From contig PCCY01000021.1 in assembly GCA_002731875.1 (NCBI GenBank), forward strand, positions 584,048 through 648,047: a stretch of DNA of 64,000 nt, given 5' to 3'. This document shows, piece by piece, positions 1-64,000 of the stretch. The stretch is from Roseobacter sp. (GTDB lineage Bacteria > Pseudomonadota > Alphaproteobacteria > Rhodobacterales > Rhodobacteraceae). The notes under the pieces were generated by a model. That model searched no databases. It was given only the letters and a program-made list of their open reading frames with translations, and was not told where the DNA came from. The translations under genes and the position numbers were made by a program. Position 1 is the stretch's first letter, and every line of letters starts with the position of its first letter.

Positions 1-1852
1 GGTGGCAGTCGTTTGCGATGAAGGGTGCCCCGGATTTCTGGGCCAGCGCGCGTTCTACAACCGGGTGGCGCCCGCCCTTGATATCAAACGCCCGAGAATT
101 ATCGATGTGCGGCCTTACCCAGTTGTGGGACAGAGCCAAATCGGCCAGACTGGTTGCGAGGTCGATTTCGGCCAGCCCGGTTGATGCCGATCCGATGGGT
201 CCCGCGTGTTCCAATATCGCGGATTTCAGGCTTTCGTAGAGCCGTTTTTCAATTTCCAGCGCGTGATTGCCGGCATTGAGAATCTTGGTTTCCAATTCGG
301 ATAGCTGGACGGTGGTGAAGCGAACCTGATTGGCGGTTGTTTGACGGTGGATAAACGTTTCCGATAGCGGTGCCGAGAGCATTTTGTCAGCGTGGGTTGA
401 TGTAACTTCGACAAAGTAGCCCAGGACGTTGTTGTGTTTGATCTTGAGGGTTGAAATACCAGTGAGCGAGATGAAGTCCTGCTGCATTCGGGCAATCACG
501 CTACGACCCTCATCGCGTAGAAGCCGCAGTTCGTCGAGGTCGGCATTATAGCCGGCGGCGATGAAACCTCCGTCGCGGGCAAGCAGAGGGGGTTCGGCGA
601 TCAATGCCTGGTCCAGAAGTTCGATCAACGCGCCGTGTCCGATCAGGCCTCGGGTCGCTTCGCCCAGCAAAGCGGGCAGGGAGGTCACGTGAAGTTTTTC
701 GGCCAGAAGTTCAGCTTCTGTCAGGCCGTTACGAATAGCTGCCAAATCGCGGGGGCCGCCTCGGTCAAGGGACAGGCGCGACAAGGCGCGGTCCAAATCG
801 GGTACGCTGCGCAAATGTTGTCTTGAAGCATTTCTTAAGCCAGCGTTGTCACAGGCAAATGCGATGGCATCTAAGCGATCCTGAATAGTCTCTAACACGC
901 GGGAGGGTGAGGAAATGCGCCGTTCAAGCAGACGTGCCCCGGCGGCGGTCGCCGTCTTGTCCATTACCGATAACAAAGTGTCGGTCCGCCCGCCGGTCAG
1001 CGCGTGGGTCAATTCGAGATTGCGTCGCGTGGCCGCGTCGATCTGGATGCTGCGAGCTTCGGCTTCTTTTTGAGGGTGGCGCAGCAGCGGCAGTTTGCCT
1101 TTTTGAGTGATTTCGAGATAGTCGATGATCGCACCCATCGCAGATATTTCGGTGCGGGCGAAAGTGCCAAACGCATCCAGAGAGCTGACGCCGAACAGAT
1201 CGCAAATGCGTTTTTCGGCGCTGGAGCTGTCAAAAGCTGAACGTGCCAGAGGTGTGAGAGCTAAGTCAAAATCAGAGACTAATTCACGCAGTTCCGCCTC
1301 TTTTGCTTCCGACACAACAAGCTCTGAAGGCATGAGCCGGGCCAGTTCGGGCCCAAGACGTGCCGGCTTCATGGGCATCACGTGAAACGCACCGGTCGAA
1401 ATATCGACCCAGGCCAGCGCGTGGCTATCGCGTACCTCGGCATACGCGGCAAGATAGTTGTGACGTCGCGCTTCGAGCAATGATTCCTCGGTCAGGGTGC
1501 CGGGGGTGACCAGGCGAACGACATCGCGTTTGACCACACTTTTGTAACCGCGCTTCTTTGCCTCTGCCGGGCTTTCCATTTGTTCGCATACTGCGACGCG
1601 AAAGCCCTTGCGGATCAGCGTCAGAAGATAGCCTTCGGCGGCATGGACCGGGACACCGCACATGGGGATATCTTCGCCGCCATGTTTGCCGCGTTTGGTC
1701 AGTGCGATGTCCAGTGCTTCGGCGGCTGCAACCGCGTCGTCAAAGAACATCTCGTAGAAATCGCCCATTCGGTAGAATAGCAATGCGTCCGCATATTGCG
1801 CTTTCAGCTCGAGATACTGAACCATCATCGGCGTGATTTTTTCTTCGGTCAC
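1..1852 (-). CDS. mutS: DNA mismatch repair protein MutS, N-terminal two thirds (partial at window edge)
   Basis: MutS binds mismatches and small loops in DNA and starts methyl-independent or strand-directed repair in the cytoplasm. The reading frame runs unbroken from a GTG at 1852 to base 1 (about 617 codons; the family is usually about 850-880). The start is supported by GGGGA about 7 bases upstream. The mismatch-wedge motif F32-Y33-E34 is present in GDFYEMF, followed by the connector and the lever/clamp regions; the last visible residues (PFIANDC) lie just before the ATPase P-loop, which is outside the window. Truncation is therefore due to the window edge, not to mutation. It is divergent from the malic enzyme gene. 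Confidence 0.96.
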
Positions 1853-2015
1853 TTTCAATCCCCGTTCTACTTTGCCTTATGTACAGACCCGTGTCCTTGG
1901 GCGAAAGGGCGGAAGGCCGTTGGACCCCCTTATCGCGACGCAGAAAATACCATCATGATTGTGCGTTGGGTCGTTCACCGATATGAAGCTAGGAAATATT
2001 AGGGAGGCCGTTTCA

Positions 2016-4274
2016 GTGTCAAAAAGCCGTATTACGCCAGAAGAGGCACTTGCCTTTCATCTTGAACCCATGCCCGGCAAGTTCGAGATTTCCGCAACCG
2101 TTCCGATGACCACCCAACGGGATCTGAGCCTTGCGTATTCTCCCGGTGTTGCCGTGCCTTGCGAGGCGATCGCTGACAACCCTGAATTGGCGTATGACTA
2201 TACCAACAAAGGCAATCTGGTCGCGGTCATTTCCAACGGTACAGCGGTTCTGGGGCTGGGGAACCTGGGGGCGCTCGCGTCAAAGCCGGTGATGGAAGGC
2301 AAAGCGGTTTTGTTCAAGCGGTTCGCAGACGTGAATTCGATTGATATTGAACTCGATACCGAAGACCCCGAGGCATTCATCAATGCGGTTAAATTAATGG
2401 GACCTACGTTTGGTGGGATCAATCTGGAAGACATAAAGGCACCCGAGTGTTTCATCATTGAACAGCGTCTGAAAGAAGAAATGGACATTCCAGTCTTTCA
2501 CGACGATCAGCACGGAACTGCGGTGATTTGTGCAGCGGGTCTGCTGAACGCCTTGCGCATTTCGGGCAAGAAGATCGAAGATGTGCAGATTGTGTTGAAC
2601 GGTGCGGGTGCGGCGGGGATCGCCTGCCTTGAACTGCTCAAGGCGATGGGTGCCAAGCACAACAATTGCATCATGTGCGACACCAAAGGTGTGATCTATC
2701 AGGGCCGTACCGAGGGCATGAACCAGTGGAAGTCGGCCCATGCGGCGCAGACCGAACTGCGCACGCTGGAAGAGGCGATGAAGAATGCGGACGTGTTCTT
2801 GGGTGTGTCGGTCAAAGGGGCGGTGACGCCTGCGATGGTCGCCAGCATGGCCGATAATCCGGTGATCTTCGCAATGGCGAACCCCGATCCTGAAATCACG
2901 CCGGAGGAAGCGCACGAGGTGCGCCCCGATGCGATTGTCGCCACGGGCCGCAGCGATTACCCCAATCAGGTGAACAACGTTTTGGGCTTTCCCTACCTGT
3001 TCCGCGGGGCGCTGGATATTCACGCCCGGGCAATCAACGACGAGATGAAGATCGCCTGCGCCCACGCTTTGGCCGATCTGGCGCGCGAGGATGTGCCGGA
3101 TGAAGTGGCGCTGGCCTATGGCAAGAACCTGAGCTTTGGGCGCGATTACATCATCCCGACGCCGTTCGATCCGCGTCTGATTCATCGCATCCCGCCTGCT
3201 GTTGCACGTGCAGGGATGGACACCGGCGCCGCGCGGCGCCCGATTATCGATATGGATGCCTATGAGTTAAGTCTGAAATCAAGAATGGATCCGACAGCGA
3301 ACATCTTGCGCGGCATTAACGCTCGGGCACGGGCAAATCAGGCGCGGATGATCTTTGCAGAGGGTGACGATCCCAGGGTCTTGCGTGCAGCAGTGATGTA
3401 TCAGCGATCAGGGCTGGGTAAAGCGCTGGTGGTTGGACGTGCTGACGACGTCAAGCAAAAGCTGTCGGTAGCAGGGTTAGATGACGCTTACCGGGAACTT
3501 GAAATCGTTAACGCCGCCAACACCACTTATCTGGATACGTATAAGTCGTTTCTTTATGACCGCCTGAAGCGTAGAGGGTCCGACCACAAGGACATTCACC
3601 GGCTTGCCGCCCGCGATCGGCATGTTTTTGCCTCGCTTATGCTGGCGCATGGTCACGGTGATGGGCTGGTTACGGGTGCTACACGCAAATCCGCGCATGT
3701 GTTGGAGAGAATAAACCATGTCTTCAACGCAGACGCGGAGCATGGTGCCGTGGGCATTACGGCGCTTTTGCACAAAGGTCGGATCGTTTTTATCGGCGAT
3801 ACCCTGGTGCACGAGTGGCCGAACGAGGTGGATCTTGCCAACATCGCCGAAAGCGGTGCCAAGGTCGCCCGCCATATGGGGTTGGAGCCCCGCGTCGCCT
3901 TCGTGAGCTTTTCTACTTTCGGTTATCCCGTGTCAGAGCGCGCGGAAAAGATGCAGCGCGCGCCAGACGTACTGGATGCACGTGGGGTTGATTTTGAATA
4001 CGAAGGCGAAATGACCGTCGACGTCGCGTTGAACGCTGCAAGTCAAAAGAACTATCCGTTCTCTCGTTTGACCGGTCCAGCCAACATTCTGGTTGTGCCC
4101 GCGCGGCATTCGGCAAGCATATCGGTCAAGTTGATGCAGGAAATGGCGGGGGCGACAGTCATTGGACCAATCTTGACCGGCCTTGATAAATCAATTCAAA
4201 TTTGTTCGACCACGTCCACCGCGAACGATATCCTTAATATGGCAATCTTGGCCGCGTGCAAGGTTGGCGAATGA
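2016..4274 (+). CDS. maeB: NADP-dependent malic enzyme with C-terminal phosphotransacetylase-like domain
   Basis: Oxidative decarboxylation of malate to pyruvate with reduction of NADP, a cytoplasmic anaplerotic/NADPH-supplying reaction. 752 residues, the length of the hybrid MaeB class. The N-terminal half holds the catalytic tyrosine in LAYSPGVA, the metal-ligand region NLEDIKAPECF, FHDDQHGTAV and a nucleotide-binding GAGAAG. From about residue 430 the protein turns into a phosphate acetyl/butyryl-transferase-like domain, known in this family as a regulatory acetyl-CoA-sensing part. An earlier in-frame ATG at 1959 exists, but GTG 2016 has a strong GGGAGG 8 bases upstream, so I start there. 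Its stop overlaps the next start (ATGA), implying translational coupling to the PfkB kinase. Confidence 0.95.
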   Translation: MSKSRITPEEALAFHLEPMPGKFEISATVPMTTQRDLSLAYSPGVAVPCEAIADNPELAYDYTNKGNLVAVISNGTAVLGLGNLGALASKPVMEGKAVLFKRFADVNSIDIELDTEDPEAFINAVKLMGPTFGGINLEDIKAPECFIIEQRLKEEMDIPVFHDDQHGTAVICAAGLLNALRISGKKIEDVQIVLNGAGAAGIACLELLKAMGAKHNNCIMCDTKGVIYQGRTEGMNQWKSAHAAQTELRTLEEAMKNADVFLGVSVKGAVTPAMVASMADNPVIFAMANPDPEITPEEAHEVRPDAIVATGRSDYPNQVNNVLGFPYLFRGALDIHARAINDEMKIACAHALADLAREDVPDEVALAYGKNLSFGRDYIIPTPFDPRLIHRIPPAVARAGMDTGAARRPIIDMDAYELSLKSRMDPTANILRGINARARANQARMIFAEGDDPRVLRAAVMYQRSGLGKALVVGRADDVKQKLSVAGLDDAYRELEIVNAANTTYLDTYKSFLYDRLKRRGSDHKDIHRLAARDRHVFASLMLAHGHGDGLVTGATRKSAHVLERINHVFNADAEHGAVGITALLHKGRIVFIGDTLVHEWPNEVDLANIAESGAKVARHMGLEPRVAFVSFSTFGYPVSERAEKMQRAPDVLDARGVDFEYEGEMTVDVALNAASQKNYPFSRLTGPANILVVPARHSASISVKLMQEMAGATVIGPILTGLDKSIQICSTTSTANDILNMAILAACKVGE

Positions 4275-5152
4275 TCTGGAATCTCGGCTCTATCAACGCT
4301 GATAACTTTTACTATTTACGTGATCTGCCCCGGCCGGGCGAAACGTTAACAGCACGTGATTTCCGACAGGGCCTGGGCGGTAAGGGAGCGAATATGTCGG
4401 TCGCAGCCGCACGGGCCGGTGCCCGGGTGATGCATATCGGGGCGGTCGGCAAGGACGGAAAATGGGCAAAAGAGCGGTTGCTTGAATACGGGGTCGAAAC
4501 GCAACATATCAACATCGTCGACACGGTGACGGGTCATGCGAATATCTGCGTCAGCGATGATGGCGAGAATTCTATCGTAATATCACCTGGTGCGAATTAT
4601 CAGGTCAGCGACAAAATGATAGGTGCAGCTCTTGCCGAAGCGTCACCGGATGACATTTTGTTGATGCAAAACGAGATGTTAAATCAACACTACGCGGCAA
4701 CGATAGCCAAGACGCTTGGACTGCGTGTCATCTACGCCGCGGCTCCGTTTGATGCCCAGGCGGTTATGCATCTTATTGATCATGTTGACCTGCTGGTTCT
4801 CAATCAGGGGGAGGCAGAGGAATTCGAGGCTTCGATTGGAGCAGAACTCGAGACGTGCCAAGTTGACGATATCATCGTGACCTTAGGGGCGCAGGGATGC
4901 AAATGGGTCTCTAATAAGGCCCATACCACCTGCTCATTTCCCGCATATAAAGTGGATGCGATCGATACAACCGGTGCCGGAGATACCTTTACCGGTTATC
5001 TGGCGGCAGCACTTGACCGCCGCTTGACCATGCCGAATGCGATCACTCTCGCAATGCAGGCGAGCGCGTTGATGGTGATGCGTCGGGGCACCGCTGATGT
5101 TATCCCCGATCTTAAGGACATCGAAGATTACGGCTTTGATGAAATACCTTAA
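4271..5152 (+). CDS. PfkB-family carbohydrate kinase (ribokinase-like)
   Basis: ATP-dependent phosphorylation of a sugar or nucleoside, substrate unknown. 293 residues with the PfkB fold landmarks: an N-terminal GSINADNF strand, the GGKGAN sugar-binding motif near residues 36-41 and the C-terminal anion-hole motif DTTGAGD at 232-238, whose last Asp is the catalytic base. The architecture is nearest to ribokinase (RbsK), but no ribose transporter or repressor lies nearby. ATG 4271 is chosen because it overlaps the maeB stop by four bases; an earlier in-frame start at 4256 would lie inside maeB. The 3' end overlaps the convergent msrA stop by four bases. Confidence 0.85.
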   Translation: MIWNLGSINADNFYYLRDLPRPGETLTARDFRQGLGGKGANMSVAAARAGARVMHIGAVGKDGKWAKERLLEYGVETQHINIVDTVTGHANICVSDDGENSIVISPGANYQVSDKMIGAALAEASPDDILLMQNEMLNQHYAATIAKTLGLRVIYAAAPFDAQAVMHLIDHVDLLVLNQGEAEEFEASIGAELETCQVDDIIVTLGAQGCKWVSNKAHTTCSFPAYKVDAIDTTGAGDTFTGYLAAALDRRLTMPNAITLAMQASALMVMRRGTADVIPDLKDIEDYGFDEIP

Positions 5153-5814
5153 TGCGTGAAAGGTGCGGCACTGCCCCAAAGCTGTTTCACACGCTGATCA
5201 CGCCCACAGCCATCCCGGTAGCGTTTATATGCGACTGATTTTTTAACGGCCAGCCCGACGCTTGAGAATGCCAGCCTTTCGCTACTTTTGTAATAATCCT
5301 GATGGTAAGCGTCCGCAGGATAAAATGTGGTTTTTCCCAACACAGGCGTCACGATCGTCTGGCCAAGGGCAGCCTGGGCCTGAGCCTTTGCCTGGGTGGC
5401 GGCTGCTTTCTGAACCGCGTCCTTTGCGAATATCGCTGTGCGATAACTGTCGCCGCGATCACAAAATTGACCACCCGCATCCGTGGGATCTACGGACCGG
5501 AAATACATTGAAAGCAGTTGGTCCAGGCTGACAACAGCGGGGTCGAACTGGATTTGAGCCGCTTCGTAGTGTCCTGTCCCCCCGGCCGTAACTTGTTTGT
5601 AAGTGGGGTTCTTAACAGTGCCCCCTGCAAAACCCGAAATGACTTCCTTCACACCCTTGACGCTTTCAAAGTCGGATTCAACGCACCAGAAACATCCCCC
5701 CGCCACCAAAAGTGTCTCTGTTTCAGCGGCCTTGGCGGTTGTCGCTTGCGCAATCATCCCTAGTGAAATGGTAACCGACAGTGCAATTATCCTGACGTTG
5801 TAACTGAAATTCAT
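5149..5814 (-). CDS. msrA: Peptide-methionine (S)-S-oxide reductase MsrA, exported form
   Basis: Reduces methionine-S-sulfoxide in proteins, repairing oxidative damage. The motif GGCFWCVE (G39-E46) contains the catalytic Cys41 and is diagnostic. The first 30 residues (basic start, hydrophobic core, ending AKA-A) form a Sec signal peptide, so this copy should act in the periplasm, unlike the cytoplasmic E. coli enzyme. Start ATG 5814 has GGAGG 8 bases upstream; an upstream in-frame extension to 5883 lacks this. 221 residues including the signal, normal for the family. Its reductant in the periplasm is not evident from neighbours. Confidence 0.95.
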   Translation of the reverse strand: MNFSYNVRIIALSVTISLGMIAQATTAKAAETETLLVAGGCFWCVESDFESVKGVKEVISGFAGGTVKNPTYKQVTAGGTGHYEAAQIQFDPAVVSLDQLLSMYFRSVDPTDAGGQFCDRGDSYRTAIFAKDAVQKAAATQAKAQAQAALGQTIVTPVLGKTTFYPADAYHQDYYKSSERLAFSSVGLAVKKSVAYKRYRDGCGRDQRVKQLWGSAAPFTH

Positions 5815-5959
5815 AGTGCATCCTCCACACGAAACGGTGGCGGCAATACCGAAATGGCGCAATACACGTCTTGGCGATGTCACGACCTAGTGATTTCAAT
5901 TTCAGTGTTGGCGTAGGCTGTCGAAGTTCTTAGCGTTTGGCAAATCACAAGGAGTTTTT

Positions 5960-6868
5960 ATGCAAGAGCACGTCACCACGCATCAAGCAGAAGAAGATGC
6001 AAGAAACGACGCCATATTTATATATTTAAACGGTGAAATCGTACCGAAGGCGCAAGCCTTGGTAAGCGTTTACGACAGTGGTTTCATGCTGGGCGATGGT
6101 ATCTGGGAAGGACTGCGCCTGTACGATGGGTGCTGGGCCTTCATTGACGATCATTTCGACAGGTTGTTCGAGGCCGCCAAAGCCATTGATCTTGATATCG
6201 GTCTGACCCGGGAAAAACTGGTCGAGGCTTTGTTAGAGACCCAACGCGCGAACAAAATGACCACAGATGCCCATGCGCGGCTGATGATCACGCGGGGCGT
6301 CAAAACCCGCCCCTTCCAGCATCCGTCCTTGTCTAGATCGGGTCCGACCATCACCATTATCATGGAGCATTCCCGCCCAAGCATCCCGAGACCCATTCGG
6401 CTGGCCACCGTACCACATATGCGCGGTCTGCCGATGACCCAGGACCCCAAGTTGAATAGCCATTCGAAACTCAATTGCATTCTGGCATGCATAGCTGCCG
6501 AAAAAGCCGGAGCTGACGAGGCGCTGATGCTTGATATCAACGGCTTCGTGAATACCACCAATGCCTGCAATTTTTTCATTGTGCGTAAAGGCGCTGTTTG
6601 GACCAGCACAGGTGACTATTGTATGAATGGTATCACGCGCCAGAAGGTGATCGATTTGTGCCATTCCCATGACATTCCGATATATGAACGAAATTTTTCG
6701 TTGGTTGATACCTATGGCGCGGACGAGGCATTCTTGACCGGGACATTTGGCGCTCAGACACCGGTGGCATCGGTTGACGGTCGTCAGATCGGTACGGGCG
6801 ATATGGGCCCGGTCACCCGGCGGCTTCGCGGGCTTTATAAGGACTTGATCAAAGAGGAGTGCAGCTAA
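5960..6868 (+). CDS. Aminotransferase class IV (branched-chain / D-amino-acid transaminase-like)
   Basis: PLP-dependent transaminase of fold type IV, cytoplasmic. 302 residues. Visible landmarks are YLNGEIVP near the start, the SVYDSGFMLGDGIWEGLR segment (residues 36-53), the PLP-binding lysine K170 in HSKLNCILA and the C-terminal FLTGTFGAQTPV phosphate-site region. Whether it favours branched-chain L-amino acids, D-alanine or an aryl amine cannot be told from the motifs. AAGGAG stands 7 bases before ATG 5960. Its TAA overlaps the ATG of the following sulfotransferase-like gene by one base, so the two are expected to be co-translated and to share a pathway. Confidence 0.88.
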   Translation: MQEHVTTHQAEEDARNDAIFIYLNGEIVPKAQALVSVYDSGFMLGDGIWEGLRLYDGCWAFIDDHFDRLFEAAKAIDLDIGLTREKLVEALLETQRANKMTTDAHARLMITRGVKTRPFQHPSLSRSGPTITIIMEHSRPSIPRPIRLATVPHMRGLPMTQDPKLNSHSKLNCILACIAAEKAGADEALMLDINGFVNTTNACNFFIVRKGAVWTSTGDYCMNGITRQKVIDLCHSHDIPIYERNFSLVDTYGADEAFLTGTFGAQTPVASVDGRQIGTGDMGPVTRRLRGLYKDLIKEECS

Positions 6869-7560
6869 TGCGGATCGCAATGTGGTCGGGGCCGCGTAAC
6901 CTTAGCACCGCCATGATGTACAGCTTTGGCAACAGGGCGGACTTTTCCGTGATGGATGAACCGTTTTATGCTGCGTACCTTGCCCGGACGGGCTTATCGC
7001 ACCCGTTGTCTGATCAGATAATTGCAGCGCATCCTACCGACCCGGTCAAAATCGCTGCGTCTTGTCGTGTCGGCGGTACACCCCACCTTTATATGAAACA
7101 TATGCCTCACCATATGCTTGACGGGTTTCCGGTGGATTGGGCCAGGGATTGCGTGAACATTCATCTGATACGCCATCCTGCGCGTGTAATTGCCAGTTAT
7201 GCCGCCAAACGGGAAACCCCGACCTTCGATGACATCGGATTTGGTCAACAGACGGCGTTGTTCAACCAAATCGGCGGACTGGTCATTGATTCATCGGACA
7301 TCCGACGTGACCCCGAAGGTATGCTGCGCAAGCTCTGCGCAGCCATTGACCTTTCGTTTGATCCGGCGATGCTTCACTGGCCAGCCGGAGGCCGTCGCGA
7401 AGACGGTATCTGGGCGTCGCACTGGTACGGTGCGGTGCATCAAAGTACCGGGTTCGCTGGCGCTGAAGGACCGTTGCCAAAGCTTGGTGGCATGGATCAT
7501 GACGTGATGATGCAGGCACAGCCACATTATGACCAGCTATATGATCAGCGGCTTAGGTGA
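6868..7560 (+). CDS. Sulfotransferase-like P-loop protein
   Basis: 230 residues. The N-terminal WSGPRNLSTAMM resembles the 5'-phosphosulfate (PAPS) loop of the sulfotransferase fold, and the segment around HLIRHPARVIASY resembles the 3'-phosphate motif with its conserved Arg and Ser. Proteins of this kind are sometimes labelled as branched-chain aminotransferase-like because they accompany class IV aminotransferases, as here; that name reflects context, not chemistry. Start ATG 6868 is preceded by GAGGAG with 8-base spacing and overlaps the previous stop (TAATG). Substrate unknown. Confidence 0.75.
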   Translation: MRIAMWSGPRNLSTAMMYSFGNRADFSVMDEPFYAAYLARTGLSHPLSDQIIAAHPTDPVKIAASCRVGGTPHLYMKHMPHHMLDGFPVDWARDCVNIHLIRHPARVIASYAAKRETPTFDDIGFGQQTALFNQIGGLVIDSSDIRRDPEGMLRKLCAAIDLSFDPAMLHWPAGGRREDGIWASHWYGAVHQSTGFAGAEGPLPKLGGMDHDVMMQAQPHYDQLYDQRLR

Positions 7561-7724
7561 GATCGCAAAAACCTGGAACGCTAGGACGTGTTCACACAGC
7601 TTGGGTCAACGGCGGCTGCGCCAGCTGCCGCATCGGGATGCATGGATGCCGCATTGGTTTGACATACTGAAGTCGTTGTCAAAGCGTTCACCAAAGTTAT
7701 ACAGACCCAATACCCTTTTGTTCT

Positions 7725-7759
7725 TTAGCCCAGACAACACGCTGCATTGTCTGGGCTAA
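7725..7759. terminator. Probable bidirectional terminator between convergent genes
   Basis: A perfect 13-base inverted repeat (TTAGCCCAGACAA at 7725-7737, complement at 7747-7759) with a 9-base loop lies between the convergent sulfotransferase-like gene and argG. No long T run follows on either strand, so termination efficiency is uncertain. The rest of 7561-7773 shows no credible gene. Confidence 0.6.
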
Positions 7760-7773
7760 TTAGGGTCTGATAC

Positions 7774-8994
7774 TCACTTTTTCAGGCGCTTGTCCCGAGC
7801 GGCGAGCAGTTTGAGGCGTAGCGCGTTCAGCTGAATAAATCCTGCCGCGTCTTTTTGATCGTAAGCGCCGGCATCGTCTTCGAAAGTCACGTGAGCTTCG
7901 GAGTAAAGCGAATGTTCTGACCAGCGGCCAACGGTGCGCACATGACCCTTGTACAGTTTCAACCGAACCGTGCCGGTAACATGGGTTTGCGATGCATCAA
8001 TCGCAGCTTGCAGCATCGTGCGTTCGGGGCTGAACCAAAAACCGTTGTAAATCAGTTCGGCATAACGCGGCATCAGCTCGTCCTTCAGGTGCATCGCACC
8101 CCGGTCAAGCGTGATAGATTCTATCCCGCGGTGTGCTTCCAGCAACAAGGTCCCGCCAGGGGTTTCGTAGATACCGCGCGATTTCATACCCACAAACCGA
8201 CCCTCGACAAGGTCGAGACGCCCACATCCATGTTTACCGCCCAGTTCGTTCAGCTTGGTCAAAATCGTCGCGGGCGACATCGCTTTGCCGTCGATGCTGA
8301 CCGCATCGCCGCGTTCAAACCCGATTTCAACATATTCGGGTTCATCAGGTGCCTTTTCCGGTGAAACAGTACGCTGGTAGACATATTCGGGCGCGTCAAC
8401 TGCCGGATCTTCCAGCACTTTACCTTCAGAGGAAGTGTGCAACAGGTTTGCGTCGACACTAAACGGGGCGTCGCCGCGTTTGTCCTTGGCCACTGGAATT
8501 TGGTTTTTCTCAGCGAACTCAATGAGCTTGGTACGGCTTGACAGATCCCATTCGCGCCAAGGGGCGATCACCTTGATGTCGGGGTTCAACGCATAGGCCG
8601 CCAGTTCAAAGCGCACCTGATCATTGCCTTTACCCGTGGCACCATGGGCCACGGCGTCGGCGCCGGTTTCCGCAGCGATCTCGACCAATCGCTTTGAAAT
8701 AAGAGGGCGCGCGATGGATGTTCCCAGCAGATACAGACCCTCGTAGACGGCGTTGGCGCGGAACATCGGGAATACGAAATCACGTACAAACTCTTCGCGA
8801 AGATCTTCGATATAGATTTCCGAGGCACCCATCATTTCGGCCTTGGCGCGGGCAGGTTCCAGTTCCTCTCCCTGTCCCAAGTCGGCGGTAAACGTCACCA
8901 CCTCGCAACCATATTCTGTTTGCAGCCATTTCAGGATGATCGAGGTATCAAGCCCACCGGAATAGGCGAGCACAACTTTTTTGGGCGCGGACAT
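7774..8994 (-). CDS. argG: Argininosuccinate synthase
   Basis: Condenses citrulline and aspartate with ATP to argininosuccinate, the penultimate step of arginine synthesis in the cytoplasm. 406 residues, the usual length. The ATP-pyrophosphatase P-loop AYSGGLDTS (residues 10-18) follows the start directly, and the citrulline/aspartate-binding body ([13 protein letters not shown]) is intact. Start ATG 8994 has AAAGGA about 6 bases upstream; an open extension to 9189 has no family similarity. The divergent neighbour is ilvA. Confidence 0.97.
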
Positions 8995-9119
8995 GATGTT
9001 TCCTTTGCGGTTTGCATCGCGAACTATCTGTTTTTCATGATGTGGGCAAGATTGAAGGCTGCGTTGACCGCGCGCGCAAGGGGTCGTATCGACATATAGT
9101 CCAATTATAGGCCGATTTA

Positions 9120-10352
9120 ATGACCGATACCTTTCAGCAAGCCGCGCGTGCCGCCACCGAAGCGATGCGTGATGTCTTCCAGCCGACACCGTTGATGCGA
9201 AATGATCACCTTTCTGAAAGGTACGGGGCGGAGATCTGGCTTAAGCGTGAAGATTTAAGCCCGGTTCGGTCTTACAAGCTGCGCGGTGCCTTCAATGCGA
9301 TGCGCAAGGTTATCCCAGCACAGACGTTGTTTGTTTGCGCGAGCGCGGGTAATCACGCGCAGGGCGTTGCGTTCATGTGCAGCTATTTCGGCGTGAAAGG
9401 CGTGATTTTCATGCCGGTAACGACGCCGCAACAGAAAATACAAAAAACCAAGATGTTCGGCGGTGCGCAGGTCGAGGTCCGGCTTGTCGGTGACTATTTT
9501 GATAAAACGTTGGCGGCCGCGCAACAGTTTTGCCGCCAGGAAGCCGCCCATTTTCTATCACCCTTCGATGATGATGACGTTATTGAAGGGCAGGCGTCGG
9601 TCGCGGTCGAAATCGAGCAACAGTTGGGTCGCGTGCCAGATCACGTTATCCTGCCAGTGGGTGGGGGTGGCCTGTCCTCGGGTATCTTCAGTTATTATGG
9701 GCGTGCCTGTAATTTCACTTTTGTAGAGCCGAAAGGTGCCCCAAGTCTGGCCCGGGCACTGCAAAATGGTGCGCCTGTGGATATTTCACCGATCAATAGT
9801 TTCGTCGATGGTGCCGCAGTCGCCATGATCGGCCAGAGGAATTTTGATCGACTACGACGGATTGATTCAAGTGCAGTTATAAATTTGGCCGAAGACCGCA
9901 TCTGCACAACCATCATTGAGATGTTGAATGTCGAAGGTATCGTGCTCGAGCCGGCGGGTGCCCTTTCGATCGAGGCACTGGGCGAAGTCGCTGAACAAAT
10001 CAAGGGTAAGACCGTCGTATGTATCGCATCTGGCGGAAATTTTGATTTCGAGAGGTTGCCCGAGGTTAAAGAGCGTGCGCAACGGTATTCGGGCATAAAA
10101 AAATACTACATACTGCGAATGCCTCAACGTCCGGGCGCATTGAAGGAATTCCTGAATACTCTCGGCCCCGATGACGATATTTGTCGATTTGAATATCTCA
10201 AGAAATCCGCACGCAATTTCGGATCGGTATTGATCGGGATCGAAACGCGGTCACCGGATAGCTTTGGTCTCATTCAGTCTCAGCTAGATGAAGCGGGTTT
10301 TACGTATACTGACATCACCAATGACGAAACGTTAGCACAATTTGTTCTGTAA
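9120..10352 (+). CDS. ilvA: Threonine dehydratase (threonine ammonia-lyase), biosynthetic short form
   Basis: PLP enzyme deaminating threonine to 2-oxobutanoate, the entry to isoleucine synthesis. 410 residues: catalytic domain with the Schiff-base lysine K53 in SYKLRGA, the glycine-rich phosphate loop GGGGLSSG near residue 181, then one C-terminal ACT-like regulatory domain (about 320-410). This is the shorter, single-regulatory-domain type rather than the roughly 514-residue enterobacterial type. ATG 9120 has no clear Shine-Dalgarno, and AT-rich TATA-like sequence ends within about 15 bases of it, so a leaderless or short-leader transcript is possible. Confidence 0.93.
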
Positions 10353-10354
10353 GA

Positions 10355-10726
10355 TCACCTCAGGCCAGTCTCGCTGAGAGCGCTTAAAAACAGTGTCTTT
10401 GACTTTGCATATGTCGCCAGCAAGCCTGCTGTATGGCGCATATCATCTGCATTGTCGGTCGACATATCGTGGCTTTTGCGGCATTCTGCCGAAAATCCCA
10501 CAAAACCCATATTTAAAGCACTGCCTTGCAGAAAATGCAGTTCTTCGGTGATGTCGATTGGCCGATGGGCATCTTCCAGCCGTTTTAATGTATCCTCCGT
10601 TTCGTCAAAAAACACTTGAACAATCTCGTTGAAACTATCTTGCCCGATTCCGGCCCGAAGACCGTTGACGTATGCCCAATCAATCATTTTCGACCCCACG
10701 CTCGATGGGCTTTCACTAATGGTCAT
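10355..10726 (-). CDS. Histidine phosphotransfer (Hpt) domain protein
   Basis: Single-domain phosphorelay protein of 123 residues. The phosphoacceptor motif ELHFLQGSALNMGF places the phosphorylated histidine at H64 (family pattern HxLKGSAxxxG). It should shuttle phosphate between a hybrid histidine kinase and a response regulator. The divergent next gene is a receiver-phosphatase protein, a natural partner; no kinase is nearby. ATG 10726 has a weak ribosome site; an in-frame ATG at 10687 with GGGG upstream is an alternative start that leaves the Hpt core whole. Confidence 0.82.
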   Translation of the reverse strand: MTISESPSSVGSKMIDWAYVNGLRAGIGQDSFNEIVQVFFDETEDTLKRLEDAHRPIDITEELHFLQGSALNMGFVGFSAECRKSHDMSTDNADDMRHTAGLLATYAKSKTLFLSALSETGLR

Positions 10727-10837
10727 TGATTAACGTGGTATGTATTCGCCCGCTAAATTCGCTAAAGTTGTCGGGTTCACTGTCTCTTAATCTGCATTGT
10801 CTAAGGATCTGACAAAGTATTTTTGAGGAGCAGATGA

Positions 10838-12118
10838 ATGTTTTTGGCATGCCCCTCTACCGCGGACCTTTTAGCGACCCGACAAAACAGGGTACCGCGG
10901 TTGGTAATGGTTGTTGATGACAGTAAACTACAGCGTCGGATACTTGCCGCATACCTGACTGGCTGGGGCTTCGCGGTTGTAGAGGCCTCATCGGGCGATG
11001 ATGCGCTGGAAAAATGTCGCCATTGTGTACCCGACATGGTGCTGAGCGATTGGATGATGCCCGGTATTTCGGGGTTGGAGTTTTGCCGGGCTTTTCGCGC
11101 TCTGTCTCAGGACGAATACGGATATTTCATCCTGCTGACTTCCAAACACGAAAAAGCCGAGGTTGCGAAGGGGTTGGACAGCGGCGCGGATGATTTTTTG
11201 ACCAAACCTGTAGATCCGGATGAACTGCGTGCCAGACTCGCCGCGGGCGAGCGTATACTGGAGATGCAGCGGGAGCTTACTGAGAAAAACGAAATTATCT
11301 GGGACACGCTTGGAGAATTACAGCGTATTTATGATTCATTGGACCGGGACCTTATTGCGGCGGAAAAGTTGCAAAAATCCCTGATTAGTGACACTACCCG
11401 ACAGTTCGCTACCGGGCGCTTGTCGTTGATGTTACAATCAAGCGGCCATGTCGGTGGCGATTTGGTCGGATTCTTTCCAGTAGCCTCAGATAAGCTTGGT
11501 TTGTTTGCGATGGACGTTTCCGGACACGGCATCAGCTCCGCCCTAATGACAGCACGTCTTGCAGGGTATCTATCCGCTTCGGCTCCAGATCAGAATATAG
11601 CGCTGCACCGGAGCGACGATGGCAGCTATCGAATGAATCCCCCCGATGAGGTTATCGTAAAGATAAACGAACTGTTGCTGAGCGAAATGGAAACGGAGCA
11701 TTACCTGACGCTGTTGCTGGCGCAGATTGACCTCAACACCGGTAAAGCCATCATTTCGCAAGCCGGACACCCGCACCCGGTCGTGCAGCGAAAGGATGGC
11801 CGGATTGAACACTGCGGCACGGGTGGGTACCCGGTTGGACTGCTCGAAAACGCGACGTATGAGCAGTTTACAGTGCAGCTACACCCCGGTGACCGTTTGC
11901 TGATTCTGTCTGACGGCGTGACGGAATGTCCTGATAGTGACGGGAATATGTTGGTTGAAATCGGGTTGGATGACATGTTGTACGATCTTCATGACGTTGA
12001 AGGCCCTCGGATGTTTGATGTCATGTTGGAAAAGCTTGCCGATTTTTCGCGGAGCGAGAGTTTCCCGGACGATGTGTCGGGCATATTATTAGAATTTCAA
12101 GGAGCGCGGGAAATGTAG
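10838..12118 (+). CDS. Response regulator fused to PP2C-type (RsbU/SpoIIE) serine phosphatase
   Basis: 426 residues. An N-terminal receiver domain (about 20-140) has the acidic pair D27-D28 in VVDDS, phosphoacceptor D71 in VLSDWMMPG and the K in TKPVDP. A coiled linker (about 140-185, rich in E/K/L) leads to a PP2C-like phosphatase (about 190-425) with metal-ligand segments GGDLVGFF, AMDVSGHG and LSDGVTE. Such proteins dephosphorylate anti-anti-sigma factors in partner-switching stress control. No anti-sigma or STAS gene is in the window. GAGGAG lies 7 bases before ATG 10838; an ATG four bases earlier is in a frame that closes after 27 codons. Confidence 0.92.
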   Translation: MFLACPSTADLLATRQNRVPRLVMVVDDSKLQRRILAAYLTGWGFAVVEASSGDDALEKCRHCVPDMVLSDWMMPGISGLEFCRAFRALSQDEYGYFILLTSKHEKAEVAKGLDSGADDFLTKPVDPDELRARLAAGERILEMQRELTEKNEIIWDTLGELQRIYDSLDRDLIAAEKLQKSLISDTTRQFATGRLSLMLQSSGHVGGDLVGFFPVASDKLGLFAMDVSGHGISSALMTARLAGYLSASAPDQNIALHRSDDGSYRMNPPDEVIVKINELLLSEMETEHYLTLLLAQIDLNTGKAIISQAGHPHPVVQRKDGRIEHCGTGGYPVGLLENATYEQFTVQLHPGDRLLILSDGVTECPDSDGNMLVEIGLDDMLYDLHDVEGPRMFDVMLEKLADFSRSESFPDDVSGILLEFQGAREM

Positions 12119-12543
12119 CGCTTCAGAAAAAGCCTATCGCCGTCATTGCCAAGGCTTGCAAGCGCCTCTTGGGCCGAAAGCACAACGGTTGCATGGTCTG
12201 GTTCGGTTGGGTCAGCGATTTGGCGCACCGGATGTGCGACGTAGACATGGCATAGTTTCTCGGCCCACAGGTCATATTCAGGCATATATACAAAACGCCG
12301 GAAGGCACCCAACCTTCGAAGGCGCGAAATCGACCACCCAATTTCTTCACGGACTTCTCTGAACAGGGCCTGTTGAGGGGATTCACCGGGATCGATCCCG
12401 CCTCCGGGAAGTTGGACGTCAACCCGTGGTGACAATTGCGCAGTCATCAAAAACCGCTGTTTCAGCGGTAGGATAGCATAGGCCCCAGGGCGCAAGACAT
12501 AAGCTTTGCCTCGCAACGGTGGCTTCCCAATTCGCTGCAACAT
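12097..12543 (-). CDS. NUDIX hydrolase
   Basis: 148 residues with a complete NUDIX box at residues 48-70 (G-x5-E-x7-REV-R-EE-IG-W), so it should hydrolyse a nucleoside diphosphate linked to another moiety with Mg or Mn. Substrate is not predictable. GGGGG precedes the ATG at 12543. Its 3' end overlaps the convergent phosphatase gene by 22 bases, an unusually long tail-to-tail overlap, though both frames look intact. Confidence 0.87.
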   Translation of the reverse strand: MLQRIGKPPLRGKAYVLRPGAYAILPLKQRFLMTAQLSPRVDVQLPGGGIDPGESPQQALFREVREEIGWSISRLRRLGAFRRFVYMPEYDLWAEKLCHVYVAHPVRQIADPTEPDHATVVLSAQEALASLGNDGDRLFLKRYISRAP

Positions 12544-12621
12544 CTCTTACCCCCTTTTCGCGCGGCTTGTTGACCTTATATAGACGCGGTATGCCAACCG
12601 TCTGCCGGTAAGGAAAGTCCA

Positions 12622-13608
12622 ATGACTCAAGGAACCAAAATCGCGTGGGACGACACCGTCCTTCCCTTTCAACTTGACGCTGCCGATATTCGCGGCCGCG
12701 TTGCTCGTCTTGACGGCGTGTTGGAGGGCATCTTGCGTCAGCATGATTACCCCGAAAAGGTTGAGGCACTGGTCGCAGAAATGGCGCTGTTGACCGCCTT
12801 GATCGGCCAAACAATAAAGTTGCGCTGGAAATTGCAGCTACAGGTGCAATCGAAGGGACCGGTGCGAATGATTGCCACCGATTACTATGGCCCGTCAAAG
12901 GAAGGTGAGCCGGCGCGTATCCGTGCCTATGCCAGCTATGACGCGGATCGCATCACCGATGGTTCTGCGTTTGATCAGGTCGGCGAAGGCTATTTTGCTG
13001 TAATGATCGATCAGGGTGAAGGTATGACGCCATATCAGGGGATAACTCCGCTTACCGGCAAATCGCTTTCCGCGTGTGCCGAAGCGTATTTTGCGCAGTC
13101 TGAACAGCTGCCGACCCGGTTCCAACTGAGCTTTGGGAAATCCACCATGTCGGATGAGCACGAGCATTGGCGTGCAGGTGGTATCATGCTTCAGCACATG
13201 CCCAAAGCATCGCCTCTGGCCGCCAAAACCGAAGGAAGCGGAGACCTCGTCAGTGCCGACGATTTGCTGAACGGTGACGATCGTGAAAACTGGCGTCGCG
13301 TCAACCTGTTGCTCGACACGGTTGATGAGCTTGAATTGATCGGACCAACATTGCCGCCGACCGGCTTGTTGACGCGATTGTTTCACGAAGAATCGCCTCG
13401 GGTTTTCGACGCGCAGGCAATCCGTTTTGGCTGCACCTGTTCAGAGGACCGGGTAAGACAGAGTCTTTCGATCTATTCGGCGAAGGATATCAAAACGATG
13501 ACCACAGATGATGGTCGCGTTACGGCAGACTGTCAGTACTGTAGTGCGCACTATGATCTGGACCCCGAAACCGTCGGTTTTGAGGCCAAAAACTCTGACG
13601 AAGATTGA
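12622..13608 (+). CDS. hslO: Hsp33 redox-regulated molecular chaperone
   Basis: Cytoplasmic holdase activated by oxidation. 328 residues, somewhat longer than the E. coli protein. The C-terminal zinc centre is complete: C271-x-C273 and C304-xx-C307, with the same 30-residue spacing as in the characterised protein. The N-terminal domain carries the family pattern around ALLTALIGQTIKLRW. AAGGA stands 7 bases before ATG 12622. It heads a run (hslO, CoA-type NUDIX, cca) with overlapping or touching ends, consistent with one operon. Confidence 0.95.
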   Translation: MTQGTKIAWDDTVLPFQLDAADIRGRVARLDGVLEGILRQHDYPEKVEALVAEMALLTALIGQTIKLRWKLQLQVQSKGPVRMIATDYYGPSKEGEPARIRAYASYDADRITDGSAFDQVGEGYFAVMIDQGEGMTPYQGITPLTGKSLSACAEAYFAQSEQLPTRFQLSFGKSTMSDEHEHWRAGGIMLQHMPKASPLAAKTEGSGDLVSADDLLNGDDRENWRRVNLLLDTVDELELIGPTLPPTGLLTRLFHEESPRVFDAQAIRFGCTCSEDRVRQSLSIYSAKDIKTMTTDDGRVTADCQYCSAHYDLDPETVGFEAKNSDED

Positions 13609-13610
13609 TA

Positions 13611-14207
13611 GTGGAGCCTGAACATCTAGCGAATTTTCGGTCGGCGTTGGCACAAACCGGTGTCACGTCGTCCGATTTCGATCTTAACAAGGGTATCGAA
13701 CCCCCGGCTAATCGCAAATTGCGCCCTGCCGGGGTTCTTGCCCCGATCATATATAAAAATGGCCGATTGGAGCTAATCCTTACCAAACGGTCTTCGGCGC
13801 TACGACATCATCCGGGGCAGATTGCCTTTCCGGGGGGGAAGCAAGATGGTGATGATGTTGATGTGATCGCCGCCGCCCTACGCGAAGCCCGCGAGGAAAT
13901 TGGACTGCCGACCGAATTGGTCGAGGTGCTGGGCACGCTGCCCGCGCACGAAACCGTGACGAATTTCAAGGTCACGCCCGTTATTGCCTTTGTGAAAGAC
14001 AAATTCGATATCATTCCCGAGCCCGGTGAGGTTGACGAAGTGTTTACCGTGCCTTTGGACCACGTGTTGAATGCTGACAATTATCTGATTCAATCGCGGC
14101 GCTGGCAGGGACAGATGCGGCATTATTACGTTGTCCCTTACGGTCCCTATTACATTTGGGGCGCAACCGCGCGTATGCTGCGGGCATGGACCGAACGAAT
14201 GAACTGA
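13611..14207 (+). CDS. CoA pyrophosphatase (NUDIX, UPF0035/NudL type)
   Basis: 198 residues from GTG 13611; a TTG at 13605 that overlaps the hslO stop is the alternative start and neither has a strong ribosome site. The extended CoA signature LTKRSSALRHHPGQIAFPGG precedes the NUDIX box GGKQDGDDVDVIAAALREAR...EEIG, the combination that separates CoA/acyl-CoA pyrophosphatases from other NUDIX enzymes. It overlaps the following cca gene by 22 bases. Confidence 0.9.
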   Translation: MEPEHLANFRSALAQTGVTSSDFDLNKGIEPPANRKLRPAGVLAPIIYKNGRLELILTKRSSALRHHPGQIAFPGGKQDGDDVDVIAAALREAREEIGLPTELVEVLGTLPAHETVTNFKVTPVIAFVKDKFDIIPEPGEVDEVFTVPLDHVLNADNYLIQSRRWQGQMRHYYVVPYGPYYIWGATARMLRAWTERMN

Positions 14208-15370
14208 CCCTTCCCGCCAGTACAAGCTGGCTTGCCGATGCAGATGCCCAAGCTGTTTGCGATGCGATTCGGCAGGGAGGGCATAACATCTACTTTGTCG
14301 GTGGGTGTGTTAGGAATGCGATCCTGGGGCTACCCGACAGTGACGTCGACATGTCCACTGACGCTATACCCGAAAAGGTAATGGATCTAGCAAAGGACGC
14401 TGGGCTCAAGGCCGTGCCCACAGGTATTGAACACGGCACTGTGACGATTGTGAGCGGTGGTAAGGGGTTCGAGGTCACGACCTTTCGCCGCGATGTGGAA
14501 ACCGATGGTCGTCGTGCGGTTGTCGCATTTTCTGACAGTATGCGTGAAGATGCATTGCGGCGCGATTTTACAATGAACGCGCTTTACGCTGATGCCAGGG
14601 GTCGCGTTATCGACCCACTAGGTGGGTTACCCGATCTACTTGCGCGTCATGTGCGGTTCATTGACGATCCCCAGGCACGTATCCGCGAAGACTATTTACG
14701 GATACTGCGGTATTTTCGATTTTCTGCTTGGTACGCAGACCCCCATGCCGGTTTTGAACCAGAGGCATTGGCGGCGATCGCGTCAAATATAACCGGGTTA
14801 GAGACACTTTCCGCAGAGCGTATCGGTGCCGAGGTGAAAAAGCTGCTGGCAGCGCCTGATCCAGCCCCCGCACTCGCCGTCATGCGCCAGATCGGGGTAC
14901 TGAACACCATACTTCCTGGATCGGATGACACGTGGTCAAGCATGGTGGTACATTTTGAAACACTGCTGGACGCCCCCCCGGATTGGCGGCTACGGTTGGC
15001 AGCCATAGGCGGGGCGGATGTCGCGCACCGTCTTCGCTTAGCCAAAGTAGACGCAAAGCATCTTGAGCTGCTGAAAGAATCCGCTTTTGGGTCACAAGCC
15101 ATTGCCGAGGTGGCCTACCGCCATGGTTCCGATGTCGCGAGGGCAGTGGTGATATTGCGGGCATGTATGTCAGAGCAACCGCCCAGTTTAGCCGTGTTAG
15201 AGAGTATTCGTGAGGGAGCGGAAGCGCGGTTTCCTATTCGTGCTGTCGATCTGATGCCGCAGTATAGCGGTGCGGATCTTGGTCAACGACTGGCCTATCT
15301 AGAAAGGTTTTGGATAGATTCCGGGTTTAAGGCCGCACGCGACGCGCTACTAAGGCTGCCTGAACCCTAA
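14186..15370 (+). CDS. cca: CCA-adding tRNA nucleotidyltransferase
   Basis: Adds or repairs the 3' CCA end of tRNA (poly(A)-polymerase/CCA-enzyme class II). 394 residues. The nucleotidyltransferase signature GGCVRNAILG is followed by the metal-binding aspartates D53 and D55 in SDVDMS; the RRDFTMNAL and flexible-loop region, then the RNA-binding ERIGAEVKKLL segment are intact. ATG 14186 is chosen from homology of the start; it lies inside the end of the NUDIX frame. In this lineage it is the only visible tRNA CCA enzyme, so probably essential. Confidence 0.93.
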   Translation: MDRTNELTLPASTSWLADADAQAVCDAIRQGGHNIYFVGGCVRNAILGLPDSDVDMSTDAIPEKVMDLAKDAGLKAVPTGIEHGTVTIVSGGKGFEVTTFRRDVETDGRRAVVAFSDSMREDALRRDFTMNALYADARGRVIDPLGGLPDLLARHVRFIDDPQARIREDYLRILRYFRFSAWYADPHAGFEPEALAAIASNITGLETLSAERIGAEVKKLLAAPDPAPALAVMRQIGVLNTILPGSDDTWSSMVVHFETLLDAPPDWRLRLAAIGGADVAHRLRLAKVDAKHLELLKESAFGSQAIAEVAYRHGSDVARAVVILRACMSEQPPSLAVLESIREGAEARFPIRAVDLMPQYSGADLGQRLAYLERFWIDSGFKAARDALLRLPEP

Positions 15371-15378
15371 ACCGTAAG

Positions 15379-15408
15379 TTGTTATCCGGGTGTAAAGCTC
15401 TCTATAAT
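15379..15408 (+). promoter_or_regulatory. Sigma-70-like promoter for the ABC transporter pair
   Basis: TTGTTA at 15379-15384 and a consensus TATAAT at 15403-15408 are separated by 18 bases, placing transcription start about 25 bases before the first ABC gene. It sits in the 68-base gap after cca. Confidence 0.6.
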
Positions 15409-15438
15409 GGCGCTTTCAATCCTTTACACTAGGTGCTT

Positions 15439-17274
15439 ATGTTTCGATTTTTCGAAAATCTAGTAGATCCGTATGTGGAATACACCCAGCAAGACGCGCC
15501 GCCTAAGAAGCTTTGGCCGTTTTTTCGCGTGTATAGTGCACCATTTAAAAAGGTATTCATTCTGACAGCAATTATGTCAGTTGCCGTAGCAGCGATTGAA
15601 ATCGGGTTAATCTATTACATGGGTCGGCTGGTCGATTTGCTTAACGGTTCCCCCGCAGAGGTGTGGCGGCTATATGGCATGGAGTTCACTCTCGTGGCGT
15701 TTGGGGTCTTGTTCCTGCGACCGGTTGTGCTCGCGCTGGATGTACTGCTGTTGAATAACGCGGTGTTGCCAAACTATGGAGCGTTGTTTCGGTGGCGGAC
15801 GCATCGGCAGGTTTTGCGTCAGTCAGTTGGGTGGTTCGAGGATGATTTTGCCGGACGTATTGCAAACCGTATCATGCAGACTCCTCCCGCTGCGGGGGAT
15901 GTGGTGTTTCAGGTTTTCGATGCCATTTCCTATTCCTTGGCATATTTGATCGGGGCCGCGATACTGCTCGCTACTGCTGATTGGCAGCTTATGCTGCCTC
16001 TTTTGCTATGGTTTGGATTATATGCCGCGTTGACCCGCTGGACCGTGCTGAAGGTAGCCGTCGCCTCAAAAGCGTCTTCCGACGCGCGGTCGCTGGTCAC
16101 GGGTCGGGTGGTAGATACCTACACCAATATCCATTCGGTCAAGATGTTTGCCCACCATGATCGCGAAATGGAACACGCAAAGTCGGCGATCGAAAATGCC
16201 AGAGTGACATTTCAAAATGAAATGCGGATTTTCACGGTGATGGACGTGTGCCTGGTGACGCTGAATGGTTTCCTGATTGTCGGTATCGTAGGGTGGGCGT
16301 TCTTTTTGTGGTCCACCGGATTGGTGACGGTCGGTGCCGTGACAGCCGCGACAGCGCTGGCGTTGCGGTTAAATTCAATGACGGCTTGGATCATGTGGGC
16401 GCTGTCGACCTTCTTTCAGCAGCTTGGTGTCGTTGCCGAGGGGCTGGAAACCATTGCACAGCCGATAACCCTTGTGGATCCGCACGATGCCAAGCCATTG
16501 AAGCTGACGGACGGGCGTATTGAATTACGCGGGCTTACCCACCACTACGGGCGCGGTTCCGGCGGGCTGGACAATGTCGACATCACCGTTCAGCCGGGCG
16601 AGAAAATCGGTTTGATCGGGCGATCAGGCGCGGGAAAATCGACCCTAGTCAAGCTGCTTTTGCGGTTTTACGATCCTGAAGGCGGGTGTATCATGATTGA
16701 TGGGCAGGATATCACCAAGGTTCGCCAGGACAGTTTGCGTAAAACCATCGGAATGGTTCAACAAGACAATTCATTGTTGCACCGTTCAATCCTTGAAAAC
16801 ATCCTTTATGGACGCCCATCCGCTTCCTTGGCAGAGGTAATTGCGGCTGCGAGACAGGCGCAAGCACATGATTTCATCACCGAACTGGCTGATGATGAAG
16901 GGCGGTCCGGCTATAATGCCCAGGTGGGGGAACGTGGTGTCAAACTTTCGGGTGGGCAGCGCCAGCGCATCGCATTGGCGCGCGTAATCCTCAAGGACGC
17001 GCCGATATTGGTTCTGGACGAGGCCACCAGTGCGTTGGACAGCGAGGTCGAAGCCGCAATCCAGCAAACTCTGTATGGGATGATGGAGGGCAAGACCGTT
17101 ATAGCCATTGCACACCGCTTGTCCACCATCGCTGCGATGGACCGCATTTTGGTGATGGACAACGGGCGCATCGTCGAACAAGGCACCCACGAAGTGCTTT
17201 TGGCTAAGGGCGGGCTATATGCTGATCTTTGGGGTCGCCAATCTGGCGGGTTTTTAAAGACTGACGAGGCGTGA
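15439..17274 (+). CDS. ABC-type exporter half-transporter, permease fused to ATPase (first of pair)
   Basis: 611 residues. Six predicted membrane segments in the first about 320 residues, then an ATPase domain with Walker A GRSGAGKS near 394-401, signature LSGGQRQR near 505 and Walker B ILVLDEATSALDS near 520. Half-transporters of this architecture work as dimers and move lipids, drugs or peptides outward. The second gene follows with a two-base gap and is a paralogue of the same layout, so a heterodimer is likely. ATG 15439 is preferred over GTG 15433. The substrate cannot be inferred; neighbours (cca, RNA methyltransferase) give no hint. Confidence 0.92.
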   Translation: MFRFFENLVDPYVEYTQQDAPPKKLWPFFRVYSAPFKKVFILTAIMSVAVAAIEIGLIYYMGRLVDLLNGSPAEVWRLYGMEFTLVAFGVLFLRPVVLALDVLLLNNAVLPNYGALFRWRTHRQVLRQSVGWFEDDFAGRIANRIMQTPPAAGDVVFQVFDAISYSLAYLIGAAILLATADWQLMLPLLLWFGLYAALTRWTVLKVAVASKASSDARSLVTGRVVDTYTNIHSVKMFAHHDREMEHAKSAIENARVTFQNEMRIFTVMDVCLVTLNGFLIVGIVGWAFFLWSTGLVTVGAVTAATALALRLNSMTAWIMWALSTFFQQLGVVAEGLETIAQPITLVDPHDAKPLKLTDGRIELRGLTHHYGRGSGGLDNVDITVQPGEKIGLIGRSGAGKSTLVKLLLRFYDPEGGCIMIDGQDITKVRQDSLRKTIGMVQQDNSLLHRSILENILYGRPSASLAEVIAAARQAQAHDFITELADDEGRSGYNAQVGERGVKLSGGQRQRIALARVILKDAPILVLDEATSALDSEVEAAIQQTLYGMMEGKTVIAIAHRLSTIAAMDRILVMDNGRIVEQGTHEVLLAKGGLYADLWGRQSGGFLKTDEA

Positions 17275-17276
17275 AT

Positions 17277-19106
17277 ATGAGGCATATCCGATGGATCGAT
17301 CCGTTTGCACCTGCGCACGGTGCCCCTCCGCGCACTGTCATGCCGTTCTTTCGCTGGGCGCTGAAAGGGTGCGGATGGGCTTTGGCAGTCGGCAGCATTC
17401 TGTCGATCGGTGCCGGCGTGATCGAGGTAATGGCGGCGCTGGTTCTAGGCTGGGTCGTGGATGCCGCGCTATCGACGCAGCCCCAATCGGTATTCGGCGA
17501 CAATGTGGGTCTAATGCTCGCCAGCCTCGGGTTTTTCCTGATCTTGCGGCCACTGCTGTTCGGGATCAGTTCCTATATGCAATCGGTCGTGGTGGTCCCG
17601 AACGTGTTCAATATCGTTCTGTCGCGTCTGCATCGGTATACCCTGGGACAGGCCGTCACATTTTTTGACAATGATTTCGCAGGGCGTATTTCACAAAAAG
17701 AAATGCAGACCAGCCGTGCCCTGACGGACGTCGTGGCAGAGATGATCCATACGGTGTTGTTTGCAGCGGCGTCGTTTGTCGGGGCCGTAATGCTGTTGGG
17801 AACAGTGAACTGGCGCATCGCCATCGGTCTATTGCTATGGATGGTCGGATACATCGTTCTGATCCGTCATTTCATGCCTCGCGTCCGAAAGCATTCTCGG
17901 GTGCGGGCAGGGGCACGCGCGATGGTAACGGGACAGGTCGTTGATACGATCACAAATATCAAGACTGTTAAACTGTTCGCACATTCTGAATTTGAGGACC
18001 GGGCCGCACTGGGTGCCATGCAGAAATTTTTGGATGCAAGCCTGGATTTTGGCCAGGTTAGTGTCTTGTTTCGGTTTTGGCTGATGGCCATCGCCGGGTT
18101 ATTACCGGTGTTGTTAGTAGGGGGCGCGCTTTGGTATTGGTCGCTTGGGTCGGTGACCGCAGGCGACATTGCTGCCACGGGGGCGGTGTCTTTGCGTTTG
18201 GCGCAGATGACAGGTTGGGTCAGTTTTACACTGATGGCGCTCTACGCGAACATGGGCGAGGTCGAAGACGGTATCTGGACGCTGACTCCGCCACAACAGC
18301 TTCGCGATGTGGAAGGAGCGCAGGATCTTGTTGTCGATCGCGGGGCGGTTGCAATGGATGGTTTGCAGTTTACCTATGGACATGAGAGCGGGGGGGTCGA
18401 AGACGTTTCCCTATCTATAAAACCCGGTGAAAAGCTGGGTATCGTAGGTGCGTCGGGGGCGGGTAAATCCACGCTCGTATCCTTGCTTTTGCGTCTCTAT
18501 ACCTTGGAAAAGGGACAGATTTTGATTGATGGCCAAGACATCTCGGACATCACCCAAGAAAGCTTGCGGCGTCAGATCGGCATGGTGACCCAGGAAACCG
18601 CGATGTTCAATCGGTCGGCGCTCGACAACATCCGCTATGGCAAGCCTGATGCCAGCGTAGACGAGGTGATTGAGGCCGCCATGCAAGCCGAAGCACACGA
18701 ATTTATTCAAAACATGCACGACCACAAGGGTCGCCAGGGATACGATGCACATCTGGGAGAGCGTGGCGTCAAGCTTTCGGGTGGGCAACGTCAGCGCATT
18801 GCCTTGGCCCGCGCGATCCTGAAAGATGCCCCGATTTTAATCTTGGACGAAGCGACAAGCGCCCTGGACAGTGAGGTTGAGGCGGCCATCCAGACTGCTC
18901 TTGACCGTGTGATGGAGGGAAAGACAGTATTAGCCATTGCGCACCGACTATCGACATTGACCCAGATGGACCGGATCGCGGTAATGGATGCCGGGCGTAT
19001 CGTCGAGATCGGTACTCATGAGGCTTTACTGTCCCAGGACGGGCTATATGCGCGGTATTGGCAAAGGCAATCAGGCGGATTCCTGGATCTGGAGGCCGCA
19101 GAATAG
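17277..19106 (+). CDS. ABC-type exporter half-transporter, permease fused to ATPase (second of pair)
   Basis: 609 residues with the same order of domains as the preceding gene: membrane domain (about 40-320), Walker A GASGAGKS near 391, LSGGQRQR, Walker B ILILDEATSALDS and the H-loop AIAHRLSTL. Both members keep the catalytic glutamate after Walker B (DEAT), so the presumed heterodimer would have two hydrolytic sites. ATG 17277 has AGG 7 bases upstream; the GTG at 17271 overlapping the previous stop is an alternative. Confidence 0.92.
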   Translation: MRHIRWIDPFAPAHGAPPRTVMPFFRWALKGCGWALAVGSILSIGAGVIEVMAALVLGWVVDAALSTQPQSVFGDNVGLMLASLGFFLILRPLLFGISSYMQSVVVVPNVFNIVLSRLHRYTLGQAVTFFDNDFAGRISQKEMQTSRALTDVVAEMIHTVLFAAASFVGAVMLLGTVNWRIAIGLLLWMVGYIVLIRHFMPRVRKHSRVRAGARAMVTGQVVDTITNIKTVKLFAHSEFEDRAALGAMQKFLDASLDFGQVSVLFRFWLMAIAGLLPVLLVGGALWYWSLGSVTAGDIAATGAVSLRLAQMTGWVSFTLMALYANMGEVEDGIWTLTPPQQLRDVEGAQDLVVDRGAVAMDGLQFTYGHESGGVEDVSLSIKPGEKLGIVGASGAGKSTLVSLLLRLYTLEKGQILIDGQDISDITQESLRRQIGMVTQETAMFNRSALDNIRYGKPDASVDEVIEAAMQAEAHEFIQNMHDHKGRQGYDAHLGERGVKLSGGQRQRIALARAILKDAPILILDEATSALDSEVEAAIQTALDRVMEGKTVLAIAHRLSTLTQMDRIAVMDAGRIVEIGTHEALLSQDGLYARYWQRQSGGFLDLEAAE

Positions 19107-19145
19107 GGGCTTTTGCTGCTTCTAACTTCGCGGTATGCGCAAGGC

Positions 19146-20384
19146 ATGACAGAATATAAAATCCTGCGACTTGGACATCTGGGCGACGGCATTGCCGCGG
19201 GCCCGTTTTTTGCACCTATGACCCTTCCGGGCGAAACGGTGACCGGCACACCTGAGGGTCAAACACTGACCGATATTCGTATCGTTACGCCATCAGCCGA
19301 CCGCGTTACTGCGCCCTGTCGACATTTCAAAGCGTGCGGCGGCTGTCAGCTGCAACACGGATCAGATGGTTTGGTCGCTGACTTCAAGCTTGATGTGGTC
19401 AAATCATCACTTGATGCACACGGCATAGAGACTGTTTTCCGACCTATCCAGACTTCACCCGCACAATCACGCCGCCGCGCGACATTCGCCGCAAAACGGA
19501 CGAAAAAAGGTGCAATGGCCGGTTTTCATGCGCGCGGATCGGATACCGTACTGGAAATACCGGGCTGCCAACTTCTTGACCCCATAGTGATGAGCGCATT
19601 GCCCATTGCCGAAAAGCTGGCCGTTATGGGGACAAGCCGCAAAGCTGCGTTGGCCGTGACTGTAACCGCTTCGCCTGCGGGGCTGGATATCTCGGTTCAA
19701 AACGGGAAATCATTGGATGGTCCCCTGCGGCAGGAATTGGCGATCCTGTGCGACACGCTTGGCCTGGCACGCCTGACCTGGGACGGCGAAGTCGTCGCGG
19801 TGCGTACACCACCGATACAACGTTTCGGGACCGCAAAGGTGACGCCGCCGCCGGGTGCGTTCTTGCAAGCGACACCCCATGGCGAAGCGTCGTTGGTGGA
19901 GGCCGTAAACGAAGCAGTTGGTGAAGCGCGGCATGTCATGGATCTTTTCGCGGGCTGTGGCACGTTCAGCCTGCCGCTGGCCCAGAAATCCGAGGTACAC
20001 GCGATTGAAGGTGACGCCGCAATGACCGCGGCGCTGGATCAGGGATGGCGCATGTCCAAAGGCCTCAAGCCTGTCACCACCGAAACGCGCGATCTTTTTC
20101 GCCGCCCTTTGCTGCCGGATGAAATGAGCAAGATCGATGCTGTCGTGCTAGACCCGCCGCGCGCCGGAGCCGAAGCGCAGGTGGCCGAGATTGCCAAAGC
20201 CATGCCGCCGGTCGTCGCTTATGTATCGTGCAACCCGGTGACATTTTCCCGCGACGCTGCGACCCTTGTCTCGGCTGGGTATTCATTGGACTGGATACAG
20301 GTGGTGGATCAGTTCCGTTGGTCTTCACACGTTGAACTTGTCGCCCGGTTTACCGCGCCCGAAGTTGCGCGAAAACGCCGATAA
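19146..20384 (+). CDS. RumA/TrmA-type 23S rRNA (uracil-5-)-methyltransferase
   Basis: SAM-dependent m5U RNA methyltransferase with an iron-sulfur cluster. 412 residues: a TRAM-like N-terminal beta domain, cluster ligands C58-x5-C64-xx-C67 plus C141, SAM motif VMDLFAGCGTFSLPLA, DPPRAG and the catalytic nucleophile in VSCNPVTFSRD near residue 362. These ligands match RumA (RlmD) spacing, so U1939 of 23S rRNA is the likely target, but the exact site is an inference. The start is uncertain: ATG 19146 gives the family N-terminus but its ribosome site is poor; TTG 19113 is open upstream. Confidence 0.88.
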   Translation: MTEYKILRLGHLGDGIAAGPFFAPMTLPGETVTGTPEGQTLTDIRIVTPSADRVTAPCRHFKACGGCQLQHGSDGLVADFKLDVVKSSLDAHGIETVFRPIQTSPAQSRRRATFAAKRTKKGAMAGFHARGSDTVLEIPGCQLLDPIVMSALPIAEKLAVMGTSRKAALAVTVTASPAGLDISVQNGKSLDGPLRQELAILCDTLGLARLTWDGEVVAVRTPPIQRFGTAKVTPPPGAFLQATPHGEASLVEAVNEAVGEARHVMDLFAGCGTFSLPLAQKSEVHAIEGDAAMTAALDQGWRMSKGLKPVTTETRDLFRRPLLPDEMSKIDAVVLDPPRAGAEAQVAEIAKAMPPVVAYVSCNPVTFSRDAATLVSAGYSLDWIQVVDQFRWSSHVELVARFTAPEVARKRR

Positions 20385-20545
20385 GCTTTCAGCGGCTCCT
20401 ATGATCTTCTGCGCAGGACGGGTTGTCGGGATGCAATAGGTCGATAATTTTTCCTGGTAACACGTTTTTGACCACAGGATTTTATGGTACATGTTAGGGC
20501 ATCTAATAACGGCCAAAAGGCCAGGGGCACTGGGGCAGTCATAGC

Positions 20546-21043
20546 ATGAAGCGTAGAAATCTTATTTTGGGGGGAACGGCGCTCGTTGCACTTGGCGCTT
20601 GTAGCTCCAGTAAATTCAAACGGTATAACGGGCCGGAAGTCACTTACGTGGTGGTGAACAAGGGCGATCGCCGCGTGTTCCTGATGCACCGGGACAAAGT
20701 GTTAAAGTCGTATGACATGAAGCTGGGGTTTGCCCCGGTGGGACACAAGGTTTACGAAGGCGACGGACGCACCCCGGAAGGGCTGTATTGGATCGACCGG
20801 CGAAACCCGAACAGCAGCTATCACCTATCGCTGGGTATTTCATATCCAAATGAACGGGATCGTGCCGTCGCGGCCGAGTTAGGCAAAAGCCCCGGTGGGG
20901 ATATTTTTATCCATGGCCAAAAGACCCCCAAGGAAAAGAATGTTTCCGATTGGACGTGGGGTTGTATCGCCGTGTCAAACAAGGACATCGAAGAAATGTA
21001 TTCGATGGTAACGGATAATACTCCGATTGCTATAAATCCTTGA
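20546..21043 (+). CDS. L,D-transpeptidase family lipoprotein (YafK-like)
   Basis: 165 residues. A lipoprotein signal peptide ends in the lipobox LGAC with Cys19. The YkuD catalytic region has H123 in FIHGQK and the nucleophile C140 in WGCIAV. YafK-type enzymes cleave or form lipoprotein-peptidoglycan links in the periplasm. The canonical GCIRM is GCIAV here, seen also in YafK-like members. It begins an envelope group with the CAP lipoprotein and a second L,D-transpeptidase. Confidence 0.88.
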   Translation: MKRRNLILGGTALVALGACSSSKFKRYNGPEVTYVVVNKGDRRVFLMHRDKVLKSYDMKLGFAPVGHKVYEGDGRTPEGLYWIDRRNPNSSYHLSLGISYPNERDRAVAAELGKSPGGDIFIHGQKTPKEKNVSDWTWGCIAVSNKDIEEMYSMVTDNTPIAINP

Positions 21044-21083
21044 AAACCGCATGAATTTCAGAGATCGGCCAAATGACAACCGG

Positions 21084-21593
21084 TCATTTGGCCATAACAA
21101 GCGTCCACCAGATTTTACCGCTTTTTTCCTGATGCCAGGCGAAACCCATAAACAGAGCATCCGAGGCCAAGAGTATGCGCCGGGTTTCAGGCTGATCAAG
21201 CCACGCTGCAAGGGTTTCCAACTCGGTCTCGTATGTCTCAGAGATCACTTCGCCGATAAGCGCACCGGGATATCCAACACGCTGGATCCGATCTACAGGA
21301 GATGACCCGTCAGAACCAAAGTGCCATGGCCGGTTCTGGACGGACATGTCGAGCGAATGGGTCGCGGCGGCAGCGTTCAGCTTGGCGTCAAGCTGAACCG
21401 GCGACAGACCCGAGGCACCCCGAAGCGCGTTAACTGCATCAAGCATGCGGAATTGTATCTGACCGGTGTCGCTGGAGCTTATACGGTATGCTTTGGGCAA
21501 CGCCTTGCCATCGGATCCGATGGTTGACGGTGCCGGCGCACACGCAGACAGTGCTACAGCAAGCGTGACTAGGATAGAAAACAGACGTACCAT
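21084..21593 (-). CDS. CAP-domain lipoprotein
   Basis: 169 residues from ATG 21593, which has GGAG 8 bases upstream (the longer open frame to 21671 has no supporting ribosome site). Lipobox LSAC at C18 points to a membrane-anchored periplasmic or outer-membrane protein. The rest matches the CAP/SCP fold seen in bacterial secreted proteins: LDAVNALRGASGLSPVQLD near the start, HSLDM and a WHFGSDGSSPVDRIQRVGY stretch carrying the second CAP histidine. Function of bacterial CAP proteins is poorly known; calcium, lipid or cell-wall binding is proposed. Confidence 0.82.
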   Translation of the reverse strand: MVRLFSILVTLAVALSACAPAPSTIGSDGKALPKAYRISSSDTGQIQFRMLDAVNALRGASGLSPVQLDAKLNAAAATHSLDMSVQNRPWHFGSDGSSPVDRIQRVGYPGALIGEVISETYETELETLAAWLDQPETRRILLASDALFMGFAWHQEKSGKIWWTLVMAK

Positions 21594-21762
21594 GGCGCAG
21601 CTCCACGCAATTGATTTTCCGGTGCCATACATGGTGCAGCGTTGCAGATCAAACGCACATCGGCGTGACATCGCTTGTTAACGATGGTTTGAATTGAAAC
21701 TGCGACTTTCGAGCCATATAGGAGAGAAACTTCGGTTTTTTCCTTCCTCAGGAGACATTCCC

Positions 21763-22368
21763 ATGTCTGACACGAAATTTTCCCTTTCGTCGCGTCGCAC
21801 GTTTCTTGCCGGTAGTGCGGCAATGCTGGCGTCCCCCGCCTTGGCTCAAAGCAGCTTACAAAGTGAAGCAACAACCGAGTTGGAGAAGGATCTGACGGAG
21901 TCTGTGCGCCGCAATGTATCCAGCTTTCGCACGCTAGATTGGCAGCCGTATTTCTCGAACACCAATAAAGGCGCGATCTTGGTCGATATTGATAGCCGCG
22001 CGGTGCATTTCTGGTCCGAAGATCAGTCGATTTACAAGTTATACCCGTCAAGCGTGCCCCTTACCGAAGACCTGACACGCCGTGGCCGCACAAGTGTCAC
22101 GCAAAAGGTTGTCGGCCCAACATGGCGTCCGACACCGTCGATGTTGAAGCGCAATCCTGAATGGCCAGCGGTGATTGGTCCGGGTCCGGATAATCCTTTG
22201 GGAACGCACGCCCTATACTTAAGCTGGACATATTATCGAATCCACGGCACACATGACACGCGGAAGATTGGGCGCCGTTCATCGAATGGTTGTATCGGCC
22301 TTTACAATGAACATATCGCTGAACTTTTTGGCATGACTCAGGTCGGCACTCAAGTGTTGCTAATTTGA
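21763..22368 (+). CDS. Tat-exported L,D-transpeptidase (YkuD family)
   Basis: 201 residues. Twin-arginine signal SSRRTFLAGSAA with R11-R12, cleavage after ALA near 28. YkuD catalytic core: H161 in RIHGTH and C177 in SSNGCIGLYN. Such enzymes make 3-3 peptidoglycan crosslinks or anchor outer-membrane proteins; export through Tat and the ErfK/YbiS-like pattern suggest a periplasmic cell-wall role. AGGAG lies 8 bases before ATG 21763. An upstream in-frame ATG at 21694 is rejected because it would bury the signal peptide. Confidence 0.9.
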   Translation: MSDTKFSLSSRRTFLAGSAAMLASPALAQSSLQSEATTELEKDLTESVRRNVSSFRTLDWQPYFSNTNKGAILVDIDSRAVHFWSEDQSIYKLYPSSVPLTEDLTRRGRTSVTQKVVGPTWRPTPSMLKRNPEWPAVIGPGPDNPLGTHALYLSWTYYRIHGTHDTRKIGRRSSNGCIGLYNEHIAELFGMTQVGTQVLLI

Positions 22369-22508
22369 CGACATCTTGTTGATTATGATGTTGAAATGCT
22401 GAATCCGGGTTTGCAATTTCTCATTGATCCTGTTTAGAAAGTCTTACGAGGTAAGTCTTGGGCGCGTGCTATCACCAAGTGAGGTACGCCTTTTCTGGAG
22501 GTTATGTT

Positions 22509-22691
22509 ATGAAGAAACTCGTTCTAGCCGCTGCATTCACAGCAGCTGCGTCAAATGTTTTTGCTGGTTCGCTGGCAGAGCCAATTATCGAAGCACCTGT
22601 AATCGTTGAAGAAGCCACAAGCTCTTCCTCGGGCGTTCTGGTTCCACTGCTGCTTTTGGCATTGGTAGCAGCTGCTGTCGCTTCGAACTAA
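22509..22691 (+). CDS. Small exported membrane protein of unknown function
   Basis: 60 residues, too short for most gene callers' confidence but well supported: GGAGG 7 bases before ATG 22509 and a strong intrinsic terminator 22 bases after the stop. A signal peptide (MKKLVLAAAF..., cleavage after VFA near 19) is followed by an acidic Pro/Glu/Val stretch (about 22-37), a serine run and a C-terminal hydrophobic helix (about 42-58). From memory, similar roseobacterial proteins are sometimes labelled ferrochelatase; this one has no ferrochelatase feature and the true hemH lies about 1.1 kb downstream on the other strand. Function unknown. Confidence 0.8.
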   Translation: MKKLVLAAAFTAAASNVFAGSLAEPIIEAPVIVEEATSSSSGVLVPLLLLALVAAAVASN

Positions 22692-22713
22692 GTTAAGCGA
22701 CGTCTACAAAGAG

Positions 22714-22745
22714 AAAGACGGTGTTTTTAACACCGTCTTTTTTTT
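22714..22745 (+). terminator. Intrinsic (rho-independent) terminator
   Basis: A perfect 12-base stem (22714-22725 with 22729-22740) with a 3-base loop is followed by a T run to 22745. It ends the 60-residue gene transcript and, being A-rich on the other side, can also act for the convergent flavoprotein gene. Confidence 0.93.
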
Positions 22746-22803
22746 GCGAAATTCACATCGGCTAAACGCTAAGCTGGCGTCGTATTTACGAAGTGAATCC
22801 CTG

Positions 22804-23667
22804 TCAGGATAAATCGTTGTGAAGGGTGGTTGCCGCCATTGCGGCTTGCCCCATAGATCGGGAGACCTGATCAAGCCCGTCTGTAATATCCCCGACCGCA
22901 TAGACCCCGCCGATATTGGTTCTTTGCTTGGTATCGGTGATGATGCAGCCATTCTCGGCAAGCTGTACGCCTAGTGGGGCCACGATATCCGACCGGGCTG
23001 TCGAACCGAGCGCAACATAAAGGGTATCGAACTGTTCCGTTTTGCCATTCTTGAGTTTAACCAATACGTGCGTTTCGGATAACTCAAGCTCGGTCATCGG
23101 TGAATCAAGTGCGCTGATTCCCTCTTGTGCCTGCGCTACCGTCCCATCCGCGGGAACAAGGGTCACCGTCGGCGAATAGGTGCGAATGAATTGCGCTTCG
23201 GCTAATCCGTGCTGGCCGCTGCCCAAAACCGCGATGCGCTTGTCGCGTACCTCGTACGCGTCGCAGACAGGGCAATACCGCAGCAATCCACGGCTAAGAC
23301 CTTGATCATGGTCGGAGGCCAGCAAGGGGGGGCGATGGTTGAATACTCCGACGGCAAAGATCACACAGCGGGCCTGCTCCATCCCCTGGTCAGTGGTGAC
23401 ATAAAACACCCCGTCCACCTTTTCGACACGGCTTACTCTTTCATTCTTGATGGTTGCGCCGTAAATTTCGGCGTGAGAGCGCATTCGTTCCAGAAGATCC
23501 AGCCCAGAGATTCCATCGGGAAAGGGGGCCATGTTGTGGGTTTTCGGAATCATCCGTGCCCGACCTTCCTGTGCGTCAAAAACCGTGACAGATCTTAGGA
23601 ACCGTGCAAGATACAGCGCTGCGGTCAGCCCCGCAGGACCGCCCCCCACGACAATACAATCTTTCAT
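22804..23667 (-). CDS. Thioredoxin-reductase-like NAD(P)H/FAD oxidoreductase with CPVC centre
   Basis: 287 residues. FAD-binding VVGGGPAG at 6-13, a redox pair C132-P-V-C135 at the same place as CATC in E. coli thioredoxin reductase, an NAD(P)H site VLGSGQHGLAEA and the C-terminal FAD signature GGVYAVGDITDG. The NAD(P) motif GSGQHG and the CPVC dipeptide differ from true TrxB (GxGxxA/S, CATC), so the electron acceptor may not be thioredoxin. Start ATG 23667 has AAGGGA about 9 bases upstream; the longer frame to 23736 is not supported. Convergent with the 60-residue gene and upstream of it on the other strand. Confidence 0.85.
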   Translation of the reverse strand: MKDCIVVGGGPAGLTAALYLARFLRSVTVFDAQEGRARMIPKTHNMAPFPDGISGLDLLERMRSHAEIYGATIKNERVSRVEKVDGVFYVTTDQGMEQARCVIFAVGVFNHRPPLLASDHDQGLSRGLLRYCPVCDAYEVRDKRIAVLGSGQHGLAEAQFIRTYSPTVTLVPADGTVAQAQEGISALDSPMTELELSETHVLVKLKNGKTEQFDTLYVALGSTARSDIVAPLGVQLAENGCIITDTKQRTNIGGVYAVGDITDGLDQVSRSMGQAAMAATTLHNDLS

Positions 23668-23767
23668 GTTAGGTTTCCCTTTTGGAAATGTAAGATGCGC
23701 ACGAATATAGGACGGCCCGTAAGACTGAACAGTCACGGCAGAAAAGTTTATTGAACTGCGCAGTCGA

Positions 23768-24832
23768 TTATCTATGGGCGGCCGACGGGCTGATCCAACC
23801 GTGCAGGTTTTCCTCGATCACGTTTGACAATGCCTTGATATGCAGATCGTCATCGTTCAAGCAGGGGATATAGTGAAAGTCTTTGCCCCCCGCGTGCTCA
23901 AAGCTTTCCCTGATTTCCTCATTGATCTCTTCCAGGGTTTCGATGCAATCCGCCGAAAAAGCAGGCGCGCAGACAGCTATTTTCGTGTTGCCTGCCTTCG
24001 CCTGCCGCGCGACTTCTTCAACCGTATAGGGTTTCAGCCATTCTTCCGGCCCGAACTTTGATTGAAAGCTTGTCATGATTTCGCTGTCGTCCCACCCAAG
24101 TCTTTCCTTGAGCAGCCGGGTCGTTTTCTGACACTGGCAGTGATAGGGGTCGCCCTCTTTCAGATACCGTTCGGGTACCCCGTGATATGAACAAAGAAGC
24201 TTGTCAGGTCTGACATCCATCTTGGCGTATGCATTTTCGATAGAGGTGGCGAGCGCATCTATATAGTCGGGGCGATCGAAATAGGGTTCGACGGTACGGG
24301 CTGCGGGTTGCCATTTTTCTTTGCCAAGAGCGGCGAAAAAGGCGTCATTCGCTGTGGCAGAAGTGGCACCGGCATATTGCGGGTAAAGCGGAAAGAACAA
24401 GATCTTTTGGCACCCGGCAGCTGTCATTTCCGCGACCTTGGATCGGGTCGACGGATTCCCGTAACGCATGCAGAAATCAACCATAACCGTGTCGCCGTAA
24501 CGCTCTTCCAGAACGGCGTTTATCTTGGCGGTCTGCGCTTTGGTGATGGTCATCAGCGGGCTTTCCCCCGCGTCTTCATTCCAGATCGATTTATAGGCGG
24601 CACCACTGGTAAAGGGCCGCTTCGTCAAGATCACCAGTTGCAATAGAGGTTGCCAAAGCCAGGGACTGTAATCGATGACCCGCCGGTCCGAGAGGAATTC
24701 ACCCAGATATCTGCGCATAGACCAATAATCATAGTTATCCGGCGTGCCCAGGTTAGCCAGCAAAACCCCCACCTTTGGCGTAGGCAGGGCCGGGTGGTCA
24801 GTTTGGGTATGGGCTGGGCGCGTTAGCGACAT
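23768..24832 (-). CDS. hemH: Ferrochelatase
   Basis: Inserts ferrous iron into protoporphyrin IX, the last step of protoheme synthesis, at the inner face of the membrane. 354 residues. Conserved landmarks: LLANLGTPD near 24, the catalytic H217 in CSYHGVPERY and E298 in SADCIETLEE. AAGGA stands 8 bases before ATG 24832. The next gene upstream on the same strand is a SAM methyltransferase 53 bases away; no other heme gene is adjacent. Confidence 0.96.
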   Translation of the reverse strand: MSLTRPAHTQTDHPALPTPKVGVLLANLGTPDNYDYWSMRRYLGEFLSDRRVIDYSPWLWQPLLQLVILTKRPFTSGAAYKSIWNEDAGESPLMTITKAQTAKINAVLEERYGDTVMVDFCMRYGNPSTRSKVAEMTAAGCQKILFFPLYPQYAGATSATANDAFFAALGKEKWQPAARTVEPYFDRPDYIDALATSIENAYAKMDVRPDKLLCSYHGVPERYLKEGDPYHCQCQKTTRLLKERLGWDDSEIMTSFQSKFGPEEWLKPYTVEEVARQAKAGNTKIAVCAPAFSADCIETLEEINEEIRESFEHAGGKDFHYIPCLNDDDLHIKALSNVIEENLHGWISPSAAHR

Positions 24833-24885
24833 CTGGCATTCCTTATTGCGTAGGTATTGGTCAGATAACCAGTTTAGCTGGCAGG

Positions 24886-25704
24886 TCAATCGGACAAGGG
24901 GGTTTCAGCGGTATTCAGGGCATCCGCCAGCCGGTGTTGCGCCGAACCGGGGCGCAAAGCCTTGGGTTGGCTGTCATCAGGGGCCCAGCCCATCAAAAAG
25001 ACAAGTTCAAACGTGGCAACTATTCGACCATCAGCGGTTGCGTAATGATCCTGGTAAAGTTTCCCAGCCGCATCAAATACTGCGCGGGCGGTTGGGCGGC
25101 GCAGCCTGGCCGCCAATGCGTTGGCTTCGCCCATGGCGCGCAAGTCCCGCATCAGATGCCACATATCGGTATACTCAATCCGAAGCGTGGTTGTGTCCGC
25201 CACCGGCAAGGCAAACCCTGCGCGCTGTAAAAGCCCCCCGATTTCGCGCAATTCCGCCATCGGCGCGACGCGGGGCGACAAGCCTCCGGTAACCGCTACC
25301 TCGGCCTGACCAAGGCAAGCGCGAAGTTCATGCAGTGTCTGGCCACCATAGCTAACGGACAGAAAAAGTCCGTCGGGTACCAATGCCCGCCGCGCCTGGA
25401 TCATTTGGCCAACCGGGTCATTGGCCCAATGGAGGCCAAGTGCGTGTATTACCAGATCATGCGCGGCCTGATGCAGTGCAAGAGTATCGGCGTCGGGCAC
25501 CATCTGCGCATCGGGGCGCAATGCGTTCCACACTTGGGGAAACCCGGTGACGATCGCAGCCGATTTAAAGCTTCTGTTAATTATATGCAGTCGATCATCA
25601 ATATCTTCGAGCGCGGCGCGGTGCAGAAACAGCGCATCATCGCTGGTTCGCCGACGATTACTGGCCAGGGCTTGGATGTCAGTCAGGGCATTTTGCATAT
25701 TCAT
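24886..25704 (-). CDS. SAM-dependent methyltransferase-fold protein (BioC/NDUFAF5-like)
   Basis: 272 residues. The central ADTLALHQAAHDLVIHALGL and WANDPVGQMIQARRALVPDG pattern matches the class of proteins related to mitochondrial NDUFAF5 and to BioC. The usual SAM glycine motif near residue 50 is degenerate here (IVTGFPQVW), as is common in this subgroup, so catalytic activity is not assured. A complex I assembly or hydroxylation role known for NDUFAF5 cannot be transferred safely. Start ATG 25704 lacks a Shine-Dalgarno but stands only a few bases after a near-consensus promoter. Confidence 0.75.
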   Translation of the reverse strand: MNMQNALTDIQALASNRRRTSDDALFLHRAALEDIDDRLHIINRSFKSAAIVTGFPQVWNALRPDAQMVPDADTLALHQAAHDLVIHALGLHWANDPVGQMIQARRALVPDGLFLSVSYGGQTLHELRACLGQAEVAVTGGLSPRVAPMAELREIGGLLQRAGFALPVADTTTLRIEYTDMWHLMRDLRAMGEANALAARLRRPTARAVFDAAGKLYQDHYATADGRIVATFELVFLMGWAPDDSQPKALRPGSAQHRLADALNTAETPLSD

Positions 25705-25712
25705 ACGAGGAA

Positions 25713-25741
25713 TTATAAGCCCATGCTGGCCCAGTTACAAA
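25713..25741 (-). promoter_or_regulatory. Promoter for the methyltransferase gene, predicting a leaderless mRNA
   Basis: On the minus strand TTGTAA is followed, after exactly 17 bases, by a consensus TATAAT ending at 25713. The expected transcription start (about 25704-25707) falls on the annotated ATG at 25704, and no ribosome site is present. The element overlaps the start of the divergent comF gene. Confidence 0.65.
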
Positions 25742-26451
25742 CCGCTGTCGGACTACTTTATCCACCGTCCTGCATGGGGTGCGCGCAATCTATCGCATCC
25801 CACGGGGGCCTTTGCGGAGCATGCTGGCGCGACACTCCTTTCATCGCAGGTCTTGTGTGTGACGGTTGCGGTGTTCCGCTGCCCGGCGGTACGCCGGACG
25901 AAGTTGCGCATTGCGATACATGCCTGATCAACCCGCCGTCCTGGGTGCAGGGTCGTTCCGCCCTGGTTTACCGCGACATGGGGCGAAAACTGGTGTTGGC
26001 GCTCAAACATGGGGACCGTCAGGATATCGCGAAACCCGCGGCCCACTGGATGGCGCGAAGCGTGGCCAATATCTTGCCGGCCAACACGTTGATTGCGCCC
26101 ATTCCCTTGCACTGGCGTCGCATGATGAAACGACGGTTCAACCAGTCGGCATTGTTGGCCAGAGCGTTGTCGCAAGAAACCGGCCATCAATGCTGCCTTG
26201 ATCTGTTGAAGCGCATTCGCCACACCCGTCCGCTGGAAGGGAAGAGCCGTACCGAAAGATATTCTGTATTGCACGGGGCGATCAGGGTATCGACCGGCGC
26301 GCGTGCGACGATCAAGGGACGACCGATACTTCTGGTTGATGACGTTATGACATCCGGGGCGACGTTATCTTGTGCGACGCGGGCGTGTATTGACGCTGGT
26401 GCAGGTCCGATACGTGTCGTTACACTGGCAAGAGTGGCGAAAGAGACCTAA
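25723..26451 (+). CDS. ComF family protein (phosphoribosyltransferase-fold)
   Basis: 242 residues. The N-terminal zinc-binding part has CxxC pairs in SCMGC, LCGAC, VCDGC and HCDTC; the C-terminal phosphoribosyltransferase-like domain carries the PRPP loop ILLVDDVMTSGAT. ComF proteins support DNA uptake in transformable bacteria, but in this lineage the gene is ubiquitous and its role is not settled. ATG 25723 is preceded by GAGGA at 11 bases; an open frame to 25330 upstream is antisense to the methyltransferase and has no matching protein features. First gene of a comF-grxC-nit-marR run. Confidence 0.88.
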   Translation: MLAQLQTAVGLLYPPSCMGCAQSIASHGGLCGACWRDTPFIAGLVCDGCGVPLPGGTPDEVAHCDTCLINPPSWVQGRSALVYRDMGRKLVLALKHGDRQDIAKPAAHWMARSVANILPANTLIAPIPLHWRRMMKRRFNQSALLARALSQETGHQCCLDLLKRIRHTRPLEGKSRTERYSVLHGAIRVSTGARATIKGRPILLVDDVMTSGATLSCATRACIDAGAGPIRVVTLARVAKET

Positions 26452-26491
26452 GTCTTTGTTCAAGCGATTTACTGGAAAGGAAATTAGCAAA

Positions 26492-26752
26492 ATGAAACCC
26501 GTTGAGATTTATACCTCGCCACTCTGTGGTTACTGCCACGCCGCCAAGCGTCTATTGAATGAGAAAAACGTCAATTTTTCCGAGATTGACGTCTTGTCTC
26601 AGCCTGAACGCAAGGCCGAGATGATATCGCGCGCGAACGGACGTCGCACGGTACCACAAATCTTTGTCGGGGATACGCATGTCGGGGGGTTTGATGACCT
26701 GAACGCACTGGAACGTGCCGGCAAGCTGGACGCGTTATTGGCCGCCGAATGA
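26492..26752 (+). CDS. grxC: Glutaredoxin 3
   Basis: 86 residues, the usual glutaredoxin length. Active site C12-G-Y-C15 (SPLCGYCHAA), the TVPQIF cis-proline loop and the C-terminal VGGFDDL glutathione-binding segment are all present. It reduces mixed disulfides with glutathione in the cytoplasm. AAAGGA lies about 10 bases before ATG 26492. Its stop overlaps the next start (ATGA), coupling it to the nitrilase-superfamily gene, a pairing that suggests glutathione-related metabolism. Confidence 0.95.
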   Translation: MKPVEIYTSPLCGYCHAAKRLLNEKNVNFSEIDVLSQPERKAEMISRANGRRTVPQIFVGDTHVGGFDDLNALERAGKLDALLAAE

Positions 26753-27582
26753 AAGCCGCGCTTGTTCAGTTGAATGTCTCCGATGCTCCGGCGCGCAATC
26801 TGTCGGGCACTGTTGATATGGTGAATGATGCCGCGTCCGGGGGGGCAGAGTTTATCCTTACCCCCGAGGTTACCAACTGCGTTTCGACGAACCGGGACCA
26901 TCAGCGGGACGTGCTGGCGCATGAAGATCATGACATGACTCTTGCGGCGCTGCGCGACGTCGCGCGGGAAAAGGGTGTTTGGCTTTTGATCGGGTCACTT
27001 GGCCTCAAGACTGACGATGCCGACGGACGGTTTGCCAACCGGTCATTCCTGATCGGTGCGGACGGGGAAAGTGTGGCACGTTACGACAAGATCCACATGT
27101 TCGACGTCGACATCGATGCAACAGAAAGTTATCGGGAATCACAAGGGTACCGCCCCGGCGAACAAGCGGTCGTTGCCGAGACACCGTTTGGTAAAATCGG
27201 GATGAGTATTTGTTATGATCTGAGGTTCCCGAAGCTGTATCAATCGCTAGCGGACGCAGGCGCTGATATTATTACCGTGCCCGCCGCGTTTTCGCCTGTC
27301 ACGGGTGCCGCGCACTGGCATACGTTGCTAAGGGCGCGCGCTATTGAGACCGGGTGTTTTGTTCTCGCGCCGGCGCAGACTGGCGAACATGCCAGCAACA
27401 ACCACAAGACGCGGAAAACCTATGGACACTCCCTGGTTGTGGCCCCGTGGGGCGAGGTGATCTTGGATGCTGGCGAAGAACCCGGCGTTTATCCGTTCGA
27501 GATGGATATGAGCCGCATCGCTGACGCTCGAAGGCGCGTACCGAGCCTTGCCAATCGTCGTGCGTTCAGGGCACCGTCGTAA
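26749..27582 (+). CDS. Nitrilase-superfamily carbon-nitrogen hydrolase (Nit1-like)
   Basis: 277 residues with the full catalytic set E40 (LTPEVTN), K114 (RYDKIHMFDVD) and C155 (SICYDLRF). The KIHMFDVD and CYDLRFPKLY segments are typical of the Nit subgroup, whose mammalian member Nit1 removes the amide of deaminated glutathione. Adjacency to glutaredoxin supports that reaction here, but this is inference. ATG 26749 overlaps the grxC stop. Confidence 0.9.
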   Translation: MKAALVQLNVSDAPARNLSGTVDMVNDAASGGAEFILTPEVTNCVSTNRDHQRDVLAHEDHDMTLAALRDVAREKGVWLLIGSLGLKTDDADGRFANRSFLIGADGESVARYDKIHMFDVDIDATESYRESQGYRPGEQAVVAETPFGKIGMSICYDLRFPKLYQSLADAGADIITVPAAFSPVTGAAHWHTLLRARAIETGCFVLAPAQTGEHASNNHKTRKTYGHSLVVAPWGEVILDAGEEPGVYPFEMDMSRIADARRRVPSLANRRAFRAPS

Positions 27583-27589
27583 ATGCCAT

Positions 27590-28027
27590 ATGACTGAAAA
27601 TCGAAACTCTCTTGCGATTACTTTGATCAGCGAATTGCTTTCAGCGGATCAACGAATGCGTAACCGTCTGACACGGGTGCTTCCGAAAGGCATGGAAATT
27701 TCGCATTTTTCGGTGCTTAATAACCTAGCGTGGCATGACGGTGAAAAGACACCTGCACAACTGGCCGAAACCTTCAACGTCACACGCGGGGCAATGACCA
27801 ATACGTTGAACAAGCTGGTATGGGCAGGGTATGTTCATATCCGGCCCGATTGGGATGATGCGCGTCGCAAGATGGTGGCCATCAGCCCCGCGGGTCGTAA
27901 TGCCCGCGACGACGCCATTCGCGCGATTACTCCGTTAATCAGCAATGTCGCAGATGAACTGGGTGAAGAACAGGTCCGTGCGACACTGGAAACCTTGCGC
28001 GCATTACGCCGTCACGCCGAGGATTAG
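27590..28027 (+). CDS. MarR-family transcriptional regulator
   Basis: 145 residues with the MarR winged helix: LAETFNVTRGAMTNTLNKLVWAGYV is split here as the recognition helix (TRGAMTNTLNKL, about 63-74) and the DDARRKMVAIS wing (about 87-97). Flanking alpha-helices would form the dimer. Ligand unknown. It starts 7 bases after the nitrilase gene with no strong ribosome site, so it is probably translated by coupling and may regulate its own operon. Convergent with ubiG, 2 bases apart. Confidence 0.88.
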   Translation: MTENRNSLAITLISELLSADQRMRNRLTRVLPKGMEISHFSVLNNLAWHDGEKTPAQLAETFNVTRGAMTNTLNKLVWAGYVHIRPDWDDARRKMVAISPAGRNARDDAIRAITPLISNVADELGEEQVRATLETLRALRRHAED

Positions 28028-28029
28028 TA

Positions 28030-28776
28030 TTATTCGGGTTTGAGGCTGGCGGTAACGTAGTTCACGCTCAAGTCGCGGTCCGACAGGCTCCAGGACCAGG
28101 TAATCGGGTTGAATACGAACCCCTTGCGGTCAACAGCCGTGAGGCCGGCGTCATGAAGCAGGGCGAACAATTCGTCGGGGGTAATGAATTTCGACCAGTC
28201 ATGCGTACCCTTTGGCAACCAACGCATCACATGTTCCGCACCGATAATCGCCATCATGAACGATTTTGGGTTTCGGTTCAGCGTCGAACAGATATGCAGC
28301 CCTCCGGGTTTGAGCAGGGTTCGGCAGGCGATAAGATAGTTGATAGGTGACGCCACATGCTCCACCACCTCCATATTCAACACCACGTCGAACTGTTCGC
28401 CCGCTTCGGCCATGGCCTCTGCGGTGGTGTGACGGTAATCTATTATTAGCCCGGATTGTTCAGCGTGGACCCGAGCGACCGGGATATTGCCTGCCGCCGC
28501 ATCCGCGCCAACGACTTCAGCGCCCAACCGAGCCATGGGTTCGGACAGCAAGCCGCCGCCGCAGCCGATATCCAGAATACGCAATCCCTGAAACGGATGT
28601 GAGGACTTCAGATCGCGGTCGAATTCGCCGGCAATTTGGCTGGTGATATAATCCAGACGGCAGGGATTAAGCATATGCAACGGCTTGAACTTGCCGTTCT
28701 CATCCCACCATTCGGCGGCCATGGCCTGAAACTTTTCAATCTCGGCCGGGTCAACGGTGCTTTGTGGCGCTTGCAT
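28030..28776 (-). CDS. ubiG: Ubiquinone biosynthesis O-methyltransferase
   Basis: Carries out both O-methylations of ubiquinone synthesis at the membrane. 248 residues with SAM motif [20 protein letters not shown], the family start [20 protein letters not shown] and the later VEHVASP and LNRNPKSF segments that mark UbiG. ATG 28776 has GAGAGA upstream; the open frame to 28809 is not needed. Divergent from pip. Confidence 0.95.
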
Positions 28777-28824
28777 TTTGATCTCTCTGTGCTCTTTTGG
28801 ACTCAACAACTATATAGGGCTGTA

Positions 28825-29796
28825 ATGGACAAATTCTCGGACCAAAAGCGAGCAGTGCAATATCTTTATCCGCCGATTGATCCTTTTGATCAGCGAATGA
28901 TGGATGTGGGCGATGGTCACACAGTCTATTTCGAACAATGCGGCAACCCCAGGGGTATCCCCGTTATTGTGCTTCATGGTGGTCCGGGCGGCGGGTGCAG
29001 TCCGTCAATGCGGCGTTATTTTAACCCCGACAAATACCGCGTGATTCTGTTTGATCAACGCGGCTGCGGGAGATCAAAGCCTTTTGCATCGGTCACCAAT
29101 AACACCACATGGGATTTGGTCAGGGATATCGAACGGATCCGACAAGAGCTTGGCATCGACAGCTGGATCGCGTTTGGCGGAAGCTGGGGTGCGACACTGG
29201 CGTTAATATACGCCGAGACCCATCCCGAGCATGTGCGCAATATCATTCTGCGCGGCGTGTTCATGATGACCCAAGCTGAGCTGGATTGGTTTTACGGCGG
29301 TGGTGCGGGGAAATTCTGGCCCGAACTTTGGGCGCGGTTCAGCGATTTGATCCCTGAAAACGAACGCGGTGATATGATCGCTGCATATCATAAACGTTTG
29401 TTTTGCGGCGACCGCATGACCGAAGTCAAATATGGCAGGGCATGGGCTGCTTGGGAAAACGCGTTGGCGTCGATTCATTCATCCGGTGGGTCCCATGAGG
29501 GGCCCGGGGAATATTCGCGCACGTTCGCGCGGCTCGAGAATCACTATTTCATGAACGCAGGGTTTCTCGAGTTTGACGGACAGATCCTTGCCAATGTGGA
29601 CAGGATTGCCCATATTCCCGGGGTAATTGTGCAAGGTAGATATGATATGATTTGCCCACCGACCAGCGCTTATCACTTGGCGCAGGCTTGGCCGAACGCC
29701 GAACTGAAGATGGTGCGCAACGCGGGGCACGCTCTGTCCGAACCGGGCATCAGCGCGGAATTGGTGCGCGTGATGGACAGGATCGCCGCCGGATGA
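28825..29796 (+). CDS. pip: Proline iminopeptidase (alpha/beta hydrolase, S33)
   Basis: Releases N-terminal proline from peptides in the cytoplasm. 323 residues. Oxyanion loop HGGPGGG (51-57), nucleophile S120 in GGSWG, and the catalytic Asp and His in GRYDMICP and NAGHALSEPG near the end. Length and the FDQRGCGRS segment match the family. The ATG at 28825 has no clear Shine-Dalgarno; TATATA begins 14 bases before it. The stop overlaps the next gene (ATGA). Confidence 0.93.
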   Translation: MDKFSDQKRAVQYLYPPIDPFDQRMMDVGDGHTVYFEQCGNPRGIPVIVLHGGPGGGCSPSMRRYFNPDKYRVILFDQRGCGRSKPFASVTNNTTWDLVRDIERIRQELGIDSWIAFGGSWGATLALIYAETHPEHVRNIILRGVFMMTQAELDWFYGGGAGKFWPELWARFSDLIPENERGDMIAAYHKRLFCGDRMTEVKYGRAWAAWENALASIHSSGGSHEGPGEYSRTFARLENHYFMNAGFLEFDGQILANVDRIAHIPGVIVQGRYDMICPPTSAYHLAQAWPNAELKMVRNAGHALSEPGISAELVRVMDRIAAG

Positions 29797-30647
29797 CTCG
29801 TTCCCGTTCCTTGATGGATCGTCGTGCCTTGTTTGCGACCGGGGCTGCCGCTGCGTTGCTGGCGGCCACTGGGGTGTCCGCGGCTGTGGCACCCAAGACG
29901 GGCGGTCGCTTGCGTATGGCGCTGTCAGGCGCTTCGCGAAGCGACAGTTGGGATCGGGGCAACGGATTGTTCATGCAGGTTGCCCGGCAGGGGCTGATCT
30001 TTGACACGCTTACGGAAATCGCCGCTGATGGTACATTGCGCGGGGAATTGGCGACCAGCTGGCGTGGTTCTGCCGACGGGGGGGTGTGGGAATTCGACCT
30101 GCGCGAAGACGTGCAGTTCCATGACGGGTACCCTATGACCGCGAAGGACGTTGTTGCGTCGTTGATGTTGGAAGGACTTGTCGAAGCAGTCACGCCATAT
30201 CTGGTACGTATCACCTTGGCCGTACCGTCGATGAATTTGCCGTTCACTTTGTCGGGACCTGACCATGTTATCGGTGCCGCGCACGCCCCCTTGTCCGGGG
30301 TCGGTACAGGTCTTTATCGGTTGCGTCGGTTTACACCGGGTCAGCAAGTTTTGGCCGAGCGTGTGAGCGACCACTACAAGGGAGCCAACGCAGGCTGGTT
30401 CGATGCAGTTGAACTGGTATCAATTCCTGCCGAAGCAGTCCGTGCGCAAGCAATGGCCGAATATATGGTGGATGTGGCGGACGTAAAAGACGCGGAATTC
30501 CTTGCAGGTTTGGACGATATCGTACTCATGCCATCAACGCGGGGCATGACGCATGCAGTATCGCGCAATGTGGCTATGCCCGGCAAAACCGGTCAATTTC
30601 GCCCCTTGGATAATCTGCGCGCCGCCGAAAGATGGTGGTTCGCCTAG
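29793..30647 (+). CDS. Short family-5 solute-binding protein, orphan, Tat signal
   Basis: 284 residues, little more than half the roughly 500 of a normal peptide/nickel (SBP family 5) binding protein. A twin-arginine-type signal (DRRALFATGAAAALL, R10-R11) leads to the family pattern LIFDTLTEI, GELATSWRG and WEFDLREDVQFHDGYPMTAKDV, then the protein jumps to GTGLYRLRRFTPGQQV and ends. No permease or ATPase gene is near. The frame is intact, so it is either a stable shortened family or an old internal deletion. Overlap with pip (ATGA) suggests peptides as ligand. Confidence 0.75.
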   Translation: MTRSRSLMDRRALFATGAAAALLAATGVSAAVAPKTGGRLRMALSGASRSDSWDRGNGLFMQVARQGLIFDTLTEIAADGTLRGELATSWRGSADGGVWEFDLREDVQFHDGYPMTAKDVVASLMLEGLVEAVTPYLVRITLAVPSMNLPFTLSGPDHVIGAAHAPLSGVGTGLYRLRRFTPGQQVLAERVSDHYKGANAGWFDAVELVSIPAEAVRAQAMAEYMVDVADVKDAEFLAGLDDIVLMPSTRGMTHAVSRNVAMPGKTGQFRPLDNLRAAERWWFA

Positions 30648-30762
30648 CGACGGTTCGCAGGCCCGAACCAGACGGGGCTTGCGGTTTCGTATGGACGGGC
30701 GTATATGACGTTTCAACAGCGGCGCATCGGGGTCCACACCAAATGCTCCACCGATCTTGAAC

Positions 30763-30785
30763 ACGGGCCGCGCGCCCGTTTTTTT
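30763..30785 (+). terminator. Intrinsic terminator before rimP
   Basis: A GC-rich stem ACGGGC / GCCCGT (30763-30768 with 30774-30779), 5-base loop and a run of seven T (30779-30785). It separates the pip/SBP transcript from the rimP-nusA-infB operon. Confidence 0.9.
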
Positions 30786-30821
30786 GTGCCTGCCGAAAAC
30801 TGTAGGACGATAAGTGAGACT

Positions 30822-31400
30822 ATGAATAACGACCTGATTGCAAAAGCCGCCATTGACCGTCGCATGGCCGAAATCATCACTCCGGTGATCGAGGATATGG
30901 GATTCGAGTTGGTGCGCGTCCGATTGATGTCGGGTAAACTGACAACATTGCAGATTATGGCCGATCGTCCCGATGGCGGTATAGAAGTTGATGAGCTTGC
31001 TTTGGTCAGTCAGGCCGTAAGCGCGGTTCTGGATGTCGAAGACCCCATTATCGAAGAATACACGCTCGAGGTATCGAGCCCTGGCATCGACCGCCCGCTG
31101 ACAAGGCTCAAGGACTTCGAGATGTTCGAGGGATATGAAGCCAAAATCGAAACCGGCGAACTGATCGACGGTCGCCGCCGTTTCAAAGGCGAACTTGCGG
31201 GCGTCGAGGATGACGAGGTGCTGATCAACGTCGAGGAAGGCACCATCGGACTGAAATTCGACTGGCTTACTGACGCCAAACTGGTCCTGACCGACGATCT
31301 GATCAAAGAAATGCTGCGCCAACGCAAAGCGTCCGGTGCGATTGACGAAACCAAATTCGATGACATCGAGACCGAAGGGTCCACCGAGGGAGACGACTAA
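30822..31400 (+). CDS. rimP: Ribosome maturation factor RimP
   Basis: Assists 30S subunit maturation. 192 residues; the N-terminal alpha/beta domain ([17 protein letters not shown]) and the [11 protein letters not shown] motif mark the family, followed by an Sm-like domain and an acidic tail. ATG 30822 is chosen because homologues begin near MAEIITPVI; the open frame upstream to 30705 crosses a terminator. It is first in the rimP-nusA-ylxR-infB operon, and its stop touches the nusA start. Confidence 0.94.
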
Positions 31401-33017
31401 ATGGCCATTACATCTGCCAACCAGCTGGAACTGCTGCAAACCGCCGAGGCTGTTGCCCGCGAAAAGATGATCGACCCTAACCTGGTGGTTGAAGCGATGG
31501 AAGAATCGCTCGCTCGGGCTGCCAAGTCGCGGTATGGCGCTGAGATGGACATTCGCGTTTCCATCGACCGCAAGACCGGTCGCGCGACCTTTACCCGTGT
31601 GCGCACGGTTGTGGCCGATGACGAGCTTGAGAACTATCAGGCTGAATTCACCGTAGAGCAGGCCAAGCAGTATATGGCGAACCCCGAAATCGGTCAGGAG
31701 TTTTCCGAAGAAGTCCCGCCCGTCGAAATGGGCCGTATCGCCGCGCAATCCGCCAAGCAGGTGATCTTGCAGAAGGTGCGCGAAGCCGAACGCGACCGCC
31801 AGTACGAAGAATTCAAGGACCGCGCCGGTACAATCATCAACGGTCTGGTCAAGCGCGAGGAATATGGCAACGTCATCGTCGATGTGGGCGCTGGCGAAGC
31901 GATCCTGCGTCGCAACGAGAAAATCGGCCGCGAAAGCTATCGCCCGAACGACCGTATCCGCGTGTACATCAAGGACGTGCGTCGCGAACAGCGTGGCCCG
32001 CAGATCTTCCTGAGCCGCACCGCGCCAGAATTCATGGCCGAACTGTTCAAGATGGAAGTGCCTGAAATCTATGATGGCATCATCGAGATCAAGGCCGTTG
32101 CCCGTGACCCCGGTTCGCGCGCGAAAATCGCTGTCATCTCTTATGACGGCTCCATCGACCCTGTGGGGGCCTGCGTTGGTATGCGCGGCAGCCGTGTTCA
32201 GGCCGTTGTGAACGAGCTTCAGGGCGAAAAGATCGACATTATCCCGTGGAACGAAGACCAGCCCACGTTCCTTGTGAACGCGCTTCAGCCCGCTGAAGTC
32301 TCCAAGGTTGTTCTGGACGAGGAAGCCGGCAAGATCGAAGTCGTCGTTCCCGAAGAACAACTGTCGCTGGCGATTGGCCGCCGTGGCCAGAACGTGCGTC
32401 TGGCCTCGCAGCTGACCGGTCTGGACATCGACATCATGACCGAAGAGCAGGAAAGCGCCCGCCGTCAGGCCGAGTTCGAGCTGCGCACCAAGCTGTTCAT
32501 GGACAATCTGGATCTGGACGAATTCTTTGCCCAGCTTCTGGTCTCCGAAGGGTTCACAAACCTCGAAGAAGTCGCCTATGTCGAAGTGGACGAGTTGCTG
32601 GTCATTGACGGTGTTGACGAAGACACCGCCAGCGAATTGCAGGCCCGTGCCCGTGATGTGTTGGAAGCGCAGAACAAAGCGGCCTTGGATGCGGCCCGTG
32701 CGCTGGGTGTGGACGACACGCTTATTGAATTTGAAGGCCTGACACCCCAGATGATTGAAGCACTTGCAAAGGACGACGTCAAAACGCTCGAAGATTTTGC
32801 GACGTGTGCAGATTGGGAACTGGCTGGTGGGTGGACCACTGTTAATGGCGAACGTACCAAGGACGATGGTACGTTGGAACCCTTTGATATGTCTTTGGAG
32901 GAAGCCCAAAAGCTGATCATGACAGCGCGTGTTCTACTGGGCTGGGTTGACCCGACCGAGCTTGAAGCAGACAACGTCGATGAGGATGATTTAACAGACG
33001 ACGAGGCCGAGGCCTGA
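31401..33017 (+). CDS. nusA: Transcription termination/antitermination protein NusA
   Basis: 538 residues: N-terminal RNA-polymerase-binding domain, S1 domain (about 135-200, [21 protein letters not shown]), two KH domains ([15 protein letters not shown] and [13 protein letters not shown]) and C-terminal helix-hairpin acidic repeats. It controls pausing, termination and antitermination. The ATG directly follows the rimP stop with no gap. Confidence 0.97.
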
Positions 33018-33039
33018 GCGCAGGTCGAGGAGGGATAAT

Positions 33040-33660
33040 ATGGGGCGCGGTGACATTTCGAAAGAACGGGACGGTAGCCCTGAACGGAAGTGCATTGCCA
33101 CAGGCGAATCACAACCGAAAAACGGGTTGATCCGCTTTGTCGTCGGCCCTGACATGCTGGTTTTCCCGGATATTCTGGGAAAGCTGCCAGGGCGGGGCAT
33201 GTATGTTTCGGCGGATCGTGCCGCCTTGGAAACCGCGGCGAAAAAAGGGCTCTTTGCCCGGTCCGCAAAGCAACCTGTCAAGGTTGATGGGAATTTGGTA
33301 GACGAAGTTGAAAAGCAGCTTGTCCGCCGTGTAGTCGATCTGATCTCGCTTCAGCGCAAGGCCGGCAAGGCAGTTGCTGGCTATGAGAAAGTCAAAGGTT
33401 GGCTGCAAATGGAAGAGGCCGAGGTTCTGATCCAAGCGGTTGATGGGTCCGGGCGCGGAAAATCGAAACTTAGTACACCGCATTTCGGTCATTACATTGG
33501 CTGGCTGACGGCAGACGAATTGGGTTTGGCATTCGGTCGCCAAACTGTGATACATGGGGCGCTCGCCTCTGGTGGACTCACCTCTCGTGTTGTAGAGGAA
33601 GCTCAGCGGTTAAAAGGCGTGCGCATAAACGAGGGTGGCAACGGTCACCCGAAAGGATAG
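33040..33660 (+). CDS. YlxR-family RNA-binding protein with L7Ae-like C-terminal region
   Basis: 206 residues: a DUF448/YlxR domain (about 10-85, with RKCIATGE and GRGMYV) joined to a second domain resembling the L7Ae/YlxQ RNA-binding fold (RKAGKAVAGYEKVK, AEVLIQAVDGS). The fusion sits between nusA and infB, as in other alphaproteobacteria, and should act in ribosome assembly or RNase P-related processes, which remain unsettled. GAGGG stands 7 bases before ATG 33040. Confidence 0.88.
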   Translation: MGRGDISKERDGSPERKCIATGESQPKNGLIRFVVGPDMLVFPDILGKLPGRGMYVSADRAALETAAKKGLFARSAKQPVKVDGNLVDEVEKQLVRRVVDLISLQRKAGKAVAGYEKVKGWLQMEEAEVLIQAVDGSGRGKSKLSTPHFGHYIGWLTADELGLAFGRQTVIHGALASGGLTSRVVEEAQRLKGVRINEGGNGHPKG

Positions 33661-33669
33661 ACGAGCTTC

Positions 33670-36150
33670 ATGAGCGATAGTGACGGCAAAAAGACATTGG
33701 GCCTTCGGGGTGCACCTTCGCGCCCGGGTAACGTAAAGCAAAGCTTTAGCCACGGACGTACCAAAAACGTCGTGGTCGAGACCAAGCGCAAGCGCGTTGT
33801 GGTGCCCAAACCTGCTGGCGCAAAGCCCGGCAGCGGTAATAATCCATCGCTTGGGGATCCCTCAAAGCGTCCCGCAGGTATTACAGACTCGGAGATGGAG
33901 CGCCGGCTAAAGGCGGTTCAGGCTGCCCGTGCCCGTGAGGCGGAAGAAGCCGAAGCGCGTGAAGCCGAAGAAAAAGCGCGTGCAGAAGACCGCGAGCGCC
34001 GTCGTGCAGAGATCGAAGCCAAAGAGGCTGAAGAGCGTGAACGCGAAGAGAGTCTAAAGGCAAAAGCCGAGGAAGACGAGCGTCGCAAGCAGGAAGCGGA
34101 AGCCGCAGCCGTTGTTGCAGCAACCCCTGCGGCGCCCGCAGCGCCGCGCACGCCCAACATCAAAAGCGGCGCACCGACACCAGCGGCTCGCAAGAAAGAA
34201 AGCGACCGCGAGGAAACCAGCAAGCGCAACAAGGGTGGCGACGACAGCCGTCGTTCCGGAAAGCTGACGCTTAACCAGGCTTTGACTGGGGGCGAAGGCG
34301 GGCGTCAACGCTCCATGGCGCAGATGAAGCGCAAGCAGGAACGCCAACGTCAAAAGGCGATGGGTGGGTCGGTTGAGCGCGAAAAAGTCGTGCGCAATGT
34401 GAATCTGCCGCCGGCGATCATGGTGTCCGAACTGGCGAACCGTATGGCCGAACGTGTCGGTGCCGTCGTAAAAGCGCTGATGAACAACGGAATGATGGTA
34501 ACGCAAAACGAAACCATTGATGCCGATACTGCGGAATTGATCATCGAAGAATTCGGTCACAAAGTCGTGCGGGTTTCCGATGCGGATGTTGAAGACGTGA
34601 TCAAGGAAGCCGAAGACGATCCGAAAGATTTGGTTACGCGTCCTCCGGTCATCACGATCATGGGTCACGTTGACCACGGTAAGACATCGCTTCTGGATGC
34701 GATCCGCAAAGCCAAGGTTCAATCCGGCGAAGCGGGCGGTATTACCCAGCACATCGGTGCCTATCAGGTGACAACCGACAGCGGTCAGGTCCTTAGCTTT
34801 CTGGACACGCCCGGTCACGCGGCATTCACGTCGATGCGTTCTCGTGGGGCTCAGGTCACGGATATCGTGGTTCTAGTGGTTGCGGCAGACGATGCTGTCA
34901 TGCCGCAGACGATCGAAGCGATCAACCACGCGAAAGCGGCCAAGGTGCCAATGATCGTGGCGATCAACAAGATCGACAAATACGAAGCCAACCCTGACAA
35001 AGTCCGTACGGACCTTCTTCAGCACGAGGTCATCGTTGAGAAGATGTCCGGTGAAACACAGGACGTCGAAGTATCGGCGACCACGGGTCAAGGTCTGGAC
35101 GAACTGCTGGAAGCCATCGCACTGCAAGCGGAACTGCTGGAACTGAAAGCCAACCCCAACCGTCCTGCCATTGGTGCTGTCATCGAAGCGCAGCTTGACG
35201 TTGGCCGGGGTCCGGTCGCGACCGTTCTGATTCAGAACGGTACGTTGCGGCAAGGTGATATCTTTGTTGTCGGCGAGCAGTACGGTAAGGTCCGTGCGCT
35301 GATCAACGACCAAGGCGAGCGTATCAAGGAAGCGGGGCCATCTGTTCCGGTCGAAGTTCTTGGTCTGAACGGGACACCCGGAGCAGGCGACGTTCTGAAC
35401 GTGACTGGTACCGAAGCCCAAGCACGCGAAATCGCACAATACCGCGCCAACGCGGCCAAGGACAAGCGGGCTGCTGCGGGTGCCGCGACCACTCTCGAGC
35501 AGCTGATGGCGAACGCCAAGGCGAACGAAACCGTAAGCGAGCTGCCATTGTTGATCAAAGCGGACGTTCAAGGTTCTGCAGAAGCGATCGTTCAGGCGAT
35601 GGAGAAGATCGGCAACGAGGAAGTTCGGGTTCGGGTTCTGCATTCCGGCGTTGGTGCCATCACTGACACTGATGTGGGGCTGGCAGAAGCGTCCAATGCA
35701 CCGATCATCGGCTTTAACGTGCGGGCCAATGCGTCGGCGCGTGCCACAGCGAACCAAAAGGGTGTCGAGATCCGCTATTACTCGGTCATCTATGACATGG
35801 TTGACGACGTGAAAGCGGCTGCAAGCGGCCTGCTCAGCAACGAAATCCGCGAACACTTCATCGGCTATGCGACGATCAAAGAGGTGTTCAAGGTCACCGG
35901 TGTCGGCAAAGTTGCCGGTTGTTTGGTTACTGAAGGCAAGGCAAGCCGCGCAGCGGGCGTGCGTTTGTTGCGGGATGACGTCGTGATCCACGAAGGCACT
36001 TTGAAAACACTGAAGCGGTTCAAGGATGAAGTCGCCGAAGTGCCATCGGGCCAGGAATGCGGTATGGCGTTCGAAAACTACGAAGATATCCGCCCAGGCG
36101 ATGTTATCGAAATCTTCACACGGGAAGAAGTGGTTCGCACGCTGGCGTGA
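33670..36150 (+). CDS. infB: Translation initiation factor IF-2
   Basis: GTPase that places initiator tRNA on the ribosome. 826 residues: a long low-complexity, E/A/R-rich charged helix region (about 75-210), an IF2_N domain near 250, the G domain with G1 GHVDHGKT near 332-339, G3 DTPGH and G4 NKID, then domains II-IV. All nucleotide-binding motifs are intact. A GC-rich hairpin (36179-36198) lies just past the stop inside the convergent gene and may help terminate the operon. Confidence 0.97.
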
Positions 36151-36156
36151 TTGTCG

Positions 36157-36954
36157 TCAGTCAGAAATGATTTCGGAGGCCCGGTTGAATTGCCGGGCTT
36201 CTGCCGCTTCAAACAGCCGAGAATCTTCGTTAAAGCCGTAGCGTTCTATGGTGATATGATCGTCTGAAATATCGATCACGTTGAAATCATTCGGTTCGCC
36301 CCGCACTCGTGAAGACAGGCTGGTCCCGGCATGAAGCTGTACTGCTTTGGTACCATTGGACTTGACCGTAAAGTTCCCGGCGTGCCATGTGTGCAGATGA
36401 CCTGATAAGATCAGGTTCGCCCCGCACGTCAAAAGTTTCTCAAGCGCTTTTCTAGCGCCCGGAATCGGTTTTTTCTTGGTCTCAGCAGGGTGTTCCAGCG
36501 GGTGATGAACGACAAGAATCCGTGCTTTGCCATGCGGCGCATTCGACATTTCGGTACAGGCATGTTTGATACGGCCCGGTGAAAGGCGACCGGTCTGCCA
36601 GGAAAAACGATCAACTGAATTAACGCCGACGACGATCATGGTGTCATTCTCGAACTGGGGGGTCAGATCAGGGTTGATCCACTTCTTGTAGCCGCGCCAC
36701 GGTAAAAAAAACCGCCTGAATGGCCGGTCCAACAATACGTCGTGATTACCAGGCACGCCCAATACCGGCGCTTCTATCATTGAGATGAAGTTATGGGCTT
36801 CCTCGAATTGCCGGTCCCGCGCCCGTTGGGTAAAATCGCCGGATATCGCAACAAGGTCGGGACAAAGTTCATTCACACAGCTAACGAGGGGGTCCAGAAG
36901 GTCCGGCCGATCCTTACCAAAGTGTAGGTCGGATAGATGAACAAGCTTGCTCAT
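36157..36954 (-). CDS. Calcineurin-like metallophosphoesterase (CpdA-like)
   Basis: 265 residues with the dimetal motifs in order: DLH (HLSDLHFGKD, 7-16), GD (AISGDFTQR), GNHD (VPGNHDVLL), HHP (VVHHPLEH) and GHLHTWH. This pattern matches the class III cyclic-nucleotide phosphodiesterase type such as CpdA, but cyclic AMP as the substrate is not proven. It overlaps the upstream lipid kinase gene by four bases (ATGA), so the two are coupled. Convergent with infB. Confidence 0.87.
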   Translation of the reverse strand: MSKLVHLSDLHFGKDRPDLLDPLVSCVNELCPDLVAISGDFTQRARDRQFEEAHNFISMIEAPVLGVPGNHDVLLDRPFRRFFLPWRGYKKWINPDLTPQFENDTMIVVGVNSVDRFSWQTGRLSPGRIKHACTEMSNAPHGKARILVVHHPLEHPAETKKKPIPGARKALEKLLTCGANLILSGHLHTWHAGNFTVKSNGTKAVQLHAGTSLSSRVRGEPNDFNVIDISDDHITIERYGFNEDSRLFEAAEARQFNRASEIISD

Positions 36955-37871
36955 CGTACAGGCTCGTCGAACGATTCCGGGACGATCAGATTCAACGCAT
37001 TGGGCTGCATACTCAGCTTGAACGGTCCCTTCATGCGGGCCAGTTCTCCGTCACGGGCGACGGCCCGGGATTTATACGACATTTCCAACGTGAACTCTGT
37101 GCTACAATGCATTTGATAATCCGTTTGACGTTTAGCCATCCCCAATGCCAGCGCTGCGGCATGTTTAAACAGCCCCCAGCGGTTGGTATCGGGTGCGATA
37201 AGCAAAACCATTCCGCCGTTGGCGATGCAGTCTTCGCCACTCAACCCCATCTGATTGAGCTGGAAGGCGTTGCTGATCGCGAAAACAATGGGCGTGCGGT
37301 GGCTAAAGGATTTTCCATCATAGGTAACGGTTAGCTTTAGCGGCGCGCGCAAGGTCGCCAACGCCTTTACCACCGACCAATAGGCGGCCACGCGGCTGCG
37401 CCCCCATCTTTTGTATATGCCCTCTCGGGTTTGCAGGATGGCCGCATATGCACCGATGCTGGCGTTGTTCAGGAATACCTTGTCGTTGATCATCGCAATG
37501 CCGGTGGGGCGAATTTTGCCGCGTGCAATGACATCAATTGCCTCTTCCACCGTCTCGGGGAGATTCAATGACCTGGCGAAGTAATTAAAAGTACCCGAGG
37601 CAATGATCCCAAACTGGTTGGGAAGTCCTGCCAGACCTGCGGCAACACCGCTTATTGTCCCATCGCCGCCAGAGGCTACTATTGTAGAATTGGGGGATTT
37701 GGCCGCCGTATCCCGGGCGGTTTTTTCAAGATCAGCACCGGGGTCAAAGGTCACAAATGAGGCGGGGATCCCGTGGTGTTTAAACCGGTCGGCGATCTTG
37801 GCCTTGCGTTCGGGACCATCTTCAAGCCCTGAACCGTTGTTCAATATTATTATCACGTGTTCGGGCTTCAT
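36951..37871 (-). CDS. Diacylglycerol/lipid kinase family protein (DagK/YegS-like)
   Basis: 306 residues. The ATP-site motif SGGDGT (67-72) and the ASGTFNYFARSL segment identify the DAG-kinase catalytic fold; the C-terminal DGE (RDGELAR) closes the domain. It should phosphorylate a lipid or sphingoid-like alcohol at the membrane. Start at ATG 37871 rather than 37877 because AGGA is 5 bases before the former. Coupled to the phosphoesterase gene. Confidence 0.86.
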   Translation of the reverse strand: MKPEHVIIILNNGSGLEDGPERKAKIADRFKHHGIPASFVTFDPGADLEKTARDTAAKSPNSTIVASGGDGTISGVAAGLAGLPNQFGIIASGTFNYFARSLNLPETVEEAIDVIARGKIRPTGIAMINDKVFLNNASIGAYAAILQTREGIYKRWGRSRVAAYWSVVKALATLRAPLKLTVTYDGKSFSHRTPIVFAISNAFQLNQMGLSGEDCIANGGMVLLIAPDTNRWGLFKHAAALALGMAKRQTDYQMHCSTEFTLEMSYKSRAVARDGELARMKGPFKLSMQPNALNLIVPESFDEPVR

Positions 37872-37946
37872 CTGCATCCTACCTATATTGCTATAGGCAA
37901 ACGCCCAAGAATGACGTTGGTTCAGATGAGGCCAAGCAAGAAAGCT

Positions 37947-38081
37947 CTAATTTTTTTGGCTGATCGGTTTTCCCGAGAACACTTCGCTGTCAACTTGGAC
38001 AGCGATACGTCCATTAGGAAGATCGCGTACGAACACTCCCTGAATAGATACCGTCGAACCGATTGTGATCGTGCGAAGCAT
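37947..38081 (-). CDS. Conserved-looking 44-residue protein of unknown function
   Basis: 44 codons with ATG at 38081, TAG ending at 37947, and a near-perfect ribosome site (GGGAGG, 6 bases before ATG). The peptide begins MLRTITIGSTVSIQGVFVRD and continues LPNGRIAVQVDSEVFSGKPI, predicted as several beta-strands, alternating hydrophobic and charged residues, an OB- or SH3-like small barrel at most. No signal or membrane segment. It is too short for usual gene-length cutoffs and overlaps a longer but implausible open frame on the other strand. From memory roseobacters have similar short proteins. The rest of 37872-38198 shows no further gene. Confidence 0.7.
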   Translation of the reverse strand: MLRTITIGSTVSIQGVFVRDLPNGRIAVQVDSEVFSGKPISQKN

Positions 38082-38198
38082 GAATTCCTCCCGAAAGGTA
38101 ATTATCAAACAAATACAAGGAGGGAGTTTATTCTGTCTAGCAACATTGCATGAATTTTAATCAAATTTGCGAGACTGCGGCAACAATGACTCGGTCGT

Positions 38199-38597
38199 TC
38201 AGAGCCAGTCACGCAAAATTGAAATCAGAGGAATATCAGCCGCAGGCATTGGATAGTCTTTCAATGCGTTGGGTCTGACCCACTTCAGCGCCTGACCTTC
38301 ATTCGATTGCGGCGTCCCTTGCCATTTTCGACAGGCGAAAAGTGGCATCAGCAAGTGGAAATCTTCGTAAGCGTGGCTGGCAAAGGTAAGAGGAGCAAGA
38401 CAGGACGCCCAGGTATCGATCCCGAGCTCTTCGTGCAATTCTCTTATCAACGCGGCTTCGGGCGTTTCGCCGGCTTCGACTTTTCCGCCGGGAAACTCCC
38501 AAAGACCCGCCATGGGCTTTCCGGGCGGGCGCTGTGCCAAAAGCACCCGCCCGTCCACGTCGATCAAAGCGACGGCCGAGACCACCACCATGGTCAC
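38199..38597 (-). CDS. mutT: 8-oxo-dGTP diphosphatase MutT
   Basis: 132 residues, NUDIX box in GGKVEAGETPEAALIRELHE followed by ELGI, and the MutT context FPGGK and GLWEFPGG near 35-39. It cleans oxidised dGTP from the nucleotide pool. GTG 38597 overlaps the argJ stop (GTGA); ATG 38591 is an equally possible start. Last gene of ppiC-argJ-mutT. Confidence 0.92.
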   Translation of the reverse strand: MTMVVVSAVALIDVDGRVLLAQRPPGKPMAGLWEFPGGKVEAGETPEAALIRELHEELGIDTWASCLAPLTFASHAYEDFHLLMPLFACRKWQGTPQSNEGQALKWVRPNALKDYPMPAADIPLISILRDWL

Positions 38598-39820
38598 GAA
38601 CGGTAATCTGCGTTGATGTCGATGTAACCGTGGGTCAGATCACAGGTCCACACAGTGGCCTTGCCTTCACCGATCCCCAAATCCACGCCGATAACGATGT
38701 TCTGGCCTTTCATATGGGCAGCAGCGGCTTCTTCTGAATAGTTCGGGCTACGCCAGCCTTCCTTGGCTACTTCGATATCACCAAAACGGATCGACAGCCG
38801 GTCACGATCGGCAGCAGCCCCGGATTTACCGATGGCCATGACCACGCGGCCCCAATTCGGGTCCTGCCCTGCGATCGCGGTCTTGATCAGGGGAGAGTTG
38901 GCGATAGCCATACCGTGTATCTTGGCATCTTCATCTGTCGCCGCACCAGTGACAGCAATTTCAACGAATTTGGTAGCACCTTCCCCATCCTGGACGACTT
39001 GATGCGCCAAGTTCAGCATAACGCGGTATAATGCATCTGAAAACGCGTCGCTTTCACTTGCATCGACGCCAGATGCACCCGTCGCCGCCAAAATAAGACT
39101 GTCCGAAGTCGACGTGTCACTATCTACGGTAATGCAATTGAACGTTGTTTCGGTGTGTCGTGACAACATCTTTTGCAAGGCGCTTTGACTGACAATCGCG
39201 TCCGTGAAGATATAGACCAACATGGTCGCCATATCAGGTGCGATCATCCCGGAGCCCTTAGCGATCCCTGCAATAGAGACTGCTTTACCGTCTATTTCGA
39301 TCTCTTCCCTCGCCCCTTTGGGAAAGGTATCGGTGGTCATGATCGCCTTGGCAGCATCAGAGATGCCTTCGGGGTCGAGCTTGCTTTGAAGCTGGGGCAG
39401 CACGGCGGTCACACGTTCATGCGGCAAGGGTTCGCCGATCACGCCCGTAGACGATGTGAAAACACGAGACTGCGATATGCCGCAAACCTCCGCCACTGCG
39501 GCGGTGATTGCCTCTACGGCGGCCACACCGTTCTTTCCGGTAAAGGCATTGGCATTCCCGGAGTTCACCAGAATAGCGGCACCGTCTTCAGAAACGCCGC
39601 CGATCTTTGCCTGACAATCCAGAACCGGTGCCGCGCGGGTGGCAGATGTTGTAAACGCACCTGCCACCGTCGACCCCGGTGCCAAGACCGCGAGCATCAC
39701 GTCGGTGCGGCCCTGGTACCGCACCCCCGCCGCAATGGTTGCAAAACGCACTCCCTCAATCACTGGTAGTTGTGGAAAGTGATCAGGGGCTAGCGGGGAT
39801 ACGGCCGAGACTTTGCCCAT
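38594..39820 (-). CDS. argJ: Bifunctional ornithine acetyltransferase / N-acetylglutamate synthase
   Basis: Transfers acetyl from N-acetylornithine to glutamate in the cyclic arginine pathway. 408 residues. The self-cleavage site is visible in KGSGMIAPDMATML, with the nucleophile T199 following A198; cleavage gives alpha and beta chains. GGAG lies 5 bases before ATG 39820. Lies two bases after the peptidylprolyl isomerase stop, so co-transcribed. With argG at 8 kb the window holds two separate arginine genes. Confidence 0.96.
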   Translation of the reverse strand: MGKVSAVSPLAPDHFPQLPVIEGVRFATIAAGVRYQGRTDVMLAVLAPGSTVAGAFTTSATRAAPVLDCQAKIGGVSEDGAAILVNSGNANAFTGKNGVAAVEAITAAVAEVCGISQSRVFTSSTGVIGEPLPHERVTAVLPQLQSKLDPEGISDAAKAIMTTDTFPKGAREEIEIDGKAVSIAGIAKGSGMIAPDMATMLVYIFTDAIVSQSALQKMLSRHTETTFNCITVDSDTSTSDSLILAATGASGVDASESDAFSDALYRVMLNLAHQVVQDGEGATKFVEIAVTGAATDEDAKIHGMAIANSPLIKTAIAGQDPNWGRVVMAIGKSGAAADRDRLSIRFGDIEVAKEGWRSPNYSEEAAAAHMKGQNIVIGVDLGIGEGKATVWTCDLTHGYIDINADYRS

Positions 39821-39822
39821 AA

Positions 39823-40671
39823 TTACTCCAGAAGGCCAATGTTGGTAAGAACAGTTGGGTCGATGCCTTCTGCGGCGGTGCGGTCAACTGTCGCAGCAGC
39901 AGTCAGCTCTTCGATCATGGCTTGTGCCTTGATCTGGCGCACCTGCGTTTCAAGTTCAGCTTTGACTTCTTCCAGAGCGGGAGCTTCTTTGCTGCGTTTG
40001 TCTTCCAGCTTGATGATGTGCCAGCCGAACTGCGTTTTTACAGGCGCAGAAATGTCACCAACTTCAAGTTCCGCTACTGCTGTTTCGAAGGCCGGGACCA
40101 TCATGCCTGGACCAAACCACCCCAACGAACCACCAGATGGGCCGGACGGACCTGTCGACTTTTCCTTGGCGACCTCGGCAAAATCGGCACCGCCTTCGAT
40201 CTCGGCTTTGACCGCCAAAGCATCTTCCTCGGTCTCTACCAAGATATGCGACGCGTTATATTCCTGCGTAGGCTCGGCATTCGCATAGGTTTCGTCATAA
40301 GCTGCCTGAAGCTCTTCAGGGGTGATTTCCTTGGCCATCGACTTTTCGATGACTTCACCCGCGATCAGCTGACGCCGTTCGTTTTCAAGCGCAAGTGTGA
40401 CGCGCTTGGGGAGGTCATCCTTATACGCCTGAGAGATCGCGGTTTGTTGCACCAACTGGTCCAGAATACCTTTGAACAGGACTTCTGGTGGTAACTGTTG
40501 ATACTGCTCGGGCAGTGTGGCGCGCGCAATTATCATGTTCCCGATGGTGATATCCGTGCCATTCACTGTGGCTACAACTGTGTCCGCCTTTACTTCCTCT
40601 TGCGCGGAGACAGGCAGAGCAAGCGATGCGGCGATCGCAAATGGTGCCAGAAAAGTGAGAGTTTTTTGCAT
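39823..40671 (-). CDS. Exported parvulin-type peptidyl-prolyl isomerase
   Basis: 282 residues. Signal peptide (MQKTLTFLAPFAIAASLALP, cleavage after VSA near 24), a SurA-like helical N-region, a PpiC rotamase domain (about 140-235: ASHILVETEEDA, FAEVAKEKSTGPSG, GGSLGWFGPGMMVPAFE, FGWHIIKLED) and a C-terminal helix. It assists folding of exported proteins in the periplasm. AGGA stands 7 bases before ATG 40671. Divergent from secA, a common arrangement in this family of bacteria and functionally coherent. Confidence 0.93.
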   Translation of the reverse strand: MQKTLTFLAPFAIAASLALPVSAQEEVKADTVVATVNGTDITIGNMIIARATLPEQYQQLPPEVLFKGILDQLVQQTAISQAYKDDLPKRVTLALENERRQLIAGEVIEKSMAKEITPEELQAAYDETYANAEPTQEYNASHILVETEEDALAVKAEIEGGADFAEVAKEKSTGPSGPSGGSLGWFGPGMMVPAFETAVAELEVGDISAPVKTQFGWHIIKLEDKRSKEAPALEEVKAELETQVRQIKAQAMIEELTAAATVDRTAAEGIDPTVLTNIGLLE

Positions 40672-40845
40672 TTATCTGTCCTAAGGTTTGAGCGCCACAA
40701 CGGCTGCTACATTGACACGGTTTAGTACGACCCTTACATCGCCCTATGGGCGCGGCTTGACGTACGTTCAGTCTTGTATCTAGGGGCTGTATGGCGGCTC
40801 GGCAAGCAGATGACGCCTCGCAACATAACTTCGGCAGGAGATTGC

Positions 40846-43542
40846 ATGCTGGGCATCGGAACACTCGCCAAAAAAGTCTTTGGGACACCCAACGACCGAA
40901 AAATCAAGGCGACACGCCCGCTGGTTGAACAAATCAACGCGCTGGAAGACGAATTTCAAGCTTTGTCAGATGACGGGCTGAAGCAGAAAACAGAAGAGCT
41001 TCGCAAGAGGGCGAACGACGGCGAAAGCCTTGATGATTTGTTGCCGGAAGCTTTTGCCAACTGCCGGGAAGGTGCGCGTCGCACCTTGGGGTTGCGCGCT
41101 TTTGACACACAGCTGATGTCTGCGATATTCCTGCATCAAGGAAATATCTCGGAGCAGAAGACCGGTGAAGGCAAAACACTGACAGCGACCTTGGCCGCAT
41201 ATTTGAATGCGCTGACGGGGAAGGGCGTTCATATTGTAACGGTCAATGAATATCTGGTGCAGCGTGACGCTGACTGGATGGGGAAGGTGTTTGCTTCTCT
41301 TGGACTGACCACGGGTGCCGCTGTGTCGGGCATGACCGAAGACGACAAACGCGCCGCTTATAGTTGCGATGTCACCTATGCCACCAACAATGAGCTTGGG
41401 TTTGATTATTTACGCGACAACATGAAGTCTGAGCTGAGCCAGATTTTTCAAAAACACCACAATTTCGCTATTGTTGACGAAGTTGACAGTATCTTGATCG
41501 ACGAAGCACGGACGCCTCTGATTATCTCCGGTCCATCACAGGACCGTTCCGAGATGTATAAAACCGTCGATAAGCTCATTCCGCTTTTGCAGGAATCTCA
41601 TTACGATCTGGATGAAAAAACACGTAATGTCACGTTTACCGAGGATGGTAACGAATTCCTTGAGCAAGAGTTGCGCAAGCAAGGACTGCTTGAGGAAGGG
41701 TTGACGATGTATGACCCTGAAAGCACGACGCTGGTACACCACATAAACCAGGGGTTGCGTGCGCATAAGCTGTTCCAACGGGACAAGGACTATATTGTTC
41801 GCGATGGCGAAGTAATGTTAATTGACGAATTTACTGGCCGTATGATGGCTGGGCGTCGTTTGTCCGAAGGGCTGCACCAAGCGATCGAAGCCAAGGAAGG
41901 GTGTCAGATCCAGCCGGAAAACGTGACCCTCGCTTCGGTGACTTTCCAGAATTATTTCCGCTTGTATGACAAGCTGGCGGGTATGACGGGCACTGCCGAT
42001 ACCGAGGCCGAAGAATTCGCCGAGATTTACGGGCTGGGGGTCGTTGTTGTCCCGACCAACGTGCCGGTTGCCAGGGTGGACGAAGACGATCAGGTCTATC
42101 GTTCGGCACTAGAGAAATATCAGGCGATGATCGAAAAGGTCAAAGAAGCCAATAAAATTGGACAGCCTGTACTGGTTGGGACCACCTCGATCGAAAAATC
42201 CGAAATGTTGAGCAACATGCTGAACGAAGCGGGCATCACTCATAATGTGCTGAACGCCCGGCAGCACGAACAGGAAGCGCAGATCGTCGCGGATGCCGGT
42301 AAATTGGGTGCGGTGACCATTGCGACCAACATGGCCGGACGCGGCACCGATATTCAGCTTGGTGGTAACGTCGAGCTGAAGGTGATCGAGGCGCTGGATG
42401 CTGACCCGGAAGCTGACCCCGTCGCAATTCGCGCCAAGATCGAGGCTGAACACGCGGACGAAAAGAAAAAGGTGCTCGACGCCGGGGGCCTGTACGTTCT
42501 GGCGTCCGAGCGTCATGAAAGCCGTCGGATCGACAACCAGCTGCGCGGACGTTCCGGTCGTCAGGGTGACCCAGGCCGTTCGTCATTCTATCTTTCCTTG
42601 GAAGACGACCTTATGCGGATTTTCGGGTCTGAACGGTTGGAAAAAGTGTTGACTACGCTTGGCCTGAAAGAGGGCGAAGCGATTGTGCACCCTTGGGTCA
42701 ACAAGTCGCTGGAGCGCGCACAGGCCAAGGTCGAAGGTCGCAACTTTGATATTCGTAAGCAGTTGTTGAAATTCGATGATGTGATGAACCAGCAGCGCAA
42801 GGTTATTTTTGGTCAACGCCGTGACATCATGGAGGCAGCCGACCTTTATGAAATTACCGCTGACATGCGCGAACAGGTTATCGACGATCTGATCGAAGAA
42901 TTCATGCCTGCCAAGACATATGCGGACCAGTGGGATGCCCAAGGCTTTCAGGCAGCCGTTGCGGAACGGTTAAATTTGGATGTTCCGGTCGCGAAATGGT
43001 GCGAAGAAGAGGGCGTTGATGACGAGGTTATTCGCGAACGCCTTGTCGGTGCCAGTGACGAGATGATGTCTGAAAAAACCGAAGCGTTCGGCGCAGAGAA
43101 TATGCGCAATATTGAAAAGCAGGTTCTTTTACAGACCATTGACGGAAAATGGCGTGATCACCTGTTGACGTTGGAGCACCTGCGTTCAGTTGTTGGATTC
43201 CGCGGGTACGCGCAACGTGATCCCTTGAATGAATACAAGAATGAATCTTTCCAGTTGTTCGAGACTATGCTGGATAGCTTGCGGACTGAGGTCACACAAA
43301 AGCTTGCTCAGATACGTCCAATGACCGAAGAAGAACAGCAGCAGATCATGTCTCAGTTGCAAGGACAGCAACAGCTCGCCGAGAAGGAGTCTCCGGTGTC
43401 GGCACCAGAGCAGGAATCTAAACCAGCAGATTCAGCCTTTGATGAAAGCGATACTTCAACTTGGGGAACGCCGGCAAGGAATGAGCCATGCCCATGTGGG
43501 TCTGGTAAGAAGTTCAAGCATTGCCACGGTAAGGTTGAGTAA
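40846..43542 (+). CDS. secA: Preprotein translocase ATPase SecA
   Basis: Motor of the Sec export pathway at the inner membrane. 898 residues, normal length. Walker [13 protein letters not shown] near 102-112, [15 protein letters not shown], helicase motifs [10 protein letters not shown] and [13 protein letters not shown], and the C-terminal zinc finger [14 protein letters not shown] that binds SecB and lipids. CAGGAG is 5 bases before ATG 40846; the upstream in-frame start at 40774 is not needed. Confidence 0.97.
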
Positions 43543-43652
43543 CCAAAGGCTTATAGTTTTCGCTTTCGGTATGAATTGCTGTGAATCACACGCCACTCTG
43601 GCGGGCACCGCCCGGGTGGTTAATACTCGATAAATCTACTTGATGGATCGTG

Positions 43653-43675
43653 CATTCTCCCATTTACGGAGAATG
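43653..43675 (+). promoter_or_regulatory. Hairpin covering the ribosome binding site of the spike-base gene
   Basis: CATTCTCC (43653-43660) and its perfect complement GGAGAATG (43668-43675) flank a 7-base loop. The GGAGA Shine-Dalgarno is in the 3' arm, 2-6 bases before ATG 43678 is reached, so the stem would hide it. Translational control is inferred. Confidence 0.55.
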
Positions 43676-43677
43676 AT

Positions 43678-43947
43678 ATGCCATTGATTGATAACTTCAG
43701 CGATTACAGCTCTGGTCTAAGCGGGCCGATTTGTGGTGGCTTTGACATTACTCCCAGCGACGCTGATGAGATTTCGCAGGTCACGCGCGCGATTATGGTT
43801 TCGCAATCCGGCGATCTGTCTGTGGAGCTGAAAAGCGGGGACGCGATCGTGCTGAAAAATCTGATCCCCGGGGCCGTTTATCCGTTCCGTATCAGCAAGG
43901 TTTTATCTACTGGAACGACCGCGACCGGAATTACGGGCCTGGTTTAA
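43678..43947 (+). CDS. Spike base protein, RCAP_Rcc01079 (GhsA) family
   Basis: 89 residues. The sequence fits the small spike-base family named after R. capsulatus Rcc01079: GGFDITPSDADEISQVTRAI, VSQSGDLSVELKSGD, NLIPGAVYPFRISKVL and the ending STGTTATGIT, which is the family's recognisable TGTTA-G signature. In R. capsulatus GhsA with GhsB forms head spikes of the gene transfer agent that bind the capsule. No phage or GTA structural cluster is adjacent; the gene stands alone between secA and a convergent sugar transferase. Its GhsB-like partner is 15 kb away. Recognition is from memory of the family pattern. Confidence 0.78.
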   Translation: MPLIDNFSDYSSGLSGPICGGFDITPSDADEISQVTRAIMVSQSGDLSVELKSGDAIVLKNLIPGAVYPFRISKVLSTGTTATGITGLV

Positions 43948-43991
43948 TTACAAAGCCGCTCGGAATGATCCTTGGATCTTTTCGAGCGCGC

Positions 43992-44651
43992 TTATTGCCC
44001 GGTGGCCCTGAACACAGCCGCTATCGTGCGAAACAGCAATACCAGATCCCCAAACATCGATATGTTGTGAATATATTGCAGGTCCAGACGAACGCGGTGT
44101 TTGAAGCTGACCTTGCCCCGACCGCTTACTTGCCAAAGCCCGGTAATTCCGGGACGCAGGCTCAGATAATCGTTGGCGGCATCTCCGTAGCGCGACAGTT
44201 CGCCAAGAGTTACCGGGCGTGGCCCGACAAATGACATATCCCCTCTAAAGACGTTCCAGATTTGTGGTAACTCATCCATGCTGGTGGCGCGGAGAAACCG
44301 ACCAAATCTTAACACTCTGGGATCATTCTTCAGTTTTTGACTGTGACGCCATTCGTGGGCGAATTCAGCGTTTACCTCGAGCGCGTTATTAAAGATGGCG
44401 TCAGCCGCAGGCTCCATCGTGCGGATTTTCAGACAGTTAAACGTCTTGCCATGCCTGCCCACCCGCGGATGCGCGTAGAATCCCCTATTTCCATTTGCAG
44501 TCGAAATAACCCAGAGCATTGCGATCAATGGCACCGCAAGGGGTATCAACGCGAGACAGAGGATGACGTCAAAAAGTCGCTTGCCGCAATTTGAATATTG
44601 AAAAACGTCTGCCGAACCGTAGCGTCTGGGGGAAATATCCAGAAAAGCCAT
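43992..44651 (-). CDS. Undecaprenyl-phosphate sugar phosphotransferase (ExoY/WbaP-like initiating enzyme)
   Basis: 219 residues. One membrane helix (about 25-50, KRLFDVILCLALIPLAVPLI) followed by the catalytic region: KIRTM, DPRVLRFGRFLRATSMDELPQ split over about 115-135, GDMSFVGPRPV and LRPGITGLWQVSGRG. It transfers a sugar-1-phosphate to the lipid carrier to begin exopolysaccharide repeat units at the inner membrane. GGTG precedes ATG 44651. Next to the YjbH/Wza group on the other side, supporting a surface polysaccharide role. Confidence 0.92.
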   Translation of the reverse strand: MAFLDISPRRYGSADVFQYSNCGKRLFDVILCLALIPLAVPLIAMLWVISTANGNRGFYAHPRVGRHGKTFNCLKIRTMEPAADAIFNNALEVNAEFAHEWRHSQKLKNDPRVLRFGRFLRATSMDELPQIWNVFRGDMSFVGPRPVTLGELSRYGDAANDYLSLRPGITGLWQVSGRGKVSFKHRVRLDLQYIHNISMFGDLVLLFRTIAAVFRATGQ

Positions 44652-44743
44652 TTAATCACCTTTGCAAGTAGAGACAGATGAGGACTGTCGCCACTTAAGC
44701 AAGAGGGCACTAAATAATGATTAAATGACCTGATCTTCCTGGG

Positions 44744-45469
44744 TCAAGCGTAGGCGAAATCCACCTCGCCTTCGTGGATGGTCGCCGCAGTTAGCTTACC
44801 CGTGGCATAGGCACCTGTGTCAATCGATACAACGCCTCGGTTAATTCTGGGAGAATCGAAAATGGTATGCCCATGAACGACCCACATCCCATCGGTTCTG
44901 GCAACACGGCCAAAGTCTTTGTGGCCCCAAAGTAAAGTACGATTGTCTTGCTGTTCGATGGGCAAAGACGGGTCGGCTGCTGCGTGTAGAAAGACCACAT
45001 TGCCCGACACCCAATATTTGGGAAGGTTGGTCAGCCAATCAAGCAAATCTTGCCCCATCGCAGCGAAAAGTGCATCCCGCGCGCCCTCCAGGTCCTCACC
45101 CGTTGAGGTTTGTGAGACGCCGGTAACCGCAAAGCTTTCCAAGGTCTGCAATCCGCCGTTTCGCAACCAGCGTGGCCCGTTGTCCAATGGGTTTTGCAGG
45201 AAATTCAACATCATTTCCTCGTGATTCCCCATCAAGGTAATCACGTTTGTCGCCTTGCACATGTGGCGCAACACCTGTGCGCTTTCCTCTCCGCGATCGA
45301 TCATATCGCCCAGACAGACCATCTGAACGCCTGACTTGGCCTCCGGTATTTTTTTAAGCAAATCGTAACGTCCGTGAATATCACCTATCGCAACGACCGG
45401 TTGGTCAGGACTAATCGGGGCGAAGTGCGGTTCGGTATCTTTGGGTCGCTTAAACCATCGTTGAAACAT
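44744..45469 (-). CDS. Calcineurin-like serine/threonine or dinucleoside phosphatase
   Basis: 241 residues with PPP-type motifs GDIHGRY (29-35), GDMIDRG (54-60), GNHEEM (81-86), a HAAADP region and VVHGHTIFD near the C-terminus. This set is shared by bacterial PrpA-like protein phosphatases and ApaH-like enzymes; both are possible. Start ATG 45469 has GGA upstream at 6 bases; the open frame to 45589 is not supported. Divergent from the yjbH gene, so it may share the intergenic control region. Confidence 0.85.
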   Translation of the reverse strand: MFQRWFKRPKDTEPHFAPISPDQPVVAIGDIHGRYDLLKKIPEAKSGVQMVCLGDMIDRGEESAQVLRHMCKATNVITLMGNHEEMMLNFLQNPLDNGPRWLRNGGLQTLESFAVTGVSQTSTGEDLEGARDALFAAMGQDLLDWLTNLPKYWVSGNVVFLHAAADPSLPIEQQDNRTLLWGHKDFGRVARTDGMWVVHGHTIFDSPRINRGVVSIDTGAYATGKLTAATIHEGEVDFAYA

Positions 45470-45608
45470 TTGTTTTCCATCGTTTGTGTGTTGCAAAACT
45501 GGCGCAACGACTTGGTAAGTTCGAAAAACCGGAAGTCCGCAAAGTGAACTCCATTTTAATATTCTATACAGTCTCGATATTAACAACAATTAGTAAGTAG
45601 GTCCGCAG

Positions 45609-47732
45609 ATGCAAGGGCGTCCGATTAACAGAGCTTCTGCAACCCTTATTGCGGCTATTGGAGCGCTTGCCGCGCCGCAAGCTTCAGCGCAATCGTTGAC
45701 GACATACGGTACCCCCGGCCTGATCGAGATGCCAACCGCCGAGGTCATGCAAGACGGGGATTTGGCATTTACCGCCAGCGTATTTGGGCCAAACTTTAGA
45801 TACACCGGCGCATTCCAGGTGTTGCCACGGGTTTACGGCGGTTTCAGATATTCGCAGATCAAGAACATCAACGGCGCTACAGGCTATTTAGGGGGCGACA
45901 CGTTCGACCGAAGCTTTGATATGCATTATCAAATCTTCGATGAAACCTCACGCCGTCCTGCGGTTGCAATCGGACTGCGCGACTTTCTGGGAACCGGTAT
46001 TTTAAGCGGTGAGTACTTTGTCGCAACCAAAAGCTTTGGGTCCAAGCTGGAAGTGACCGGCGGTCTAGGATGGGGCCGGTTAGCTGGAAGAAATTCTTTT
46101 TCTAACCCGCTTGGTGCCATCTCTGACCGCTTTAAAACCCGACCAGCAGGCTTCACGGGTAGGGGAGGGCAGATCGAAGCGGGCAACTGGTTCCGCGGCC
46201 CTACTTCGCCATTTGCCGGGGTGAAATGGAAATTCAGTAATCAGACAACTCTGTTTGCTGAGTATTCCCCGGACTTGTATGTGCGTGAATCTGTGAATAC
46301 CGGTATTAACGTCTCCTCTCCGCTCAAATTCGGTATCGAATATCGCTTTAAGAACGGTCCGAAGCTTAAGGGATACCTGATAGGGGGACATGAAATAGGT
46401 GCCCAGCTTAGCTATGTGATCAATCCGAAGCGACCTCGGATTTCGGGCGGATTGGAAACCTCGCCAAGAGTTGTTGGAACCCGGGATCGCCTTGCCATAG
46501 CGGATTGGAATAATTCGGCCAAAGGGGGCGGCAAGGCCGCAGTTCAACGCGTTGTCGCCGCTCGCCTGTCAGAAGATGGGATGAAGCTTCAGGGTTTCAC
46601 CATGAGCGGAAACAAAGCGACCGTACGGGTCGAGAATAACCGATGGATCAACGAATCCCAAGCAGCGGGGCGGGCGGCTCGTGTTATGGCAACGACTTTA
46701 CCCCCCGAGATAGAACAGTTTACCGTGGTCTTCCACGAGCGCGGCGTTCCGATAAGCCGTGTCGTAACTCAGCGGTCAGACCTGGAGGAGCTTCAGTTTG
46801 ACTATGACGGCGCGTGGCGTACGTTGGCGCGTACCGATATTGCCGATGCGTATGACCAAGGCCGTGTGGGTGAGCTGGATGACGTCTATCCGGTGATCGA
46901 AACCTCGTTTGGTCCGTATCTTGCGACCTCGTTTTTCGACCCTAACAGCCCCATCCGTGCCGATTTTGGTGCCCAGCTCAAAGCAGCATACCGGCCCGCG
47001 CCCGGGCTGACGTTTTCGGGAAGGTTTCGGTATCCGCTGATCGGCAATATCGACAAATCTTTCCGCGGTTCAAATTCGGTTTTGGAGCCTGTCCGAACCA
47101 ACGCAGTAAAATATGCCAAGGAATCCAATCTCGAAATCAACACGCTATCCGCAGAATATATTTTCCGCCCTGGTAAGGACCTGTTCGGCCGGGTGTCTTT
47201 TGGTTACCTCGAAAGCATGTTTGGTGGCATATCGGCCGAACTGTTATGGTATCCCATTGCCAGCCGATTGGCATTGGGTGTCGAGTTGAATTATGTCAAA
47301 CAACGTGATTTCGACATGCTGCTCGGCTTTCAGGACTATGGGGTCACGAGCGGACATGCCTCGGCATATTACGATTTCGGCAACGGCTTCACGACGCAGA
47401 TTGATGTCGGTCGATATCTGGCCGGCGACTACGGCGCGACCTTGGGCATCGACCGCGAATTCAACAACGGCTTCAAGGTTGGGGGGTTCTTTACGCTCAC
47501 CAACGTATCGTTTGCTGATTTCGGAGAGGGATCATTTGATAAAGGCCTAAGGTTTGAAGTCCCGGTATCGTGGTTGACCGGGCGCCCGTCACGGAAAACA
47601 ATCAAACAAACCATCAAACCAATTACCCGTGATGGGGGTGCAAGGTTGGCGGTGACAAACCGACTGTATGGATTTGTGACAGATTACCGGGGCGCGGAAT
47701 TGCGTGATGGCTGGGGGAGATACCTGAGATGA
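45609..47732 (+). CDS. YjbH-family outer-membrane exopolysaccharide protein
   Basis: 707 residues, as expected for the YjbH domain. Signal peptide (cleavage after ASA near 27), then repeated amphipathic strands typical of a beta-barrel, with family segments TYGTPGLIEMPTAEVMQDGD, GYLESMFGGISAELLWYP and NYVKQRDFDML. Known YjbEFGH systems make extracellular polysaccharide in enterobacteria. The stop overlaps the yjbF gene (ATGA), making a yjbH-yjbF-wza operon. Confidence 0.88.
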   Translation: MQGRPINRASATLIAAIGALAAPQASAQSLTTYGTPGLIEMPTAEVMQDGDLAFTASVFGPNFRYTGAFQVLPRVYGGFRYSQIKNINGATGYLGGDTFDRSFDMHYQIFDETSRRPAVAIGLRDFLGTGILSGEYFVATKSFGSKLEVTGGLGWGRLAGRNSFSNPLGAISDRFKTRPAGFTGRGGQIEAGNWFRGPTSPFAGVKWKFSNQTTLFAEYSPDLYVRESVNTGINVSSPLKFGIEYRFKNGPKLKGYLIGGHEIGAQLSYVINPKRPRISGGLETSPRVVGTRDRLAIADWNNSAKGGGKAAVQRVVAARLSEDGMKLQGFTMSGNKATVRVENNRWINESQAAGRAARVMATTLPPEIEQFTVVFHERGVPISRVVTQRSDLEELQFDYDGAWRTLARTDIADAYDQGRVGELDDVYPVIETSFGPYLATSFFDPNSPIRADFGAQLKAAYRPAPGLTFSGRFRYPLIGNIDKSFRGSNSVLEPVRTNAVKYAKESNLEINTLSAEYIFRPGKDLFGRVSFGYLESMFGGISAELLWYPIASRLALGVELNYVKQRDFDMLLGFQDYGVTSGHASAYYDFGNGFTTQIDVGRYLAGDYGATLGIDREFNNGFKVGGFFTLTNVSFADFGEGSFDKGLRFEVPVSWLTGRPSRKTIKQTIKPITRDGGARLAVTNRLYGFVTDYRGAELRDGWGRYLR

Positions 47733-48436
47733 TCATACGTGCAACCACCTTGGGCCTGTTATTTCTAAGTGTCGCGGCCTGTAGCAATAGTCAGGGCCTG
47801 CTGAACCGAGGGGTCGCTCTTGTCGTGAATGACAAAACGACCGCGGTGAGTCCGGCAGGGCAGTTTCCGCCCCGTTTTGCGGCGCTGGTAGCGGATACGT
47901 CGGTCCCGGCGATGATAATGACTGTGGAACGTCGTTCGCAATCGGGCCGTCTGCTGCGTGAGGCAAAGGTTAACGGAATAGAAACCTGGGTCAGTTCAGA
48001 TTTGACAGCAGTGATGTTGGAAAACGGTATGTTGCAAGGAACACGTGGGTTGGGGTCTGAATTATTTGCGGCTGAGCTATCCGAGCCGATGGCCCTGATC
48101 CTATCTGGCAAGACAGGCTATTCCAGCCGGCTACACAGCAACCTGAAAGGCGACAACCGAATTGTCACCAGAACGTTCAACTGTTTGGTCGAAGCGAGCG
48201 GTACCGAACCCGTAACCCTTGAGATCGGTACAATTCCGACACGTATAATGACGGAAGACTGTAAAAGTCTGGACCAAGCATTTCGAAATACCTATTGGGT
48301 GGGTAGAAAAAGCGGCACAATCGTGCAAGCGCGACAATGGGCTGGCGACGAAATAGGGTATATCAAGACCCAATCTGCAACCCGCGAAATGAGAGTGGCA
48401 CCAGAATCCGAAGTCGGGGTGGTGATAAGTGAGTGA
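47729..48436 (+). CDS. YjbF-family (GfcB-like) lipoprotein
   Basis: 235 residues. Lipobox VAAC with Cys18 predicts a membrane-anchored periplasmic or outer-membrane lipoprotein. The body matches the YjbF/GfcB pattern in RRSQSGRLLREAKVNGIETW, TRGLGSELFAAEL and the conserved final part NTYWVGRKSGTIVQARQW, where WVGxxSGxIxxSxQW is typical. GfcB and relatives belong to capsule or group 4 polysaccharide operons. Overlaps yjbH by four bases. Confidence 0.86.
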   Translation: MIIRATTLGLLFLSVAACSNSQGLLNRGVALVVNDKTTAVSPAGQFPPRFAALVADTSVPAMIMTVERRSQSGRLLREAKVNGIETWVSSDLTAVMLENGMLQGTRGLGSELFAAELSEPMALILSGKTGYSSRLHSNLKGDNRIVTRTFNCLVEASGTEPVTLEIGTIPTRIMTEDCKSLDQAFRNTYWVGRKSGTIVQARQWAGDEIGYIKTQSATREMRVAPESEVGVVISE

Positions 48437-48451
48437 ATGGGAGAGTTTCTA

Positions 48452-49810
48452 GTGCGATACCTTTTGCTGGCCGTTTTAGGTCTGAGCCTTGCCGGTTGCG
48501 GTTCTGTTTACCGGGCACCTAAAGTGGTGGATGGGGACGCCCGCGGGACCAATGTTCGAGTAATGGCACTAACCGCCGAAACAGTTGTTCAGGCGAACAA
48601 ATCGGCATATGCACCCCAGACCCTCCCTGCGGTGTTTTCCCAGACCACAGGGACCGGCGCGGGTCTTAGAGGCACAGGTGCGTTACCTTCCCCGACCATT
48701 GAGAGTCAAAACCGCCCCAATGCGCTCGAGCTACGTTTGCCGCCACCGTCCGATCCGGGACCATACCAGATCGGAGTAGGCGATGTGGTTCTGCTTGCCA
48801 CACCACGATCCGCGACTTCGGTCGAGCAGCTTTCCGGTCTGCTGGCCGCGCAAAATGCGCGACAGGGCTATACTGTTCAAGATGACGGTTCGATAAACAT
48901 CCCGGATGTGGGACGTGTGCGTATCGCAGGTCTGACGATCGAAGACGCCGAAGCGGCGCTGTTCCAGAAGCTGGTCGAAAACCAGATTGATCCGACATTC
49001 AGCCTTGAAATTGCCGAATTTAATTCTCGCAGAGTGTCCATTGGCGGTGCGGTGAGCAAACCCACCGTAGTCCCAGTAACCCTTACACCATTATACTTGG
49101 AAGAGGCTTTGGCCGCTGCCGGCGGTATCACTGTAGCGGATCAGGATTATGCTTCGATCCGCCTCTATCGTGACGGTGCATTGTATCAAATTCCATTGAT
49201 GGAGCTTTATTCCCGCGTCGGCCTGAAGAAGACTCGACTGCTTCCCGGGGATTCTATTTTCGTGGATACGGAATATTGGCTGAACCGCGCTCAAGAGTAC
49301 TTCACCCAGCAAATCGCATTGACGCAGGCGCGTCAACAATCAAGACAAGTTGCTTTGCAGCAGCTTCAGGTAGAGGTTGCGTTGCGGCGCGCTGATCTTG
49401 AGGAAGCACGAACCAATTATCAAACCCGTATCGATTTGGGCGCAGACAACCGACAGTATGTATATCTGACTGGCGAGGTCGAGAAACAATCCCGGTTCGC
49501 GCTGCCTTTCGAGCGAAAAGCCAACTTGGCCGATGCCCTGTATGACGCTGGGGGAATTGCTTCGGCGACCGGAGATGTCTCGCAGGTATATGTATTACGG
49601 TCGTCATCTGACCCTCGCGAACTTGGGGCGGTAACAGCTTGGCATTTAGACGCGAGAAATGCTGCTAATCTTGCTCTGCTTCCGCATTTCGAGCTTCGCC
49701 CCGATGACATTATCTTTGTAGCACAACAGCCTGTTACGCGTTGGAGCCGCGCAGTCACACAGATCGTGCCGCAAATTATCAACGCAGGCGCTACACTGAC
49801 GCGACGGTAA
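48452..49810 (+). CDS. Wza-like polysaccharide biosynthesis/export outer-membrane lipoprotein
   Basis: 452 residues from GTG 48452, chosen because GGGAGAG is 6 bases upstream and it gives a clean lipoprotein signal (MRYLLLAVLGLSLAGC, Cys16); ATG 48437 is the alternative. A polysaccharide-export domain (about 105-180: YQIGVGDVVLLATPR, VQDDGSINIPDVGRVRIAGL) is followed by SLBB domains (about 185-270 and 345-430) separated by a charged coiled-coil segment (about 285-335). It would form the outer-membrane translocation channel. A terminator-like hairpin follows. Confidence 0.9.
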   Translation: MRYLLLAVLGLSLAGCGSVYRAPKVVDGDARGTNVRVMALTAETVVQANKSAYAPQTLPAVFSQTTGTGAGLRGTGALPSPTIESQNRPNALELRLPPPSDPGPYQIGVGDVVLLATPRSATSVEQLSGLLAAQNARQGYTVQDDGSINIPDVGRVRIAGLTIEDAEAALFQKLVENQIDPTFSLEIAEFNSRRVSIGGAVSKPTVVPVTLTPLYLEEALAAAGGITVADQDYASIRLYRDGALYQIPLMELYSRVGLKKTRLLPGDSIFVDTEYWLNRAQEYFTQQIALTQARQQSRQVALQQLQVEVALRRADLEEARTNYQTRIDLGADNRQYVYLTGEVEKQSRFALPFERKANLADALYDAGGIASATGDVSQVYVLRSSSDPRELGAVTAWHLDARNAANLALLPHFELRPDDIIFVAQQPVTRWSRAVTQIVPQIINAGATLTRR

Positions 49811-49832
49811 ATACGCTGGTTGGTGATCGGTC

Positions 49833-49858
49833 AAAGGTCGGGCCTTGGTCCGGCCTTT
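49833..49858 (+). terminator. Probable terminator after the yjbH-yjbF-wza operon
   Basis: A 9-base stem with one G-T wobble (49833-49841 with 49850-49858) and an 8-base loop, ending CCTTTA with only a short T run. It lies 22 bases after the wza-like stop. Confidence 0.55.
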
Positions 49859-49998
49859 ATCGTGCTGAATATGCGCTGTCTCGGATTGTCGCGCTAATAA
49901 AAACAATCCTGTCCCTTAATTGAACCAATAGTTGCCCAATTTCGGCCACATCGCCCGATTATGTTTTGAAAGGTCAGTAATCGTGGCGGAGCCCCGTA

Positions 49999-50949
49999 AT
50001 GTATCTTTCAGTTGTCATTCCTTGCATGAACGAAGAATCGTCTATTCCCGGACTGGTCGCGCGTCTGACGCAAGCGATTGGACCATGGAGGGACCGTGCT
50101 GAAATTATTTTGGTCGATGATGGATCGACCGATGCGACCTGGCAGGCGATCGAAGCGGCAAGAGCCGTGTGCCCGCAGGTGGTCGGATTAAAGCTTTCGG
50201 GAAACCGAGGTCATCAAATTGCGCTGACAGCCGGATTGGAAGCGGCGCAGGGCGATAGAATCTTTATGTTGGACGCGGATCTTCAGGACCCACCAGAGTT
50301 GTTGACCGATATGATGTTCATGATGGATCGGGGCTTTGACGTAGTTTATGGGCGCCGCAGCGAACGTCGAGGCGAAACGCTGTTCAAAAAGGTCAGCGCG
50401 CATCTGTTTTACCGCTTCCTGAATGTGATGTCCGACGTACCGATCCCGCAGGATACGGGCGATTTTCGCCTGGTTAACCGTCGGTCACTGGATGCCGTTC
50501 TGGCGATGCCGGAAAGGGCGAGGTTTATCCGGGGCATGTTTGCCTGGGCCGGGTTTAAACAGGTAGGGATTGAATATATTCGCAGCCCTCGTGAGATGGG
50601 AGAGACCAAGTATCCGCTGCGTGCGATGGTCCGTTTTGCGATTGATGCCATGACGGCATTCTCAACCAAACCGCTGAGGCTGGCCACGCGACTATCCTTT
50701 GTAAGCCTGCTAATGGCGGCGCTGATCGGCGTATATGTTGTCTATTCACTTATCATTTATCAGACAGCACCGGGCTGGGCCTCTGTGGTGTTGGCAATCA
50801 GCTTTTTTTCCGGCGTGCAGTTACTGACGCTTGGTATTTTGGGTGAATACATCGGGCGATTGTATGTCGAAGCAAAAAACCGGCCTTTGTACTTTGTAAG
50901 CGAGGAAGCGCGTGACATTGCGCCCGTCGCCCAAAGGTTGCGCGCCTGA
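49999..50949 (+). CDS. GtrB/DPM1-type glycosyltransferase (family 2), bactoprenol-linked
   Basis: 316 residues. GT-A catalytic domain with VVIPCMNEE, D40 in VDDGSTD, D92-A-D94 in LDADLQDPPE and a QDTGDFRL motif; two membrane helices near 230-255 and 265-290. This is the architecture of GtrB, which moves glucose from UDP-glucose to undecaprenyl phosphate. GGAG is 8 bases before ATG 49999. First gene of a four-gene run (with gtrA, a methyltransferase and a GtrII-like glucosyltransferase), all overlapping. Confidence 0.9.
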   Translation: MYLSVVIPCMNEESSIPGLVARLTQAIGPWRDRAEIILVDDGSTDATWQAIEAARAVCPQVVGLKLSGNRGHQIALTAGLEAAQGDRIFMLDADLQDPPELLTDMMFMMDRGFDVVYGRRSERRGETLFKKVSAHLFYRFLNVMSDVPIPQDTGDFRLVNRRSLDAVLAMPERARFIRGMFAWAGFKQVGIEYIRSPREMGETKYPLRAMVRFAIDAMTAFSTKPLRLATRLSFVSLLMAALIGVYVVYSLIIYQTAPGWASVVLAISFFSGVQLLTLGILGEYIGRLYVEAKNRPLYFVSEEARDIAPVAQRLRA

Positions 50950-51353
50950 TGCCCGTATTTCGCCAAAAACTGGTGCGGTTTTCCTTGGCCGGTCTTGCTA
51001 CAGCAGCAGTCTACACGTTGCTTTACTTGGGTTTACTGAAGCTTGGGCTGTCACAGGTTATCGCCAACGGCACTGCGTTCTTGATCGCGGTCATATTCCA
51101 ATATCTCTGTCAGGCGGCTTTCACTTTCGAACGCAAGCTGTGCGACGCAAATCAGATCATTCGATTCGGTGTCATGGTTTGGTTCGGATTTCTGACATCG
51201 ACCCTTATCACCGGACCAATGGCGGCGCTGTTCGATCTCGCTGACTGGACGGCCGCGGTGCTGGTGATCGCGCTCCTGCCCCTCCAAAACTTCGCTATTT
51301 TGACTCTCTGGGTTTTTGCATCGACCTCTTCCAAAACGGAAATGACATCATGA
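50949..51353 (+). CDS. GtrA-family membrane protein (lipid-linked sugar flippase)
   Basis: 134 residues with four predicted membrane helices (about 8-30, 35-58, 73-95, 103-122), the GtrA layout, with the conserved N-terminal RFSLAGLATAAVYTLLY and FQYLCQAAFTFER. GtrA proteins are thought to flip undecaprenyl-phosphate-sugar to the periplasm. Overlaps the GtrB stop by one base (TGATG) and the next gene by four (ATGA). Confidence 0.88.
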   Translation: MPVFRQKLVRFSLAGLATAAVYTLLYLGLLKLGLSQVIANGTAFLIAVIFQYLCQAAFTFERKLCDANQIIRFGVMVWFGFLTSTLITGPMAALFDLADWTAAVLVIALLPLQNFAILTLWVFASTSSKTEMTS

Positions 51354-52123
51354 GCCATATTTATAATGAAACGTTCTTTGATTACATCAACGCAAGTGCC
51401 CGCGCCTCTGCAAAGCCGTTGGTTGCGTTGTTATTTCCGAAGCTGAAGCCGTCGAGTGTGATTGACCTGGGCAGTGGGCGTGGCGTGTGGCTGGAACAAT
51501 GGCAAAGCGCTGGCGTTGATACGGTTTTGGCTGTCGATGGTGACTATGTGAACCGTGATCAGTTGGCAGTGGCCCCAAGCGATTTTCTGGCTGCCGATCT
51601 GACTGCACCCGTCACGACCCCACACCGCTATGATCTTGCTCAAAGTCTTGAGGTCGGTGAACATTTGCCTACAGAGGCCTCTGAGACGCTGGTGGACAGC
51701 CTGACGAAAGCGTCAGACCGGGTGTTGTTTTCCGCGGCGGTGACGGGACAGGGTGGCGAATTTCACATCAACGAACAGCCGTTGTCCTTTTGGCAGGATC
51801 TGTTCGCTGCACGGGGATACGTCGCCTTCGACTGTGTCAGACCTCATCTGAAAAACGCGAAGGGCGTGGCACCCTGGTACCGCTATAATTCGATCCTGTA
51901 TGTTAACGCAGCGGGGCGCGAGGGCTTGCCGATGGATGTGCTGGCAACCGAGATTCCCAATGGGACACGGGTCAAAAATGCGGGGAATCTTGGCTGGCGG
52001 TTACGGTTGGCTGTTGTCAGAATTCTCCCTCGCGCGGTGGTTACATCTATCGCGCAGCTACGCGCAACCGTTTTAGCAATGCTTGCACGACGCTCAAAAT
52101 CTACCGCGCGCCTGTCCGCATGA
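51350..52123 (+). CDS. Class I SAM-dependent methyltransferase in the gtr cassette
   Basis: 257 residues. SAM motif I VIDLGSGRGVWLEQW, then AVDGDYV and the post-I LAQSLEVGEHLP, typical of the Methyltransf_23 kind found in polysaccharide clusters. The C-terminal part has a hydrophobic basic stretch (about 215-245) that may touch the membrane. Its position inside the gtr overlap chain suggests methylation of a sugar or lipid-linked intermediate; that is inference. Confidence 0.82.
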   Translation: MSHIYNETFFDYINASARASAKPLVALLFPKLKPSSVIDLGSGRGVWLEQWQSAGVDTVLAVDGDYVNRDQLAVAPSDFLAADLTAPVTTPHRYDLAQSLEVGEHLPTEASETLVDSLTKASDRVLFSAAVTGQGGEFHINEQPLSFWQDLFAARGYVAFDCVRPHLKNAKGVAPWYRYNSILYVNAAGREGLPMDVLATEIPNGTRVKNAGNLGWRLRLAVVRILPRAVVTSIAQLRATVLAMLARRSKSTARLSA

Positions 52124-53562
52124 CATTGGCAGAAAAACTATCGCACGAATACCCGAGCCGGTCTCAGCATCTTGCGTTGGGGTCGACCTTTCTGGTGATA
52201 CTGGTGAGCGTCATGATTATGTCGGGCCTCAATCTGGCTGATCCGATGATCCGCCATGATGACTATCCTGCGCTTTTTGCTGACGCCCCTGCATTTTGGA
52301 ACAAGACTCTGCATGAAGGACGATGGCTGAATTATATCTGGCACCTGCGTGAAGCCATAACCCCGGCTTGGTTGAATTTTGCAGTTTATCAAACCTCTTG
52401 GGCTTTATTCGTTGCCGCGCTTGCAGTTGTATTTACAGGCCCCAAGGGTGCGAACTGGTTCACTGTGGTATTGGCGTTACTGATGATGGTATCGCCGTCC
52501 GCCATGTTGATTTCAATGTGGTTCAATACGTTGATGCCAGGACTTGCGATTGTCGCCCTGTTTGCAATGCTGGCATGTCGTGTCTCGGGCAGAACATTAC
52601 GCGTTCTACTGCCGGGTTTCGTGATTATCAGCTTCATGGCCTACACCACGTATCCGCTTCTATTGTTGGCAGTATGCATTGCCAAAACCGAAGATCGGTC
52701 GCCGCGAGATCTGTTCGGGTTGATGCTGCTGTTTTGTGCCAGCTTTGCCCTGGCAGTGGTGACTGTTTATGCGATCAATTGGCAGGTTCACGGTGTTTTC
52801 GGAGTTCCGGTCGCCAACTGGCGCGAGCCAACCGCCGCCCACGGCCTTGCCGGTATAATCGCAAACCTGCCCAAACTTTGGGAAACTTTCCAAATCGTGT
52901 TTCACAGGAATGGGTTTGGTTTTGCACCGCTAATCGGGTTCATTCCGGCAATGCTGGCGGCCGCATTTGTCGTCTTTTACAAATATGCGAGGCTTGAGGG
53001 GCTGTATCTGATGGCGGGCCTGTCAGTGGGAATTGCATTGGTCGTGGTTCAGGTTCTCAAGCTTGGGGTCATCGTGCCCCCGCGTGCGTTCATCTTTGCA
53101 TGGGTATTTGCTGCAATGGCCATGGTGCGTGCCGTAGAAATTTTAAGTCAAACCGAAGGGTGGGCGGGACGCATGGGCCGCAATGCGATCCTTCTGATTG
53201 TCGGCGTATACTTTATTGAAATCTTTATGTTTTACGGACAACACAACGATTGGCGGGCAGATACCAAACACCTTGCGCAGGAAATTTCGAAAACCGATGG
53301 CGACGTCTTCATATACGGCGATTCGTCGCAAATTGCCTCTGCCAAGAAATCAGGTATCCAATCGTCGAAGGCGCTTCCGTTTCGATTGCAACAACTCACA
53401 GGCCGTCAGGCGATCAATTGCCTGGAAACGCCGGACAAATGCCCACAACAGCCCCAGCTGATCAATGCAGGCACCGGTGAAATTCATGTGCGGCGGACCA
53501 GTAGGGGTCTATTTATGATATTCACGCCGTCAGACGATACCAATCTAGCTGAGCCCTTGTGA
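52120..53562 (+). CDS. GtrII-type glucosyltransferase domain protein, polytopic
   Basis: 480 residues with about 9-11 membrane helices. After the first helix comes the acidic periplasmic motif MIRHDDYPALF followed by NKTLHEGRWLNYIW, the pattern of GtrII-like transferases whose Asp residues take part in adding glucose from undecaprenyl-phosphate-glucose to O-antigen or capsule. The C-terminal part (about 365-480) is soluble. It overlaps the methyltransferase by four bases and the convergent kinase by 18 bases. Acceptor polysaccharide unknown. Confidence 0.82.
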   Translation: MTLAEKLSHEYPSRSQHLALGSTFLVILVSVMIMSGLNLADPMIRHDDYPALFADAPAFWNKTLHEGRWLNYIWHLREAITPAWLNFAVYQTSWALFVAALAVVFTGPKGANWFTVVLALLMMVSPSAMLISMWFNTLMPGLAIVALFAMLACRVSGRTLRVLLPGFVIISFMAYTTYPLLLLAVCIAKTEDRSPRDLFGLMLLFCASFALAVVTVYAINWQVHGVFGVPVANWREPTAAHGLAGIIANLPKLWETFQIVFHRNGFGFAPLIGFIPAMLAAAFVVFYKYARLEGLYLMAGLSVGIALVVVQVLKLGVIVPPRAFIFAWVFAAMAMVRAVEILSQTEGWAGRMGRNAILLIVGVYFIEIFMFYGQHNDWRADTKHLAQEISKTDGDVFIYGDSSQIASAKKSGIQSSKALPFRLQQLTGRQAINCLETPDKCPQQPQLINAGTGEIHVRRTSRGLFMIFTPSDDTNLAEPL

Positions 53563-54471
53563 AAGTTCTGCCAGCACCGGTGGATTTGCGCCTGGCCGGG
53601 ATACCGTTATGGATGCAACTTCGCTACCGAAACGGAGCGCGGCAAGCATATCGTCAGCATCCAGCGAGCCTATTGCTTCTTTTGTCAAAAGGCCCAGTTG
53701 GGATAGTTTGGCTAAAACGCCAGCGTTGAACGTGTCTCCCGCGCCTACAGTGTCGACGACTGAAACCTTGTGAGCGGCGGCCTCGACGCTTTTATCATCG
53801 GATAAGTAGGCCACTGATCCTTCACTGCCTTTGGTCACGATCACGACTTTCGGACCTAGGGCGCGTATAGCTAACGCTTTTTCCTTCAGTGTAGCGTTAC
53901 CGGAGACGATCCAGTGCAGGTCGTCGTCCGAAACTTTTAGTATGTCGCAACAAGCGATCATCTGGTTCAGCCTCTCTCGGTAAATTTCGGGTTCTGTAAC
54001 GAACAATGGACGAATATTTGGATCCATCATGATCACCCGAGCCGACGCCTCTCGCTTTGCAAGAGCAGAGTAGAAATCAGCAGCTGGCAGACCGATCAGG
54101 CTGATGCCACCGAAATACATGGCTGAAATATTTGCGGGGATAGCCGGTAGAGAGGATTTATCCAACGAACGGCCAGCGGTGTTTTCATCATAAAACATGT
54201 AACTGGCGTTTCCGTTGACCAGCCGCACAAAGGCGAGCGTCGTCGGACGGTCAGAAAACATCACATGCGACGTATCGACGTGACTCGCCTGTAAGCCTTC
54301 GCGCAATAGGGTGCCAAAAACGTCGTTCGACAGGCCAGAGAGAAATCCGACGGATCTTTCCAGCCGACCCAATGCGATGGCAGTATTGTAAACCGCTCCG
54401 CCTGGGTGTGGCGTATAGGCACCTTGGGCTTCAATCATGTCGATCAATGCTTCGCCGCAGCACAGTATCAT
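53545..54471 (-). CDS. PfkB-family carbohydrate kinase, fructokinase-like
   Basis: 308 residues. MILCCGEALIDMIEA start, HPGGAVYNTAIALGRL (sugar-binding glycine pair), DENTAGRSL and the anion-hole motif DTVGAGDTFNAG near the C-terminus. The GEALID and ENTAG pattern is that of fructokinases rather than ribokinase. GAGG lies 6 bases before ATG 54471. A 12-base LacI-type palindrome is 41-52 bases upstream, so control by a sugar-sensing repressor is probable. No sugar transporter nearby. Confidence 0.85.
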   Translation of the reverse strand: MILCCGEALIDMIEAQGAYTPHPGGAVYNTAIALGRLERSVGFLSGLSNDVFGTLLREGLQASHVDTSHVMFSDRPTTLAFVRLVNGNASYMFYDENTAGRSLDKSSLPAIPANISAMYFGGISLIGLPAADFYSALAKREASARVIMMDPNIRPLFVTEPEIYRERLNQMIACCDILKVSDDDLHWIVSGNATLKEKALAIRALGPKVVIVTKGSEGSVAYLSDDKSVEAAAHKVSVVDTVGAGDTFNAGVLAKLSQLGLLTKEAIGSLDADDMLAALRFGSEVASITVSRPGANPPVLAELSQGLS

Positions 54472-54511
54472 AACTAGCCTCGTTTTATAGCGTCTAATGA
54501 CATTTAGGCTA

Positions 54512-54523
54512 GTTAGCGCTAAC
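54512..54523. promoter_or_regulatory. LacI-type operator palindrome between divergent genes
   Basis: GTTAGCGCTAAC is a perfect 12-base palindrome with the AGCGCT core typical of LacI-family sites. On the kinase side a TATAAA sequence (54484-54489 reverse strand) is about 23 bases closer to the gene, so the palindrome would cover the upstream part of that promoter. No LacI gene is in the window. Confidence 0.6.
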
Positions 54524-54609
54524 GGTCCACACCGAACTTATGCAGTTGTTTCGAAAATGCCCCCGGTTAAGATGCCGCTATTCAGGATGCGGCCTGTCGG
54601 GGGACAAAA

Positions 54610-56202
54610 ATGGAATTTGATTATATCATCGTGGGCGGCGGTACGGCTGGATGTGTCTTGGCAAACAGGTTGTCGGCCAACCCCAAGGTAAGTGTGCTGC
54701 TGCTCGAGGCAGGAAAAAGCGACAATTATCACTGGGTGCATGTGCCCATCGGCTATCTTTATTGCATCGGCAACCCCCGTACCGACTGGATGATGAAAAC
54801 TGCGCCGGAACCGGGTTTGAATGGCCGCACCCTAAGCTATCCGCGCGGGAAACTGTTGGGAGGCTGTTCGTCCGTAAACGGTATGATCTACATGCGGGGT
54901 CAGGCCGCCGACTATGACGGATGGCGACAAATGGGTAACGCGGGGTGGGGCTGGGACGATGTGCTGCCGTATTTTCTAAAAAGTGAAGATCATCATGATC
55001 CTGACCAACCGCATCATCGCGCGGGCGGTGAATGGAAAGTCGCGCGTCAACGGTTGCGTTGGGAGGTACTCGAAACTGTACAGCAAGGCGCGAAAGAATT
55101 CGGAATAGAGCCTACTGCCGATTTTAATGGGGGCACGAATGAGGGGTCTGGTTTTTTTGAAGTGAACCAGAAAAACGGGGTGCGCTGGAACACCACAAAA
55201 GCGTTCTTGAGACCGGCCATGAAGCGCAAAAATCTGAAAGTGATGACCGGTGCATATTCCCGTCGGATAATGATCGAAGGCAAGCGCGCGGTGGGGGTCG
55301 AGTTTGAGCGTGATACACAGGTTTCGCAGGCGAAGGCGCGCGCCGAAGTCATTTTGGCGGCGGGAGCGATAAATTCGCCAAAACTGCTTGAACTGTCGGG
55401 TATCGGGCAAGCGGATCGATTAGCAAATTTAGGAGTGCCAGTTCATCACGAACTGAAAGGGGTGGGGGAGAACCTCCAAGACCATTTGCAGATACGTACT
55501 GTTTACAAAGTCAGCGGCACCAAGACCCTAAATGAAACGGTAAATAGTCTCTGGGGCAAGATTAGAATTGGTCTGGAGTACGCTACGACCCAAAGCGGCC
55601 CTCTCTCCATGGCTCCGAGCCAATTCGGAATGTTCACCAAAAGCGACCCCAGCCTTGAAACTCCCGATCTTGAATATCACGTTCAACCGCTTTCTACCGA
55701 TAAGCTGGGAGATCCGCTTCACCCCTTTCCGGCGATTACGGTGTCAGTCTGTAACCTGAGACCTGAATCGGTGGGCCACACCCATATTAATGACCGTGAT
55801 GTGACCCTACAGCCTGATATCCGGCTGAATTATCTTAGCACAGAGCGTGACAGAATGGTGGCGGTGCAATCCATCAAACAAGCGCGGCAATTGATGACCG
55901 CCAAGGCGTTGAGAAGATACGCGCCCGAGGAAATGTTGCCCGGTACCCACATTGCGAGCGACGAGGATCTGCTGCGAGAAGCCGGAAACATCGCCACGAC
56001 GATTTTTCATCCGGTCGGTACATGCAAGATGGGCAGTGACGATAAGGCAGTGGTCGATGCGCAGCTTAAAGTACACGGGATCGAGGGGTTAAGAGTGGTG
56101 GACGCGTCAATCATGCCTAAAATCGTTTCCGGCAACACTGCTTCGCCGGTTATAATGATCGCCGAAAAAGCCTCAGAAATGATCCTTTCCGACGCGCGGT
56201 GA
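54610..56202 (+). CDS. GMC-family FAD-dependent oxidoreductase (choline/alcohol dehydrogenase type)
   Basis: 530 residues. FAD-binding VGGGTAGCVLANRLS (8-22), GKLLGGCSSVNGMIYMRG, AGAINSPKLLELSGIG and the C-terminal active site HPVGTCKMG with the later NTASP. It is the size and layout of bacterial choline or alkanol dehydrogenases; the substrate cannot be told. GGGGGA precedes ATG 54610. Shares the LacI-type palindrome with the fructokinase-like gene, hinting at polyol or sugar-alcohol oxidation, which would join the two functions. That is inference. Confidence 0.88.
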   Translation: MEFDYIIVGGGTAGCVLANRLSANPKVSVLLLEAGKSDNYHWVHVPIGYLYCIGNPRTDWMMKTAPEPGLNGRTLSYPRGKLLGGCSSVNGMIYMRGQAADYDGWRQMGNAGWGWDDVLPYFLKSEDHHDPDQPHHRAGGEWKVARQRLRWEVLETVQQGAKEFGIEPTADFNGGTNEGSGFFEVNQKNGVRWNTTKAFLRPAMKRKNLKVMTGAYSRRIMIEGKRAVGVEFERDTQVSQAKARAEVILAAGAINSPKLLELSGIGQADRLANLGVPVHHELKGVGENLQDHLQIRTVYKVSGTKTLNETVNSLWGKIRIGLEYATTQSGPLSMAPSQFGMFTKSDPSLETPDLEYHVQPLSTDKLGDPLHPFPAITVSVCNLRPESVGHTHINDRDVTLQPDIRLNYLSTERDRMVAVQSIKQARQLMTAKALRRYAPEEMLPGTHIASDEDLLREAGNIATTIFHPVGTCKMGSDDKAVVDAQLKVHGIEGLRVVDASIMPKIVSGNTASPVIMIAEKASEMILSDAR

Positions 56203-56211
56203 GCGCTGATT

Positions 56212-56736
56212 TCAGATAGCAGACGTAAAAATACTTTTCATATGTTCGTCGAGGTAAATTCGAAGCCAAGGCGTGAAACGCTCGGGGTGTTCACGAGTCT
56301 GGCGGGCCAGATCATCCAGATCCACCCAAGCAGTTTCCATTACCTCGGTCGGGTCGGGCACGATGAACGTCGAGGCGGTTGCTTCGCCCACATAAATATC
56401 GACAAGCTCGTGTTCGATCAAACCGCCGCCCACATCGGCGCGATATTCGACCCTATCGCGGTGATGTAGGTGCAGACCGATAATCCCGAGCTCTTCTTGC
56501 AGTCGCCGCTGGGCGGTCGCCAGTGCGGGTTCGTCCCAATGAGGATGGGTGCAACACGCGTTGGCCCACAGGCCGGGTGTGTGATACTTTTCCAACGCGC
56601 GCCGTTGGATTAGAGTTTCATTGTTTCGCATCACGAACACAGACACCGCTTTATGTCGCAGGCCGCGCTGGTGAACCTCTAGCTTTTCTACGGGGGTAAG
56701 CGCTTCGTTTACCCAAGCGGGGATCAATACCGTCAT
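56212..56736 (-). CDS. idi: Isopentenyl-diphosphate delta-isomerase (type I)
   Basis: Interconverts IPP and DMAPP for isoprenoid synthesis. 174 residues with the NUDIX-like fold; catalytic cysteine C62 in ANACCTHPHWDE, the LQEELGI acidic motif and the conserved GLWANAC and EHELVDIY segments. In Rhodobacteraceae idi often lies near bacteriochlorophyll/carotenoid genes; none are here. AAGG is about 10 bases before ATG 56736. Convergent with the GMC gene. Confidence 0.95.
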   Translation of the reverse strand: MTVLIPAWVNEALTPVEKLEVHQRGLRHKAVSVFVMRNNETLIQRRALEKYHTPGLWANACCTHPHWDEPALATAQRRLQEELGIIGLHLHHRDRVEYRADVGGGLIEHELVDIYVGEATASTFIVPDPTEVMETAWVDLDDLARQTREHPERFTPWLRIYLDEHMKSIFTSAI

Positions 56737-57008
56737 AGAGCTGTGCCTTTTTTATGCTTTTGGCAGATACGTCACATCATCGACCCTGATTCAGGTGGAT
56801 GGTCAGGCTACCCTCGGTAAAGCCATTGTACCCGCTTAAGACCGAAATGTCAGCCGCTGATATAGTATACGCATGTGCCTATTTACCCTAAGACAAGCTT
56901 CCATCGGCAAGGGTGCGTTGTATCCGGCCTTGATCGTATCCGACACCAGCCCGATCTGCGCCGCATGAATATAGCCGTCAGACATGACAGGCACGCGCAT
57001 GAACAATG

Positions 57009-57690
57009 TTGAATAGGGGCTGATTGGATAACGTCGTCATACCGCACGAACGTATTGCGTAACAGATCCTGTATATGCTCCGAGGCTTCGGACAGAGACA
57101 GGACCGGCGCATAGCAAGCGTCCTTACCGACCATAAGTGCACCGCAATCAGCACGGGTGTTTATCTTAATGACTGCTACAAGCTTCTCTCGCATCAAATC
57201 CCGATGCCGGGGATCGATTTGAGGATAGACTTCCGTAGCGTCTGCATGTTCTGCAAGGGCAAGCAGTTGAACATAGACCCGTGGTACTATTGCCCCAATA
57301 GAGCCGAAATTTTTCGTCCTTGGTTTCAGCGACGTTACAAAAAAGCACCTCGGAATCCAACTTTCCTATCAGTGGAGTAGGATTTTCACCTTTTGCGGCC
57401 AAAAGCATGCAATGCCCTGCTGAGCGCGATGTCATTTATATCGTGGCCGGCCCTCTGCGCATAAGGCCCTGTCTGGCCACATCCTGTCATTCGGCCATAG
57501 AAATGGTTGGGGTCAATGCACACCACATCATCGGGGCTTGAGCCTAACCGTGCCATCACGTCCTGTCGGAACCCTTGCACCAACCGATCAGCGGTCGCGA
57601 TCAGGTCACGTAACGCCGATATGCCCTTTTCCGATTTCAGGCCGACAGCGATGCGTGTGCGAGACCGCAGCAAGATATCCAATGCGGCGT
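57009..57690 (-). pseudogene. Decayed CaiB/BaiF-type CoA-transferase (alpha-methylacyl-CoA racemase-like)
   Basis: Three fragments in different frames read in order on the minus strand. The first (about 57682-57390) has LLRSRTRIAVGLKSEKGI, DDVVCIDPNHFYGRMTGCG and AGHDINDIALSRALHAFG. The second continues with GENPTPLIGKL. The third (about 57197-57009) has MREKLVAVI, TRADCGALMVGKDACYAPVL and SLSEASEH. The first about 45 residues and much of the middle are missing and at least two frameshifts are needed. The active-site Asp region (GHDIN) survives, but the gene cannot be functional. Next to an intact enoyl-CoA hydratase, so it was probably part of a branched acyl-CoA degradation pair. The remaining 56737-57008 holds only an unassigned open stretch. 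Confidence 0.82.
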
Positions 57691-57723
57691 AACCCCACTC
57701 AGGGGCCGGCCTTGAATATTTCC

Positions 57724-58497
57724 TCAGTCAAAATTCGCTTTTCGCTTTTCAAGAAAGGCCGCTACACCTTCTGCAAAGTGCGGATGCCGGCCCGCGGCGC
57801 CTTGGGCGCTACTTTCTGCGGCGAGCTGAGTTTCAAAACTGGCATCGCCCGCGGCCCATAGCAGCTTGCGCGTCAGTCCCAATGCATGGGTCGGACCCTT
57901 GGCAAGGCGTTTCGCATATTCTTGCGCGGTGGACATAACGGCAGCGTCTTCTACAACCCGTGTTATCATTCCCCAGTCAAATGCCTGCTGCGCCGGGAGT
58001 TTTTCCCCCAACAAGGCAAGTTCGGCGGCACGCACGCGGCCCACATTCTGCACCAGCATCCAAGTCGCGCCGCCATCGGGTACCAAACCGATATGACAGA
58101 AAGCTTCGAGAAAATAACTGTTTTGTCCCGCAATAACGATATCACCCGCCATTGCGATCGAGGCACCAATACCCGCGGCGGGACCAGAAATGGCGGTAAT
58201 CAGCGGTATGTTCAGATTGCGAATGGTCAACATAAGCGGGTTGTATGCGTGATCCAGTGCAGAACCCGCATCAGAGTTCTGCAAATTGCTATCCCCGTCA
58301 CCTTGTAAATTTGCACCCGAGCAAAACGCACGCGATGATCCGGTCAGTATCACCACGCGGCTGCTTGTTTCAGCGCTGGTCAGAGCATCCGCAAGCGCTT
58401 TTGCCAACGTTGGTGTCAATGCGTTCAGTGTACCGGGGTCGTCGAGCGTAATCGTGGTGATTTGATCCGAGGTTTCTATTTTCAGGCCGTGCGTCAT
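57724..58497 (-). CDS. Enoyl-CoA hydratase/isomerase family protein
   Basis: 257 residues, crotonase fold. CoA-binding ILTGSSRAFCSGANLQGD, oxyanion hole GPAAGIGASIAMAGDIVIAG and the FCHIGLVPDGGATWML segment. The exact reaction (hydration, isomerisation or a PaaG-like role) cannot be told; the catalytic glutamates of classical hydratase are replaced here by other residues (HIGLVPDGG), which fits the isomerase subgroup better. GGAG is 8 bases before ATG 58497. Neighbour of the decayed CoA-transferase. Confidence 0.88.
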   Translation of the reverse strand: MTHGLKIETSDQITTITLDDPGTLNALTPTLAKALADALTSAETSSRVVILTGSSRAFCSGANLQGDGDSNLQNSDAGSALDHAYNPLMLTIRNLNIPLITAISGPAAGIGASIAMAGDIVIAGQNSYFLEAFCHIGLVPDGGATWMLVQNVGRVRAAELALLGEKLPAQQAFDWGMITRVVEDAAVMSTAQEYAKRLAKGPTHALGLTRKLLWAAGDASFETQLAAESSAQGAAGRHPHFAEGVAAFLEKRKANFD

Positions 58498-58640
58498 TTT
58501 GGGGTCTCCTGTTTGCCGGCAGCAAAGCATTGATTGGAGGCCCAGGCAAACGCCAGATGATCGACCGGCGTTATAACAGGTGGTTAACTCCTTTGGCTCA
58601 GCTTCGGAATTTGCGGATAACCAACTGACGGAGCCAGATT

Positions 58641-60035
58641 GTGACCGATACCTCGCCCATTTTAAAGATGCCCTACATACAGCCCTCGCAAGCCCAAAAG
58701 CATGTCACCCATAATGAAGCGTTACGGTTGCTGGATGCCATTGTTCAGCTTGTGGTGCTGACTCATGATCAGAATTCGCCCCCGGCCACGCCCGAAGAAG
58801 GGGGCAGTTATCTGGTTGCTGAAAATGGCCAAGCTGCCTGGGCAGGGCAGGACCAAAACATCGCGGTATTCAGCGACGCTGCTTGGCGATTTATCGTACC
58901 GAAAGAGGGATGGGTCGCGCAGGTGGCGGGAAAGGACAACGAGGTGGTGTTTGACGGGTCGGTGTGGAGAGCACGTAGGCTGGGCAACGTTGAGGGTCTA
59001 GGAATAGGGGCGGACTATGATGCGTATAATCGGATGGTCGTGTCTTCGGATGCGGTACTTTTGAACAACGCCGGGGCAGGTCATCAGGTCAAGGTTAACA
59101 AAGCGACCGCAGCCGATACAGCCAGTCTGGTATTTCAAACCGGGTTTAGCGGGCGGGCTGAGCTTGGATTGGTGAATGATGACGACTTCGCATTGAAGGT
59201 CAGCAGTGACGGCGTGGTCTGGACAGAAGCATTGCGGGTCGATGGAGCAACGGGACAGGTTACAACAGGCGTGGCAGGCTGGCGCGAGGTGCTGACCGGG
59301 CCGCGCAGCTTCTTTGTCGATGCCATACAAGGCAGTGACACCGGAAGCGGGATGGGGCAAGCCTCGGATGCGTTCGCGTCATTGTCCAGAGCACTGGCCG
59401 CGGCTCTTGGTCTAGATACCGGAGGCCACGATATTACCATTGAGATTGCGCCGGGCACCTATGCTTTGGCAGAGGTTTTAAGTGTTGGAACGGGATTAAT
59501 AGGCGGTGGTAAGTTAATTATTCAGGGAAACAGCGCCGACCCGGACGCAGCAACGATCGAAGCGACCGAGAGGGCAATCGTCGTATCGTCAGGTCAAGTG
59601 TTGTTACGGCGGGTGCGACTGCAAAATTCGAGTACCGCAAACGCCGTGGTAACCGTTGCAAGACATGGCGAGGTTATTCTTGATGAGGTAACTTTCGGGC
59701 CCGCAGGCGGACATATGGACATTGCAGGTGGCCGGGTTGTTCTTGGGGGCGGTTATGCAATTAAGGGAGGTGCTGCCTATCACCTGCGTGTCTCCGAAGG
59801 CGGACTGTACGATGGATCAGCTCAACCCGTCACACTGCAAGACATCCCATCATTCAGCGACGCATACATCAACTGTTCAGAAGGAAGTGTCGCGCGAATT
59901 TCCGGACAGGGTTTTACCGGAAATGCGACGGGTAAGCGATATGATCTCTCGACCAACGGTGTCATTGTTGCTGGTGGGAATACTCTGCCGGGCGATATGG
60001 CAGGCACGACCCAGACGGGAGGGCAATATGCGTGA
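58641..60035 (+). CDS. DUF2793 protein, GhsB-like GTA head-spike fibre with beta-helix
   Basis: 464 residues. The N-terminal part (about 1-115) is a DUF2793 domain: LKMPYIQPSQAQKHVTHNEA, LLDAIVQLVV, PEEGGSYLVA, WAGQDQNIAVFSDAAW and GWVAQVAGKD. The R. capsulatus GTA spike protein GhsB (Rcc01080) belongs to this family. After a linker, about 215-464 show repeated short strands (GSDTGSGMGQASDAFASLSR, IEIAPGTYAL, GGKLIIQGNS, QVLLRRVRLQ, GEVILDEVTF) of a right-handed beta-helix, a fold used to bind or cleave polysaccharide. No catalytic residues can be assigned. CGGAG lies 7 bases before GTG 58641. Confidence 0.82.
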   Translation: MTDTSPILKMPYIQPSQAQKHVTHNEALRLLDAIVQLVVLTHDQNSPPATPEEGGSYLVAENGQAAWAGQDQNIAVFSDAAWRFIVPKEGWVAQVAGKDNEVVFDGSVWRARRLGNVEGLGIGADYDAYNRMVVSSDAVLLNNAGAGHQVKVNKATAADTASLVFQTGFSGRAELGLVNDDDFALKVSSDGVVWTEALRVDGATGQVTTGVAGWREVLTGPRSFFVDAIQGSDTGSGMGQASDAFASLSRALAAALGLDTGGHDITIEIAPGTYALAEVLSVGTGLIGGGKLIIQGNSADPDAATIEATERAIVVSSGQVLLRRVRLQNSSTANAVVTVARHGEVILDEVTFGPAGGHMDIAGGRVVLGGGYAIKGGAAYHLRVSEGGLYDGSAQPVTLQDIPSFSDAYINCSEGSVARISGQGFTGNATGKRYDLSTNGVIVAGGNTLPGDMAGTTQTGGQYA

Positions 60036-60116
60036 GAATGTTCACGATTGAATTAGATTGTTCACAGACGCATTGGTTTTACCCTAAAACTGGAAGCGCG
60101 CGTTAATTCTTTTGCC

Positions 60117-60157
60117 TCAATGTCATTTCTGAACTGGAAATAAAGGAATGACATTGA
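60117..60157 (+). promoter_or_regulatory. Hairpin over the translation start of the RTX gene
   Basis: TCAATGTCATT (60117-60127) is perfectly complementary to 60147-60157. With one G-T pair the stem extends inward to 14 base pairs (loop 60131-60143), covering the AGG of the ribosome site, the ATG at 60148 and the first base of ATG 60157. It would block initiation unless opened. Confidence 0.6.
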
Positions 60158-62649
60158 TGGAATTTGACCATCAGGGCACGTTGCCCGAACGTACGGATCA
60201 GTTTCTAACCGGCGTTACTGACATCGTCGTTGCTGAATCGTCGCTCGGGTCAGTTCTGTATACGACATCTCGCTACGGCGGCGGGGACCTTCTGGCCTAT
60301 CGGATTGAAGCTGACGGCGGATTGATGTTCCTCGACAGTCGCCCGATTGCCGGGCAGGCCCAGGTGGGGACGGAAAACACGCTTAAATTCGTGGATGGCA
60401 AGCTGTATCTCACTGGTGCGGAAAACGCCGCTCTTACGCAGATCGGTATCGCGGACGATGGCACGTTTCTTGCTGTTTCCGAAGTTACTGGTGCACCATT
60501 GCCCGCTCAACTGCTCGCGACCGCCTCTATCGAGGTGAATGGGCTGACGTTCATGTATGGGATCACACGTGGGTCAGATACGGTAGGCGTTTGGCAGATG
60601 GACGGTGCCGGCGCGGCCTCTGTGATAGAAGGGGGCGATCCTGGTGATGCGTCGCAGTCAGCATTAACCGGGATGACGGTGGCCTATGCCGGGGGGGCAC
60701 CTTTCTTGCTGGTGGCGTCAGATGCGGATAACGCCTTGATCTCAATGTCGGTCGGGTCAGACGGTCGACCACGAGAAGTTTCCCGAATCTCAAGCGAGGA
60801 TGGTATCGGGATCGCATCCCCAACGGCGACCGCATTTGTCGAAGTCGGCGGGCAATCCTTTGGAGTGATGGCTGCGGCTGATAGTTCAACTTTAAGCGTC
60901 GTGCGATTAGGGTCTGACGGATCGTTGCGATTGACAGATCACATAATCGATACACGCGACACCCGCTTTGATGGCGTGCACACGATCGACACCGCCAGTT
61001 ATAATGGCCGGGGGTATGTGGCAGCAGCGGGCGGGGATGACGGCGTTTCAATTTTCGAGCTGCTTGAAGATGGCCGCTTGCTTCACTTGACCTCGATTGC
61101 CGATGAAACAGGAACAACGATGAGCGGGGTTTCGGCGCTTAGCTTAACGTTACAGGGCTCTGCACTGCATCTTGCAGTAGCGTCGGGCGCCGAGGCTGGA
61201 TTGAGCGTGTTTACCCTCGATATCGCATCAAGAGGTCCCATCATCGGCGGGACGACTGCTGCGGATCTGTTGAATGGCGCTACAGGTGATGACTATCTAT
61301 ACGGTGGAACCGGCAATGATGAGATCGTAGGGCAAGCGGGTGATGATATAATTCGCGACGGTGCCGGGGTCGACGTACTGACCGGGGGTGAGGGGCGAGA
61401 CCTGTTTGTGCTTAGCAATGATGGCACGATTGATACCATTACCGACTTCGACCTCAACAAAGACCGGATAGATCTTTCGGGCTGGTCGTTCTTGCGCAGT
61501 AATTCACAGGTTGCATTTCAAAGCACAGCCGATGGGGGTGTCATTTCATTCGGTGCTGAGACACTGAAGCTGAAAACTGCGGATGGCAGCCCCTTGACCA
61601 CTGATCAGATACAAACACTTGATCTTGTCGGCCAATCGCGGTTCATGCCTGACTGGGTGCTGCCGGATCAGCCGGACTCTTACACTGCACCCGCTGCTGC
61701 TGCCCCTCTCTCCCTAATTGGAACTCCGCAGGCAGATATACTGTGGGGCGGGGACGCAGACGATTTAATTGAGGGTCGTAAGGACAATGACGAGCTTTCG
61801 GGCGGCGGCGGCGGCGATCTCATCAAGGGCGGGGCAGGCGATGACGCGATTTACGGCAATGCCGGTAATGACGTAGCCGAAGGCGGGGAAGGTGCCGATC
61901 GCATATGGGGCGGAATAGGCTGGGACACGATCCGCGGGAACGCGGGGGATGACGTGATTGTTGCAGGCGACGGGTTCGACGCTGCAGGCGGAGGGGATGG
62001 CGATGATATTCTATCGGGCAATAATGGCGCAGATAAGCTTTATGGCGACGCAGGCAACGACCGTCTAACGGGTGGTCTGAACGCCGACAGCCTTTGGGGA
62101 GGAACAGGCGAAGATCAATTGCGAGGCAGCGCTGGCAGTGATGCTTTGTTTGGCGGCGGAGGTAATGACCAGCTTTTTGGGAACGCTGGAGCGGATAAGA
62201 TGGAAGGCGACGGCGGAAACGACAGGCTGGCGGGTGGTATAAACAACGACACGCTGAACGGCGGATCTGGTCGTGACACATTGCAAGGCGATAACGGGTC
62301 GGACGTCCTGATCGGGGGTGCAGGCAACGATTTGTTAAAGGGTAACGCAGGCCACGATGTATTGGACGGTGGCGCAGGCGACGATATCTTGGCAGGGGGA
62401 ATTGGTGCCGATCGTTTCATTTATGGCGTTGGCAATGACACGATACTAAATTTTCAGGATGGAATTGATAAGCTGGTCTTGGAATCAGGGTTATGGGGAG
62501 GAGGGGTAATTTCAGCGTCTCAACTTGATACCTATGTGAGAGAAGCACAAACCGAATACATTACGTTGGATTTCGGTAACGGTAATAGCCTCAGTATATT
62601 GAATGTCGAAGCGATTAGCACGTTCGATGGAGATTTTGACATTTCATGA
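60157..62649 (+). CDS. Large RTX calcium-binding protein with N-terminal beta-propeller
   Basis: 830 residues. About 1-365 is a repeated-blade region ([72 protein letters not shown]) resembling a lactonase-like propeller. A first RTX block (about 370-420) is followed by a serralysin-type beta domain (about 430-510), then a long block (about 525-770) with some 25 GGxGxDxLx nonapeptides. The C-terminal tail should be the type I secretion signal; no transport genes are in the window. ATG 60157 has AAAGGA 9 bases upstream, ATG 60148 is too close. Function unknown, probably extracellular. Confidence 0.88.
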
Positions 62650-62683
62650 GTGTAAGCGGTGTTGATCAGCTGACTCAAGATTT

Positions 62684-63466
62684 TTAGAGCTCCAATATAT
62701 CGTTGTGGTAGCGGTGTAACAGAAGTTGACCAGTTAGAATAAGCCCTAATGAGACTGAAAAAACATAAATTGGCGATACATATACGGCGTCATAGCTGTT
62801 ATAAAAACCCGCGCGAAGACTGCCTATTACATGCACAAGCGGGTTGAACCAAAGCCAATCACGGTAGGGTTGCGGCACAGTTTCTAACGTGAATATGACA
62901 GCGGAAACAAGCAGTAACGGCCGCGTGATTATGCCGTAGATTCTTTGCCATACCGGAAAGTATGAAAGTAAAAAGCAATTTAATGCACCGACACCAAGCG
63001 CAAGAACACTTACCATTGCAATAGCAAGCAGAATAGGAGCCGCTTCCATGGAAGTGTGGGTTTCAAATACTGAGGTTATGCCAACCAGAACAACGAACCC
63101 AATTACAAGCTGGGTAGTGAAGTTCAAGAGAAAACGGGCAACGATGGCATCTACAAAAGTGACGCAGGGATAGGTAAGCAATTGGCGTGAATAATTTATT
63201 GACTGCGCAACCTTGGTGCTGACGTCATTAAATGTCAGAAATGGAATAAGCCCAGTCGCATAAAACATCGGAAAGTTTGTACCTAACTGCGGGGTGCGGA
63301 ACCCGATAGAGAATATCACCGAAAGTAATACTATACCCAAGACGGGCTCAGCCAACGCCCAGATATAACCACCCCGCGACCGGCCATACATAGTGGACAT
63401 TTCGCGTAGCATAAGCGCTGAGATAACGCGTGTTGTGGCCAAGCTTAATGTAATCATGGCATTCAC
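62684..63466 (-). CDS. ABC-2 type polysaccharide export permease (KpsM/Wzm-like)
   Basis: 260 residues with six predicted membrane helices and the family features ALMLREMSTMYGRSRGGYIW near the start and PQPYRDWLWFNPLVHVIGSL-RAGF near the end. It would form the inner-membrane channel for capsule or similar glycan. The ATPase partner is not in the window and is probably further along to the left strand or beyond the right edge. GTG 63466 is used; ATG 63457 is an alternative. Same strand as the downstream partial sulfotransferase, 23 bases apart. Confidence 0.9.
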   Translation of the reverse strand: MNAMITLSLATTRVISALMLREMSTMYGRSRGGYIWALAEPVLGIVLLSVIFSIGFRTPQLGTNFPMFYATGLIPFLTFNDVSTKVAQSINYSRQLLTYPCVTFVDAIVARFLLNFTTQLVIGFVVLVGITSVFETHTSMEAAPILLAIAMVSVLALGVGALNCFLLSYFPVWQRIYGIITRPLLLVSAVIFTLETVPQPYRDWLWFNPLVHVIGSLRAGFYNSYDAVYVSPIYVFSVSLGLILTGQLLLHRYHNDILEL

Positions 63467-63489
63467 GTTTCCAATTTACGGAGCATCTT

Positions 63490-64000
63490 TCACGAGTTTA
63501 TCGCATCGGCTTTGAACGAAAGGCAGGGTTCAAGCGCTTTGCACCATGACGGTGGAAGGGTGGCCCCAAATTTTTCACGGCAATAAGTATACTGTGGTTG
63601 CAGAGCTCGTTTAAACTCTAGTCTCAAGTCTTCGGGAAGTACGGCTTCGATACCGACATTTTGGCGCGTTTCAAACTGAGCAAAAAGAGCAGGCACACCG
63701 ATAAATTCGCAAATGTCAAAAATAGTGTTCTCTGAGAACAAGTTTTCATAAAAAATGTATTTAATGCGGTTCAAGGGTATTGCTGATTCCAGCTCCTCAA
63801 TGGTTCGTTGATAATTCCCGCGCTCGATGTTGGCTAAACGATTGTTTGCAATCAAGTGCCTGGCTCGTTGCTCGCAAGCGCGTTGGAATGATTCGGCTTG
63901 ATGGTTTTGGGACCCGACTGCCATACGGATTTGAGACCACATTCGATCCACTGGATCACGCAGTATGAAGATGAACTTGGCACAACCGATGCGCCCCATT
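63490..64000 (-). CDS. Sulfotransferase-domain protein, C-terminal part (partial at window edge)
   Basis: At least 170 residues are visible, beginning at or beyond the right edge. The 3'-phosphate-binding motif KFIFILRDPVDRMWSQIRM and the later YEN (IFYENLF) and ICEFIGVPA segments are those of PAPS-dependent sulfotransferases. The 5'-phosphosulfate loop must lie outside the window. Lying upstream of a capsule export permease on the same strand, it probably sulfates the exported polysaccharide, an inference. Confidence 0.82.
   Translation of the reverse strand, partial: MGRIGCAKFIFILRDPVDRMWSQIRMAVGSQNHQAESFQRACEQRARHLIANNRLANIERGNYQRTIEELESAIPLNRIKYIFYENLFSENTIFDICEFIGVPALFAQFETRQNVGIEAVLPEDLRLEFKRALQPQYTYCREKFGATLPPSWCKALEPCLSFKADAINS

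Follow-up and report, generated by a model that had tools for sequence, protein, structure and literature searches.

Gene content of the surface-polysaccharide region

The window, a 64,000-nucleotide stretch of a contig of Roseobacter sp., a marine bacterium of Sulfitobacter type, carries at 43678..43947 (+ strand) an 89-aa gene, ghsA, which stands without ghsB and whose product belongs to the GTA head-spike base family (Rcc01079 family). As the sequence-only reading had supposed, the protein is a GhsA homologue: it scores 98.7 bits against the NF048002 profile 'spike base protein, RCAP_Rcc01079 family' (cut-off 28), and against the solved structure of Rcc01079 (chain 6tb9) the E-value is 5e-9. 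The gene is single-copy across the source genome. It is followed by the gene of an initiating polyprenyl-phosphate sugar transferase (PST; 43992..44651, -; PF02397 (Bac_transf), 194 bits), and an 89-aa ORF at 43965 (start MILGSF) was dropped because it is antisense to the PST end, the ghsA-PST gap being short in sister genomes too. Next come a calcineurin-like phosphoesterase of the exopolysaccharide (EPS) region (44744..45589, -; PF00149, 45.5 bits), a YjbH-type exopolysaccharide protein (45609..47732, +; PF06082, 677 bits), a YjbF/GfcB-type lipoprotein (47729..48436, +; PF11102, 92 bits) and a Wza-like polysaccharide export protein (48437..49810, +; PF02563 (Poly_export) and SLBB). The YjbH, YjbF and Poly_export proteins together mark an EPS export locus of the YjbH/YjbF/Wza type.

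A gtr cassette follows on the + strand. It consists of a GtrB-like GT2 glycosyltransferase (49999..50949; PF00535; phrog_841, GtrB-like of the O-antigen conversion type, 313 bits), a GtrA-like membrane protein (50949..51353; PF04138, 51 bits), a methyltransferase (51350..52123; PF13489, 27.3 bits, barely over the cut-off of 27) and a 480-aa protein (52120..53562) for which Pfam, PHROG and NCBIfam gave no hit at the thresholds applied. Beyond the tail-fibre gene described below (58641..60035) lie an RTX calcium-binding protein (60148..62649, +; PF00353, 14 stretches), a KpsM-like ABC-2 permease (62684..63466, -; PF01061, 52.6 bits) and a sulfotransferase (63490..63999, -; PF13469/PF00685) that continues past the window end. 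Further out are an ABC ATPase (PF00005), for which Pfam gives no more than that class and which we read as KpsT, and a protein that we read as KpsE with no Pfam match. This layout, with the PST, the export group and the gtr cassette between the two particle genes and the permease and sulfotransferase beyond, had been proposed from the letters and is borne out by the Pfam and PHROG matches. The accompanying statement that no other phage gene is present also held, in that no phage structural gene was found among the window ORFs scanned, which were part of all ORFs.

The main GTA cluster, which the sequence-only reading had left to be sought elsewhere, lies on a separate contig (C4) of the source genome. 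This RcGTA-type cluster comprises terminase, portal, protease, capsid, RcGTA_tape, distal tail, hub, peptidase and megatron (1894 bits), so that GhsA shares its genome with such a cluster.

A tail fibre and an unpaired spike base

The gene at 58641..60035 (+) encodes a 464-aa GTA tail fibre of the Rcc00171 type, with a DUF2793 N-terminus (PF10983, 102 bits, cut-off 27) and a beta-helix tip over about residues 219-464, and it is the only DUF2793 gene in the source genome. The earlier assignment to DUF2793 was thus correct, whereas the equation of DUF2793 with GhsB was not. On that equation, the products of 43678 and 58641 would be GhsA and GhsB of one head spike, flanking the genes for its receptor. 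Both proteins do come from GTA particle families, and 56 residues of the 58641 tip align at 36% identity with part of a sister-species GhsB. However, the literature assigns DUF2793 to the GTA tail fibre, one paper naming rcc00171, and with Pfam the domain was absent from four proteins in the GhsB position, one of them a partial protein of R. capsulatus SP108, and present in the sole DUF2793 protein of that strain. Rcc01080 has been reported to bind the spike base via an N-terminal Ile/Leu-Gly peptide, and the N-terminus of 58641, VTDTSPILKMPYIQPSQ, has no such peptide. Nor is the gene placed like ghsB: a long ORF lies directly 3' of ghsA in 55 of 80 named loci, while 58641 is about 15 kb away. 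The N-terminus matches instead a phage baseplate-complex protein. Residues 5-122 align by sequence with 8gtc of roseophage R4C, and 8gtc_T ranked first in a Foldseek search with the N-terminal model (E-value 9e-4, 31% identity); the fold alignments with chains S and T cover 92-96 columns at 31-32% identity, in a model of modest confidence at its start (56-64 for residues 1-40). We therefore rejected 58641 as a GhsB, and regard the pairing of the two products in one spike as very improbable. When both were compared with the spike families, only the 43678 product was, judged by sequence, a head-spike homologue, and 58641 proved to be a tail fibre instead.

The window belongs to a Sulfitobacter subclade that includes the cultured strains Sulfitobacter sp. 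HGT1 and Roseobacter sp. GAI101. No ghsB was found beside ghsA in any of the four named loci of this subclade (no downstream ORF of at least 180 aa), and in the window no + strand ORF lies right 3' of ghsA, where ghsB usually stands. Elsewhere in the source genome, a GhsB from the relatives' block (see below) found no match as a protein query, as against matches in 4 of 60 genomes, and a GhsB start-peptide pattern occurred at four places, none plausible as GhsB; this search by one protein and one pattern covers GhsB proteins other than those that combine a different start peptide with an unrelated body. An AlphaFold model of GhsB from a relative was of low quality (mean pLDDT 60), and nothing was drawn from it. 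In 25 of the 80 named ghsA loci no long ORF stands directly 3' of the gene, so that the unpaired state of ghsA is not confined to this subclade.

The orphan ghsA of the subclade is under purifying selection, with dN/dS values of 0.05 between the source and its nearest relative (G000-G005) and 0.13 for a second pair (G013-G012); ghsA of ghsB-paired relatives gave 0.14 and 0.26. Its left neighbour in the subclade is secA (40774..43542, +; NF009538/TIGR00963, 1233 and 1071 bits), and the order secA-ghsA is common to six further Sulfitobacter genomes, with a second PST gene in between in G034. A comparison of the regions upstream of ghsA revealed little in common except GGAG shortly 5' of the start, and an alignment of all spike bases contained no stretch conserved enough for scanning.

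Docking genes and polysaccharide genes across the family

In 12 related genomes (nine named loci plus G003, G010 and G030), ghsA and ghsB stand in one block with a Wzx/Wzy-type EPS cluster. Several named genera share its core order, ghsA-ghsB-wzx-AT-wzy-ST (Wzy-like is our own reading, with no Pfam match), and the block adjoins parAB in four of the 12 genomes. In a PST tree of 29 rows, support was 98/96 for the subclade and 90/87 (not starred) for the subclade together with the block PSTs. The source PST groups in this tree with the one that closes the block opposite ghsA, and ghsA and the adjoining PST in the window look like the two ends of that block; because most rows of the tree come from ghsA or DUF2793 loci, an internal deletion is a moderately supported reading of this likeness. 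Among named ghsA loci outside the subclade, 22 of 76 had a polysaccharide marker under strict cut-offs. Spike-base genes also adjoin phage genes, as in L064, with a P22-like portal and a terminase domain.

A tail-fibre locus was counted as positive when one or more polysaccharide markers lay no farther than about 10 kb from the gene. The markers, most of them named by their Pfam matches, had been selected after the Sulfitobacter neighbourhoods were viewed. Long fibres, which carry a C-terminal domain and lie outside the GTA cluster, had a marker at 19 of 22 loci in other genera, often capsule or rhamnose genes, and at 13 of 20 in Sulfitobacter and R. capsulatus (window subclade excluded), leaving 3 and 7 loci, respectively, without one. 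In contrast, markers were near none of the 17 short fibres beside the GTA megatron and in 4 of 40 control regions (19/22 vs 4/40, p 2e-9), a division into long and short made post hoc, after the neighbourhoods had been viewed. Stricter cut-offs gave 15/22 in other genera, 13/20 in Sulfitobacter and R. capsulatus, 0/17 for short fibres and 1/40 for controls; undivided by fibre type, 19 of 40 family loci had a marker (p 2e-4 against the 4/40). Since the long fibres form one lineage and the short fibres another, their contrast amounts to one evolutionary split. The 40 family loci were hand-picked among the matches listed (single-copy genomes, mostly of few contigs, off contig starts). The 40 control stretches were drawn from 29 of the 40 genomes of these loci, with long and short fibres both represented; each was placed blind on the contig of the tail-fibre gene, at a coordinate about half or a quarter of that gene's. 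They are not matched to the ghsA genomes.

An RTX gene was likewise near 8 of the 22 long fibres in other genera and 10 of the 20 in Sulfitobacter and R. capsulatus, as compared with 0/17 short-fibre loci and 0/40 controls. In a search of SP108 for this RTX protein, the best match was the copy near the SP108 tail fibre, presumably not rcc00280, judging by the locus numbering; the other 18 matches cover query residues 330-420 only. Rcc00280, the R. capsulatus GTA repressor, has been proposed in the literature to be an RTX protein, and a correspondence of the RTX gene to it was considered as a lead. No ghsA was found in the 40 family tail-fibre stretches, and ghsA near the tail fibre was seen in this one Sulfitobacter subclade only, so their proximity counts as one event and not as repeated evidence. 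The region was recorded in seven genomes, but in one subclade member (G027) its two halves lie on different contigs and its middle genes were not found, so that for the right-hand half this record is not borne out there.

Interpretation and comparison with known systems

We consider it fairly probable that the window holds a chromosomal surface-polysaccharide locus in which two docking genes of the resident RcGTA-type GTA are also found, away from its main cluster. The 43678 product would be incorporated into particles as the spike base capping the capsid vertices, its gene probably being left over once the interior of a ghsA-ghsB-EPS block, including ghsB, was lost by a putative deletion. The 58641 fibre would dock on the baseplate by its DUF2793 end, and its beta-helix tip may recognise, and possibly trim, a surface polysaccharide; the PST/YjbH/YjbF/Wza, gtr and kps neighbours would make, modify and export the candidate receptor sugars. 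If these sugars are indeed receptors of the particle adhesins, the shared location of ligand and cell-surface genes would allow both to be altered in one recombination or transfer event, with co-regulation a further possibility, and this may be why the arrangement persists. Against this stands the statement in PMC9690577 that RcGTA packages only about 4.5 kb, by which one particle would be unable to carry the whole 15-kb stretch. The earlier proposal that adhesin and receptor genes are co-inherited gains support from the 12-genome block, the long-fibre linkage and the published capsule adjacency and binding in R. capsulatus, but its second gene was misassigned, the linkage is incomplete and the closeness of ghsA to the tail fibre is peculiar to this subclade.

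A wider model, which we offer as tentative, is that Rhodobacteraceae have rehoused GTA docking genes in sugar-receptor loci: the GTA cluster would retain the short fibres, fibres with a receptor domain would be found at capsule or rhamnose loci, and ghsA-ghsB would move as a unit with an EPS block of the Wzx/Wzy type, which in some cases adjoins plasmid-type parAB genes. Ligand and receptor would then be co-inherited as a kin-recognition module, and the window would be such a locus after loss of the spike fibre and exchange of the tip for a beta-helix.

The same neighbourhoods could also have arisen by neutral accretion, polysaccharide loci being variable places where out-of-cluster genes land and survive with no ligand-receptor coupling. 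The incomplete marker linkage, the joining of ghsA and tail fibre in a single subclade and the adjacency of EPS blocks to parAB-like genes, by which they may move, all fit this explanation. We nevertheless think it rather unlikely, given that the R. capsulatus GTA binds the capsule via both the head-spike fibre and the tail fibre (PMC10218006), that the block order is conserved in several genera, and that in-cluster fibres lack such neighbours, a contrast that also follows from location alone. Still less likely is that the orphan spike base has given up its GTA role and now works for another phage or element or in a cellular role. The missing ghsB and the phage neighbours in L064 would agree with such a change of use, but the absence of phage structural genes among the window ORFs scanned, the purifying selection on ghsA and the RcGTA-type cluster in the same genome speak against it.

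A common view is that a GTA is of benefit only as long as genes are exchanged among relatives. If ligand and receptor genes share a locus, the choice of recipient is a lock-and-key trait that can be inherited and swapped, and the question of what confines GTA transfer to kin can be put to the test. Many relatives pair docking genes with sugar genes in a similar way, so that the key on the particle and the lock on the cell may be inherited together. A spike base without its fibre is moreover a natural test of the base acting alone, and the correction of DUF2793 from head spike to tail fibre concerns an error that annotators could repeat. Our literature searches did not find the tail-fibre/polysaccharide linkage, the spike-EPS block outside R. 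capsulatus or an orphan spike base, and found no mention of the PDB code 8cjz in papers.

With regard to known structures, the N-terminal stretch of 58641 is like the roseophage R4C baseplate-tail complex protein (8gtc chains S/T, named 'Ribonuclease III' by the depositors), which we read as a fibre; unlike 58641, that protein has 230 residues, is phage-borne and has no beta-helix tip. The tip itself shares the beta-helix fold of pectin methylesterase and pectate lyase, with 10-16% identity to the pectin methylesterase rows, a fold that is no proof of enzyme activity. Like the RcGTA tail fibre Rcc00171, 58641 has a DUF2793 N-terminus and is a single-copy gene outside the GTA cluster, and the single DUF2793 gene of R. 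capsulatus SP108 likewise has kps-, rfb- and RTX-like genes around it (L171). The C-terminus of the SP108 fibre differs from the beta-helix tip in that it matches other tail-fibre PHROGs and was assigned to another C-terminal cluster. The search for C-terminal homologues covered the 7999 best candidates. In R. capsulatus, the head-spike genes adjoin capsule genes and are co-regulated with them (PMC10218006), so that this adjacency is already published. The window differs from that locus in that no ghsB was found, in its PST/YjbH/YjbF/Wza neighbours and in the tail-fibre gene 15 kb off in the same region. Yet in the window, as with R. capsulatus ghsA-ghsB (rcc01079-01080) by the capsule genes rcc01081-01086, a set known here by description since the R. 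capsulatus locus L145 ends just past ghsA, a spike-base gene stands beside surface-polysaccharide genes.

Identity of the spike base and the fibre

The 89-aa gene at 43678-43947 (+) matches the Rcc01079 family at 98.7 bits (cut-off 28) and the structure 6tb9 at E 5e-9, which bears out the sequence-only reading of it as ghsA, the base of the gene transfer agent (GTA) head spike. It is present once in the 4.13-Mb genome (G000; the window is contig C21:584048-648047), and secA lies immediately to its left. The same reading had taken the 464-aa product of the gene at 58641-60035 (+), also single-copy, for the spike fibre GhsB on account of its DUF2793 domain. This assignment had to be given up. 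PMC10883770 makes DUF2793 the RcGTA tail-fibre family, and PMC8265664 places the domain at the N terminus of rcc00171, the position that it has here. The base-binding Ile/Leu-Gly start is absent from the N-terminus of the protein, and Pfam detected DUF2793 in none of four GhsB-position proteins (two from Sulfitobacter, one from a more distant phage-like locus, and one partial from R. capsulatus SP108), while detecting it in the one DUF2793 protein of SP108. Judged by sequence, the product is a tail fibre, not GhsB.

We then looked for the partner of ghsA. Among 80 named spike-base loci, 55 carry an ORF of 180 aa or longer on the ghsA strand that begins no more than 30 bases from the ghsA stop, and in 47 of these 55 the start is hydrophobic-glycine (loose pattern); the remaining 25, including the four loci of the window's Sulfitobacter subclade (L090, L092, L097, and L167), have no such ORF. 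When a sister species' GhsB was used as the query, four of 60 genomes gave a match, one of them (G026) broken, and G000 gave none; the base-binding start pattern occurs at four places in G000, none of which is a GhsB. The broken ghsB-like stretch (G026:C3:142099-142637; L088, L089) contains stop codons and lies in a genome with no detectable spike base. The dN/dS of the orphan ghsA was 0.05 (G000-G005), 0.13 (G013-G012), and 0.05 (G020-G017, with dS 1.7), compared to 0.14 and 0.26 for ghsB-paired ghsA in sister species; in the remaining pairs, synonymous sites are near or past saturation. These ratios indicate that purifying selection acts on the orphan ghsA despite the missing ghsB.

The polysaccharide region and its origin

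The surface-polysaccharide setting proposed for both genes was confirmed by family matches. The intervening and adjoining genes encode a Bac_transf initiating sugar transferase (PST), YjbH, YjbF, a Wza-like exporter, and a gtr-type cassette (49999-53562, +), as well as an RTX calcium-binding protein (60148-62649, +), an ABC-2 permease, and a sulfotransferase. The cassette opens with a gene whose product matches the GtrB O-antigen conversion proteins of phages (phrog_841), members of a class of surface-sugar modifiers, and closes with a 480-aa gene for which no family was found. A ComF-family gene (25330-26451, +; match under the curated threshold) stands some 32 kb away from the tail-fibre gene, likely through chance or old synteny; PMC10218006 lists comF (rcc00197) among the requirements for DNA transport in RcGTA recipients.

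The order secA, ghsA, PST, phosphoesterase, yjbH, yjbF, wza is found in G000 and six sister genomes, followed on one contig by gtr genes, IDI, DUF2793, RTX, and kpsM in G000, G012, G013, G020, and G034; the G012 and G013 version is without the FruK, GMC, and ECH genes. In G005, the right-hand gene run spans a contig break within the first gtr gene, and in G027, DUF2793, RTX, and kpsM are on a separate contig from the ghsA half, with no gtr genes found in the stretches examined. Among the ten genus genomes with both genes, ghsA and DUF2793 are 10.8-16.1 kb apart on one contig and strand in five, 250 kb apart in G010, and on different contigs in G003, G005, G027, and G030. YjbH and DUF2793 are 218 kb (G008) and 194 kb (G015) apart in two sister species, and no ghsA was detected (E 1e-5) in 40 tail-fibre stretches from the family. 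On this gene order, the closeness of the two genes is a subclade feature.

In 12 genomes (L091, L093, L095, L096, L098, L100, L101, L102, and L117 among the named loci, plus G003, G010, and G030), a block shares the core ghsA, ghsB, wzx, acyltransferase, wzy-like gene, and sulfotransferase. A GumK-like glycosyltransferase sits between ghsB and wzx in 11 (exception, L100), and two group-1 glycosyltransferases follow the sulfotransferase in ten (one in L061, neither in L053). Seven blocks (L059, L093, L095, L100, L101, L102, and L117) end in a PST; in others, the stretch itself stops near that point. Pfam backs wzx, the acyltransferase, the sulfotransferase, GumK, both glycosyltransferases, and a Wzc-like protein, and finds no family for the wzy-like protein. 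A further locus, ghsA-ghsB-glycosyltransferase (L094), is truncated by a contig end. The parA/parB-like genes adjoining four of the 12 blocks (L053, L061, L100, and L117) suggest plasmid-borne spike and polysaccharide genes; the G010 block is on a 1.65-Mb contig, and the L091 block carries the label Magnetovibrio, which may be a binning error.

In the window, ghsA (+) adjoins the PST (-), corresponding to both ends of this block. In a PST tree (29 rows), the window's PST falls among those of its subclade (9 rows, 98/96), and a wider group of 16 rows (90/87) takes in the block PSTs as well. We infer that the block interior was deleted in this lineage, leaving ghsA and the PST; the evidence is moderate, because PST sampling centred on ghsA and DUF2793 loci. 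In GAI101 (L047/L092), a second PST gene, only 33% identical, lies between secA and ghsA.

Tail-fibre types and their neighbours in the family

DUF2793 occurs in at least 154 of 198 family genomes listed. Stretches of 20 kb around hand-picked single-copy loci of 40 other family genomes (four shorter at contig ends) and 22 further loci (20 from 19 Sulfitobacter genomes, G044, and R. capsulatus SP108) were searched with polysaccharide markers drawn from the window, L066, and the ghsA blocks, as were 40 controls cut from 29 of those 40 family genomes. Before any division of the fibres, a marker was present in 19/40 family, 13/22 further, and 4/40 control stretches (family versus control, p 2e-4).

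The fibres are of two types. Short fibres (222-238 aa) form a single lineage located in the GTA cluster (18 rows, 100/100), and all 18 adjoin the megatron, a protein of that cluster. Long fibres (275-581 aa, 51 rows) have an extra C-terminal stretch, and only L077 and L223 adjoin a megatron. With these two and the window subclade set aside, and with the split made post hoc, once neighbourhood data were known, at least one marker accompanied 19/22 long family fibres and 13/20 from Sulfitobacter and R. capsulatus, versus 0/17 short family fibres and 4/40 controls (19/22 versus control, p 2e-9; versus short, p 2e-8). Stricter cut-offs gave 15/22, 13/20, 0/17, and 1/40, and three or more markers (loose) 10/22, 12/20, 0/17, and 0/40, respectively. 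Common neighbours of long fibres are kpsM, kpsT, kpsE, rfbCBDA, and manC (rfb and manC named by Pfam). An RTX protein, present near 8/22, 10/20, 0/17, and 0/40, recurs beside out-of-cluster fibres from Sulfitobacter to R. capsulatus (SP108 copy, L171:15470-18109); the preprint PMC13420450 notes that the R. capsulatus GTA repressor Rcc00280 was also proposed as an RTX protein. The megatrons at L077 (G011:C7) and L223 (G165) are divergent (~43-44% identical), and these loci may represent either prophages or another GTA-like element; G011 has two loci of the GTA marker GTA_TIM. Spike-base loci outside the subclade (76 named) had at least one strict marker in 22 cases versus 1/40 controls (p 3e-4) and at least three in 12 versus 0/40 (p 5e-3), these controls coming from other genomes.

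Resident GTA and the ligand-receptor reading

Roseobacter sp. GAI101 and Sulfitobacter sp. HGT1 belong to the same genus as G000, which we therefore call Sulfitobacter-type. The main GTA cluster, sought elsewhere in the genome, was found on contig C4 and is RcGTA-type, with terminase (recognised by Pfam only), portal, HK97 protease and capsid, RcGTA tape measure, distal tail, hub, peptidase, and megatron (1894 bits); one (136 aa) of ten ORFs tested had no NCBIfam match. Of 40 genus genomes, 37 have GTA_TIM; of 36, 32 have DUF2793 and 11 have the spike base. The four without DUF2793 are G014 and G025 (GTA_TIM fragment only), G017 (no GTA_TIM; 87% complete), and G001 (full GTA_TIM).

By homology, the spike base and tail fibre would be particle parts, and the neighbouring genes would make surface sugars. 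In R. capsulatus, according to PMC10218006, capsule genes adjoin and are co-regulated with the head-spike genes, and tagged versions of the head-spike and tail fibres attach to the capsule; PMC13420450 mentions ectopic loci for receptor-binding proteins. Analogy with R. capsulatus and the linkage seen across the family lead us to infer that spike or fibre and neighbouring sugars may be ligand and receptor for each other, and such linkage could serve co-regulation or co-inheritance. The main rival is neutral accretion of docking genes in variable loci. Transfer of the whole 15 kb stretch by the particle is unlikely, because GTA packaging is ~4.5 kb (PMC9690577). A search of the open-access literature returned no report of tail-fibre/polysaccharide linkage, a spike-EPS block outside R. 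capsulatus, or an orphan spike base.

The N-terminal region of the tail fibre resembles a protein of the roseophage R4C baseplate-tail complex in both sequence and fold. In R. capsulatus SP108 (L171), the fibre gene stands among kpsM, kpsE, kpsT, rfb, and RTX genes, and the window likewise has kpsM and RTX near its fibre.
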